The notes under the pieces: generated by a model
The model's database searches: none
What the model was told of the DNA's origin: nothing
The model's input: only the letters and a program-made list of their open reading frames with translations
Position numbers and translations under genes: made by a program
Part shown: one piece after another, positions 1 through 64,000 of the stretch
Position numbering within the stretch: position 1 is the stretch's first letter
Layout of the letters: every line of letters begins with the position of its first letter
Assembly (NCBI GenBank): GCA_002005505.1
Contig: KV908382.1
Location: 393,564-457,563 of the forward strand
Direction: 5' to 3'
DNA length: 64,000 nt
DNA from: Botryococcus braunii
Lineage: Eukaryota > Chlorophyta > Trebouxiophyceae

Positions 1-686
1 TAAGCCTCAATGTGTTGTGCCACTTCTGGAAGTCAACTAGCACCTCCAGGCGATAGGAATATGAGTGGGCAAACCCAAGGGGTAACCCGAAAGGTTGACC
101 GTATGCATTCACGGTCCTTTCCCCTTGATTAGCCATTTAGTAGCCAGCACCGACGATCGTGACTAGAAACATGAGTGTTCTGGTCCGAATCAGGGCCCGG
201 ATGTTCGGACTTACAAATTCGAACACGAAGCCCGGTGTATTGTACACCATGTACAAGGTAGACGTACTTGGGCTGACTCGGGTACGGCTACGTAGCTTGT
301 CATGATATTTAAGAGGGCCAGTCTCTTGAAGTCAACAGTTCGTTGGCTTTCCATATGACCACGGCTCACGTCTTAAGCTTGTTGTTATGTGCCTTCAATA
401 AGGCTTGTTTGAAGTCCTGGTGTCGGCGCGCATGCAGGTAATCACCTTCATTATAGCTTGCTTAGCTATAGGCTATAATTACAAGACACACACATTGTAA
501 CAAAGTTCGTTGGCTTTCTATATGACCACGGCTCACGTCTTGTTGTTATGTGCCTTCAATAAGGCTTGTTTGAAGTCCTGGTGTCGGTGCGCATGCAGGC
601 ATTATCCTTACTGACGATGGTGTTCCGTCAGCAAGGTTTGAAGTAATTGTTGAAGTAATTGTTTATTTCATGTTGTTTTATCTACA
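1..686 (+). repeat. Copia-1 5' LTR (3' portion; start lies outside the window)
   Basis: This is a direct repeat of 5624-6302 and ends in TCTACA exactly where that copy ends. It is followed at once by TGGTATCGGCC, which fits a primer-binding site for the 3' end of initiator tRNA-Met. The matching 3' LTR is 1439 bp long, so roughly half of this LTR is missing to the left of the window. The orientation is plus. Confidence 0.9.
339..599 (+). repeat. Tandem leader-exon copies in Copia-1 5' LTR
   Basis: Copy 1 is at 339-437, preceded by CAACAG and followed by GTAATC. A 68-bp connector (438-505) starts with GT and ends in TTGTAACAAAG. Copy 2 is at 506-599 and is followed by GCATTA, which has no GT. 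The same arrangement occurs in the 3' LTR at 5961-6053, 6054-6121 and 6122-6214. Copy 1 here carries a 5-bp insertion (AAGCT) relative to the others. The splice-site-like borders are visible in the sequence; that they are used is inference. Confidence 0.8.
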
Positions 687-697
687 TGGTATCGGCC
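687..697 (+). promoter_or_regulatory. Copia-1 primer-binding site
   Basis: TGGTATCGGCC directly follows the 5' LTR. TGGTATC at this position is the usual complement of the 3' end of initiator tRNA-Met in plant LTR elements. Gypsy-A, Gypsy-B and Copia-6 have the same TGGTATCGG core. Confidence 0.8.
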
Positions 698-711
698 GTA
701 CCACTGAGAAG

Positions 712-794
712 TCGATGGCAGAAGGTCCACTTCTGGCCATGTCTTTCTCAGTGGTACGGCTGCCATCTTATGGGGGAGTAAGCTGCAAAAGGTC
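712..794 (+). pseudogene. Copia-1 RNase H, upstream piece
   Basis: Translated in the frame of 4309-4707, this encodes the copia RNase H stretch DGRRSTSG...VFLSGTAA...WGSKLQK. It begins only about 15-20 bp after the primer-binding site, so gag, protease, integrase, RT and the start of RNase H have been deleted. It is separated from its continuation by the Gypsy-A insertion. The reading frame is continuous across the insertion when one copy of the 5-bp target duplication is removed. Confidence 0.8.
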
Positions 795-799
795 ACAGC

Positions 800-969
800 T
801 GTAACGTACTTCCGGATACGTCCACCGGTCGGATACGGGTCTCACGTGGTCTTCGACCACGAGGGTGCATACGACTCGGTATGCACCTGTGTGAGGTCAT
901 TCTCACACGAGCCTTTGTCTTAGATCTTGCATCTAGCCTTTGTCTTCGTGAATTTCCTAGATCATTACA
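800..969 (+). repeat. Gypsy-A 5' LTR
   Basis: 170 bp, starting TGTAACG and ending TTACA. It is nearly identical to 4139-4308, with a few substitutions such as ACCGGTCGG versus ACCCGTCGG. The similar LTRs suggest a fairly recent insertion. Confidence 0.93.
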
Positions 970-985
970 TTTGTTTTGGTATCGG

Positions 986-2061
986 CCACTGGACGACCAT
1001 TTTGATAGAGCACGGCCCCGAGCCCATGAAGGGAGGCATCAGTGTGCACTTCAAATGGTTGAGAGAAATCAGGGAAAGCTAGGCAGGGAGCAGTGGTCAA
1101 GGCCTGCTTGATTGCTTGGAAAGCAGCAGCGCAAGCAGGAGACCAGACCCAAGCCACACCTTTACGAGAAAGGCGGTGGAGAGGGGAAGCCAGCATCGCA
1201 AAGTTACGAATGAACTTGCGGAAGTAGGTGGCTAAGCCCAGGAAGGACCGTAGGTGACTGAGATTCCTAGGAGTAGGAAAATCAGCTACGGCAGCTGTCT
1301 TACGGGGATCCACTTTGATTCCATCCGCAGACACCACATGACCCAAGTACGTGACTTCGGGCTGGGCGAAGGAGCATTTCTTGAGATTGGCATAGAGCTG
1401 ATGCTCTCGCAAAAGGTCCAGAACCTTTTGCAGGTGTTCACGATGCTCCTCAGGGGTTTTACTATAGATGAGGATATCATCCAAGTAAACCAAGACAAAC
1501 TTGTGGAGGTATGGGCGGAAGATTGTATTCATAGCAGTTTGGAAAGTGGCTGGTGCATTGGTGAGACCGAAGGGTAAGACTTTCCATTGATACAAGCCCA
1601 TAGGAGTCCTGAAAGCAGTTTTCGGAACATCCTCCTCAGTGATCCGGATCTGGTGGTACCCAGAGGTGAGATCCAGACTGGTGAAGACGGTGGAGCCTTG
1701 GAGTTGGTCAAGAGTATCATCTATGCGTGGCATAGGGTACTTGTTCTTGACAGTGAGTTTGTTAAGTGCGCGATAGTCGATGACCATGCGCAAGCTCCCG
1801 TCTTTCTTTTGGACAAAGAGGATAGGTGCTCCATATGGTGACGTGGAGGGCTCTATGGATCCCTTTTCCAAAAGCAGTTTGGTCTGTCTCTCGGCTTCAA
1901 GGAATTCAGCGCAAGAGAGACGGTAGAGTGGTCGAGAAGGAGGTTTGCCATGTGGGTCAGTCAGAGGGATTGTGTGAGAGATTCCAGGACGGTCTGGGGG
2001 TAACCCAGGTACCTCGTCCGGAAAGACATCACCTACTTGGACTCGCTTCCTACCCTTAGCC
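986..2061 (-). pseudogene. Gypsy-A reverse transcriptase and start of RNase H (inverted segment)
   Basis: The minus strand encodes a gypsy RT of about 360 residues. It shows the N-terminal [16 protein letters not shown], then [41 protein letters not shown], the catalytic [13 protein letters not shown], and the thumb [15 protein letters not shown]. It ends in the first RNase H strand [12 protein letters not shown]...GRPVA. No stop interrupts it. The open frame runs on past both ends of the inverted block, to 957 in the LTR and to 2162, but those tails are not RT. Integrase lies on the opposite strand immediately downstream, so this block has flipped inside the element; about 90 residues of RNase H are missing at the break. 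Confidence 0.9.
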
Positions 2062-3746
2062 GCTGTCAAACACGATGGGCTGAGTTCCTTTCCAGGTTCC
2101 ACTTCCGTTGGGATCACGTTGCTGGCAAGTCCAATGTGGTAGCTGATGCCCTCAGTCGTCACCCTGCCCTCGGCAGTGATTACACTCCACCGTGTGGCTT
2201 TGTCAATGCCATTGTGGCATCTGGGGTCTTAGCACCCCCTGACTCTCCCTGTCTACCGAGTCCATCCCTATCTGCCGTCCTCCGTTCCGGTGTGACTTCA
2301 GGGGGGGGAGAGCCCACGAGCCTGTCATGGAAAGACAAGTTCGTGCAAGGTTATTCTGTGGACCCATGGTTCCAGGATGCTGACAACTTGAAGGGTCTCG
2401 TCTCACACGAGGGTCTCTTCCTACACGACGGCAAAGTTGCCGTACCCGATGCATTTGGGTTGCGAACCCTTCTCCTTAAGGAAATGCATGACAGCCCTTA
2501 CGCTGGACACCAAGGTGTTCGGAAGACCCTGAAGCTCATAACCCGCCATTACTGGTGGCCTTCTATGACTCAGGAAGTGGAGAGGTATGTCACCACATGC
2601 CATCGGTGCCAAAAGAACAAAGCCAGGAACCTCAAACCAGCTGGTCTCCTGCAACCTCTGGGCTTACCCTTGGCTCCTTGGCATACAGTCACGATGGACT
2701 TCATCACGCAACTACCGTCCACAGAGCGCGGCCACGATGCCATCTTCGTCATCGTGGACAAACTCTCCAAGATGGTCCATCTGGTGCCAACCACGTCGCG
2801 AGCGACAGCGGAGCAAACGGCACGCCTGTACGTTGACAACGTATGGAAGTTGCATGGGGTCCCCCAAGTGATAGTGTCTGACAGAGATCCACTCTTCACC
2901 AGCCACTTCACCAAGGCTTTGTGCGAGATACTCGGTACCAAACAGGCCATGTCCACTGCCTACCACCCTCAAACGGATGGTCAGACAGAAAGGACCAACC
3001 GGGTACTGGAAGACATGCTACGCATGTACGTGTCGTCCAGCCAAACTGACTGGGACACCAAGTTGTCCTGCGCCGAGTTTGCTATCAACAACGCAGACCA
3101 TGAAAGCACAGGAACTACTCCATTCATGCTCAACTACGGGCATCATCCATACCTCCCAGCCACGCTCCTACCCAACCTACGGGTTCCGAGCGCAGCCGGC
3201 TTCGTTCAGCGCATGCAGCGTTTGATCAATGAAGCTCGGATGGTACACCGAGTAGCCACCAACCGACAGGCACAGGCAGCCAACACAAAACGTAGGGATC
3301 TCCAGTTCTCACCAGGGGATTGGGTCCTTCTGTCCTCCAAGGACCTACGTTTTAAGCAAGGCACTCCAAAACTCCTCCCTCGCTGGGTAGGTCCATTCTA
3401 AGTCCACAAGCGCATTGGCAAACAAGCTTATGAGCTAGTTCTGCCTGCACGCTGGAGAATACATGATGTCTTTCATGTATCCAAGTTGGAACCCTACCGT
3501 AGGGATGGATCAGTTCAACCACCGCCTCCAGCGGAACTTCTCCTTGGAGAAGAGGAATACGAGGTGGACTCCATCGTAGCCCACCGTCGTGTCAATTCTC
3601 GAAATCCCGCCAAGTACGAGTACCTCGTCCAGTGGACAGGTCACTCTCCGGAACACAATACTTGGGAACCACAAGGGAATTTGACCAATGCTCCTGAAGT
3701 GCTCAAGAGGTACTGGGACACAGTCGGTCGCAACGCACCGACATAG
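2062..3746 (+). pseudogene. Gypsy-A RNase H end, integrase and chromodomain
   Basis: The frame opens with the RNase H tail ([12 protein letters not shown], then VADALSR). The integrase zinc domain follows (H-x4-H then CHRC), then the catalytic core with D in TMDFITQLP, D in VSDRDPLF and E in DGQTERTN, and a GPF module. A TAA stop at 3399-3401, just after RWVGPF, cuts the frame. The same frame resumes with the linker and a chromodomain (3547-3720: EYEVDSIVAHR...YLVQWTGHSPEHNTWEP). Chromodomains guide chromovirus integrases to particular chromatin. The premature stop removes this targeting module. Confidence 0.9.
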
Positions 3747-4138
3747 GAGGTTCACCAGCGGCCTTGAGCCCCCGCGCCTGCGGGAGGGTCGTGGTTATTT
3801 AGCCGCATACTCGAGTGCACCGAGTATCCTTCCGACTTGCAGGTCAAGTGCTAGCCTTCCTACGCCCACTCCCTCGGGTCCCAGCATAAGCTGTGTCTTA
3901 CTGCTGTAGTGACTTAGCTCTTCGAATCAGTGGCGTTTGGCCTGTGGCCGGCGTTACCCCGTTCACTGCGGGCTTATTACTTAGTACACCCAAGGCAAGT
4001 TCGAACCCAAGTCCTCGGGCCTGGTGTCTTCGGGTCGTCGCTCATCAGCTCACCATCTTGTGGATGTGTTACAGTGAGCCTTCCACACTCACCCTTTGTT
4101 AGCCTCCCAGGAGCTCGGCTAGCTAAGAGGGGGAGAAA

Positions 4139-4308
4139 TGTAACGTACTTCCGGATACGTCCACCCGTCGGATACGGGTCTCACGTGGTCTTCGACCACG
4201 AGGGTGCATACAACTCGGTATGCACCTGTGTGAGGTCATTCTCACACGAGCCTTTGTCTTAGATCTTGCATCTAGCCTTTGTCTTCGTGAATTTCCTAGA
4301 TCATTACA
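4139..4308 (+). repeat. Gypsy-A 3' LTR
   Basis: 170 bp matching 800-969, preceded by a purine-rich tract and followed by the target duplication ACAGC (4309-4313). Confidence 0.93.
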
Positions 4309-4707
4309 ACAGCCCTCTCTACAGTGGAGGCAGAGTTTGTCTCCATGTGCAGCGGAGTACAGGAAGCCCTGTGGATCTCCAAGCTCGTGTCAGATTTTGG
4401 GGGAGTTCCAGCGCCAATCATGATCTACACCGACAATACGGGAGCGCTGGCCAACATCAAGGGCATTCCGATCTCGCCGCGCATGAAGCACATCGGGGTC
4501 AGATACCACAGAGTCAGGCAGGAAGTGGAGCAAGGATCAATCAGCCCCTTCTATGTGGAGTCTGCATCAAATCTGGCGGACATGTTCACTAAAGCGTTGC
4601 CTAAAGTGCAATTCCAGAAATTGAGGGCTGGGATTGGGATGGAGGTATTCATGGATGTCAAGTTGCTACTTGATTGCCTTGCGTATCATAGAGCTTCTCC
4701 ACCATAA
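4309..4707 (+). pseudogene. Copia-1 RNase H, C-terminal part
   Basis: This continues the copia RNase H: ALSTVEAEFVSMCSGVQEALW, DNTGALANIKG, MKHIGVRYHRVR, and the terminal SASNLADMFTKALPK signature of copia pol. It is open to a stop at 4705-4707. It is closely related in sequence to the end of Copia-6 pol (50806-51018). It is the only coding remnant of Copia-1 apart from 712-794. Confidence 0.88.
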
Positions 4708-4863
4708 ACCCACAGGGTGGGAGTGGCTTCGCACCCAAAAAGGGGGAAGTCTCTGGTGGCTGGATAGCAGGGTGGTGGAACGACACGGCGTAGAAGACCG
4801 TGCCACCGTGTAGCTCCTTGACACAAGTCTACATGAATATTGTCCCCTTCAGTCATGGGGGAG
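4708..4863 (+). other. Copia-1 3' untranslated region with polypurine tract
   Basis: Non-coding stretch between the pol stop and the 3' LTR. It ends in ATGGGGGAG (4855-4863), a fitting plus-strand primer tract directly next to the LTR start TGTTGTG. Confidence 0.7.
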
Positions 4864-6302
4864 TGTTGTGATAATCTAATTGCAGATGAGACCCTAATTG
4901 TCATTATCCAATAAATTGTCATGTGACTTTGGGGACAAGGATCACTGAACAAAGTATCTAGGCCATGCCGACCTCATCTGCCACGTGGTTTGTACTTACT
5001 GAGCAATGCGAGATATGTATCTGCTGTTTATTTGTAATCTTCAAGAGTGTCTATGTACTCTTTAAGAGTGTCTGCGGGTGCTCAGACAGTTTCTAAGGCA
5101 TTCCATGCGTGAATACTTGTATAGAAGCTGTTTGGACGCTGATCTTGGTGTTCTCTCATGAACTCCAGTATGACCTTATCATTTGTCTAGTCTTATGATG
5201 ATGATGTAAAAGGTTATGGGCAGTGGCGTATCTTGTAAGCAAGCAGACAGGTCGTAAGTTCGTGCCTCTCCAGCTACAGTCCTCGACGACTGTCTGCTCT
5301 TTAGACGCATGCAACTGCATGAACAAGACTGGCATCCTTATGTGCCCAGTATCTTTCCAAACCAGTTGCTCGACTATGCGGTGATTGCAGCTTTAATAGC
5401 CCTTTCACACTAACGCGTAATCTAGATCAGATTGTACCTTATGTTCGAAATCGTCCACAACCTAACGTGTCTTAAGGTATACCTTATGTTCTCAATGGAC
5501 CCATATCCTAATAGTGCACACCTGAAGATCACTTAAAGCACAAGGCATTCAATAATAATGTTCAGAACTCGACAGAAATGCTGAGGCCTGGAATTGACTA
5601 TGCACTTAGATCTTGGCAATTCATAAGCCTCAATGTGTTGTGCCACTTCTGGAAGTCAACTAGCACCTCCAGGAGATAGGAATATGAGTGGGCAAACCCA
5701 AGGGGTAACCGAAAGGTTGACCGTATGCATTCACGGTCCTTTCCCCTTGATTAGCCATTTAGTAGCCAGCACCGACGATCGTGACTAGAAACATGAGTGT
5801 CCTGGTCCGAATCAGGACCCAGATGTTCGGACTTACAAATTCGAACACGAAGTCCGGTGTATTGTACACCATGTACAAGGTAGACGTACTTGGGCTGACT
5901 CGGGTACGGCTACGTAGCTTGTCATGGTAATTAAGAGGGCCAGTCTCTTGAAGTCAACAGTTCGTTGGCTTTCTATATGACCACGGCTCACGTCTTGTTG
6001 TTATGTGCCTTCAATAAGGCTTGTTTGAAGTCCTGGTGTCGGTGCGCATGCAGGTAATCACCTTCATTATAGCTTGCTTAGCTATAGGCTACAATTACAA
6101 GACACACACATTGTAACAAAGTTCGTTGGCTTTCTATATGACCACGGCTCACGTCTTGTTGTTATCTGCCTTCAATAAGGCTTGTTTGAAGTCCTGGTGT
6201 CGGTGCGCATGCAGGCATTATCCTTACTGACGATGGTGTTCCGTCAGCAAGGTTTGAAGTAATTGTTGAAGTAATTGTTTATTTCATGTTGTTTTATCTA
6301 CA
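4864..6302 (+). repeat. Copia-1 3' LTR
   Basis: 1439 bp, TGTTGTGATAATC...TTTTATCTACA. Its last 679 bp match the partial 5' LTR at 1-686. It contains a nested solo LTR of the Copia-3 family (5205-5574) and the tandem leader copies described under the 5' LTR. Confidence 0.88.
5205..5574 (-). repeat. Solo LTR of the Copia-3 family, inverted inside Copia-1 3' LTR
   Basis: The reverse complement matches the Copia-3 LTR from its start (TGTCGAGTTCTGAACAT here) to its end (CCCATAACCTTTTACA). It holds a single copy of the 332-bp unit that is tandemly repeated in the full Copia-3 LTRs, so it is about 370 bp instead of 695 or 1027. No clear target duplication was found. It is diverged, so this is an older copy. 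Confidence 0.75.
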
Positions 6303-6350
6303 GGGAGGGAGGGAGGGAGCGAGAGAGCTCCCTCCCTCCCTCTCTCCCTC
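6303..6350. repeat. GGGA-repeat hairpin next to Copia-1
   Basis: Directly after the LTR, GAGGGAGGGAGGGAGC can pair with GCTCCCTCCCTCCCTC across a short GAGAGA loop. The G-runs could also form a quadruplex. It is a simple-sequence target or by-product; no function can be assigned. Confidence 0.6.
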
Positions 6351-7578
6351 ACGTTTCACCCGACACAGCTGCTTGTGGCTCGTGACTTCCGCGTACCAGC
6401 ATGTCGGATGCGTGTTTGCGGGTAGGATCTGCTTCACTTATGTTTTAAATACATCTGTCTAGCCCAGAGGGCAGCTGCCTGCAGGATGACCTGCAAACGG
6501 TGGGGAAGCTCGATCCTTAATAATAATGTGTCTGAAGACTCGTACTCCAATTTGGAGATTTCGAGCCTGCAAACCTACTACGTGAAATTCTACTGCCGGA
6601 AGACACCTAGAGCTCGAGCCCATGGACACACCGAACTTCGTCGACCCGCATCAAGGAAGGCCCCGGAATGCACCGTCATGGGGTCTGGAGGATTTCGCCT
6701 AGTAATTTCCTGCAAAATCAAAGTTATCGGAAAGAATTGTTGCTTACAATCGAATTCGGAATCGATCAAGCCGCCGTGCAGTACAATGCTACAACTACAG
6801 AATGTCCGAAACTCCGACACTTTCCGTCGATGGCCGCCAGGTAGCACAGTTGGGCGCTCTGTAATCCAGCCAATGTTCCTCATGAAGCTTCTTTGAACAG
6901 TCGGAGCAGATTGGGACGGGTTGAAGCTCTTTCCTAAAGCTCATTCAACCAAGGGGGCAGCGTCACACCTTGATTGTCCCAGGTCCGGCCTCGATCGAGT
7001 GTACTGCTTGCAACGTTTTTCGCATGTCGAAATAAATTAATCCACTGCTCAAAAGTATCATTGGGCTTATCTGACATGTATACTCTGCAGAGAGATATAT
7101 TTGGTGGTTTCGTGGGCAGGGCCGCTGGTCCTACGCATCCCCGCCTTGTTGACACTGTCGGTAGTGAATGGAACACCTAAAGAATGTAAAGGGGCACAAT
7201 TTCATAGGACTTCCGGCGTGATTCTTGAAATTCTGCTGTTGATGGACTGATCTCCACTCTTTGCTTGTAAAAGGAAACGCAGGGCCAGTCTACGTAGCCC
7301 CTGCCACCATATTCATAGAATCCCCCACACTGCTCCTGCAGCATTTCAGCTACGTCAAATAAAAACGGCCTTGAATACGGTGGTAAATGCACGTGTTTGT
7401 TTGTGTGTATGTGTGACTGTGTGTTTGTGTGAGTGTTTGTATCAATTTTCGGTCCTTCATATACCAACGCTTTGCAGAACTAGTTTGTTGTGGCGCCATC
7501 CGACTACCACATGTTTTCCACTTTTTTTGGTAAATGCATTTTGGGGTGTCGCTCTACGTTGTAATAGCAAATTAATGT
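6351..7578. other. Unique sequence upstream of the bZIP gene
   Basis: About 1.2 kb without a recognisable gene or repeat. Open frames at 6486-6896 (+), 6590-6883 (-) and 6934-7176 (-) match no family I know and lack clear splice context. A GT/TG-rich stretch lies at 7395-7440. Promoter elements for the downstream gene would be expected here, but I cannot point to a specific one. Confidence 0.4.
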
Positions 7579-13629
<6,051 letters not shown>

Positions 13630-13844
13630 GTGTTGCCGAGTCCTCTACACTTGACCGGGGTTGGGAAAGGATGGAGAAGCACTCAGGCCCTGACGTACTT
13701 AAAAGAAAGTATGTACAGGCTGGAAGACCGTGCACGTGGCATAAGTAAACGTCTTTGCCGCGGGTCTCATAGCCACAGCTTCGTTGCTGAAATATTGCAG
13801 GCAGCATGTGAAGGCTAGAAGCAGCATTACTGAAGCAGTACAGT

Positions 13845-13975
13845 TGTAGCATTTCCTAGGGTATAATGCTCTAGTGGTCCTTGGCATTGCTCTATGACTT
13901 TCCTTGTGATCTAGGTTCGCAGTACAACCTCGCTCAGGTAGCTCGCTTGGTTGCCCGACTACACGTCAGAGGCAG
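13845..13975 (+). repeat. Gypsy-B 5' LTR, first half
   Basis: Matches 43157-43287 of the intact 3' LTR. It is interrupted after GAGGCAG by Copia-2; the second half resumes at 21418. Confidence 0.93.
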
Positions 13976-15058
13976 TGTGGATCCTGCAAGATCCAGTTTG
14001 GATTTAATATTATAAATCACAGATAATAAGACACACACATGTGTCATCCAGATAAGTGAACACTTTCAATATCAACACCATCAAACGGTGGAAGCAGTTT
14101 AACAGGTCAGACTGATCTTCTCTTGATCTGACCAATGCATACACGATGCCAAACACAGATGAGAGTGAATGTAGATCAGGCTGTGAGTCAGAGTTTTTGA
14201 CAACAAGACGTTTCAAAAAACACTACGGAATGACTTACACGGGCAGTATACGACGCTGACCTATCTAACGATTACCTGCAAGATTTAATATTATAAATCA
14301 CAGATAATAAGACACACACATGTGTCATCCTGTGCATATTAATCCATTAGTGTCTTGCTGGTAACTATCACACGATCACTTGCATGCGAACGTGTAGCAT
14401 AAACTGCTTACCAGATAAGTGAACACTTTCAATATCAACACCATCAAACGGTGGAAGCAGTTTAACAGGTCTGCACATTAACAATAACATTATTAGTATA
14501 AGATTAACAAACAGCACTTATGGCTGTCAAAATAACGTCAGCGACGAACATACGCCTCACCAGACTGATCTTCTCTTGATCTGAACAATGCATACACGAT
14601 GCCAAACACAGATGAGAGTGAATGTAGATCAGGCTGCGAGTCAGAGTTTTTGACAACAAGACGTTTTAAAAACACTACGGAATGGCTGCTTGAGACTTCG
14701 TTCAGTCGCACCTAGTATTATCAGATCAGCGCGTTGAATTGCGCTGATCTGGCCCTTTTCACGAATTCCTATCAGAATTTAGGTTCAGAGCCTTGGAAAT
14801 TGACCCTTATCCTAATATGAGATTATCACGTTCTTAGTTACTAGGATAATCCCATGTTTGATAGCCACAAGCAACAGGAAGGACATTCTCTACCATGTTC
14901 TTAGATACCTTTATACATTAATACTTGTGGCCAAAAGACCACTGGCTGTCTGTCAAAGAGTTTCCCTTGAGTTGAGCACATGGGTCAACTATACAGCTAA
15001 TTTATTCTTGCTAGAATTGTCATCTTTGGATTGGCTTGACAGTACACAAATTCCCACA
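13976..15058 (-). repeat. Copia-2 3' LTR with intron-bearing and intronless leader copies
   Basis: 1083 bp. On the minus strand: upstream sequence, leader copy B (14685 to 14276) with introns at 14560-14471 and 14411-14330, a 42-nt GT...AG connector (14275-14234), leader copy A (14233-13984) lacking both introns, then the LTR end. Both introns start GTGAGG or GTAAGC and end CAG on the minus strand. Copy A equals copy B with exactly these removed, apart from scattered substitutions and a 12-bp gap in B. Confidence 0.9.
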
Positions 15059-15096
15059 ATCTTCCCCTTGTACTTTCAGGACATGCCAACATTAGT
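15059..15096 (-). promoter_or_regulatory. Copia-2 polypurine tract and short 3' untranslated region
   Basis: The minus strand reads AAAGTACAAGGGGAAGAT immediately before the LTR start TGTGGG, a normal plus-strand primer tract. Confidence 0.75.
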
Positions 15097-15909
15097 TTAC
15101 TGCATCCCCAAAGTTTTACGACGCCTTTCGAATACAGTAGATGCTAGTGGCTTTGTGAACATGTCAGCTACGTTTTCGGTAGTAGGCACATATGTAGGAT
15201 CAATTTGACCCCAAGCCACCTTCTCTCGAGCATGATGATAACTCACACTAATGTCTTTAGTGTGCTTTGAGACCATGTGATTTCTGAGGTTTGACACACA
15301 TCCCTGATTATCACAATACATGGTTACACATGTGATATCTTCTCCCAACTCACAAAGCATACTTCCCACCCACATGGCCTCCTTTACTGCTGCACTCACG
15401 GCAATATATTCAGACTCCACAGTGGATGTTGCTATGGAAGTTTGCCTCTTACTTGACCAAGACACAGCAGATCCGTTAAGTAGAAACACAAACCCAGTTG
15501 TGGATTTTCTACTATCCAGATCACCTGCAAAATCTGCATCCACAAAGCATACCAGTTCATTTCGATTAGATCCAATATACTTAATCCCCATATATTTGGT
15601 ACAGTTGAGGTACCTCAGTACCCTAATTGCTCCATTCCAATGGGATGTTGTTGGCTGTCCTCTAAACATGCTCAACATTCCCACAGCTTGAGAAATATCT
15701 GGCCTTGTAGTGGTTGACAAATACTGAAGAGAACCGATCAATTCTAAGTACCTATGACCTTCTGGTAGAGGGACTCCTGATCCAATCTGCTCTCCAGTCA
15801 TCCCTTTAGGAGGCTCAGGCATTTGAGTAGGTAAGAAGGAACCTGAGATTGGTGTATCCACCTCCTTCTCTTGATCAGGTAGCCCATATTCTCCCACTAG
15901 TTTCTCAAT
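15097..15909 (-). pseudogene. Copia-2 RT end and RNase H
   Basis: The frame continues from 15910-17307 after a TAG at 15910-15912. It shows GSLQYLSTTTRPDISQAVGM, FVDADFAGDLDSRKSTTGFV, TSTVESEYIAV, YCDNQGCVSNLRNH and the terminal ENVADMFTKPL. RNase H of this lineage is close to the remnant in Copia-3 (38900-39360), which shares the GHRY-E-L-GSL and PTTSHW-AIRVL-YL blocks. Confidence 0.88.
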
Positions 15910-17307
15910 CTATAGAACATTAGTCGTTTTAAGAGTATGTGAGGATTCGTCTATCTTAATTTCACACCTCAAAAATGACTTTATTTCACCAAGATCATGA
16001 ATTGAGAATATGCTAGTCAGCTGTTGCTTAACACACTGAATAGATTCCACATCCTCACTCACAATCAACAAATCATCCACATACACTAACAAGTATACGT
16101 GTGACTTGAATGACTCTTTGTTAATGAAGAGAGCTGGATCACACTGACAGGATGTAAAACCAAACTTTCCAAGCTCTTCCACCAGACACTTATGCCATGC
16201 ACGTGGTGCTTGCTTTAGACCATATAAGGATCTGAGTAGCTTGCACACTATATTAGAATCACCATTAAAGAAACAGGGAGGTTGGGCTACATACACTTCC
16301 TCATCTAGTGTTCCATTTAGGAATGCTGTCTTCACATCGACTTGGTGTATTTTCCACCCATCTGACGTGGCTAAATTTAACAGCACCCCCCTAGACGTGT
16401 GTGTACTGACTGGAGCAAAGGTTTCAAAGTAGTCAACACCTGGCCTTTGCTTGCAACCTTGGGCCACCAGTCTCGCCTTGAATCTGACAATATCACCAAA
16501 ACTGTCAGTTTTTAAAGCATAGACCCATTTCAGACGAATACTTTTGGCATCAGCAGGTCTCTCACAATATTCAAACGTTTCATGAGAGTCAATCGAGTCC
16601 ATCTCTTCATTCATGGCCTCCAACCAATATGCCCACTGTGGTGATTTTTTAGCTTCCCACCAGTCCTCTGGATCCTTGATATTCCTTGATGATAATTTTA
16701 CTTGCTCTTGTGCCCCATTTTGATTTGGAGGGATTATTTCTGATGCATCTGTAACTGGCGTTTCCCCAATGTGGTATGTACCAGGAACATACCTGTCTGG
16801 TTCTGCCAACGTTTGCCTCAGTTCATATCTACCTCCACCACCTTTGGCACCATTTTGTAATTCATCACTTGAGTCACTGTTTTCAGCAGAGGGGTGATTA
16901 TCTGACTCCTCACGTGAACTATCTGATACGTGTGACTCTGGATTCTGTGTGTCCCCAGTGCCCACTGCTCCTTCCCCTGGAGCTTCTGACCCAGATAGCC
17001 CACTTGGACCACTCTCTTCCGCTGTTCCCAGGCCCCTCAAGATGTCATTCATTCTTTGCATGACTTCTATGTTAGCTGGAAGGATTGGTGCAGTACCCCT
17101 TCCTGCTTCCCTGCTTAGTTCCAATGCCCCTGTGAGGTCAACCGGTACAAAGTCCCAATCATCCCCATCATCAGTGTGATGGCAAAGGAAGAGAGAGAGG
17201 GACGAGACACCAGTCAGGTTAGAGCATTCAGCCGAATCTGTTACAAGCCGGTCAGCACCGGGACTTCCTTCGACGCCAAGACGCGTGCCACTTTCCAGAG
17301 CCTTCAT
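15910..17307 (-). pseudogene. Copia-2 reverse transcriptase
   Basis: Residues about 200-465 carry the copia RT: KWVYALKTDSFGDIVRFKAR, LVAQGCKQRPGVDYFETFAP, VDVKTAFLNGTLDEEVYVAQ, YGLKQAPRAWH and the catalytic YLLVYVDDLLIVS. The N-terminal 200 residues are an acidic, Ser-rich linker after integrase. The start ATG (17307) overlaps the preceding stop by ATGA, so the join to integrase needs a frame change. The end is a TAG in place of a sense codon. Confidence 0.85.
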
Positions 17308-17963
17308 TTCAGGACCCGGCAGATTCCTGCCTGAAATCCTGGCATTGGACCTGGCAGCTTCCTGCCGTTACAATCAGTGCATGGAACTTGATCGAAGTTA
17401 ATCTCATGGGAGAACTCAGCAGGCAAGGAGTTACTAGGAGAGAGAGCCTGAATTCCTAGTTTATCTTCAAAGAATTTGACGTTCTTTGATACCTTTACCT
17501 TGTTGCCCACCCTGACTCGATAGGCCTTTGATGCAGGCTCATATCCTACAAACATCCCAGCCTCAGATCTGGCCGAAAAGGCTGATAGATCCTTATCTGG
17601 TATCTTAATAAGCGCCAGGCATCCCCACACTCTCAAGTAGTGCACTGATGGTTTCCTCCCAAACAGCAGTTCAAAGGGAGTGGCAGTCTTCCCCTTTACT
17701 GCTCTGAGATTTAACAACCTGACAACTGTTGGGAGGGCATCCGCCCACATGCTTTGTGGAGCTTTTGCCTGCAGCAGAAGTATCCTAACTGTCTCTTTTA
17801 ATGATCTGTTAAAACGTTCTGCTCTCCCATTATGCTGAGGGGTATAAGGGGCAGACGTTTCGTGTCTGATCCCTTTAGACAGAAAAAAGTCAAGCAAGTC
17901 AGAATTTACAAACTCACTTCCCCTGTCAGACCTAACCACCTTGACATTGTGATTAGTCTGATT
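17304..17963 (-). pseudogene. Copia-2 integrase, C-terminal half
   Basis: It continues the gag-integrase frame after a TAA at 17964-17966. It contains the second catalytic Asp in VRSDRGSEFVN and the Glu in QHNGRAERFNRS, followed by LLFGRKPSVHYLRVWGC and FVGYEPASKAYRV, all typical of copia integrase. It stops at 17304-17306 overlapping the RT frame by four bases. Confidence 0.88.
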
Positions 17964-19709
17964 TTATAAGTACAGGATGATGGACTTAACGGCACCACCC
18001 ACCTGGGACTTGGAGGTCAATGCCACAGATTCACCGGCTCTAGAGTAATCATCTAGTACTGTGAGCATGTAGCGCTCACCCTCAGCTCCTGGCACTGGTA
18101 GCTCACCAATTACATCCAAGTGCAACAGCTGAAGACGTTCAGTTGCTGATACTGGAGATCGTTGGTAGCTCTCTCTAATCTGCTTGCCCATCACACATAC
18201 GTCACACAGTGAATGACCATGCAAACAAGGAGAAAGAGATGTAGATATTCCTTTCACCATATCCTCAGTCTGCAATCGTTCCAGGTTTTTACTCCCTGGA
18301 TGTCCCAAACGTTGATGCCACAAATCATATTCAGAACATTTGTGCGCATAACCCACACTGTGTGATGGCTGAATTTTGCAGCACAGGCAGTGAACAAAAT
18401 ACAATCCCCTTTCCTTTCTGACCTCTGGAGTGAATCTTGAGGTGTTGCTAGACATGCATATGATCTCTCCATGTGCATTAATTGAAAAAGTTATGCCATC
18501 CGTTACTGCACTTGAGACTGACAATAGATTCTCAATGGCAGTAGGCACATACTCTACATTTTTTAGTTTACACATATTACCCATTTCATCTACTAAACAT
18601 ACAGAGCCACATGCCTTGCGTTGTGCAATATGTTCACCAGTTGCCAAGTTCAGGCCCTTTGGTTGTGTATACCAGTGAATGTTTTGCATGAGTCTGACAT
18701 CATTGCATATGTGCGTTGAAGCTCCTGAGTCTACCACCCATATGGAAAATGGATTACCTGAGTCAGAGGAGTCACCCAATGCAATACCTCCAACCGGATT
18801 TGCTTGGTTTTTGCGTGCTGCAATAAGGGCAGCCCTTTTCTCCTTTTCTGCTAGGAGTTTTGGACACACGTTTCTGGAATGTCCATCTTCCAAGCAGTGC
18901 CAGCAGCCCCTGAAGTTGTCAGGCAGGTCTTCCGGCATTCCCTGTGGTCTGGATCCTGGGGCATTCCTTGGACGAGGGGGACCTCTGACTAAGTTGGCAA
19001 TATTGGCAGAGTGTGAGGGGGCCTTGAATTCATCAATTCCAAGCAACCTTGAACATGCCTGAATATTGAGCGTGACCTTATCCTCATCCTGACCAAGACA
19101 GGAGGTATAGAGATTTGACTTCGCATGCTCAAACTGCTTTGGCAAACCTTCCACAATTCCCATTTTCAACCTTCCATCAGAACATGGGTGGTTGTTAGCT
19201 TGCAGACCTCTGGCCAGCCTGAACTTCCTAGCCACATATGCATGGTGCTCTTGACCATCATCGATACGCCCATAGTCCAAGACCTTGGACCATTTTCTCA
19301 GTAACTCTTCATTGTGTCCACCAGTAAACTTGCGCAGCAGCCAATCATAGGCGTGCTTTGCACTTGGCATGTCCAATGCCCTGTCCACCCAAACGTCAGG
19401 AATTTTTTCAGTGAGGAGACTCATAGCAAGAGAGTCTCCAGCTGCATTAGGATGCTCCTCCTCAAGACATAGCTTAATGCGTTTACTATTGGCAACATTC
19501 AGAACATCTTTCTGCCACCTGAAACCATTCTCACAATCCAGGTCCAATGCCTGAACTAATTTTAGATTATTATAGACAGGGTTTGTCTGATCTATACCAT
19601 TTCCTGACTGGGCAGAGTGACTGGTGGTGCCAGCTGAAGGATTTGTGGGTGGATTTGATTGTGGATTGGATAAATCACCTGGGGTAGGGTTCGTAGCCAA
19701 TGTTGCCAT
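17964..19709 (-). CDS. Copia-2 gag, protease and integrase N-terminus
   Basis: A 581-residue frame from ATG at 19709. Residues about 45-235 are a gag capsid of the copia type. A CCHC knuckle (CWHCLEDGHSRNVC) follows near residue 270, then the aspartic protease (WVVDSGASTHICND) near 325, and the pre-integrase zinc domain (LWHQRLGHPGSKNL...CDVCVMGKQ) around 460-510. The first catalytic Asp (HLDVIGELPVPG) comes next. A single TAA (17964-17966) truncates it before the second catalytic Asp. Gag could still be made. The start overlaps the upstream ORF by 35 nt in another frame. Confidence 0.88.
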   Translation of the reverse strand: MATLATNPTPGDLSNPQSNPPTNPSAGTTSHSAQSGNGIDQTNPVYNNLKLVQALDLDCENGFRWQKDVLNVANSKRIKLCLEEEHPNAAGDSLAMSLLTEKIPDVWVDRALDMPSAKHAYDWLLRKFTGGHNEELLRKWSKVLDYGRIDDGQEHHAYVARKFRLARGLQANNHPCSDGRLKMGIVEGLPKQFEHAKSNLYTSCLGQDEDKVTLNIQACSRLLGIDEFKAPSHSANIANLVRGPPRPRNAPGSRPQGMPEDLPDNFRGCWHCLEDGHSRNVCPKLLAEKEKRAALIAARKNQANPVGGIALGDSSDSGNPFSIWVVDSGASTHICNDVRLMQNIHWYTQPKGLNLATGEHIAQRKACGSVCLVDEMGNMCKLKNVEYVPTAIENLLSVSSAVTDGITFSINAHGEIICMSSNTSRFTPEVRKERGLYFVHCLCCKIQPSHSVGYAHKCSEYDLWHQRLGHPGSKNLERLQTEDMVKGISTSLSPCLHGHSLCDVCVMGKQIRESYQRSPVSATERLQLLHLDVIGELPVPGAEGERYMLTVLDDYSRAGESVALTSKSQVGGAVKSIILYL

Positions 19710-20295
19710 GTCTGGGAATGTAGCACCTGCACTTTTGTTCTGTGCTGTCCTCTAGATCACTGGCAATGGACTCAATTGTCTCAGCAAGTTTTTCTGTCAA
19801 GGTTTTGTAAGGTGATTCGTCTCGTGCGAGCCAAGGACTCAACGCTACACCCGCTCCTTTACTTAATGCAAGGAGTGTTGCATACTCAATGAGAAGACAG
19901 TGATGTGAAAAATCCAAAGGGATTTCGTATCTAGCTAACGTAGTATATTGCTCGCGAAGACTCTGTGAATAACTTTCTCTATCGATTAGTCTAGCCTCCC
20001 AAGTGTAAAGAGAGAATTTGCGACGGGAACCTTTTGGAACTGGATACTCAGAGTTTTCAACTGATTGAATTAGCTTAGAATTACGATTGTTAAACTTAGC
20101 TTGATAGTACCCTTCTTGCTCAATACCTTCTCGGCAAAAGTCTTCAAACACAATAATTCCACGTTCAATAGCACGATTTACGTTCTCAACAGGAACTTTT
20201 CCTGACACCCAGTTATTGCATAGATCGCAGTGGAAGTGCCCTTCGCGGAGCAGATTGAGCTCGTCGTCCGTCAGTAGAGGTGGTCGTCGCTCCAT
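19675..20295 (-). CDS. Extra ORF upstream of gag in Copia-2 (ORF0)
   Basis: An intact 206-residue frame whose ATG is one base past the primer-binding-site block and which overlaps the gag start by 35 nt. I do not recognise the family. It has CxxC and CxC pairs (HCDLC near residue 23, KCRC near the end), is Glu/Arg-rich, and shows no signal peptide or membrane segment. Copia elements usually begin with gag, so a separate intact protein here is unusual. It might instead be a captured host exon or an alternative gag N-terminus joined by splicing: a TGCAG|GTGC donor-like site lies near its end at about 19729. Confidence 0.6.
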   Translation of the reverse strand: MERRPPLLTDDELNLLREGHFHCDLCNNWVSGKVPVENVNRAIERGIIVFEDFCREGIEQEGYYQAKFNNRNSKLIQSVENSEYPVPKGSRRKFSLYTWEARLIDRESYSQSLREQYTTLARYEIPLDFSHHCLLIEYATLLALSKGAGVALSPWLARDESPYKTLTEKLAETIESIASDLEDSTEQKCRCYIPRHGNIGYEPYPR

Positions 20296-20315
20296 GGGCG
20301 TGGGCCCATAACCAT
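20296..20315 (-). promoter_or_regulatory. Copia-2 primer-binding site, anticodon-arm (half-tRNA) type
   Basis: The minus strand reads ATGGTTATGGGCCCACG directly after the LTR end. GGTTATGGGCCCA is complementary to the anticodon arm of initiator tRNA-Met (UGGGCCCAUAACC, with the CAU anticodon), not to its 3' end. This is the half-tRNA arrangement established for Drosophila copia. Confidence 0.8.
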
Positions 20316-21413
20316 TGTGGATCCTGCAAGATCCAGTTTGGATTTAATATTATAAATCACAGATGATAAGACACACACATGTGTCATCCAGATAAGTGAA
20401 CACTTTCAATATCAACACCATCAAACGGTGGAAGCAGTTTAACAGGTCAGACTGATCTTCTCTTGATCTGAACAATGCATACACGACGCCAAACACAGAT
20501 GAGAGTGAATGTAGATCAGGCTGTGATTCAGAGCGTTTGACAACAAGACGTTTCAAAAAACACTACGGAATGACTTACACGGGCAGTATACGACACTGAC
20601 CTATCTAACGATTACCTGCAAGATCCAGTTTGGATTTAATATTATAAATCACAGATAATAAGACACACACATGTGTCATCCTGTGCATATTAATCCATTA
20701 GTGTCTTGCTGGTAACTATCACACGATCACTTCCCTGCATGCGAACGTGCAGCATAAACTGCTTACCAGATAAGTGAACACTTTCAATATCAACACCATC
20801 AAACGGTGGAAGCAGTTTAACAGGTCTGCACATTAACAATAACATTATTAGTATAAGATTAACAAACAGCACTTATGGCTGTCAAAATAACGTCAGCGAC
20901 GAACATACGCCTCACCAGACTGATCTTCTCTTGATCTGAACAATGCATACACGATGCCAAACACAGATGAGAGTGAATGTAGATCAGGCTGTGAGTCAGA
21001 GTTTTTTACAACAAGACGTTTCAAAAACAATACGGAATGACTGCTTGAGACTTCGTTCAGTCGCACCTACTATTATCAGATCAGCGCGTTGAATTGCGCT
21101 GTTCTGCCCCTTTTCACGAATTCCTATCAGAATTTAGGTTCAGAGCCTTGGAAATTGACCCTTATCCTAATATGAGTTTATCACGTTATTAGCTACTAGG
21201 ATAATCCCATGTTTGATAGCCACAAGCAACAGGAAGGACATTCTCTACCATGTTCTTAGATACCTTTATACATTAATACTTGTGGCCAAAAGACCACTGG
21301 CTGTCTGCCAAAGAGTTTCCCTTGAGTTGAGCACATGGGTCAACTATACAGCTAATTTATTCTTGCTAGAATTGTCATCTTTGGATTGGCCTGACAGTAC
21401 ACAAATTCCCACA
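20316..21413 (-). repeat. Copia-2 5' LTR with intron-bearing and intronless leader copies
   Basis: 1098 bp. Leader copy B spans 21040-20616 with introns 20915-20826 (90 nt) and 20766-20681 (86 nt). The connector is 20615-20574 and intronless copy A is 20573-20324. Subtracting the introns from B leaves 249 nt against 250 nt for A. The LTR ends in the small hairpin GGATCTTGCAGGATCC just before ACA and the primer-binding site. Confidence 0.9.
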
Positions 21414-21417
21414 GCAG

Positions 21418-21542
21418 TACACTATAATTCGACTCACCCTGAGTTAAAGAGTGGGCATGCGAATCCTTCATGTAACATCTTTTCCGTGGACACGAGACCT
21501 TGTCTGAATCTAAAACCTCTTCCGCTTTGCTATATCCTAACA
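21418..21542 (+). repeat. Gypsy-B 5' LTR, second half
   Basis: Resumes the LTR after Copia-2 and ends CCTAACA. Primer-binding site TGGTATCGGCG follows at 21545-21555. It lacks a 22-bp AAAGCAAATTT-type duplication present in the 3' LTR at about 43399-43420. Confidence 0.9.
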
Positions 21543-21615
21543 TCTGGTATCGGCGACATAGGAGAGTTCCTTTGTCGTTCGTTCTTGGTGAGCACTTTTT
21601 CTCTTTGTTTCCACG

Positions 21616-22586
21616 ATGTCTCGTTATCCCCGTCCGGTCTCGAGGGTCCGTGCCCGCAGTCGTAGCTTCGCCAGGTCTGATCCACCTGTAGACCCTCCTC
21701 AAGAAGGAGACTTAGATCTTTCAGGGGTAGACAACCTCTAGATACCACAGCTCAGAACATATTGGAAGGACTTGAGACTTTGATCCAGCGCTCTCTGGCT
21801 CAACCTCCTCCAATGGCTCCTCCTCCACCACCGCCAACAGCCACTACGGCTACGGCACCGGTCACGACGAGTTCAGGGAAGCCCTCGCTCAAGTTCCCTG
21901 ATCCTCTAGTGTTTGAAGGAGACCCATTTAAGCTTGATGGTTGGCTGACCCAGACCGAGATGTATCTGAGGGCCTACGATGTAGATCTGTCATCATCTCG
22001 TTCGGTGGAGGTGGCGACGATGTTTTTGAGGGGAAAGGCGCAAGATTGGTGGACAGGGCAATTCCATTTGATTGCCTCTGGGTCTCTGCCTAGTTTTAGG
22101 ACGTGGCGTTGTTTAAGAAGGCTATGACTGATGCCTTCAGGCCAGTTGAGCTGCACAGGAAGCATCTGGACAAGCCGTTGCATATTCCGCAGGGGAAGAG
22201 TGATATGAGAACTTACATTTCTTCATTTAATGCCTTAAGAGCTAAGTTCCCAAAGCAATTCCTGAAGGGACGTTGGCTATCTATTTTTGCAGGGCTGCAG
22301 GGCAGGTTTGCAGAAAAACATCACTCTCCAATATCCCAAGACCCTTGCTGAGTATTTCCAACATGCGGTGACTATCTCAGACTTACCAGGAAGCTCTAGA
22401 CTGCCGCACCCCTATCCAAAAGGCCAGACTGAGCATAAGGGCTCAGCACCGAAAACCCCTTCTGCGCAGACCTGCACCCATTGTGGGAAGCAAGGCCACA
22501 CCACAGAGCGCTGCTTTTTGCTTCATCCCAAGTTGAAGAAGCAACGTCCCAAGCCTAACCAAACTTGTTTTGGGCTTGTGGGTTAA
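21616..22586 (+). pseudogene. Gypsy-B gag
   Basis: A likely ATG at 21616 opens an Arg/Ser-rich N-terminus that meets TAG at 21738-21740. The capsid continues in other frames: DPFKLDGWLTQTEMYLRAY, ATMFLRGKAQDWW, then after a frameshift near 22100 AFRPVELHRKHLDKPLHI. After another near 22320 it reaches the zinc knuckle CTHCGKQGHTTERC (22471-22512). It stops at 22584-22586. At least three lesions make it non-functional. Confidence 0.85.
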
Positions 22587-23524
22587 CTCCAGCACTGTAG
22601 GACCTGATTTTTCTGATGTTTCCAACCTGTTCTGCAGTGCAGTATGGCCTACCTGTATTGTATGAAGTTGGGCAGTTTCAGGATTTCCTCTCTGTTTGTG
22701 GTGGTTCTATCATGACCCATATTGCTGATGGGCATTGTGTATGTAGAGAGTATCAGACACCACCATCTGCCAGTGACCTGATCAGTCCTGTTTGTCAGTG
22801 TAAGAGTGTTGCAGCTCCTACCCTTCCTGCAAGTTCTTCCCATGTTGTCTTGGTTTGTAATGGTAGTGACAGTGAGTCCACTGTTAGGCAGCTTGTGTCT
22901 CAGTTGCTTCCTGGAACCAGATTGACTGTGCTCTCTGTTCCAGCCCACTGTGCACAGGTACTGCACGGGAATACCATATAGCAGTATCATGGAGACATCT
23001 TGCTTTCTGCAGCTGTAATGTCTACTTTGGGAATTCCTCCAACGTTTGAGAGCTCCAACCCATTTAGTTCTATTATAGGCTTGCCTCTTTTTCGGTTGTC
23101 TGTGCATACTGGGATTTTTGTTGTGAGGGAGAAACCCCTGCCTGCAACTGTCTTTGATTCCTTGGTCCAGCTAAACAATAGCCAGGTTGGGAACGGGCAT
23201 GACTTGTCTTCTACATGTATTGAGTTTGAGGGAACTCTTGCTGGTAGGACTGTCAAGGTTTTGTTAGATAGTGGTGCTTCAGCAAACTTCATTGATAATG
23301 AACTTGTGTCTCAGCTTGCCCTTCCCACTATTCCTATGAGTTCCCCTGTGACTGTGAGAGTAACTGGTGGAAGAACCTCTATGGTAGGCAATAGTGTGAC
23401 AACTGACCTGACTGTGGGAACCTTGCACCTTGGAATCACGTGTATTCCTACTGAGTTGTCTCATTATCACCTTGTCTTGGGGAAACCTTGGCTTACTTGA
23501 TTTAATCCAGTAGTTAATTAGAAG
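22587..23524 (+). pseudogene. Gypsy-B protease region
   Basis: A spacer rich in Ser/Val/Cys (22616-22981) ends in a stop. The retropepsin follows, with the active site VKVLLDSGASANFID (about 23256-23300) and the flap-like VTGGRTSMVGN. It meets TGA at 23498-23500. The frame and order fit the gypsy pol N-terminus. Confidence 0.8.
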
Positions 23525-24242
23525 TTGAATGCTGTCTCACTTGTTCATAACAGTAAAACACATATACTTTTGGGCTGTCAGAGGCCCGGCCTCCCTGAGT
23601 ATGTGGTTTCTTCCTTGGAAGTGGAGGAACTTGTCAAACTGGGTGAACCTTTGTATGTCATTCAACTGAATGCAGTAGACAGTACCCCTGATACTAATGC
23701 ATATGATGTGCCAGAGTTGGAGCAGCTTTTGCAGGAATTCAACGATGTTTTATCAGGACTTCCTCAAGGCCTCCCCCCTTCTCGTGCCGGAGACCACAAC
23801 ATTAGATTGGAGCCAGATACAACTCCTCCAGCCTCCAGAATCTACCCGTTGTCTGGAGCCCAGCTTGCTGAGCTTCGTGCACAACTGCAAGAGCTCCTAG
23901 AAAGAGGTTTTATCCGCCCATCTACATCACCCTTTGATGCACCCATTCTCTTTGTCCCAAAGAAGGATGGTGGCTGGCGTCTATGTATACATTATAGAGC
24001 CCTTAATAAAATCACCATTAGGAACCAACACCCCCTTCCTCGCATTGATGAAATGATTGAGCAACTGCATGCGAGTTGTGTATTTTCTAAGCTTGACCTT
24101 GCATCAGGATATCACCAAACTAGGATGCATGAGGAAAGTATAGAGAAAACAGCGGTTAAGACTAGGTATGGACATTACGAGTTTACTGTCATGCCACTTG
24201 GCTTAACAAATGCACCTGCAATGTTTCAGTCTGTGATGGATA
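23525..24242 (+). pseudogene. Gypsy-B reverse transcriptase, N-terminal half
   Basis: Contains the ...[20 protein letters not shown] entry segment, [20 protein letters not shown] (His where Asp is usual in the CIDYR block), [20 protein letters not shown] and [16 protein letters not shown]. Copia-3 interrupts it at 24242, just before the YLDD motif. It continues at 40086 in the same frame. Confidence 0.88.
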
Positions 24243-25269
24243 TGTTGAGTTGTGAACATACATTATAGAATGCCTTGTGCTTTAGGTGATCTTCAAATGT
24301 ACATTATTAGGATACGGGTCCACTATCCACATAAGGTACCTCAAGACACGTTCGGATGAGGTCTATTTCGAACATAAGGTACAATTTAGATTACGCGTTA
24401 GTGTGAAAGGACTATTAAAGCTGCGATCACCGCATAGTCGAGCAACTGGTTTGTAAAGATACTGGGCACATAAGGATGCCAGTCTTGTTCATGCAGTTGC
24501 ATGTGTCTAAAGAGCAGACAGTCGTCAAGGACTGTAGCTGGAGAGGCACGAACTTACGACCTGTCTGCTTGCTTACAGGTGCGGTGACGCAGGGTGTGTA
24601 TTGGTAATGTGTTAATGTTTGATTGCTTGTTTGTAAGTGAACCATCTTAGTGTACAATCAAGTCTCCCAAACAGCTAAGGGACGGAGTCTTGATTGAGTA
24701 TAGGAAGGTACTTGCGTTCAGCCGTCAGGAGCTTATCCGTGTGTAGATGCTCATTGACAGATCAACATGTAACGGAACTGGTTTGGAAAGATACTGGGCA
24801 CATAAGGATGCCAGTCTTGTTCATGCAGTTGCATGTGTCTAAAGAGCAGACAGTCGTCAAGGACTGTAGCTGGAGAGGCACGAACTTACGACCTGTCTGC
24901 TTGCTTACAGGTGCGGTGACGCAGGGTGTGTATTGGTAATGTGTTAATGTTTGATTGCTTGTTTGTAAGTGAACCATCTTAGTGTACAATCAAGTCTCCC
25001 AAACAGCTAAGGGACGGAGTCTTGATTGAGTATAGGAAGGTACTTGCGTTCAGCCGTCAGGAGCTTATCCGTGTGTAGATGCTCATTGACAGATCAACAT
25101 GTAACGGAACTGGTTTGGAAAGATACTGGGCACATAAGGATGCCAGTCTTGTTCATGCAGTTGCATGTGTCTAAAGAGCAGACAGTCGTCAAGGACTGTA
25201 GCTGGAGAGGCACGAACTTACGACCTGTCTGCTTGCTTACAGGTGATGCCGAATGCCCATAACCTAACA
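24243..25269 (+). repeat. Copia-3 5' LTR with three leader copies
   Basis: Leader copies of 120 bp at 24459-24578, 24791-24910 and 25123-25242, each preceded by AAAG and followed by GT. Two 212-bp connectors (24579-24790, 24911-25122) run from GTGCGG to AAAG. The repeat period is 332 bp. The LTR ends CCCATAACCTAACA, which can pair with the adjoining primer-binding site. Confidence 0.9.
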
Positions 25270-25283
25270 GGTTATGGGCCCAC
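25270..25283 (+). promoter_or_regulatory. Copia-3 primer-binding site, anticodon-arm type
   Basis: GGTTATGGGCCCAC directly follows the LTR. It complements the initiator tRNA-Met anticodon arm. CCCATAACC at 25256-25264, inside the LTR end, is a perfect 9-bp inverted copy of GGTTATGGG at 25270-25278 with a TAACA loop. Confidence 0.78.
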
Positions 25284-26508
25284 CCAACTCTGGGTGCTGA
25301 GGACAAGCCGATATGTGGTTTTTGGGCAAGGCACTGGAGGCCAGCGGACACTACAGAAGTCTACTCCAGTCCCACAGGGAGCGACAGCCCCGCAGTTTTG
25401 TACCCCGCCTTCATGTCGCAGTATATGCTTCAGAATCCATTCGAATGGATTCTGAAATGCCAAGAAATCTTGGCCGTTTCATCCGCAAGGCGAGCTGGTG
25501 AAATCCTGGTTGGAAGGGGACGAGGCGGAAGACCACCTTGGGAGTGCATATTGGAGGTTGTGTATGATTTGGGTCCTGAAGTTGTGAGTGTGTGGCTCAA
25601 TGAGTTGAGAGAGGAAGTGATGCTCCTGTGTTACAGTAAGTGTAGTGGTTGAGAGGTGAACCAATAGAAAGGCTTCTTTTTAAGTCTGTCACCCTCTTAA
25701 GGCTGGAGATCAAGGTGGTCAGATTTACAAAAGTAGTAATGAATGACCTCTACCCACTGACAGCAAGTGTGATTCTCAGCAGGAAGAAGTGGGTGGACCC
25801 TAGGGAGCCCCCACCCAGGTATTGGTAGACACCATGAGCAACAGTACAGGTACTGCAGCATGGGGATGGGCTTACATATGTGTTGTATGTGTAAGCGTGT
25901 GTAAAGATGTCCATGAGCTGGGGCTTGAAAGACATTGATTGTGTATGTGTAAACAGCCAGGAGTTGGTGCAATATGGTGGTAAGGGACTTTTGGTTCCCA
26001 AGTCCACTGAGCACATTCTTATTGTGGTTTGCGCTGCTACTCGCTGATGGCTAGTCCCTAATGCTGAGGGTGAGAAAGGCTGATCAGGTGTCGCGTTCGG
26101 ACTCGCTGATGGCTAGTCCCTAATGTTGAGGGTGAGACAGGCTGAGCAGGTGTCGCGTTCGGACTTGCTGATGGCTAATCCCTAATGTTGAGGGTGAGAA
26201 ATGCTAAATCGGGAGTCGTGTGCCTCATTGAATTGTCGTGCACTTGCGGAGTCAAGACCTCTTATCGGAACTGCTGTGTAATCAATGTCATGACTTGTCT
26301 TATGTGCCTGGCATTCCTTCCATGTTTTCCAGAGTGCGAAACTAGACATTGACTGGTTGTGTCTGGTCAATGATGTGTAGTCAATGCAATGTGTGGCTGA
26401 ATTGTGTGGCCAATGCTGTTTTCAAACCTTGAGTGGTCCTACATAGGGTCATATATGGGTCCAGTGTGGCTTGTGAGACCTCTCTATGTGTGTCTGTGTA
26501 TGTGGTGT
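25284..26508. other. Copia-3 internal region without recognisable genes
   Basis: No copia gag or pol is detectable. It contains a perfect 28-bp palindrome (25430-25457, TTCAGAATCCATTC and its complement) and a 62-bp tandem repeat (26039-26205, about 2.7 copies, CTCGCTGATGGCTAGTCCC). Open frames such as 25398-25652 match nothing I know. Confidence 0.6.
26039..26205. repeat. 62-bp tandem repeat
   Basis: Copies start at 26039, 26101 and 26163 (the last partial), sharing GCTGATGGCTA(G/A)TCCCTAA. Confidence 0.85.
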
Positions 26509-26652
26509 TGTGATGGTGCTTCTCGTCCTTAAGCTTGTTGTAGATCACACGCAATCTAAGTCCGTACGAGCACGTGTGTCTCGCGTTAGCAGTACGTGCA
26601 AATCACCAGTAACGGATCGCCTTTAAGGCACCCGGCTGCTAACTGATCCTCA
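26509..26652 (+). repeat. Left 143-bp repeat (candidate 5' LTR of PHD element)
   Basis: Nearly identical to 36230-36372, with A/G differences near GTGCAAATC and AAGGCACCC. It begins TG and ends CA, as LTRs do. Both copies are followed by GATTT. Confidence 0.65.
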
Positions 26653-27886
26653 GATTTGCCTTGGGGCTGAGGTTTTTTGTGGTAGGAAACAGATCTTGCA
26701 AACACTGTAAGAGACTAAGATCCACGCAAAGTATAATCCTCAAGTAGGTGGTGTATGTGTGTTAACCTGTGTCTTCCAGGTTCGAGGGACGACTGAGATC
26801 GCCTTCCGCTGCCGCCTACATTCAGAGCAAAGAGGTAATCCCGTATATGGTAGACTTGTCTAGGGCTGGCCAAGTCTTCCCTGTTGTGTTTCTTGTGGAA
26901 GAGACAAAGTTAGGGAGACGTCCCTCAACTTTCCACGCGCATTGTGGAGATACAACTAAAACGGCATATTAGGTGCGGAAGTACACCAAGAGCCAACCAG
27001 TGCCCATTATTGTGTCTATCTTGACCATCGAGGTCTCTGTATCATTGATTGTGAAAGAATCGCGTACGTTTTGCACCAAATAGGGAACCCGATCAAGTCC
27101 TTGTACGTAGTCAGTCGGGGGCATTTTCCACACGCTGGCAAACATAGGCATCAGGTTGGAATCCAGACGTTCGGCTCACAAAGAGTATACACTGCTTGAA
27201 CGGTTGGCCATCATTTGTCGAACCTTGTTAGATCTCGTTACGGGCAGCGCGCCTCGCTGTTAATGGCGCCGGCACATGCTGTGTTGTTTAGCCATCTAAA
27301 TGTTCTGACACTTACATCTAAGCCGCATTGCAATAGTTCAAGCTAGGTAAAGCCGTCAATTTGCCAAGGATTGTGCCGTGTTGGGAGTGATCTGCCCAGA
27401 GCATCAAGCTCAAAAGTACCTAACAGTATTCCAGAGAGGTTTAAAAGCTAAGCTGTGTCCTAACGTAAGTGACAGGCTGCTCCGGATGGTTCTCTAGAAC
27501 ATACAGGGTTGCATCCCGGTTCGGAGTAGTGTAACCTGCCCGGCGGACGTAGCATTGCACGAGCTTCTCGTTATTGGAATTGTTAAGTAAGTGCTAAGAT
27601 CGGCCATTGTGACATTGCACAGGCACAATCAAGGTGAATTGGTTGCAATCGTAGCTCAAACGCCGTGTGTGGCTTGTCGATCAGTTGGGCATCGTAAGGA
27701 CTAAGCAACAGAGTGAAGCATGGCTGGGTAACTTGGTCGATTGTTCAATAAGCAGTAAAATATTTTCTTCTGTGTGGCGCGAATTGGGGGGACAACCGAG
27801 AACGGTTGGTCTGAGATCCACTAGATCCTGAGCTTTGTTCGCAACGGTTTGTGTCCTTGTAATTCTGACAGTACTTGGTGTGTTCC
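26653..27886 (+). other. Leader of the PHD element
   Basis: No coding sequence. A possible leader exon (26780-26834, TTCCAG|...|GTAATC) and a possible acceptor (TTCTGACAG ending at 27870) just before the gag ATG suggest a spliced 5' leader. This is inference from splice-site consensus only. Confidence 0.4.
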
Positions 27887-30800
27887 ATGATGGATCCTTT
27901 TGATGTAGATCCTGGTGACTTAAGTACTGAACCCATCCGTCGTCGCAACACTCACTCTGAGATTGATGAAACTGAAGACCAAACACATCAACAACTCCCA
28001 GAGACGGATCAACTTACAAGTGCAATTTCAACTGACATTGAAACACTGCATATGTACGAGCAGCTAGTTACGGTACTTGAGGCTAGTCCTGTACCTGGGC
28101 TTGCATCTGAATTTGCATCTTATTGTGTCCCGAGGCTTGGCCAGCCTGACAGGTCCGACATATACTGGGTCTTGAAAGGATTTACGCGTGTGACCACTAA
28201 GTTGCACAGGCAGTTCCACATGAGGATGCAGGGAGCAATCCATTCAGCAGTACATAGTGCTATCCAGTACAGCAACTCTCGGCAAACCACGCCCCAGCCT
28301 CGAGATGTGACACCTCAGGAAGTGGCAGCTCGACGCAAGAACTGCTACGAAAGAATGCCAAAACTGAAGAAGGGTGCCGACATTGAACTACATTTTATCC
28401 AGGTAAGACGTGCCCTGCAGATGGATGGCATGGGGTTGTCAGATCCTGAGAAGGTAGACATAGTGAGGCGTGCAACTGAAATTGATCAAGATGTAGCCAG
28501 GAGAGTAGAGGCTAATGTTGGAAGAAAATTGTATCTCAATGTTGAGGAGTATGCATCTGACCTTCAACAAATCTTCAAACCAAACCAACACGCGTATCGC
28601 GAAGCAATTAAGGGCAAAACACAAAGGCCTGATCAGACAGCCGTCAATTACATTGCCCACATTCGTGAGGTAGGATACCATTATTGGATTGGGGTACCTA
28701 CATCTGTTGATACATTTATATCTATCATTGAAACTATGACAAGGGAACACCAGCTCAACATGATGAACTTTCTGGACAATTCCCATGCTACACTTGAAAG
28801 AGATCCCAATGCAAAACCCATAACTTTCAATGATCTTGAAAATTGGGCCGCACGTTCCGACGCAAGACTTCTCAAGGCTAAGCGCGACAAGTCAGCCCAT
28901 AAGCCGCCTGCTGCCAATGGTGTCAACACAGATGATGCCAAAGAAGGTAAGGAGGAAGGTGGTAGGGGTGGACGTGGTCGTGGAGGCAGAGGGGGTCGTG
29001 GAGGACGTGGCGGGGGTAGAGCAAATGGGGCAGAAGCAGATTTTGTCCCTCTTTCATGTGTACTCTTGGCAGGATTTGGCTCAGATGATGAAAGTGAAGA
29101 GATTGACATTGTGCATAATTCACCTGCCACCCCATCTGGTCTGCAAGTTGCTGCAAGAGAGGGTGATGTCCATGTGTCAACTGTGCCATCATTGCATAGA
29201 AGTGCCAGGCATACCCGCAGCAACCCCTGCAATTTTGATCAAACGTTTCATGTTAACCAAATCACCAGTCCAATTAGGAAACAGTATGTTCCTACACCTG
29301 TTGTCACCACTAGTGCTGTGCCCTTGCCTCCTCTCAATAACCCATGTGTAAGAGGAACGGTAAGTCCACGGGTCGTCACACCGGCGCAAGTGTCAGCACT
29401 CAGGCAGTCAGCATCGCCAGTGCAACCCAGCACAGCAGTCAAATATCAGACAGATGTGACCTCATCACCACAGCAGAGTGAGCCTGCAGAGGAGTCAGAA
29501 TGGCGTCTGGTTCAGGGGCGAAAGAAGAAAAAAGTCGCTCCGAATCAAATACCGCCTCCAAGACCCCTGTCAGTCACACGCAGGCAATTAAAGAAGGCAG
29601 CCGTAGTTCAGAGACCGGCTCCTTCAGCTACTACACCTCAGGTGGTTGGTGAGCCACGTGCAGCGGCAGCCAGGCCAGTGGCAGCACCATCCTTTGTGGA
29701 TCCTCGGCTGCAAGAGAATTACGACTCGCTGCCAGGACCACGACACACCGCAAGACCAGTACGGCAACCGCAGGTGCCAACTAGGGTGTCAACTCAGCCT
29801 CATATCAGCATGCTTGCACCTATGCAACCAAGGGCAGCACAGCACAGGCCAGCAACACACCAACCGGCACCTCCGCCTCCAATCTACAGCAGTCACTTTG
29901 GTAATCCTGCATTTGGATCTTACGTGTCACCTTTAGGTCAGAACACCTTACCAATTCCTAACCCAAACAGGCCCATGCATTGGCAACCACACATTCCTGA
30001 TCCAAACCCAGTCACACTTGGTCATTTTGGTGCTGGATTGACTGAAAAGGATGTAGTGAACCCCGATGGGTCTATCAAAAATCCTGAGCACATATTTGAC
30101 AATTGTGTTGATAGTAATGTTTCGCACTCTGGTAGATCACCGGCAGATCTTGCTAGGTTTTGTAGGCAATATGGGTGCAATGTGGAGCCTGTGTACAAAC
30201 CAAATCCAGAAAACCCGTCGCAAATGCTTGCTCTGCACAACACCCCTGACAACAACCCGGTATTGCGAATGATTACTTCACAAGACATCAAATATGGTAA
30301 GCCAATTGTCACTACTATTGCTCCTCAAGTGCATATCACTGATGATGGTAGCTTGTGTATCACTACCCTTACACAAGACACAAGCGACCCCTTCCCTGTT
30401 TTTCATTCATTTGTTGTGAATTATGGTATTTTATACGAGCACTCCGAGCAATTGCGTCAACAGCGGATTCCACGGCAAACGGCGTTGTACAACGAGGGCT
30501 TCCTGGCAAATCTACACAAGAGAGCGCAGACAGTTGTCAACAACCGCACAGCTTTTGCCAACTCCCAGAACATGATGCAAGCTCAGTTCCACCGCGTGTC
30601 ACACTTGGCCCAGCATCAGCCAACACCGCAGCCGGCACAGCAGTCAGTCCCGCCACCTACTTCTTTACCAACAGTGAGCGGCCCTTCTGACACGCATGCC
30701 CCTGTATTTTGCAACATGATGTCTACCAACCTTGGCCCTCTGTCTGGCAGTGTGTACAACTCTTCTCTCAATCCAGTTGATGCTAATGCGATGCAAGGCC

Positions 30801-31828
30801 GGCGCCCAAACCGTGCCGAACATTTTCGCAATCAGGACAGACAAGACCCAAGGCCTAACCCGCCCAATCCATACTTCTATAGTCCTGAAAGCAGAATAGG
30901 CAATGCATCCTTCAACATCACCTTTGCAAGCTTATCCCAAATGGTTAGAAATCCCAAATTTCCTCCTTTTATCAACGCACTCAATGATTTTTTAGACAAT
31001 CCTCCTGTTGATCGTGCATCCATGGTAAACCTCACTGCTGCCCTGATGAATATGGCTGAAGAGGTGGGGATCCCTCTTAATTGTTCGATAGATTCTCAGC
31101 CCATTCAGTCTAAGGGGGGGGAGAGAGACACTGACTGTGATGCAGCTCGTGCGCGGGTAATAAACTGCCCGAGCCGAGAATCTTACGCTCCCGCAACCGT
31201 CAATCGCGGAAACTTGGATGACATTCCTGTATTTTCGCTGCTTTCTCCGTCATGGCAAGTTTCGGTGCCTACTGAGGACGACATCTCGCAGCTAACCTAC
31301 CTTCAAGCGGCTGCAGCTAAGTCCCCCACCATCTCATTCCCAACTGCATCGATGCCTACTGTAACGGTTAACCTTACCGACGCATCTGGAAAAGTCAAGT
31401 CTGACACCAGGAATGCATATTTGGACACTGGATGTAATGTAAATTTAATATCCAGGAAGGCATTCATGGCAGACAGCAACTCGTTCGGCCCTGACATGAA
31501 GGTGTACAATATAAAACCTTTCAATGTTCACTTGGCTGACGGGAAATCGGAAACCACTACATTTCAGGTAGTTTTGAATGCTTGTATTGCCATTGGCAAA
31601 GCATTCTACCCCTTGTCTTTCTTGGTAGTAGAAAACTGTACTGTTGACTACCTGATCGGTTTCCCATTCTTCTTTATGTACGATGCGCAATTGAAACCCG
31701 CACGTTCAAAAATGTCCCTAGGCGTGCCCAAAAAGAACCTCATTGACAAAGAGGCTGGGCATCATGGACCTTATCAAACTGTTGATGTTAAATTTCACAC
31801 TCGCAAACTCACACTCACCACAATTTAG
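27887..31828 (+). CDS. Gag and protease of the PHD element
   Basis: An uninterrupted frame of about 1313 residues from ATG 27887. Residues about 100-330 look like a gag capsid (RVTTKLHRQFHMRM, ELHFIQVRRALQMDGMGL, QTAVNYIAHIREVGYHYW). An RGG box of glycine-arginine repeats (about 28955-29025) takes the place of a CCHC zinc knuckle, none of which is visible. A long Pro/Gln-rich middle part of about 700 residues follows. Near the end is a retropepsin-like active site, NAYLDTGCNVNLISRKAFM (about 31411-31467), with a hydrophobic FLVVENCTVDYLIGFPFF. It is far longer than usual gypsy gag and intact. It stops at 31826-31828, and pol begins in a separate frame 173 nt later. Confidence 0.75.
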   Translation: MMDPFDVDPGDLSTEPIRRRNTHSEIDETEDQTHQQLPETDQLTSAISTDIETLHMYEQLVTVLEASPVPGLASEFASYCVPRLGQPDRSDIYWVLKGFTRVTTKLHRQFHMRMQGAIHSAVHSAIQYSNSRQTTPQPRDVTPQEVAARRKNCYERMPKLKKGADIELHFIQVRRALQMDGMGLSDPEKVDIVRRATEIDQDVARRVEANVGRKLYLNVEEYASDLQQIFKPNQHAYREAIKGKTQRPDQTAVNYIAHIREVGYHYWIGVPTSVDTFISIIETMTREHQLNMMNFLDNSHATLERDPNAKPITFNDLENWAARSDARLLKAKRDKSAHKPPAANGVNTDDAKEGKEEGGRGGRGRGGRGGRGGRGGGRANGAEADFVPLSCVLLAGFGSDDESEEIDIVHNSPATPSGLQVAAREGDVHVSTVPSLHRSARHTRSNPCNFDQTFHVNQITSPIRKQYVPTPVVTTSAVPLPPLNNPCVRGTVSPRVVTPAQVSALRQSASPVQPSTAVKYQTDVTSSPQQSEPAEESEWRLVQGRKKKKVAPNQIPPPRPLSVTRRQLKKAAVVQRPAPSATTPQVVGEPRAAAARPVAAPSFVDPRLQENYDSLPGPRHTARPVRQPQVPTRVSTQPHISMLAPMQPRAAQHRPATHQPAPPPPIYSSHFGNPAFGSYVSPLGQNTLPIPNPNRPMHWQPHIPDPNPVTLGHFGAGLTEKDVVNPDGSIKNPEHIFDNCVDSNVSHSGRSPADLARFCRQYGCNVEPVYKPNPENPSQMLALHNTPDNNPVLRMITSQDIKYGKPIVTTIAPQVHITDDGSLCITTLTQDTSDPFPVFHSFVVNYGILYEHSEQLRQQRIPRQTALYNEGFLANLHKRAQTVVNNRTAFANSQNMMQAQFHRVSHLAQHQPTPQPAQQSVPPPTSLPTVSGPSDTHAPVFCNMMSTNLGPLSGSVYNSSLNPVDANAMQGRRPNRAEHFRNQDRQDPRPNPPNPYFYSPESRIGNASFNITFASLSQMVRNPKFPPFINALNDFLDNPPVDRASMVNLTAALMNMAEEVGIPLNCSIDSQPIQSKGGERDTDCDAARARVINCPSRESYAPATVNRGNLDDIPVFSLLSPSWQVSVPTEDDISQLTYLQAAAAKSPTISFPTASMPTVTVNLTDASGKVKSDTRNAYLDTGCNVNLISRKAFMADSNSFGPDMKVYNIKPFNVHLADGKSETTTFQVVLNACIAIGKAFYPLSFLVVENCTVDYLIGFPFFFMYDAQLKPARSKMSLGVPKKNLIDKEAGHHGPYQTVDVKFHTRKLTLTTI

Positions 31829-32001
31829 TTAGTCGGTTTTTGCACTAACATGTGGTGCAGCCACACATGAACCTTACATTCGAATGCATATGGAGGGATA
31901 ACGTTCCCCAGCAGCACTTGCCTCCGGACTTGTGGGTGTATGACCCGCTGCAGCAAGTCATCCGGAGCTGTTAATGCGATGCAGCACTTCTGCCATTTTC
32001 T

Positions 32002-35000
32002 GTGGCTCTGAGAGATGAGCTTCAATATTATGGTGACGCTGATCCAGCCCCTTCTCTCATCCCTCAGTCATTAATCTCCATGCATTCCGTACAGATTGAT
32101 GACTTAGATTTGTTTAATGAAGATCTTCACCTAGCTGAAATTATAGCTAAACCTAGAATTGTTCCTGAAGATCTGAGCAAGAAAGACGATATTGAATTTC
32201 TCCTGTCTAAGTACTCCTGCCTGTTTAGTACTGGGCAATCTGATTTAGGTCGAGTTGCCAACCCTGAGATATCTCATCGTATCGTTGTACATGAAGATGC
32301 CACTCCTCCCACGAGACTGAGAGCCATGTCTCAATACTCTGGAGAGAGAGAGAATTCATGATTAAAGAAGTTCAAATGTTACTTGATCTTGGCATTGTGC
32401 AACCTACGGACACTCCTTGGATATCTGCCCCTGTCATTGTTAAGAAACATGACGGCACACTTCGACTATGCATAGATTTCCGTCCTTTAAACAAAGTCAC
32501 TGTTCCTGATCCGTACCCCTTACCAGTGATTGATGCAATGCTTAGAAGAATGTCTAAAGCTAAGTATTTCTCTTCTGTTGATATTGCCTCTGCATTTTGG
32601 CAAGTTCCCATGCATGTCTCGGATAGGAAATACACTGGATTTATGACACCCACTGGCAAATATGAATGGTTGCGTATGCCGTTCGGCCTGAAAAATGCAT
32701 CAAGTACTTTTCAACGGTTAATGGATCATATAATTGGACAGACTGACTTTACTGCCGTATATCTAGATGACATTTACATATTTTCAGAAACATGGGAAAT
32801 CATGTGATGCATCTTGATATTGTTTTTGGTAAATTATTTGACAATGGCATTAAACTCAAACTCCCTAAATGTATCTTTGGAGCTCCTCACATTAAAGCTT
32901 TGGGACACATAGTGGGAAATGGGGAGATGAGGCCTGACCCTCAAAATGTTGAAGCCATCCTTGCCTTGCCTGTGCCTCGTGATGTCCACATGGTGCGGTC
33001 GGTGCTAGGTGCGTACGGTTACTACAGAGGTTATGTAGAAAACTTCGCACTTAAAACTGCCCCCTTAACCTACTTGACTAAGAAATGTGCTCAAGGAAAG
33101 TGGGACTGGACACCTCTCTGCCAGAAGGCATACGATGAACTCAAAACTGCCTTGACCTCTCAACCCATACTGAGAATGCCTCGTTTTGATTTAGTTTTTA
33201 TTGTAACCACTGATTGGTCCAAGCTGGCCATTGGTGCTGTTTTGAGTCAAGTTGATCCTGATACCAACTTCGACCACCCTGTTGCGTATGCGTCTCGTCT
33301 TCTTTCCGCTGCTGAGCAAAATTATTCTCCTACTGAAGGGGAGTGTCTAGCTCTTGTATGGGCAGTACGGAAGTATAGAATTTATCTTGATGGACGCAAA
33401 TTTATTGTTTACACTAATCATTCCGCATTGCAGTGGCTAAATTCTAAGAGACATGAAAACAGCAAGTTAGAGAGATGGGCACTTGCACTGCAAGAATTTG
33501 AACATGAAATCAGATACAAACGAGGGGAAGAAAACCTAGTCGCTGATTGTCTTTCTCGTCTTGTGTCTGCTGCTGCTATCTCTGTATATGCTACAAAATC
33601 TCTTTGGCCCGCACATGCGAAGAAGCAAAAGGAATTGGATGATATTCCATGTGTTGTATGTGGTTACCCTCAAGGGCATGACAACATTGTTATATGTGAT
33701 GGCTGTGATCGATGCTTTCATCTTCGATGTCTCCTTCCCCCTAGGTCAGTCGTGCCTAATGGATGTTGGTACTGCCCAGCTTGCGACCCCTTCTTTGGTG
33801 AAAAAGGTGGATCTAGGCTTGAGGAAGTACGGGATAAGCAGACACCTTTCAAATATCGTCACACCGAGCCATACTTGCCTGAAAATGACCCCATGATGCA
33901 ATACATTGAATCAGACCATGACCTAGCTTTGTTATCTGACTTACCCCCATCAAAAGCAGCCAACATCCGCATTCGTGCATCCTATATGTTCAAACACCCA
34001 AAAATTCCTGGCTGGCTGATGATGTTTAAAAAGATTAGGGGTAGGCCTTCTCGCTGGCTTGTGTATCCTCCCTTGGAGTATAGGTGGGATATTATATCTA
34101 TGATACATGATGTGTTAGGACATTCAGGCATTTCCCAAACTTTGGTAGTTGTTCACCAGCATTTTCACTGGCCGGGCATAAAAGATGATATTGCCCTGGT
34201 CATTAAAACTTGTGATGCATGCCAAAGAGTGAAAGCCAATGTGCCTTTCTTTCCTCCTCCAGAGCGTCCTGCACTGTATCAGCCACTTGGTCATGTGCAT
34301 GTTGATTTGTTTGGCCCCTATGATAAAGAAATGGCTGATCCTCCCTCTGGCAGACGCAACACCACCCGTGTCTTTGTATTTATTATGATCGATTATTTCA
34401 CGAAAGTTGCAGAATGGGTTGTGATTGACAACAAACAGCCCATGACTGTAGCCCGAGCCTTCTATGACCATTGGATTTGTCGTTATGGTGCCCCTGCTGT
34501 CATTACGAGTGACAATGGCAACGAATTCAAGTCCGATTTTGCTCACATGGTCTCCCGGCTCGGCATCTATCACATTTACACATCCGCAAATCATCCCTCA
34601 GCTAATGGTGTGGCAGAGAGGATGGTGCAGACCATTAAGAGAATGCTTACCACTCACTTTAATGAGCATCCCCTTAATTGGATCTCTGCACTTCACACCA
34701 TGAGACTTGCTTACATGTGCAGCCCACATAAGGCATTGAATAATATCTCTCCGTGTGAAATGTTGTTCGGATTCCGACCCAAGCTTCCACTTCCTGTCTC
34801 TGATGTATTGTGCAACTCATTTAATGTTGAACCTCCTCTCAATCATGTTGAACACTTTCACTTGTTGCAAGAAAAACTAAGGTTGTATCAGGATGACGCT
34901 GCCCTTGCTCTAGATCAAGCTATGCATAGAAATGTCATGTCAAAGCTCAAGAAGAAAAAGGTGAATAAGGACATTAAGGTAGGGGATTTAGTGCTTGAAA

Positions 35001-35251
35001 TCACTCCAACAGCAAGCCCCCTCAGAACAAACCTTAAAGGCCCTTTTCTGGTTGTCAAACTGAATCACTCACGCAATGTTGCACTTCTGCGCACCGGCGC
35101 AACGCAACATCGGCAACCGCGATATTTTAAACGGCACACCTCACACTTAGTTAAGTATCATGAAAAGCCTCCAGCTGGCTTGGGGGGGGAAGATGCCGTG
35201 GACGACCTCAAAAACCCAGCAGTAGTCAAATTCATGGAAGAAATGTCTTGA
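32002..35251 (+). pseudogene. Pol of the PHD element: RT, RNase H, PHD finger, integrase
   Basis: Order: RT entry (ISHRIVVHEDATPPTRLRAM), LRLCIDFRPLNKVTVPDPYP, VDIASAFWQVPM, MPFGLKNASSTFQRLMD, catalytic VYLDDIYIFS, thumb LGHIVGNGEMRPDP. RNase H follows (VTTDWSKLAIGAVLSQ, HSALQWLNSKR, VADCLSRL), then a PHD finger (33650-33784). Integrase is last: HDVLGHSG...CDACQ zinc domain, Asp in HVDLFGPYD, TSDNGNEF and Glu in NGVAERMVQ, then a GPF-type module. Two small lesions break it: a length change in a GA run at about 32341-32357 and a one-base loss near 32790. No chromodomain is present. Confidence 0.9.
33650..33784 (+). other. PHD zinc finger embedded in pol
   Basis: A canonical C4HC3 pattern: CVVC, then CDGC after 11 residues, HLRC (H and C), and CPAC after 14 residues, with the usual Trp two residues before the last pair. 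PHD fingers usually read histone H3 tails. The position between RNase H and integrase suggests a chromatin reader for target choice, playing the part chromodomains play in chromoviruses. That role is inference. Confidence 0.92.
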
Positions 35252-35886
35252 AATCTTCACTGTTTTATTGTTGTCATTACTGTATGCACTGTGTTTTTCA
35301 TATTTGTACTTGCATACATATTTTGGCAACATGCATTACCTTGCTGGAACCTTGGCTGGAAAGTGGGTACATCCCATAAGTACTTCCATGGTTCACTATT
35401 TATATTCGTGGACGTGTACGAGTACCTGTACGTGGACGAGTACCTGTACGTGGACGAATGCCTGTACGTGTACGAGTACCTGTACGTGGACGAGTACCTG
35501 TACGTGGACGAATGCCTGTACGTGTACGAGTACGTGGACGAGTACCAGTCCGTGGACGAGTACCTGTACATGGACGAGGACCTAGTACCTTTCCTTGGAC
35601 GGGACAAATGACCTGAATGGAGACCGACACCTTTCTTGGCTGTGAGCCATTTACTGGAGCACATTGTAACAGTTGTACCAGGAGCCCCATCATCCCTCAT
35701 GCAGTACCAGGATGGACCATCTGCCACCTGTACGGGACTGGTCACCTCTCGTAATTGTAACGGAGCCAATTCTGGCCATATCCTGATCCGGATCGGAGCG
35801 GCCTTCATAAGCCGATTCGCCGCTCGGAGATCGTCAGAAATTGCGCAAGATCATCTCTCTCTAACTTTCTGAAGCTGTACTTCATC
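35252..35886. repeat. Spacer with 18-bp minisatellite
   Basis: 35404-35580 consists of about ten variants of an 18-bp unit (TACGTGGACGAGTACCTG and similar). Open frames through it (Tyr-Leu-Tyr-Val-Asp-Glu repeats; on the other strand Arg/Thr repeats) are probably by-products. The remainder, 35581-35886, has no gene I can support. Confidence 0.8.
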
Positions 35887-36784
35887 ATGCAAGATCAACC
35901 CAAGCCAAAGCAACCGGCACGCAAGACTGTTAAAGCAATCAGGGCGGATGATTACAAAGCTTCCCTGCTTAGGATTATTACTAGGCTTGAGGGAGCAGAC
36001 AAAGGCGACAGTACTGATGCCCAACTTATCAGTACGGCTGCGGCAGACTATGAGAACTTTAAGGCAGACATCCGTGTCCTCAATAACGTTTTATTCATAC
36101 ACGAAGACATCAATCGTGGCGTTAAGGGTTGGCAGTCTTATATGCTGGATCCCTTGAAGAATATCACAAGGGATGTGCAAAAAGATGAGGTATGGGGGTT
36201 CTCCCCTTTTTGTTCACCACATATATGTGATGGTGCTTCTCGTCCTTAAGCTTGTTGTAGATCACACGCAATCTAAGTCCGTACGAGCACGTGTGTCTCG
36301 CGTTAGCAGTACGTGCAGATCACCAGTAACGGATCGCCTTTAAGGCGCCCGGCTGCTAACTGATCCTCAGATTTATACTTGGGGTTAAGAGGATATTTAT
36401 GGAATTATGTGTGCTTGTAGCTCTGCAGTAAGGTCTACAAGAACTTTTGAACTTGAAGGAAACTGAAAGGGGACAACTCCACAGGATGGGATATTGAGGA
36501 AGATGAATGCACTTGGAGTCAAATCGGGAAAAATCAGCAAGACGCAGAAGAACAGACTCCAGAAGGAAAAAGAAGAGCTCAGACAAGCAACTGCCGCCTA
36601 TGCTAAGAAGAAGAAAGCAATAGTGGCAGAAAATCAGGAGCCAACTGCACCCAAAACCCAAGATGTTGCAATGGGGGATGCAGAGGCACTGGACAAGGCC
36701 CAAGATGAGAAAGAGATTAGTGAGAAGTTAGAAAAGGCTGAAATCACTAAGCCTCTTCTGGAATTCAAGTATTATGCAGTTTGA
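35887..36784 (+). CDS. Unrecognised two-exon ORF after pol
   Basis: Exon 1 is 35887-36189 (ATG, 101 codons, ends GATGAG|GTATGG). Exon 2 is 36485-36784 (after CTCCACAG, 100 codons with stop). Both are phase 0, so splicing would give 200 residues. Exon 1 is a mixed helical domain with no family match. Exon 2 is strongly Lys/Glu/Ala-rich (KNRLQKEKEELRQATAAYAK) and likely a coiled coil. The 295-nt intron contains the right 143-bp repeat. It may be a third gene of the retroelement, a captured host gene fragment, or chance. If spliced as drawn, the repeat is intronic and cannot be a simple terminal LTR. Confidence 0.4.
36230..36372 (+). repeat. Right 143-bp repeat (candidate 3' LTR of PHD element)
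   Basis: See 26509-26652. It lies inside the predicted intron 36190-36484. Confidence 0.65.
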
Positions 36785-38899
36785 AAGACTTGGAGGACTG
36801 ATCCGTGCTTTGTGTTTGCTGTTTACAAGAACTTAGTTGCTCTACAGCTACATTCAGACAAAGGCAACTAGCATGAGACATTTTCATATGACTTATAGTT
36901 CCTGGTGTATCAATATGCTAAGGGAACTGCAGCAATGCAGTGATTTATTCCAGCTACGTCATGATTTATATCAATCTGGTTTAAGACTCTGCAATTTGAA
37001 CAATTAAAGGCTACAAGGTGTACAGCAGTTAGCCTTATTGGACATGTCAGAGTATTGTTAGATGGTATGGTACAATGGTCAGTGATGTACAGGCGGTAAT
37101 CTGGTTTGAACCACTCCAAATCCTTGCGAAAGGATCAATTGTAATTTTTGTTCACCACAGTGTTGTGAAAACCTCTAAGAAAGGTATGTTGAGTTTTTGA
37201 CCTGGTGTTGAAAGTTTTTGGGCTGACCAGGAGTGAGTTGTGGGTACCAGAAGATTACAATTTTATCGTTGCGCAATGCATGCGCTTCACGCCCTGACCT
37301 AGAGTGTGGCATGGACCATAGGGTAATTGACCCAGAATGTTTAAGGTGATATACATGAATGACCTGGTGTTGAAAGTTTTAGGGCTGACCAGGAGTGAGT
37401 TGTGGGTACCAGAAGATTACAATTTTATTGTTGCGCAATGCATGCGCTTCACGCCCTGACCTCCTGTCTGGCATGGACCATAGGGTAATTGACCCAGAAT
37501 GTTTAAGGTGATATACATGAATGACTCTAGGAATGCAAAAAGGTGCAGTTGGGGTAGAAATAGCTGCAAGTTAGTCTTAATCCATGGTGCGGGCTACACA
37601 AAGGATATGAGTGTTAGATGGGCCAAATTATGAACACCAAAAATTGCTAACATGTGAAGCTAATTCTGTTATTGACATGGAAAAGAATTGGTTTCTGAGG
37701 ACACTGAATTAATTTGAAGAGTTTTGGGTTAACCTGTGACATAATGTGGTCAGGGGAAGCTCATCAGTTCTCGTTGCGTGCGTGCGCGCGTTGCGCTTTG
37801 CGCGCGTTTGGATGTTGAGTAGCCTAATGTCTAGTAGTGATGATGGAAAGGATCTACTGTGCTCAACATGAGGTTACTGATAGGTACCTGTGATAACCTT
37901 AGCTCCTCAAGCAGAGGATGGTGATATTTGACCCAACACACGTAAGCGTTGGTGACTTTGTAAGTCATGTGTATTGTTGCAGCAACGCCCTTAGAGACTG
38001 ATCATAGTACTGATGGTGTATAGATAAGACTTTTTTAAGGGTTATGTGAATAAATAGGGTAGAGGTGAGCTACCATCATTGTGACCAATACAAGTGAGCT
38101 TTGGGTGGTAGAATTGTCAGTTACAGACAATTCAATCCTAAGGCCTTGATGCATCGGTGCACCCTCACGTCAGAAAGCTAGACCGGGATAGCCAGTAAAA
38201 TCAATGAAAGCTAGAGAGAGATCTTCGAGATAGCCACAGAGCCAAGTTTGGGAGTTGTGGCCATATGTGAGAAATATTGAAAAGTTCCAGATGAAAATTG
38301 TTGATATCCAGACTCTAGGTTATATATCATGAAACATAGTCGTTAGATGCGTTTTGGGTGCACGTCGCTTGTAACGGTGTCTGTTTAGTCTTGATGTTTC
38401 AAATCATTAACCAAATAAAAGTATAGAGGTTGGAGAAATATAATTTGGTCGACGGACCGTGAAACATGTAATAGCACTTCCAGGGGAAGCGATGTGAGTT
38501 AGGGCAAGACAACTTGACAGAAACCATGACTACTTCAATAGAGAAGGTACTCAAGCAGTAAGTCCTGGGTCATGTTGGTTGTGCAAGTATTGGCCTCCAT
38601 ATGGTGATAGAAAGGGAACTCACACAAGAAATCACGGTCGCAACTAGTGTCGATGTCACGCCATGGACAAAAGGGTCAGATGAAATGTATGGGGGGCTTT
38701 GAAAGTGAGGGGATGGATTTTGAGTCTACATGTATGTTTAGCTGTCATGATCATCATGACGGGTACGTATTAACTGCATGTCGTCACTTGAACACGTCGA
38801 GGAGACTAGTCTTCAATTGTTGTCAGAGGTATTACTACGGTATACATGAGTGGTGTCTACGGACTTAGAATAGCGTTGCAAAACGTCGGAAAGGGTGTG
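36785..38899. other. Non-coding part of Copia-3 or of its passenger
   Basis: No gene recognised. A 162-bp tandem duplication lies at 37199-37522 (GACCTGGTGTTGAAAG...ATATACATGAAT). 37770-37805 has a GTGCGTGCGCGCG run. A short frame at 38647-38868 matches nothing known. Confidence 0.6.
37199..37522. repeat. 162-bp tandem duplication
   Basis: Copies 37199-37360 and 37361-37522 are nearly identical, differing mainly at AGAGTGTGG versus CCTGTCTGG. Confidence 0.9.
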
Positions 38900-39385
38900 T
38901 GTGAGGATGGTCGTGGATACTCCAATGTTCAAGGACTTTGTGGCTGGCAGCAGGCTCGAGTCCAAGGATGTGGACTCTGTAGGGTCAGTCACTCCTGGCC
39001 ATCGGTATTGTGAGCTTAAAGGGTCACTGCGGTATACTGCCAACACCACCAGAACTGACGTTGCACAGGCAGTTGGTGTGTTGCCAAGGTACAGAATGAG
39101 CCCTACCACTTCGCACTGGAGTGAAGCCATTCGAGTGCTGAAGTATCTTAGGGACACCCGAGAGTTAGCTTTTAACTCTTGGAGGGAAGATACCCGAGCG
39201 TGAAGGCTTTGTGGATGCCACTATGCTAGGGAGGCCATAGGAAAGGGGCTGGCAGATATCCCCTATGTGGAATCTGCTCACAATGTGGCTGACTTAATGA
39301 CCAAGCCACTTGCTAAGCCCGTGTTTGTTGGTCATCGTGATTCACTAGGTTTGAGAAGATACACAAGCATGCAGGCAAGGGGAAG
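38900..39385 (+). pseudogene. Copia-3 RNase H remnant and polypurine tract
   Basis: Encodes degraded copia pol: TPGHRYCELKGSLRY, TRTDVAQAVGVLPRYRM, PTTSHWSEAIRVLKYL. In another frame the terminal SAHNVADLMTKPLAKPVF (about 39276-39330) appears. The segment between them (DAD, YCDN motifs) is deleted. It ends in GGCAAGGGGAAG before the LTR. It is closest in this window to Copia-2. Confidence 0.82.
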
Positions 39386-40080
39386 TGTTGAGTTGTGAAC
39401 ATACATTATAGAATGCCTTGTGCTTTAGGTGATCTTCAAATGTACATTATTAGGATACGGGTCCACTATCCACATAAGGTACCTCAAGACACGTTCGGAT
39501 GAGGTCTATTTCGAACATAAGGTACAATTTAGATTACGCGTTAGTGTGAAAGGACCATTAAAGCTGCGATCACCGCATAGTCGAGCAACTGGTTTGGAAA
39601 GATACTGGGCACATAAGGATGCCAGTCTTGTTCATGCAGTTGCATGTGTCTGAAGAGCAGACAGTCGTCAAGGACTGTAGCTGGAGAGGCACGAACTTAC
39701 GACCTGTCTGCTTGCTTATAGGTGCGGTGACGCAGGGTGTGTATTGGTAATGTGTTCATGTTTGATTGCTTGTTTGTAAGTGAACCATCTTAGTGTACAA
39801 TCAAGTCTCCCAAACAGCTAAGGGACGGAGTCTTGATTGAGTATAGGAAGGTACTTGCTTTCAGCCGTCAGGAGCTTATCGGTGTGTAGATGCTCATTGA
39901 CAGATCAACATGTAACGGAACTGGTTTGGAAAGATACTGGGCACATAAGGATGCCAGTCTTGTTCATGCAGTTGCATGTGTCTAAAGAGCAGACAGTCGT
40001 CAAGGACTGTAGCTGGAGAGGCACGAACTTACGACCTGTCTGCTTGCTTAAAGGTGATGCCGAATGCCCATAACCTAACA
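39386..40080 (+). repeat. Copia-3 3' LTR with two leader copies
   Basis: 695 bp. Leader copies at 39602-39721 and 39934-40053 with one 212-bp connector between them. It lacks exactly one 332-bp unit relative to the 5' LTR. Target duplication GGATA follows (40081-40085). Confidence 0.92.
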
Positions 40081-40085
40081 GGATA

Positions 40086-41169
40086 CTATCTTGGCTCCCT
40101 TCCTTGATAGGTTTGTGTTAGTTTACTTGGATGATATACTTATTTATTCTAAATCTGTGGATGAACACATGGAGCATTTGAGAACTATCATGTCAGTGCT
40201 CAGGGAACATAAGTTTTATTGCAAAAGATATAAATGTGAGTTTGTTGCTAAGCAGGTAGAATACCTGGGGCACCTGTTGACTCCTCAAGGGATTATGGTG
40301 GATCCAAGGAAGGTTGCAGCCATCAAGAATTGGCCCACTCCCATGAATGTGTCACAGTTGCGAGGTTCCTTAACACAATATTATGATGCGTTTATGGACC
40401 ACTTTGCAGAAGTTGCTTATCCTCTCACTGAATTGTTGAAAAAGGATGTCCCTTGGATTTGGGAGGGACCCCAGATACAAGTTTTTGATGCATTGAAGGA
40501 TCTTGCCTCTACCCCTCTTGTTTACTGATGCCTGATTTAGATGAACATTTTGTCTTGCATGTAGGTGCCTCAGGTTTTGCTGTGGGTGTTGTTTTGCAGC
40601 ATGATCAAGGTCCGGGACTACAGCCCGTCGCTTTTGAGTCCAGAAAACTCCAGCCCCCTGAAAGGAAACTTGCACCCTATTATAGAGAGTTGTTAGCTCT
40701 TGTACATGCTTTGTTAATGTGGAAGCATTTGTTGATAGGTGCAAAATTTACAGTGCATACAGATCAACAAGCATTGAAGTATTTGCTTACTGCTCTTAGC
40801 AGGACAAGTAGACAGGAACGTTGGCTAACAGAGATTATGCGTTTTATGCCTGATATTAAGTATGTCAAGCTATCTGATAATGTGGTTGCAGATGCTTTGT
40901 CCAGGCGTGTAGACCTTGCTGTTATGCATATCTCTGCTGTTGCTGCCTCTTCTCTTATTCAGGAAATTGCATTACTTTGTGTTTCTGATCCCACAGTTAA
41001 GAAACTTGTGGATGAGGGTGTTTTGGTGATGAGAGATTCTGTACCTTATTCTGTGCAGTCTGGCAAGATGTTTGTACCGGATGCCTTGAGAGAAAGGGTA
41101 CTTAAGGAATGTCATGCCACGCCTTTTACTGGACATCTTGGGATTAACAAGATGCATATGCATGCATGA
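40086..41169 (+). pseudogene. Gypsy-B RT C-terminal half and RNase H
   Basis: The RT frame resumes: [43 protein letters not shown] stop at 40526-40528 breaks it, and the RNase H frame follows at once: HVGASGFAVGVVLQHD (normally TDAS, so the first catalytic Asp has become Gly), YRELLALVHAL, HTDQQALKYLL, VADALSRR. It ends in a damaged integrase zinc-domain entry (HATPFTGHLGINK) and a stop at 41167-41169. Confidence 0.88.
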
Positions 41170-42377
41170 GTTAATGTGCAGGGAATTCTGGTGGCCACGC
41201 ATAGTTCTTCAGTCAGGGACTTATGCAGATCTTGTGATGCATGTCAACGCAACAAGGGACCTGGAGCTGTACCCTATGGACTACTCCAGCCACTTCCCAT
41301 TCCTGATGGCCCTTGGCAAAGCGTTTCCCTTGACTTGGTTACTGATGTACCTGTTTGTTGTGGTTTTGATTCCATCTTGGTTGTTGTTGATAGGTTCACT
41401 AAACTATGCATACTGTCTACATGTAACAACACCATCACAGCACCGGAACTAGCCCAACTGTTTATTGATAAGGTCTTTGTTAGGTTTGGAATGCCTACTT
41501 CTCTTGTTAGTCATAGGGACCCTAGGTTTACTAGTCACTTCTGGAGGGCCTTTGTCAAGTTGTTAGGTACTGAACTTGCAATGTCTACAGCTTTCCACCC
41601 TCAGACAGACGGTCAAGATTGAACGTATGAACCGAACTATGGATGATATGCTGCGAGGGTTTCTGGGGCCTAGGCAGGATGACTGGTGCAGGTACTTGAG
41701 CATGATAGAGTTTGCATACAACAACTCCATTCAGGCTTCTACGTTGCAGACATCATTCTTCCTAAATCACGGGCGCCATCCCCTTATACGTAATTACTCC
41801 TTTGTCTTCTGCTGTTCCGTCTCGTTATGCAAACCCAGCTGTTGCTGAGTGGGTTGAGGGGCTGCAGAATGCTTTGAAAAGTGCAAAATCTAACTTGTCT
41901 TCTGCACAGCAACGTCAGAAATCTTATGCAGACAAACGCAGACGAGAACAACCCTTCAAGGTTGGTGATCAGGTGTTGCTGGCAGCTAGGAAAAACCAGC
42001 TAGCACCTGGACTCTCGTCAAAATTATCAGCTAAGTATTTCGGGCCTTTTACTATTGCTGCAGCAGTTGGTAGTAGAGCTTTTAAGATTATTCTGCATGA
42101 GACTGTACATATACATCCTGTGTTTCATGTTTCCCAATTGAAGCCTTACGTGTCTTCATCTTCACCTATGATTGTTACTTCACCTCCTCCTTTGTATGCA
42201 GACAAGCGTGGTGGCGTGTACGAAGTTGAGGCCATCATTGCCAAGAAGAGAGTTGGGAAGTCGTGGAAGTACTTGGTCAAGTGGGCTGGCTATGATGAGA
42301 CAGAAAATACTTGGGAGCCTCTTGCTCATGTCCGCCATCTAGTTGATGAAGTGGCAGCAGCACCAGTCTTTTCCTAA
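41170..42377 (+). pseudogene. Gypsy-B integrase and chromodomain
   Basis: Zinc domain end (CDACQRNKGP), core Asp in SLDLVTDVPV, VSHRDPRFTSHF (His where the Asp of VSDRD is usual, a likely loss of a catalytic residue), FHPQTDGQ then, after a frameshift near 41615, IERMNRTMDDML. A third frame (41802-42377) carries the GPF module and a chromodomain: VYEVEAIIAKKRV...YLVKWAGYDETENTWEP. There are at least two frameshifts. Confidence 0.88.
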
Positions 42378-43156
42378 GTCCCACTTGCCGGCAGTCCCTT
42401 GCTTAGCCACTTGCGGCGTTCCTGGCCATTTGAGGCATTTCCAGCCACTTGCGGCTGATGACCCTTGGACTTCAACACCATCCAACTTGGGTCTGGGAGG
42501 GAGGGAGGGTGGAAGGGTCTGGGAGGGAGAGGGATCATGAATTGGGTGTGCATGCATGTCTCTTATTCACCTGTTTTGCATGGCTTATGTTTCCTTTACC
42601 CACGGCTCCATTTTGTGATGCACTTGCTGTTGCAGTGTATACATACGTAGGTGCAAATTGTAGTTCCGTGTTTGCATGATTGCTTTGGTATCTTACCCAT
42701 GAAATACATTTTGTGCAGTTAGTGTGTATTCCGGCTTGCTACTCTAGACTTATGCCCTGTGCCTTTGTGTGGAAAGCCACCTCAAGCGAAGGTCACACTG
42801 CTGAGGCGGGGTGACTGGACCTAAGGTCTGGACAAGTGCTAGCCTGAGGGCTCAAACTAGTTGTTTCACCATAGGTGCTGAGTGCTGTCTAGAGAGTTCG
42901 TCCCCAAGGTAGGAGGAACCACATAGCTAACGATAGTCCTTAGATTGTTAAGGTATTCGGGCATTGAGTAGATGAGTCCCTCGTCTGTCTCGTGCTAACT
43001 TGCCTTGTGGGCTTATTCCTCTGACTTGCTGTTTGGTAACTATAGGAGGTGTGATGTCTATACTTACAGTAAGCAGGTTTCGTGATACCCCTGTCTTACG
43101 TTTGTGGCCCCATTGCCATAAACACCATTTCATAGCTTATGCCAAGGGGGAGGGCA
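42378..43156 (+). other. Gypsy-B 3' untranslated region and polypurine tract
   Basis: No coding sequence. GGGAGGGAGG runs lie near 42495-42530. CCAAGGGGGAGGG at 43143-43154, directly before the LTR, is the polypurine tract. Confidence 0.7.
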
Positions 43157-43434
43157 TGTAGCATTTCCTAAAGTATAATGCTCTGGTGGTCCTTGGCATT
43201 GCTCTATGACTTGCCTTGTGATCTAGGTTCGCAGTACAACCTCGCTCAGGTAGCTCGCTCGGTTGCCCGACTACGCGTCAGAGGCAGTACACTATAATTC
43301 GACTCACCCTGAGTTTGAGAGTGGGCATGCGAATCCTTCATGTAACATCTTTTCCGTGGACACGAGACCTTGTCTGAATCTAAACCTCTTCCGCTTTAAA
43401 GCAAATTTTAAAGCAAATTTGCTATATCCTTACA
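43157..43434 (+). repeat. Gypsy-B 3' LTR
   Basis: 278 bp, TGTAGCATTTCC...TATATCCTTACA, matching the split 5' LTR with a few substitutions and a 22-bp internal duplication. Target duplication ACAGT follows. Confidence 0.93.
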
Positions 43435-43439
43435 ACAGT

Positions 43440-44654
43440 GGTGGAGGGTGTGTCGTCGTGCATGCGCCTCGTAGCGACAATGCTGTCGCTTAACAAACTA
43501 TAAATCGGGCAATAATGCATTAATGGCAAGTTAGAACGTTAACGTTGCGACAGGAGCCACACGTTTCCTTCCTTTCATTTTAACACGCTTGCTTAAGCAC
43601 CCATTGCGTCTGCTGAGTTCACGACGTTATGTCAGAGAAGGTAAGGTTTTTAACACGTGTTTGGGCCATGGGGTTGAATGAAGCGGTTCCGACATTTGGT
43701 CTCTGTTGATTTTCCTGGGCAGGATACGCATGCCATTAATGGCATGCGTATCTTAATAATACATCGCCTGGATGCGAGTGATATACATGGCTCTTCCTTT
43801 AAGAAGGGCGGAAGTAAGGGCGGAAGTATACTGCACCGGCAGATAATTATCTTTATGGAGTTCAACATGCTGTTCTCTTGAAGGTCAGTGTTGTGAGCAT
43901 CAGGGTTTTGGGTGTGTATTGCGCAATAGCTAGTTCTGCCATCAGCTGAACGCTGCATGCAACATAGGTATACATACATACGCACATACGTATGGGGTCT
44001 GGCAGCAGGACCCCGGCTGATTTTCGGCCATTTAACCGATGGGTTATATGGCCGAAAATCAGCCGGGGTCCCGCAGCGGGACTCCCGCTGCCAGACCCCA
44101 TACATATGTGCGTATATGTGCGCATGTACGTATACGTACGTTGCATGCAGCGTTCAGCTGATGGCAGAACTAGCTATTGCGCAATACACACCCAAAACCC
44201 TGATGCTCACAATACTGACCTTCAAGCGAACAGCATGTTGACCTCCATAAAGATAATTATCCGCCAGTGCAGTATACTTCCGCCCTTTTTAAATGAACAG
44301 CCATTTATATCACTCGCATCCAGACAATGCGTTATTAAGATACACATGCCATAAATGGCATGCGTATCCCGCCCAGGAAAATCAACCGAGTCCAAATGTC
44401 GGAACCGCTTTATTCAACCCCATGGCCCAAACATGTGTTAAAACCCTTACCTTCTCTGACATAACGTCGGTCAGGACTCAGCAGACGCAATGGGTGCTTA
44501 AGCAAGCGTGTTAAAATGAAAGGAAGGAAACGTGTGGCACCTGTCGCAACGTTAACGTTCTAACTTGCCATTAATGCATTTTTGCCCGGATTAAAGTTTT
44601 TTTAGCGACAGCATTGTCGCTATGAGGCGCATGCACGACGACACACCCTCCACC
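43440..44654. repeat. Large near-perfect palindrome (centre about 44039)
   Basis: 43440-44037 pairs with about 44040-44654. The borders read GGTGGAGGGTGTGTCGTCGT and its complement, and the centre CGGCTGATTTTCGGCC...GGCCGAAAATCAGCCG. The arms match closely with small indels. A 30-bp perfect palindrome (43722-43751, GATACGCATGCCATT and its complement) lies within the left arm. Open frames on both arms are mirror images and do not resemble known proteins. Confidence 0.92.
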
Positions 44655-45240
44655 ACTGTACTGCTTCAGTAATGCTGCTTCTAGCCTTCACATGCGGCGT
44701 GCAATATTTCAGCAACGAAGCTGTGGCCATGAGACCCGCAGCAAAGACGTTTACTTATGCCACGTGCACGGTCTTCCAGCCTGTACATACTTTCTTTTAA
44801 GTACGTCAGGGCCTGAGTGCTTCTCCATCCTTTCCCAACCCCGGTCAGGTGTAGAGGACTCGGCAACACTTAGGGAGATCGACCTCTGACTTCAAAGGAG
44901 CCTACAGGATACGTAAATTCATATCCTCGCAGTGCACACGACCAGTGACAAGGGCACTGCAATTGGCGGGGTTGCTCTGTCACTACAGATACCAATACTA
45001 TACCGCAACAAATGTGCCAACCCCGTAAGCAAAGAAGGGGATTTGGCTCAAGGGCGGACGCTCAATAGAGGGAAGCAAAGCCGACATTCAGGGGAGTCAG
45101 CTGGAGCCATGCAGCACAAGAATATGTGCGAGGCCCCTATTCATGCGTGCAATCTTTTGTCTGTAGTTGTGGCACCTCCTCACTTGACGACGCAATTAGT
45201 TGCAACTAAATCAAGCCAACATTCAGTAAGCATCACTAGT
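44655..45240 (-). repeat. Inverted duplication, right arm (copy of the bZIP 3' end)
   Basis: The reverse complement matches 13380-13844. It includes the unoccupied Gypsy-B target (ACTGT at 44655-44659 joined directly to both flanks). A copy of the last bZIP exon starts at 44901 on the minus strand after GTAG; its TAA stop is lost through small changes (CTCCCTTAAG became CTCCCTAAG). It has extra sequence at about 45020-45110 relative to the left arm. Confidence 0.88.
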
Positions 45241-45435
45241 GGCACGGGTACCATGGTTTCGAATGGATCGCGACAGCATCCATATCGAGAAACGAAGTGG
45301 AACGCGACCCGGAACGATTTCCGGAAACGATTTCTGGATCCAGAACGAATCTGATACGCTTCTATTACAATACGAGGAAATCAAATCCCAAAAACTCCGC
45401 AAAACCCCCCCACCCCTAACCCTGGAAAGTGAAGA
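45241..45435. other. Junction sequence, no gene seen
   Basis: Lies between the end of the inverted duplication and the LINE fragments. Nothing recognisable beyond a few CGGAA-rich short repeats. Confidence 0.5.
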
Positions 45436-48400
45436 CTACCCGCCACAAGGGAGGCGCGTCGCCAGCTGCCGCCCAACCGCCCGCGCTATCACGAAACTAA
45501 CCCTCCGCTGTACTGAGAACCACACCAAATCCTCATGGGCAACCACAGCCTTATTGACGAGGCCCTGAAGCCTCGACAGAAGCTCCTCTGCCGCATCCCC
45601 CAACCCTCCAAGACTTTCAAAGGAGAAGGGACGGAAGACTACCCGAGGCGGCTGCCTGACTAAGACCTCCCGGTACCATGCAAGCTTGCCAGCGGCTGCC
45701 CGCACAGCAGCTCCACCAGGCAGAAACCCGGCTCCCCCGCAGCCGTAGGACGGCGCAAGCGGGGAAGTGCCGACGACGTCGATGTAAAGATCCCGCCCAC
45801 CCTCCCAATCCTGAAACATTAAGTCAAGCCGATGGGCCGCGAACCCCAGCACCCGCACGGGCAAGGAAGGCTTACGGACCACGACAGCCTCAATCTCCTT
45901 CCCCACCCGGAACAGTATATCTCTAACCGCATTGTGGCGATACGTATCTGCCACTCCTCGACCCACACGGCATTGAATGGCATGGTCCCCCCATCGATAT
46001 CGGTCCATGCATAAACCACAAAGAGGGCACGGGGTACCACGGGGTACCAGCCTGAAACATAGGAATCAACAACTGATAACGTAGCCGGCACCGAAATTCT
46101 ATATTGGACATGATCTGGCCCATACGCTCTACTGGGAGCGCCTGAAGCCACTCCGAAGCATGGGGCCGGGCAGCGGAATCAAGCACTTCAACGACCCTCT
46201 CTTGAGCAGGCAACGCAAGCAGGGCCTGCCGGCGCATAGTTGAAAGAAGGCAGGCCGAACTTGTGCTGCACATCTGACTCAAGGAAAGCGTGGTCCACAC
46301 CCTGCCACTCGAATTGCGGGCAAACCTCACCAAATACGACCCTGGCCTCCTCCCAAGATCGGGGGAACCTCCCACCCTGCTAAAATCTCATCCTGAACGC
46401 CCTGGGTCTGGAGAACCGACGCAAGAAACGCCACAGCTGTCAGGGACAATGTTCTTCGCCCAAGTAATCCCCAAACCCCCGCCCGACAATGGCAGGGAAG
46501 CAATGTCCTCTTGTAGGGCCCCAAAGCCTCCCCCCTCCCCCACAACGATTCTTCTAAGAGTGGAGTGGAGCCCGTCATCGAAGACAGCCACCCCTGCAGC
46601 AACAGCCTGAGGGGGAGAGCATCTGAGCACATACACCATCCTACATAACCCCATACACTAACCCCATTCACGCCCCTAGCAGCAGGAGCTCTACTTGAGG
46701 ATCATCTAGAACTGAAAGCCGATCCATCGTTCTAACCACCTCAACGGCCCTTAGTACCCACAAAAGCTGGCACAAAGACACGAGACGCCGACAGAGGACC
46801 CCCTAATAGCCAAACACCTAAGTCCCGACACTGAGGGATATCAGCTGGAAAACCCTCGTCACGACGAGGATCATAGGTGGGCCACCATAAGAGAGTTTTC
46901 GGTACATTAAGATGAATCCGCCAGTCCGGACCCTATGAAATAACAGCCCCCAAGATAGTACGCACCACAGATGTATCACCAATGACATTCCCATCGTCCA
47001 GATACCACCCCTGGACGACATCCCTGAAACGCTCCGATAGGGAGATGATGAACGGATGGATAGCAAGGGCAAAAGGAGTGGGGCTAACGGGTCCCCTTGA
47101 TGCACCCCCCGTTTCGCAGACACCAGGTGCCGCCCCACAATGAGATTCGCACCCTCACCATAACATAAAAGGACGTAAGAAAGCAGATCGGGGCACAAGG
47201 CTCTAACTTGAGCCACGAACCGAGCCCGAGAAACTAAATTAAACGCGTTTTGGAAATCGAGCTGGAGGAAGGAAGGAAGGAAAGATTACATCCAAAGACC
47301 AGCCACTAGGGCTGAAGAGGACGGCAGTACAATGAATGACCCATATCTAGCCAACTAAGGTCGCACAGCACCTGGGAGAGTGAGGTAGCTCTCCAGTGCT
47401 CTAGTCAGAAATTTGGCAACCCCTTCAAGGTCTTCTTGCCACATAAACGTCTGTACAGATCGACTCCTTTGTTGAAAGAGATGCATAAATTGTTGCCGTA
47501 CATGTTGTACAACCGGACAAGTGAACAACAGATGATGTTCATCACCAACGAGCTCTAAGGAGCACCTCGTGCAAATCCTCTGGCCTCGAGGGATGCCTTG
47601 TTGTCTACCATTATCAATAGGAAGGTCATGACACCCTAATCTAAATCGCACAAAGGTCCACAAAACCCTTAGGAAGGTGGAGTTTGAGCGCACTCTTGGC
47701 ACTCGTGGCACATGAGGCGGACGTGTGAACCACCTTTGGTATCTGCAGAATAAGGCTCTTGGGGATGCACAAGTGCGAGGGGAGATGTCTAGGTCATCCC
47801 ATATCATGTCACGTTTACGGTCTAACAGATCCTTTACCTGTGAAATGTCAATCTGCAAGGCTCTATCAAACCGCACATGGTCAGCTATATAGTATCCTAG
47901 TTTCTTAAGTTGTTGCATAAGGGTGGGATAAAGGGATAAAGGGATAAAGGGAGGAGGGATAAAGAACTGTCGTGTTGGCGCGCCTCCACCACCCTGTCAA
48001 AAGAGTGGACAAGCGCCTCCCCACCGCCACGAAACCCAACGCCTACTTGGAGGGGGCGTAAGTAGGGGTCCACAACGGGCAAGGCGGCTCTAACTGCAAC
48101 GCAGAATACTAGACGCTAGGCGGCGCAGAATACTCCCCACCGCAATGGGACGAATCCCACCTTGTGGCTTAAGGAGGGAGTGACGGAGCCCCAAAAAGGT
48201 CGTATACCAGCCGACATGACGCCCCTGAAGATCAAATTGAGAAGGGACAAATGCCGTCCAAAACCAAATTTGGACGGCATCTTTAAAGAACCCACCCCAT
48301 GGGCAGGGGGCCCTAAGATGTCAAGAAGATGCCGAATGCGAAGGCCATCCCTGCCCGAAGCCGTACCCACCTTGAAAGAGCGTAAAGCTCCTACCACATC

Positions 48401-48820
48401 ACCCCGAGAACAAACTAGGGGAGGAACATCCGAGCCATCTGCAGCGAGAACCAAAGAGGAATCTCCTGGGGGAAACAAAGCTTGTACTTCAGCCGCCGTG
48501 GCAGCCGAAAAAGCAGCAACTGAACTTGGCTGCAGATGGCGCACCGCCGCTCCCAAATGACCATCACTAACAAGACGCTTGACTTTCCCCCTAACCCACT
48601 CCTCACCATCGGCAGGGGCAGACCGGAGAAGAGCTGGCGAAGGGGCCAGTAACAATTCTTGAAGCACCTCATCATAATGGCCCGAAGCCCATAGCTCAGC
48701 CCGACGCCGAATGAGTCGATGTGATGCGTGAGCCCTATCCCGACTGGGGGCCGGAACACCAGAGTCCCGGTCCAATAGATGGAGACCATGGGTACCTAAA
48801 CTGCAAGTCGGAAGAACCAA
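45436..48820 (-). pseudogene. LINE-type non-LTR retrotransposon, degraded
   Basis: Read from 48820 downwards. The entry of RT (VVGALRSFKVGTASGRDGLR) is in 48820-48116. The RT palm lies in 47216-46818 (KRGVHQGDPLAPLLL; YLDDGN is readable in another frame near 46990-47010). The post-RT segment is in 46654-46327 (GLCRMVYVLRCSP, VAFLASVLQTQ). A C-terminal domain is in 46008-45436 (RLDLMFQDWEGGRDLYIDVV...PFSFESLGGLG...SFVIARAVGRQLATRLP). That last domain resembles the tail of plant LINE-like RT proteins and has a PD-(D/E)xK look. Many frameshifts occur, and it is split by another LINE piece at 47355-47918. Confidence 0.75.
47355..47918 (-). pseudogene. C-terminal fragment of a second LINE-like family
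   Basis: An open 187-residue frame containing FRLGCHDLPIDNGR and a zinc-binding signature RICTRCSLELVGDEHHLLFTC (C-x2-C...H-x5-C) typical of the region after RT in LINEs. It differs from the surrounding LINE. A GGATAAA-type simple repeat (47922-47960) borders it. Confidence 0.65.
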
Positions 48821-48950
48821 TTATTGCAGTCCTATTTTCGTTCGGAAAGTGTTCGGAAACTGCTGAGTCAGGAAATCACGATTCGGAATCGAATTGTGCA
48901 CGCTACTGGGAGGGTTTGGGCTCGATTTCGCATCGAATGGACTGCAATAA
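48821..48950. repeat. 130-bp segment with 12-bp terminal inverted repeats
   Basis: TTATTGCAGTCC at 48821-48832 is the exact complement of GGACTGCAATAA at 48939-48950. It separates the two oppositely oriented LINE fragments. It could be a tiny MITE, but no clear target duplication is visible. Confidence 0.4.
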
Positions 48951-48984
48951 CTGAAGCACAACGTTGTAGCCTTACGTGTGGTCT

Positions 48985-49840
48985 TGTTATGGGGGGGAAG
49001 CTCATCTGTTTGTCGGGCATTTTGGTGTGTCGGCAACGACAGGCGTCCACCAAGGTGACCCTCTGGCCCCCCTTCTGTTTGCTCTGGCGATTCACCCTTT
49101 ATTTTATCGCTTGCGAAGCGCTTTGAGGAGGTCTTGAAAGGTAGTGTTATTGGGGATACCTGTGTCTTCCGGGGGTATTTGGAGCAGGTGGGGTATCGTC
49201 CTCAATCTCAGGAAATCCCTCCTCTGGTGGCCGTCACTTGATCCTCGTCGGGAGGATGGCTTCCACGAGGAGCTTTGTCAAAACCGTGAAGTGGGGGTTC
49301 GTCTTTTGAGAGGTCCTCTGTCTGCGTCCAGGGTGTTTGTTTCGGCTTTTGTTGGGGTTTAGGCAATTGAGTTTGCCAGAACCATGGAGCGGCTGGCTCT
49401 ATTAGTCAACCCGCAGGTGGAGCTCGTGTTGCTCCGTGCTTGCATGGGCTTGTGCAGGATGGTGCATGTCTTGCGCTGTTCTCCTACCCGTGCGGTTGCG
49501 GAGGGAGTAGCTGTCTTCGATGACGCTCTCCATTCCTTCCTTCGGCACATTGTGGTGGCGGGGGGGCCTGGCTTCGGTTCTCTGCCGGCGGAGATAGCCG
49601 CCCTACCCCTTTCAACTGGGGGCTTGGGGATTGTTAGGGCTGAGGATATTTTGCCCGTGGCCTTTTTAGCTTCCGTCCTGCAGACCCAACGCGTCCAGGA
49701 GGAAGTCCTGGCGGGTTGGGAGGTGCCCGTGTCTAGGGCCGTTGAGGAGGCGCGGTCGTTCTTCCTTGACGTTTGCCCGGATTTTGATTGGGAGCTTCTT
49801 GATGAGGCGTTCCTTGACACTGATGTCCAACGCAAGCTGG
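48985..49840 (+). pseudogene. LINE fragment, plus strand, cut off by Copia-6
   Basis: RT palm TTGVHQGDPLAPLLFALAI (about 49033-49090), a deleted middle, then an open frame 49384-49845: LRACMGLCRMVHVLRCSP, VFDDALHSFLRHIVV, LPLSTGGLGI, VAFLASVLQTQRVQEEVLAG. It is the same family as the minus-strand LINE. Its C-terminal nuclease-like domain is missing because the Copia-6 LTR begins at 49841; the rest may lie beyond the window. Confidence 0.8.
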
Positions 49841-50744
49841 TTTAGCGTAATGGCATCATCAAAACAGAACTTGTAGAATTTGGAATTGATATAAAAATCC
49901 CTGTGACTCACACTCTTTGAGTAAGTGAACTGTGCCCAAGTGAAAGCTTGTTGAAGTGGACGAAACACGACCAAGCAAACGGGACAGGAGCTTGATAAGG
50001 GCACTCAAGACTTTGTTACAATAACTACTAAACTAACGATGTTGCATTACCTGTGACTCACACTCTTTGAGTAAGTGAACTGTGCCCAAGTGAAAGCTTG
50101 TTGAAGTGGACGAAACACGACCAAGCAAACGGGACAGGAGCTTGATAAGGGCACTCAAGACTGACTGATCCCTTGGACACTTCCTATTTATACTAACTAA
50201 GGAGACTACTCATTTATTAGCCTCCTGACAGGTTTGCAACTCCAGATCTTAAAAGAGTACGGGCACGATCAAGTTTGCATGCCTCAGTACTATGCACTGG
50301 AATTTCAATGTACCTCATGATTCGACATGGTCGTCGATGAATAGTACGAATCTCGGTCGATGCTAATCTCGAATCTAAGTGACTCGAAACTTTAACTCAC
50401 CACCGATACGAACCTCGAATCAAACACCAAGGACCGCAGGACTTAAAGTCTCACGATCGATGAGATCCGGTATGAAGTATATCTTACTAGAAAACAACCA
50501 GAAAACAGCCCGAGATTGTACCAGGGCCACTATAAATCACTATGAGTGTCAATTTACCTTAAAGTACCATACAGTACAAACACACCCAAGTGAACTAAGA
50601 TTGTACCTTAATGTTTATGAGCATTCTTAATATTATAAACCCTTGAAATGAATTGATGTGGCTCACAAACATGCTAAGATGAAATGACCCAACATGTTGA
50701 AGAAATACCTAAGGTATACATGTTAGTGTCCATTTTTCTAACAC
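49841..50744 (-). repeat. Copia-6 3' LTR with tandem leader copies
   Basis: Leader copy B 50160-50051 (after CAGTCAG, followed by GTAATG), connector 50050-50011 (40 nt, GTAATG...TTGTAACAAAG), copy A 50010-49901 (followed by GGATTT). Both copies are 110 nt and appear identical. No internal intron is present. Confidence 0.88.
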
Positions 50745-50805
50745 CTCCCCTCATGTGTAGGGAGAGACATCTCTAAAAATATTGTTTGAAAGTAGGTCAC
50801 AAAAT

Positions 50806-51018
50806 TTATTTAAGACCTGCCATTGCTCTAAGCTTGGCAAAAGTGACCTTTGAAAGTACCTTAGTGAAGAAATCAGCAATATTCTCACTGGTAGCCACAT
50901 ACTTTGGCTCAATTGCTCCATTCTCCACCTCATCTCTGACCCTGTGGTACCTTACAGCAATGTGTTTAGTCCTGGATGAGATGGGAATCCCCTTCATATT
51001 AGCAAGGGCCCCAGTATT
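50806..51018 (-). pseudogene. Copia-6 RNase H C-terminus (separated by LARD)
   Basis: Encodes NTGALANMKGIPISSRTKHI, VRYHRVRDEVENG and SENIADFFTKVLSK. It continues the frame that breaks at 57735 once LARD and one copy of the GTCAG duplication are removed. Confidence 0.9.
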
Positions 51019-51023
51019 GTCAG

Positions 51024-52473
51024 TGTGGGTTCTGCAACCCAAAGCCGATGGTGTTACCATTCACAGATGATGGATGTCGAATGACATGATCACAATCACC
51101 GATTTAATGAGCATGCGGAAATTTCTCAACACAGTTACGAACGCATGCCGAACATAAGGATGCGCAGGTGAGACACATAACAAGCTTGCTTGATAAGCAA
51201 GCTTGCTTGGAGAATACTCCATTGAATGTCTGTTACAAAGGAAATGCATCGAGACGTGCAAATAAAGATATGAACTAAACGTGCACCACTTGACTAGTCT
51301 TACCTGCAACCCAAAGCCGATGGTGTTACCATTCACAGATGATGGATGTCGAATGACATGATCACAATCACCTGTAATAGTACTACTTGTCAATGCTTTG
51401 GGTTCAACAAATGATTAAAGACTAAGTGATACACGCTTCTCACTAGTCGGGGCTTACCGATTTAATGAGCATGCGGAAATTTCTCAACACAGTTACGAAC
51501 GCATGCCGAACATAAGGATGCGCAGGTGAGACACATAACAAGCTTGCTTGATAAGCAAGCTTGCTTGGAGAATACTCCATTGAATGTCTGACCTGCTGCC
51601 CCGATCACGAAGCCATAAACCAGACTTGTTGACCAATCTAATATACGCGTTAACGTCCACTTTTGGATAAAGGTTCGATTCTAGGCCAATCATCCAAGTC
51701 AATCGAGTGAGCTCAGTCTCCCTTCACAATAGTAATGTGATCAAAGGAAGACTAATTGCCACCGACAGAGACCACTCTTATCAAGAGATTGCTTGATCAG
51801 ATTTCTTAAGTACCAACCAAATCCCATGAAAGCAATTGCAATCTCCATCTACTAGCCGCAAGTATCTATAAGCCACACACAGCTACTAGCCACATTTAAG
51901 TAACGACAACAAAGGACATAAAGCTAAGGATCTGAATAGCATGAACCTGTACAAATAACAAGTACCACGTGATCTGTAGTTCGACTAGAGTCATAGGAAT
52001 AAACAGCTTGCACCTAAGCAACTGGTCCCCTGAGACCTAATCTCATCATAGGTATAGGAAACATAGTCAATGCCTATTGCATTCGACAAGGCAATACACA
52101 AGTCATTACATCCAAGTATGACTTCAACTCAATAACAGTCAATTGCTCACTGTATGCGCGTGCAAATGCATATGCATGCTTAATACGATTGTAAAAACCG
52201 TATACCGAGAACATGAAGTATCAACCTATGAAGTATCATCGAGTTTATGATTAACAACCATATCCAATAGTGTCCCATAGCACCTTATTGACATCTTCTT
52301 TGGAATAATTATGGTTGTGTGATTACACAACACAATTAACGTATTTTAAGATTAAGAGTTGTAGTAAGTGTGCCAACACAATATGAACCAGTTCACCCAT
52401 GAAATCGCAATGATAATCCATATCATGATCATTCATAGATTATCTGTAGGTGAATCATGGTTCATATCCAACA
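51024..52473 (-). repeat. LARD 3' LTR with intron-bearing and intronless leader copies
   Basis: Minus-strand order: copy B 51587-51304 with a GT-AG intron at 51457-51372 (86 nt), connector 51303-51230 (74 nt, GTAAGA...TTTGTAACAG), copy A 51229-51032 (198 nt, no intron). Copy B minus its intron is also 198 nt. The LTR ends in hairpin GGGTTGCAGAACCC then ACA. Confidence 0.92.
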
Positions 52474-55400
52474 ATCTTCCCCTTTGGCACATTTGCTCAA
52501 CTTGCAAATTAGGCACGTTCCTCGAAACTTTGAAGCATATACACTGAACATTAATCCCTTACTCGATTGAGTACATGTCCGTAAATCTCATAATGAAATT
52601 TACGTGCAAGATCCATATATGTGTTTGGGCAATCACTGACCTGATATCTGAATACAATTAAGAATTATACCTCCGGACGTATACTTCTTCTGAGCAATCA
52701 CTGCCTAGATACGCAAGTGCTCAAGCACTCAATCGTAGGACAATAACTGCCTAGATTAAACTCCACACAAGTACAACGTCAGCTGAGCTGATAAGCAGAT
52801 GCAAACGCAAACAAGCGCAGATATAGCACATATAGGCGAAGAGACAAGCGTAAAGAAGACGCCCAGAGACACGCGCCGAGAAGACGCGCCCAGAGAGGAC
52901 GGGCAGAGAAGAGGCGCAGGGACAAGCCCAGACACACGCGCCGAGAAGACTCGTCCAGAGAGGACGGGCAGAGAAGACGCGCAGAGACAAGCCCAGACAC
53001 ACGCGCCGAGTAGACGCGCCCAGAGAGGACGGGCAGAGAAGACGCGCAGAGACAAGCCCAGACACACGCGCCGAGAAGACGCGCCCAGAGAGGACGGGCA
53101 GAGAAGACGCGCAGAGAGAAGCCCAGAAACACGCGCCAAGAAGACGCGCCCAGAGAGGACGGGCAGAGAAGACGCGCAGAGAGAAGCCCAGAAACACGCG
53201 CCAAGAAGACGCGCCCAGAGAGGACGGGCAGAGAAGACGCGCAGAGAGAAGCCCAGACACACGCGCCAAGAAGACGCGCCCAGAGAGGACGGGCAGAGAA
53301 GACGCGCAGAGAGAAGCCCAGAAACACGCGCCGAGAAGACGCGCCCAGAGAGGACGGGCATAGAAGACGCGCAGAGACAAGCCCAGACACACGCGCCGTG
53401 AAGACGCGCCCAGAGAGGACGGGCAGAGAAGATGCGATGAGATATGCTCAGAGACACGTGCCGAGAAGACGCGCAGAGAAGACGGGCAGAGAAGACGCTC
53501 AGAGACATAAGCATAGAAATGCGCCTCAGGTGAGTAGATAAACATAGGTATGCAGCAATAGGACTACACCCCAGCTTGAGGTGACAAATTGGTGCCGGAT
53601 CACTATGATCCAATATATTAATATTCTCAAGATAATGCAACACCACTATGGTGCTCATAGGAGACTAATCAATGATAACCATAGGCCAAGTTTTAGTGCT
53701 CACGCACCTCAAGGAAATACCTTCCCCTGCTTCATTGCTTCCCCTCAAACAAGTAACACCTTAGGACTTTTCACGCTTTGTCTAGTGCTACCACTAACTC
53801 TTCCGCTGAGTAATCTATAAATACCACTAACTCTTCTGCTGAGTAATCTATATATACCACTAACTCTTCCGCTGAGTAGTAGTACAAACAAACGACTTAA
53901 GGGATCTCCGCTTATTATCAGCAAAGCGGATACCCAAGAGTACACGATCACCGTGCACAAGACCCACGACACCATGCACAAGCGGGATGGGATACTCTCC
54001 ATTTGCTCACACACAACGAAATGACATGCTAAAAGCATTTATGCTAATGTCACTTTAATTCACAAGTCTTTGATAGGCATGAGTGCGGAACATCGTTCCA
54101 TGATCAACTCTTGTAATATCAAACCGTATCTCAACAACATCAAGCTCCAGTACCATAAACAACAAGCATATCATGCACCAAACTGCAATGCACTCTAATT
54201 TAAAAGGCTCTACTATGCATGAACTCATGTAACCAGTAGATGACTTAACAACGATGACATACACATATAGGATCCGTATAGGACACATATAGGTCCGGAC
54301 TACTCACGCACTCTACAGAGCGAGGTGTATTAACTTGCTTCCCCTTAAACCTTGGGAAAATACAACACACAAAGCAATGCCTAAATGCTTAAAGATCAAG
54401 GCTCAAGTGATCCTAAACAAAATACCAGCCAATAACCATGGATAACATAAGATTCCACTGTAAACCGCTTGAAGATTCGAGTCATGGATCTATCGGAGTA
54501 TCCGATAGTACCTCGATCGACAAAATTCATTAGTCGACTCGACACGGAGTCTCAATCCTAAAAGCGAGTGTCTACCACTCGATCTCACTCGACTCGAACC
54601 GTAGAACCAGACATCGACGCGCAGTCTCTCATTACCGTGTGACAACCAGACCTGACGCGTTTTTATGTCAGTGAGGCTGCAGAGCCTTCCTGAGCTTCCC
54701 TGAACCAGGGAAGACCACTCAAGACACACAGCATACTCCAGACCTATTTTAAAATTATATCTAATGCGATGAAATGCCTAAAGATCACTGAACATGGGTA
54801 TTTAAGGGTAGACGAGCAAAAGGCGCAAGAGACGCAACGATGTGGGCAAACACTGAACCATCCAGAGCTCATTCCAGTTTCAACCGAAACTTAAATAACT
54901 TGGCCTAATATTGCATACTAATAAGAAGTACATTAGAGAGAATTCCCAGCCCTTCTCTATGGGCTGCATTTCCTCAACTACCCTTTATAAAGGTTCATTA
55001 TCCTTGGCAGATGTTTATCTGACTCCAGGGAGTACACAGCCACTGAACATCAGTGACCCTCTCCTTCATCATATCTCTGCTCATCAGAAAGATTATTTAA
55101 TGTCAAAGAAAGATATATGTCAGGTAGCATTGAAGGAATCAGCCAATCATCAATCAGGACCCTCTTCATGCAATCTGCATTTCACAAATCAAACACTAAG
55201 CTCCTACCAAAGAGCTAATATTATCAGTATTTTTTTTTTTGTCATCATTACCAGAAACCAAAGTACATGACTGGAGGAACCAAATATGGATTTCCTCCCT
55301 ATGTTCCATAGTTTTCCCCAAGTTTTAGGAACCCTCCTCAACTCATGTAAGGTAAAAAAAACCAGGCCCTCTTGGAGATCCACTATCATGTCCAACAGCA

Positions 55401-56261
55401 ATTATTAACAACCTTAGCCAAACACTATTACTAATTGATGATAATCCCTTGGTATTTGTACCAACATTGGCTTAAACTCACACTCATGCAAGAACCAACA
55501 TATATATATTGAAGTGTAAACTTCTACAAGAGCCACAAGTGTGAAGTGAAGAATGTCAACCCAAGGTCTTCGGGTAATTTAGGCTCCAAGATCTTGGTCT
55601 AGACCTGCCTCAAGCACAAGGTCAAAGACAAGGCCATCTTTGTGTGTACATTCTCATTGAGCATTGTCATTTACTATTGCAAGTAGCTCATGCTCTTGTA
55701 TATCACACAACACATTCTCCCAGTCTGAAGACACCTTGAATAGACCTTCACTTGAGCTAGAATTAATTTACACATTAAGGGAAAGAGCATATCTGCCTCA
55801 CTTGGCCTTCATCAAATAGCGATAACATATTCCCATCATTGCAAAGACTACCTAAGTCAGAACCGCTAATCAAATTGCTCAATTATAGCAAATCTTAAAC
55901 TAATTGCCCAAAGGTAAGACAACCATTGTCACTTATCGGGAAGGATGCGGAAACGGATACGTGGTAAGCGGCTTCAAAGATGCAATTACAGGATCTCAAA
56001 TATCAGCCGCTACCTTTTCGATGCCATTATGACTGTAAATAATGGTTTAAATTTCATTCATGCTTCGTATGCAAGAATGAGGAACACGGCGTGGCTGCCG
56101 ATGGCGAAGCGATGGAGAGAGGCACTCTGCCTCATTATCCGCCATAATTTTGCGAGATGGGAATACTTTGCCCCTTAGTAGCTTGCCAAATCGACGAGTT
56201 AAAACGAGGCCTGAACCTCCGATGTTGATGACGACGTGCTCCAGCCGAAGACCGCCCAAGG
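52474..56261. other. LARD interior, non-coding
   Basis: Contains the 60-bp minisatellite (52855-53505), three copies of a 35-bp unit (53789-53880, ACCACTAACTCTTC(C/T)GCTGAG), and otherwise AT-rich sequence without a recognised gene. Frames at 54911-55270 (+) and 55945-56178 (+) match nothing known. On the minus strand a 90-residue frame (56316-56047) runs out of the LTR through the primer-binding site. Confidence 0.7.
52855..53505. repeat. 60-bp minisatellite in LARD
   Basis: About ten to eleven copies of a unit containing GACGCGCCCAGAGAGGACGG and CAGACACACGCGCC, most differing at a few positions. Because 60 is divisible by three and the unit lacks stops in several frames, four long overlapping open frames arise (three minus, one plus); these are unlikely to be genes. 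Confidence 0.93.
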
Positions 56262-56279
56262 CGGTGGGCCCATAACCAT

Positions 56280-57729
56280 TGTGGGTTCTGCAACCCAAAG
56301 CCGATGGTGTTACCATTCACAGATGATGGATGTCGAATGACATGATCACAATCACCGATTTAATGAGCATGCGGAAATTTCTCAACACAGTTACGAACGC
56401 ATGCCGAACATAAGGATGCGCAGGTGAGACACATAACAAGCTTGCTTGATAAGCAAGCTTGCTTGGAGAATACTCCATTGAATGTCTGTTACAAAGGAAA
56501 TGCATCGAGACGTGCAAATAAAGATATGAACTAAACGTGCACCACTTGACTAGTCTTACCTGCAACCCAAAGCCGATGGTGTTACCATTCACAGATGATG
56601 GATGTCGAATGACATGATCACAATCACCTGTAATAGTACTACTTGTCAATGCTTTGGGTTCAACAAATGATTAAAGACTAAGTGATACACGCTTCTCACT
56701 AGTCGGGGCTTACCGATTTAATGAGCATGCGGAAATTTCTCAACACAGTTACGAACGCATGCCGAACATAAGGATGCGCAGGTGAGACACATAACAAGCT
56801 TGCTTGATAAGCAAGCTTGCTTGGAGAATACTCCATTGAATGTCTGACCTGCTGCCCCGATCACGAAGCCATAAACCAGACTTGTTGACCAATCTAATAT
56901 ACGCGTTAACGTCCACTTTTGGATAAAGGTTCGATTCTAGGCCAATCATCCAAGTCAATCGAGTGAGCTCAGTCTCCCTTCACAATAGTAATGTGATCAA
57001 AGGAAGACTAATTGCCACCGACAGAGACCACTCTTATCAAGAGATTGCTTGATCAGATTTCTTAAGTACCAACCAAATCCCATGAAAGCAATTGCAATCT
57101 CCATCTACTAGCCGCAAGTATCTATAAGCCACACACAGCTACTAGCCACATTTAAGTAACGACAACAAAGGACATAAAGCTAAGGATCTGAATAGCATGA
57201 ACCTGTACAAATAACAAGTACCACGTGATCTGTAGTTCGACTAGAGTCATAGGAATAAACAGCTTGCACCTAAGCAACTGGTCCCCTGAGACCTAATCTC
57301 ATCATAGGTATAGGAAACATAGTCAATGCCTATTGCATTCGACAAGGCAATACACAAGTCATTACATCCAAGTATGACTTCAACTCAATAACAGTCAATT
57401 GCTCACTGTATGCGCGTGCAAATGCATATGCATGCTTAATACGATTGTAAAAACCGTATACCGAGAACATGAAGTATCAACCTATGAAGTATCATCGAGT
57501 TTATGATTAACAACCATATCCAATAGTGTCCCATAGCACCTTATTGACATCTTCTTTGGAATAATTATGGTTGTGTGATTACACAACACAATTAACGTAT
57601 TTTAAGATTAAGAGTTGTAGTAAGTGTGCCAACACAATATGAACCAGTTCACCCATGAAATCGCAATGATAATCCATATCATGATCATTCATAGATTATC
57701 TGTAGGTGAATCATGGTTCATATCCAACA
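56280..57729 (-). repeat. LARD 5' LTR
   Basis: Same as the 3' LTR, offset by 5256 bp: intron at 56713-56628, copy A 56485-56288. It is followed on the minus strand by the anticodon-type primer-binding site. Confidence 0.93.
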
Positions 57730-57734
57730 GTCAG

Positions 57735-60700
57735 TGTAAACCACAATACTACCAGGATTTTCACCAAAGTCAGTAATCAACTTGGTGAACCACAGTGCCT
57801 CCTGAACTCCAGTGCACAAGGAGATAAACTCAGCTTCAACAGTAGACAAAGCAACTATTGGTTGCAACTTGCTACCCCATGAAACTGCAGCTGACCCAGA
57901 CATGAAAACAAAACCAGAGGTGGACTTCCTACCATCCAAATCCCCTGCATAATCTGAGTCAACAAAGGCAATAAAACCTTTGTCACTCTTCTCCCAAACA
58001 AGCCCCAAATTCTTAGTACCAGCAAGATATTTTAAGACATGCATGCCAGCACTGAGATGTGTATTTGAAGGGGCATTTGCAAAACGTGCAAGGACACCAG
58101 TAGCATATGACAGATCATGCCTAATTGTGTTGGCCAAATATAAAATGCCCCCCACAAGTTCCCTGTACCTGTTGTCTTTAGGCAAGGGATCCCCTGACTT
58201 CTTCTGCAACTTGAATGAATTATCCAGGGGTGTAGCCTTGGGGTTGCAGCCTGTCATGCCAAAGCTGTCCAAAATGTCAGTGATTAGCTTCTCATTAGAT
58301 AACTTCACTGACTTTAGACTGCCATCCAAATACCTTTCAAAGGTAATCTGCATACCAAAAAAGTGTCGGGCCTCCCCTAAATCCTTCACTGCAAACTTAC
58401 TTGCAAGGAGAGACTTCACTTCAGAGATACATTTGGGGTCCTGAGAAACAATGAGAATATCATCTACGTATAAAAGTAGATAAACAGTCTCAGAACTACC
58501 TCTCTGCAGTATGAATAAAGATGGGTCTGCATCTGAAATGACAAAACCATCAGAGAAAACTGCTGATAGTGACATACCAGGCCCTAGGAGCCTGTTTAAG
58601 CCCATACAAGGCTTTGTGTAACCTGCAGACAGTGTTAGGCCCACCAATGTGAAACCCTTCTGGCTGCTGAATGAAGACCTTCTCTTCAAGGTCTCCATGT
58701 AAAAATGCAGTGCTCACATCCATTTGATGGACCTGCATGTTTCTCTCAACTGCTTTAGACAACACATATCTTAGAGTTGAGTGCTTGGAAACTGGTGCAT
58801 ACACTTCAGTGTAGTCAACACCATAAATTTGTTTAAAGCCTTTGGCCACAAGCCTAGCCTTAAACCTCTCAATCTCTCCAGTTTCAGAAAGTTTTACTTT
58901 GTAAACCCACTTAACAGGAAGAGCCTTTTTCTTGGTTTTGTCATCAACCACAACATATGACCAGGTCCCTAGTGCTTTCAATGAATTCATCTCATCTTGC
59001 ATTGCACTGACCCACTTGTCACTCTCAGGTGAATTTATTGCATCTATATACTTTGCTGGCTCAATTATCAGTGTGTCCTTTTGAACTTGCACATAACCAC
59101 TGAAAATTTCAACTGAATTTGTTTCATTTTGGAGTACTGTATTCCTAACTCTGTCAGGATATCTACCCCCAAAGAGACCAGCAGGTGAGTGTGAGACACC
59201 AGCACCTAGAAAATCAAACTCAACAGGCTCAAGTTGGACATCAGGAGCCTCATTAACTATACCTTGTTGGAGGACCACTTGTGGAACATCCTGAACGGGA
59301 CGCGGGTCCGAGCCATGGGATTCAGGATCAGGACCTGCAATGTCCTGATTTTCCCCAAGGTTAGTGTTTTCTTGACTTATAAACTTGGCCCTTTCAAGGT
59401 TTAGTTGATCAAACCTTATGACACTTGGATCAGTGCCCAAAGGGGCCAAAGAAACACGAGACAAGTCTTCAGAAGTTTCATGCACATCTTCTCCAATGAT
59501 TGCAGTTTCAGAGTCTACAGGAAAATCCTCTTCATCATTCACCACATCAAGGAGATCAGGCATTTCATCATCATCAGACAAGGCCTCCTCAAACTTGACA
59601 AATTGTCTTGCACACACTGTGACTTTGGAATCCATGAGGACACGATAATTCTTGCTGTGCCCATCATAGCCCAAGAAAATACCCTCCTTACTGACAGGGC
59701 TAAATTTACCATCCCTTTTGGACTTTTCAATCATGACATGACACTTGCTCCCAAAAACACGTAAGTGATTGACATCAGGAACAGTGCCAAACCACATCTC
59801 AAATGGGGTCTTATCATGATTTGAAACTGCAGACAAATTTCTAACATAGTTTGCAGTTAAAAGAGAGTCACCCCAATATTCTGGAGGTAGGCTCGAGGCA
59901 GTCAGCATGGCTCTTGCTTTCTCCTGCAGAGTCCTGTTCAGCCTCTCAATTTTCCCATTTTGTTGATGGGCATATGGTGCAGTCTTTTGGTGGACTGCAC
60001 CATTTTTCCTGCAGAACTTTTCTAAACCAGAAAACTCAGTACCATTGTCGGTCCTGATAAACTTAACCTTGCACTCGTGCTGGGTCTGCCACTCAGTCAA
60101 TAAATTAACTGCCTCTCTTGATGCATCTGCCTTTGACTTGAGTAGAATGGTTGCTGACGTCTCAGAAAATTCATCTAAGACATTAAGTGCATACTTCTCA
60201 TCATCATAAGTTTCTGGTGAGACTGGACCCATAAGGTCCATATGCACAACCTCTAATTTACTAGTGCAAGCAGTGCCTGTTGGTTTAAAAGGCTGCACAG
60301 TTTGTTTCCCATGCAAGCAGGCACTGCAGACACCTCTCGTACCAATAGAACTTGAGAAATCAGAAGAGGGGAGTTTCATTCCCTTGACCATTTTTCCCTT
60401 CATCATTCTTACCATGTAGGCTGGAGACAAGTGCCCCAGCCTCTGATGCCACAGGTCTGCATCCCTGTGAAGCACCTGAACATTGCATGCCTCCACAAAC
60501 TTAGTTTCTGGATGAAAAGAAACATGCTTGTCTGGTAGAGCTAAGTCCACCAGCCACTGATAAGGGAAAGCATGCTCAGCATTTCCCAAATGGTACCCAT
60601 TAGAATCTGTGAGGTAACACTCGATACCCATAATATTGACATTGATACCATCTAAATAAGCTTTGCCCACTGATAGAAGATACTTCTTGCTAGAGGGAAC

Positions 60701-62899
60701 ATGCTTGACATTATGCAAGAACAAGGAACTGCCAGACTCGAGGAACACTTGCATGGAACCTTCTCCTATAATTTCCTCTGACTTGCCATTTGCCACAATC
60801 AGACGTTGTGGCACATCAAACTTGACATAATTTATCATGTTGTCATTTGAAGGAGAAATGTGATTAGTTGAACCTGAATCTATAAGCCAAGCAGGAAGAG
60901 AAGGTTGGGAGATTGCTGTATCCCTTTGTACACAATTAGTTTGTGCCCTCCTCTCCTGTGCTGCAAGCTTAGGACACGTTGCTTTGGTGTGTCCTGGATT
61001 CCTGCAGTACTGGCAAATTAGTACAGGCCTTCCCTGCTGTTGAAATGCAGGTTGCCCTGTCCCTGAATTTTCACGGTTAGTATTTTTAGGCACTTCTGCC
61101 TGGTGAGCACCTGGACCAGCCCCACCTGAACCACCTTGCCTGCCTGCAGGCTGACCACCCCCACCTTGATTCCTATAAGGTTTGGGGTTTGAGGTGTTTG
61201 GAGGATTATATGGCTTCTTTGCTTGAAGATCCATATATGTTAACTCAAGAACATGCTGGAGTTGGTGCACATTTGGATAGTTGTTGCACACAGACAGCTG
61301 TAAACGCCTATCTACCTCATACTCTTTAGTGAGGCCTTCAATAATCATAGAGCACTGGCAAACCTCAGAACACTGCTCTCCTAGTGATTTGAGGTTGTTT
61401 GCAATTTTCCTGCACCTTAACACGTAGTCAGATGGTTTTTCACCTGGCTTCATGGCAAATAACTTTTGCTCCCTGTGGAGGCTCATCAGCCTAGCTGCTG
61501 CTCTAGCGTTAAACACCTGCAGCAGCTTATTCCACATATGGTAAGCACTTGTCAAGTCAGTAATCTGAACAGAATACTGCTCAGTACATGCTTGAGTGAT
61601 AATGGTTTGAGCCTTGAAATCATCATAAGCTCCCTGATAATCATCATGAACACAGTAGTTGACATTCATTTCCCACAGCATAGCATACACTTGCTTTGTC
61701 CATGTCAACCAATTGGTATCATTCAACTTGACTAACTCTATCTTTGGAGTTAACTTCTGATGAGAAGAGAACGAAGGACCAGTAGTTGGATTTATGTTGG
61801 GCAGACGAGGAATACCTACGTTTGGAAATTGACCTTGCCCAGCACTATATGGTGGCCCCTGACTATAAGGAGGACCACCCCAACCACCACCACCTGGTCC
61901 ACAAGGACCGCCTGGACCACCAGGACCGCCTGGTCCTCTAGGACCACCAGGACCACCCCCACCAAAGCCACCAGGAACATTCCCACCAGAGCCCGGATAG
62001 ACAGGGTATTGCGGGTAGTTGCCTGAGACTGGTGGAGGATGCCAAATCGAGCTTGCTCCTCCAGGGGGACCCCCACTGTATGGTGGCCCACCTCCAGGAG
62101 GTCCACTGCCTGAGCTGTATGGGTAGCCACCACCAGGAGGGCCTCCAGCTGGAATTGCTGAAGCTGACGTTGACACTCCAAAGTTGGATGGTACCTGCAC
62201 ACTAGCTGGCTGAACCAAGGTTGGATTAGAAATTTGGTTCAACGTTGAGGCAGGTAGTGAAATGGGGATCATGCCCCCAGTAGCCAGTGGTAGATAAACA
62301 GTTGCCTGTGCACTAGTTACTGATGTTGCTGGAACTATTGCGCCACTAGTAATAACTGGAACGCTAGCTGGCTGGACTGTCACAGCAGGATATTGTGAAA
62401 CGGGTACTTGTATAGGACCACTAGTAAGTGTCCTGGACCCTGAAACTGCAGACTGTGAAGGTCTGCGCAGAACCCTAGGTGCGCTTGAAACAGGAACTGG
62501 ATTAATCCTGACTGCTCTTCTGACACTGCTAGGATCTAAAGGAAGGTTGGAAGGCATACCACTAGGAGGAGAGATGCCTGAGCTTACAGCAGGAGCAGCT
62601 ACAGCTAGAGGTTGACCAGCAGGATCAGCAGGAAGAGACTCAGAGTGATCATAATCCCCGTATAGATACTCATCACTTACCTCCCCTGCGTGGCGCCCCT
62701 CAGCTTCACTGTCCTCCGTTGAGCTGTTGGCACCTGCACCTGCACTAGAGGTGTAGCCCCTTGAGTCTCCATGAGTAGAGTAAGATTGTTCGTAACTTTC
62801 ATTGTTATAAACATTTGAGGGATCATCCTCAATGACAATGGGTACTTCATAGGATTCTTCAGGATTAGCATAGGGTGGCACAGTATATGTACCACTCAT
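57735..62899 (-). pseudogene. Copia-6 gag-pol polyprotein
   Basis: ATG 62899. An N-terminal Pro/Gly/Ser-rich extension of about 370 residues comes first, then gag (KLNDTNWLTWTKQVYAML), zinc knuckle CQYCRNPGHTKATC, protease WLIDSGSTNHIS, pre-integrase LWHQRLGHLSPAYM...CSACLHGKQ. Integrase follows (HMDLMGPVSP, RTDNGTEFSG, QQNGKIERLNRT), then RT (RFKARLVAKGFKQIYGVDYT, MDVSTAFLHGDLEEKVFIQQ, YGLKQAPRAW). A one-base frameshift near 58560-58575 follows APRAW; the other frame continues with VYLLLYVDDILIVSQ and RNase H (FVDSDYAGDLDGRKSTSGFV, ALSTVEAEF) to the LARD insertion at 57734. Copia gag normally lacks such a long Pro-rich N-terminal part. Confidence 0.92.
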
Positions 62900-63242
62900 T
62901 GCATGAAAATAACGTAGTCAGCACAAACTCTAACAGGTAGAGCTCTCAAGCGACCACCCCAGCTTTCCCAAAGGAAAGCTGCCTTCACCAATAACCAACT
63001 TCTCTCCCACTGCCTTAGCCACAAGGGCTTAGACAATCGAGAAGTCCAACCAGAGTAACCCACCAGAAGACAGCAAGAGTCCTTCTACCTGACACGGTGG
63101 TCTGCCTAGACCCCGTGCAGGCTTAGGTGCTCTTTAAGTCTTAAAAGAGTGCTATGAAAAGCAGGACGTAGAAAGCTGCGAGGCTTCTTTACGTAGAAAG
63201 ATCCCGTGCGCCGGGAGACGATAATACCATAAGCGATTTAAT
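62900..63242 (-). other. Copia-6 leader between primer-binding site and gag
   Basis: 343 bp of non-coding leader with CTTTCC/GGAAAGC inverted motifs near 62965-62980. No upstream ORF of note. Confidence 0.6.
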
Positions 63243-63253
63243 CGCCGATACCA

Positions 63254-64000
63254 TTTAGCGTAATGGCATCATCAAAACAGAACTTGTAGAATTTGGAATT
63301 GATATAAAAATCCCTGTGACTCACACTCTTTGAGTAAGTGAACTGTGCCCAAGTGAAAGCTTGTTGAAGTGGACGAAACACGACCAAGCAAACGGGACAG
63401 GAGCTTGATAAGGGCACTCAAGACTTTGTTACAATAACTACTAAACTAACGATGTTGCATTACCTGTGACTCACACTCTTTGAGTAAGTGAACTGTGCCC
63501 AAGTGAAAGCTTGTTGAAGTGGACGAAACACGACCAAGCAAACGGGACAGGAGCTTGATAAGGGCACTCAAGACTGACTGATCCCTTGGACACTTCCTAT
63601 TTATACTAACTAAGGAGACTACTCATTTATTAGCCTCCTGACAGGTTTGCAACTCCAGATCTTAAAAGAGTACGGGCACGATCAAGTTTGCATGCCTCAG
63701 TACTATGCACTGGAATTTCAATGTACCTCATGATTCGACATGGTCGTCGATGAATAGTACGAATCTCGGTCGATGCTAATCTCGAATCTAAGTGACTCGA
63801 AACTTTAACTCACCACCGATACGAACCTCGAATCAAACACCAAGGACCGCAGGACTTAAAGTCTCACGATCGATGAGATCCGGTATAAGTATATCTTACT
63901 AGAAAACAACCAGAAAACAGCCCGAGATTGTACCAGGGCCACTATAAATCACTATGAGTGTCAATTTACCTTAAAGTACCATACAGTACAAACACACCCA
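63254..64000 (-). repeat. Copia-6 5' LTR (incomplete, leaves the window)
   Basis: Matches 49841-50744 over its 747 visible bases, with rare differences (one GA missing near 63885). Leader copies A 63314-63423 and B 63464-63573 with connector 63424-63463. Confidence 0.92.

What the first reader, a model, noticed from the sequence alone, without database searches (positions are those of the whole stretch)
1..64000. Shared LTR architecture in five copia-type families: AG-exon-GT connector AG-exon copy, then primer site
Copia-1, Copia-2, Copia-3, Copia-6 and LARD all have a leader segment in tandem. The upstream copy is bounded by AG and GT, the connector runs GT...AG (68, 42, 212, 40 and 74 nt), and in four families the copy next to the primer site lacks a following GT. 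Connectors in three families end in nearly the same TTGTAACA(AA)G. Four different leader sequences with the same layout suggest a mechanism. One model: the upstream copy donates a 5' splice site for a spliced, PBS-less mRNA, while the downstream copy stays in genomic RNA. Another is repeated capture of spliced strong-stop products.
Basis: inference. Interest (0 to 1): 0.9.

Follow-up and report, generated by a model that had tools for sequence, protein, structure and literature searches.

The report
Retrotransposon LTRs that keep introns
In what looks like a green alga, copia-type mobile elements carry their RNA leader twice in each terminal repeat, once split by introns and once already spliced, and shared mutations indicate that the spliced copy is rewritten from spliced RNA again and again, which would let the element keep introns that copying through RNA should erase.

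Summary
Tandem leaders are real and the rule among sampled LTRs of this genome, probably a green alga: two copies at 17 of 20 primer-site-anchored loci and in at least one LTR of 19 of 20 RVT_2-anchored loci. In Copia-2 and LARD the upstream copy (U) is split into 3 and 2 exons by GT-AG introns; the downstream copy (D) is the same leader exactly spliced (69 of 74 introns in 60 LTRs are GT-AG). U and D evolve in concert: 1.5% apart within a Copia-2 LTR, about 10% between elements, introns 12-16%, with agreement up to the splice junctions. D is therefore repeatedly copied from spliced RNA. The "AG" before the copies is not a conserved acceptor; the acceptor that fits is the CAG ending D. Connectors end in TGTAA, the chlorophyte poly(A) signal, 4-8 nt before D in all 13 leader groups. 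Best model: RNA starts at U, its 5' end is spliced (removing connector and D), its 3' end forms just inside D, and spliced strong-stop cDNA lands there, recreating U-connector-D. One-copy intronless LTRs (two elements) and one three-copy LTR fit as by-products. No RNA data were available.

The parts
337..437 (+). Copia-1 5' LTR: upstream leader copy U (single exon), CAG|GT at its end
438..503 (+). Copia-1 5' LTR: connector, GTAATC...TTGTAACAA (TGTAA starts 8 nt before D)
504..598 (+). Copia-1 5' LTR: downstream copy D, ends CAG|GCATT
5959..6214 (+). Copia-1 3' LTR: U 5959-6053, connector 6054-6119, D 6120-6214
20916..21042 (-). Copia-2 5' LTR: U exon 1
20826..20915 (-). Copia-2 5' LTR: intron 1, GTGAGG..GTGCAG, 90 nt
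20767..20825 (-). Copia-2 5' LTR: U exon 2
20681..20766 (-). Copia-2 5' LTR: intron 2, GTAAGC..GCACAG, 86 nt
20616..20680 (-). Copia-2 5' LTR: U exon 3, ends TTGCAG|GTAATC
20576..20615 (-). Copia-2 5' LTR: connector ending GTGTA (TGTAA spans the junction with D)
20324..20575 (-). Copia-2 5' LTR: D, exons 1-2-3 joined without introns, ends TTGCAG|GATCCACA
20300..20314 (-). Copia-2 primer site TGGTTATGGGCCCAC (recalled as the half-tRNA-iMet type)
13984..14687 (-). Copia-2 3' LTR: U exons 14687-14561, 14470-14412, 14329-14276; connector 14275-14236; D 14235-13984 (U exon 3 has a small deletion, so one search printed its end at 14282 and D's end at 14001; the ends given here are read from the sequence)
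24444..25242 (+). Copia-3 5' LTR: three leader copies (24444-24578, 24776-24910, 25108-25242) with two identical connectors ending ATGTAACGG
39587..40053 (+). Copia-3 3' LTR: U 39587-39721, connector 39722-39918, D 39919-40053
5211..5574 (-). Copia-3-type LTR remnant with a single leader copy
63314..63575 (-). Copia-6 5' LTR: U 63575-63464, connector 63463-63426 (..TTGTAACAA), D 63425-63314
49901..50162 (-). Copia-6 3' LTR: U 50162-50051, connector 50050-50013, D 50012-49901
56288..56845 (-). LARD 5' LTR: U exon 1 56845-56714, intron 56713-56628, U exon 2 56627-56560, connector 56559-56488 (..TTGTAAC), D (joined) 56487-56288
51032..51589 (-). LARD 3' LTR: U exon 1 51589-51458, intron 51457-51372, U exon 2 51371-51304, connector 51303-51232, D (joined) 51231-51032
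56264..56278 (-). LARD primer site TGGTTATGGGCCCAC

Best explanation
These LTRs are built to survive splicing. Transcription starts at the first base of U. The 5' end of the RNA is spliced: leader introns go, and a last intron running from the donor after U (CAG|GT) to the acceptor formed by the end of D (CAG|X) removes connector plus D. The RNA then begins exon1-exon2-...-X-primer site. At the 3' end the same LTR is left unspliced and is cleaved and polyadenylated just inside D, directed by the UGUAA at the connector's end, so the RNA ends with roughly the first 9-13 nt of the leader (a very short R). Strong-stop cDNA, made from the spliced 5' end, lands on that short R and primes through connector, U introns and U3. 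The new LTR is again U3-U(with introns)-connector-D(spliced)-X. The introns ride in the 3' copy of U, and D is rewritten from spliced RNA. Shown from sequence: the split and joined forms, GT-AG, concerted evolution, CAG and TGTAA constraints, one-copy and three-copy forms. Inferred: start site, splicing, poly(A) site and strand-transfer steps.
For: 1) D equals U with its introns removed: over 60 LTRs an intron-aware alignment with no splice-site preference found 74 introns, 69 GT-AG within the exact ambiguity. 2) Concerted evolution in 22 Copia-2 LTRs: U-D within an LTR mean 1.48% (6 of 22 identical); between elements U-U 9.85%, D-D 9.51%, intron 1 16.2%, intron 2 11.8%, U3 15.3%. 40 of 54 informative columns agree in all 22 LTRs, 52 of 54 in at least 20. 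3) Tree: U and D of one LTR are sisters in 18 of 21; a U clade is rejected, p-AU 0.0011, with 7 identical sets left free. 4) Agreement reaches the junctions: at variable positions within 10 nt of the two junctions 359 of 360 and 219 of 220 cells agree (20 of 21 LTRs at each). 5) Last U exons, whose end becomes the proposed acceptor in D, have AG|GT in 16 of 16 representatives, internal exons in 0 of 13 within the same window; with one per unrelated leader 11 of 11 and 0 of 6, Fisher 8e-5. 6) TGTAA next to D in 14 of 14 representatives, 0 of 14 at U; UGUAA peaks near -17 from the cleavage site in chlorophytes (PMC1868727, passages). 7) Best TATA-like match starting 25-37 nt upstream scores 5.86 at U, 5.00 at D, shuffle mean 4.68, maximum 5.36. 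8) U-D differences are 0 in both LTRs of 7 of the 13 elements examined, with the two LTRs alike. 9) By-products: two elements with one-copy intronless LTRs at both ends, one with a 5-bp target duplication; one three-copy LTR of 60.
Against: No transcript, RACE or poly(A) data: start site, splice junctions and 3' end are predictions. The model needs the same introns to be spliced at the RNA's 5' end and left in at its 3' end; not tested. TATA matches are weak in several families (L016, L023, L018, L053, LARD). The host is taken as a chlorophyte by inference; UGUAA as poly(A) signal was not tested in this genome. In one search the 5' LTR of Copia-1 has a U that differs from its D (8 of 102, including a 6-nt insertion), L017 has a U-D difference of 6 of 112 in both LTRs, L024 one in both, and Copia-3 and L016 one or two, so U and D do not always match. 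Five of 74 introns are not GT-AG and 4 of 60 LTRs lack TGTAA at the expected place. One-copy LTRs could also come from recombination between U and D in a parent element. Searches for a poly(A)-tailed retrocopy and for partly spliced LTRs, one exact pattern each, found 0.
Confidence: 0.72

Rival explanations
1. Conventional long-R element with occasional refresh. R runs from U's start to the poly(A) site in D's first bases (as in foamy viruses, splice donor ahead of poly(A) signal), unspliced RNA is the usual template and lands on U, and only now and then is a spliced RNA copied, which resets D.
For: An unspliced template that lands on U would also regenerate the same LTR (inference). Foamy viruses have the donor upstream of the poly(A) signal within R (PMC3694450, background section). 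All structural facts fit.
Against: U-D differences are 0 in both LTRs of 7 of 13 elements while Copia-2 elements differ by about 10%, so resets must be frequent. Unspliced cDNA landing on the RNA's end in D would give three-copy LTRs: 1 of 60.
Confidence: 0.17
2. One reading: U starts a spliced mRNA without primer site, D starts the genomic RNA.
For: Two RNA pools with different 5' ends and splicing are known for barley BARE (PMC3735527, abstract and passages).
Against: D would be copied from D and U from U, so they should diverge; they evolve in concert up to the splice junctions. D begins and ends where a spliced U leader does.
Confidence: 0.04
3. DNA-level process: ordinary tandem duplication plus gene conversion between the two copies.
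For: Direct repeats can convert or collapse; three-, two- and one-copy Copia-3 LTRs exist.
Against: Duplication does not remove introns precisely. Conversion would have to stop at each intron without loss of agreement beside the junctions. The one-copy form is in both LTRs of two elements, one with target duplication, so it is not a later deletion at one LTR.
Confidence: 0.05
4. A one-time capture of a spliced leader in the ancestor of each family, with no present role.
For: Would explain exact splicing once per family.
Against: U and D track each other across subfamilies that have diverged by about 10% and more; the same layout recurs in 13 leader groups.
Confidence: 0.02

Closest known systems
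Ty1/copia LTR retrotransposons, including Drosophila copia with half-tRNA-iMet priming (recalled)
   Same: RVT_2 polyproteins in the surveyed loci, 5-bp target duplications and TG..CA ends where found, primer site TGGTTATGGGCCCAC that I recall as the half-tRNA type.
   Different: Leader present twice per LTR, split and spliced; introns inside the presumed transcribed part of the LTR.
Barley BARE (Ty1/copia)
   Same: Spliced RNAs and different RNA pools (PMC3735527, abstract and passages).
   Different: BARE is reported to replicate only unspliced TATA1 RNA, and the authors state that retrotransposons must avoid packaging and copying spliced RNA; its 104-nt intron is in the coding region. Here spliced RNA appears to be copied and the LTR absorbs it.
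Foamy (spuma) retroviruses
   Same: Splice donor upstream of the poly(A) signal inside R; U1 at the donor suppresses 5' poly(A) (PMC3694450, abstract and background section).
   Different: No duplicated or pre-spliced leader that I know of (recalled).
HIV-2/SIV leader intron in R-U5 (recalled; only a search listing seen)
   Same: A splice event within the 5' leader of an LTR element.
   Different: No pre-spliced copy in the LTR that I know of (recalled).
Dinoflagellate retrogenes with relict spliced leaders
   Same: A leader added by RNA splicing is fixed in DNA by reverse transcription (PMC6050394, PMC12014239, search listing with start of abstract only).
   Different: Trans-spliced leader on host genes, not an LTR rebuilt in every cycle.

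Membership tests
Ty1/copia LTR retrotransposon | Copia-type reverse transcriptase (RVT_2) in the element | tested here: met
   Window ORFs of Copia-2 and Copia-6 match RVT_2; survey loci L009-L028 were chosen by RVT_2, though the LTR pairs seen in L011 and L013 lie antisense to the ORF. No copia ORF was shown for Copia-1, Copia-3 and LARD, nor for L031-L070, which are LTR stretches only.
Ty1/copia LTR retrotransposon | Paired LTRs, TG..CA, 5-bp target duplication | tested here: met
   LARD and Copia-3 in the window and the one-copy element L057 have TG..CA and 5-bp duplications; none was found for Copia-1, Copia-2, Copia-6 (the first and last touch the window's edge) and L068: 3 of 7 tested.
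Ty1/copia LTR retrotransposon | tRNA primer site after the LTR | tested here: inconclusive
   TGGTTATGGGCCCAC follows the LTR in several families (95 genome hits, reversed control 0), TGGTATCGG in others. Match to a tRNA gene was recalled, not tested.
Foamy-virus-like LTR | Splice donor upstream of poly(A) signal in R | tested here: inconclusive
   Donor CAG|GT, then TGTAA at the connector end, in the 13 leader groups; function not tested.
Foamy-virus-like LTR | Genomic RNA keeps the region downstream of the donor | not testable with these tools
   Needs RNA; the U-D evidence points the other way.
Spliced-leader (trans-splicing) system | Leader supplied in trans to many unrelated genes | not tested
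   Exons and introns lie in cis in one LTR, so a trans donor is not needed.

The most novel reading that the evidence does not exclude
A replication cycle in which the spliceosome makes one of the two terminal repeats of the genomic RNA: the 5' repeat exists only after splicing, and the matching 3' repeat is a pre-spliced DNA copy that each round of reverse transcription writes anew. One CAG serves as exon end in U and as splice acceptor in D, and UGUAA sits inside the last intron so that it is lost at the 5' end and used at the 3' end. This lets copia elements of an alga carry up to three leader introns per LTR through RNA.
Probability: 0.6. Interest if true: 0.9.

Novelty: new variant of a known kind. 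Interest (0 to 1): 0.8.

Why it matters
Reverse transcription of spliced RNA should delete introns, and retroelements are described as having to keep spliced RNA out of replication (PMC3735527, passages). Here is a layout in which the repeat is rebuilt whether or not the leader is spliced. It explains how introns can persist in an LTR, suggests how 5' poly(A) could be avoided, and leaves a sequence record (U against D) of copying through spliced RNA. The same signature (a split leader followed by its spliced copy, with a poly(A) signal between) can be looked for in any genome without RNA data.

Tried and rejected
Rejected: a conserved splice acceptor at the connector's end (no AG shared there in Copia-3, L013, L018 and L023; elsewhere the AG is the leader's own first bases). 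Rejected: L057 and L068 as plain exceptions without repeats; they are one-copy intronless LTRs, and their 3' LTRs have the same form. Rejected as weak: reading L017 as a mosaic of two subfamilies; its D has no close match among the five relatives compared. Mended: the first AG comparison sought AG|GT only at last exons; applies one window to both kinds of exon end and gives the same 16 of 16 and 0 of 13.

Tried without result: poly(A)-tailed retrocopies of the most abundant family (one exact pattern, 0 hits); LTRs in Copia-2 relatives with only the first intron lost (one exact pattern, 0 hits); genome-wide counts of spliced against unspliced exon junctions (not completed); relatives in IMG/VR (none); papers on LTR introns or duplicated leaders (nothing in the listings describes this; most subscription journals are not held). 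That it is a green alga rests on chlorophyll a/b-binding genes and best matches to Lhca3-type photosystem I chains; the tool names no species, and which entries are algal is recalled.

Rows dropped before counts: L069 (rearranged) was left out of the 60-LTR set, and L057 and L068 have no D to count. In that set the 4 TGTAA misses are L058 and L062 (changed motif), L009 (start masked by N; TGTAA 13 nt upstream) and L064 (alignment began inside the leader). The 2 misses for CAG at D are C3_3 (AAG) and L013 (the window missed a CAG that one search prints). The miss for AG|GT at U is L014, so L025 stood for that group. The 5 introns not GT-AG are L036, L052, L058, L048 and L070.
Full report
What was checked. 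The window is G000:C48:393564-457563 of a 176-Mb, 989-contig genome. The genome has chlorophyll a/b-binding genes (35 matches), and one such exon matches Lhca3-type photosystem I chains best. I take the host as a chlorophyte green alga; that is an inference, the tools name no species. Self-comparison gives the LTR pairs of five elements: Copia-1 (+), Copia-2 (-), Copia-3 (+), Copia-6 (-) and LARD (-). LARD lies inside Copia-6, and Copia-1 and Copia-3 hold nested elements.

The observation. All five LTRs hold a tandem leader, and all five named donors are CAG|GT. The downstream copy (D) is the same leader joined exactly at those junctions.

Survey. Two samples of 20 loci were drawn from the genome. 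Of 20 RVT_2-anchored 10-kb loci (chosen from the 150 best matches listed, themselves 150 scored of 2658 candidates), 16 show U and D by self-comparison (15, and L013). L011's and L013's pairs lie antisense to the longest ORF. Three more (L020, L021, L028) contain a two-copy LTR of a known family. L022 has a connector plus D at one end and a one-copy end at the other. Of 20 primer-site-anchored loci (chosen from 95 hits, leaving out places already fetched or listed for Copia-2 and LARD), 17 show two copies, one (L069) is rearranged, and two (L057, L068) have one copy. A third set, 20 further LTRs of the Copia-2 family (from 41 listed hits), was chosen by similarity and is not independent; all 20 have the full layout. 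In all, 60 LTRs with U and D fall into 13 groups whose leaders do not match each other by blastn over half their length; three of these (Copia-2, L051/L060, L053) share exon layout and are probably old relatives.

Splicing signature. An intron-aware alignment that gives no bonus for splice sites found 74 introns in the 60 LTRs; 69 are GT-AG within the exact ambiguity. The five exceptions are L036, L052, L058 and L048, which look like single changes at or beside a junction, and L070, whose U carries an extra internal duplication.

Concerted evolution. In 22 Copia-2 LTRs (three pairs come from one element each) the U exons, joined in the script, differ from D of the same LTR by 1.48% on average (median 1.0, maximum 6.8; 6 of 22 identical). 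Between elements U-U is 9.85%, D-D 9.51%, U3 15.3%, intron 1 16.2%, intron 2 11.8%, connector 7.4%. Of 54 informative columns, 40 agree between U and D in all 22 LTRs and 52 in at least 20; 5 of 54 do not beat shuffled pairings at 0.05. In a tree of 21 elements U and D of one LTR are sisters in 18, and a tree with all U together is rejected (p-AU 0.0011, 7 identical sets left free). At variable positions within 10 nt of the two splice junctions, U and D agree in 359 of 360 and 219 of 220 cells, including the first base after junction 1 and position -3 of both (20 of 21 LTRs at each junction; the D position was chosen by best match, which leans slightly towards agreement). Gene conversion blind to RNA would not be expected to stop so exactly at introns. 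A cDNA of spliced RNA does so by nature.

Signals. TGTAA begins 4-8 nt before D's first base in 14 of 14 representatives (mononucleotide shuffles: mean 0.13, maximum 4) and never at the same place before U; over all 60 LTRs it is present in 56. UGUAA is described as the poly(A) signal of chlorophytes, peaking near -17 from the cleavage site, from sequence statistics (PMC1868727, passages), and lies 10-20 nt upstream of mapped sites in Chlamydomonas (PMC4701671, passages; there, sites inside introns lacked it). The RNA's 3' end is therefore predicted about 9-13 nt inside D. TATA-like matches starting 25-37 nt upstream score above shuffles at U and not at D (5.86 and 5.00; shuffle mean 4.68, maximum 5.36). 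The last U exon has AG|GT at its end in 16 of 16 representatives, internal exons in 0 of 13 within the same window; counting one per unrelated leader, 11 of 11 and 0 of 6 (Fisher 8e-5). This is expected if the end of the last exon, copied into D, has to serve as the 3' splice site of the final intron (connector + D).

Mechanism. If the genomic RNA starts at U and is spliced at its 5' end (leader introns, then connector + D), its 5' end reads spliced leader + X + primer site, which is identical to D + X at the end of the LTR. Strong-stop cDNA from it can pair with the first bases of D at the RNA's 3' end and be extended into the unspliced connector, U and U3. The product is the same LTR, introns included, with D rewritten from spliced U. 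An unspliced RNA that lands on U would rebuild the same LTR too. Forms that the model predicts as failures are seen. Spliced cDNA landing on U gives a one-copy intronless LTR: two elements, L057 and L068, have this at both ends (100% over 633 nt; 94.9% over 630 nt), and L057 has a 5-bp target duplication (none was found for L068). Neither 5' LTR holds TGTAA from 400 nt before the leader to the primer site. Unspliced cDNA landing on D gives three copies: the 5' LTR of Copia-3, 1 of 60 LTRs, with identical connectors; its own 3' LTR has two, so a later loss or gain also took part. At insertion U and D often match: of 13 elements compared, 7 have 0 differences within both LTRs and between them (Copia-6, LARD, L010, L015, L018, L019, L026); L014 has 0 within each LTR; L024 has 1 in both LTRs and L017 has 6 in both; Copia-1 (8 and 1), Copia-3 (1 and 2) and L016 (2 and 0) differ by LTR. 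For LARD and L016 only the first exon was compared there.

What is inferred. No RNA was seen. Start site, splicing, poly(A) site and strand transfer are inferred from DNA. How the same introns are removed at one end and kept at the other is open; foamy viruses, with a donor ahead of the poly(A) signal, solve a related problem by U1 binding and RNA structure (PMC3694450, abstract and background section).

Known or new. Where a polyprotein was seen these are Ty1/copia elements. I found no description of a split and pre-spliced double leader in LTRs in ten paper searches of open-access text, of which seven bore on this; I saw listings, and passages or sections of five papers (PMC1868727, PMC4701671, PMC5542766, PMC3735527, PMC3694450). 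BARE, the nearest copia case, is reported to copy unspliced RNA, and its authors say that retrotransposons must avoid copying spliced RNA (PMC3735527, passages). I file this as a new variant of a known kind.

Noticed in passing
window 26509-36402, with ORF 32771-35251 (+): A Ty3-type element with short (about 150-177 nt) terminal repeats seems nested in Copia-3; its pol ORF has a PHD finger between RNase H and integrase. No internal repeat of its short LTRs is listed.
   Followed up: partly
window 800-4308: A second short-LTR element (170-nt repeats, 99% alike) with an RVT_1 ORF on the minus strand lies inside Copia-1.
   Followed up: no
window 52861-53507: Ten copies of a 65-bp tandem repeat inside LARD, open in several frames.
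   Followed up: no
L070 400-1035: U of this LTR carries a 190-bp internal duplication that would make a new small exon; D does not contain it, so D predates it or the exon is skipped.
   Followed up: partly
L022 880-1150 and 7290-7520: Element whose 5' end has connector (TTGTAATAG) plus D while its 3' end has U3 joined straight to the leader; an asymmetric or rearranged case.
   Followed up: partly
G000:C1:1122040 (in L027) and G000:C10:281355: RVT_2 hits in open frames of over 3400 codons, about twice the usual copia polyprotein here.
   Followed up: no
window 10119-10344: Long TG/GT-rich microsatellite; similar runs are in L029 and L062.
   Followed up: no
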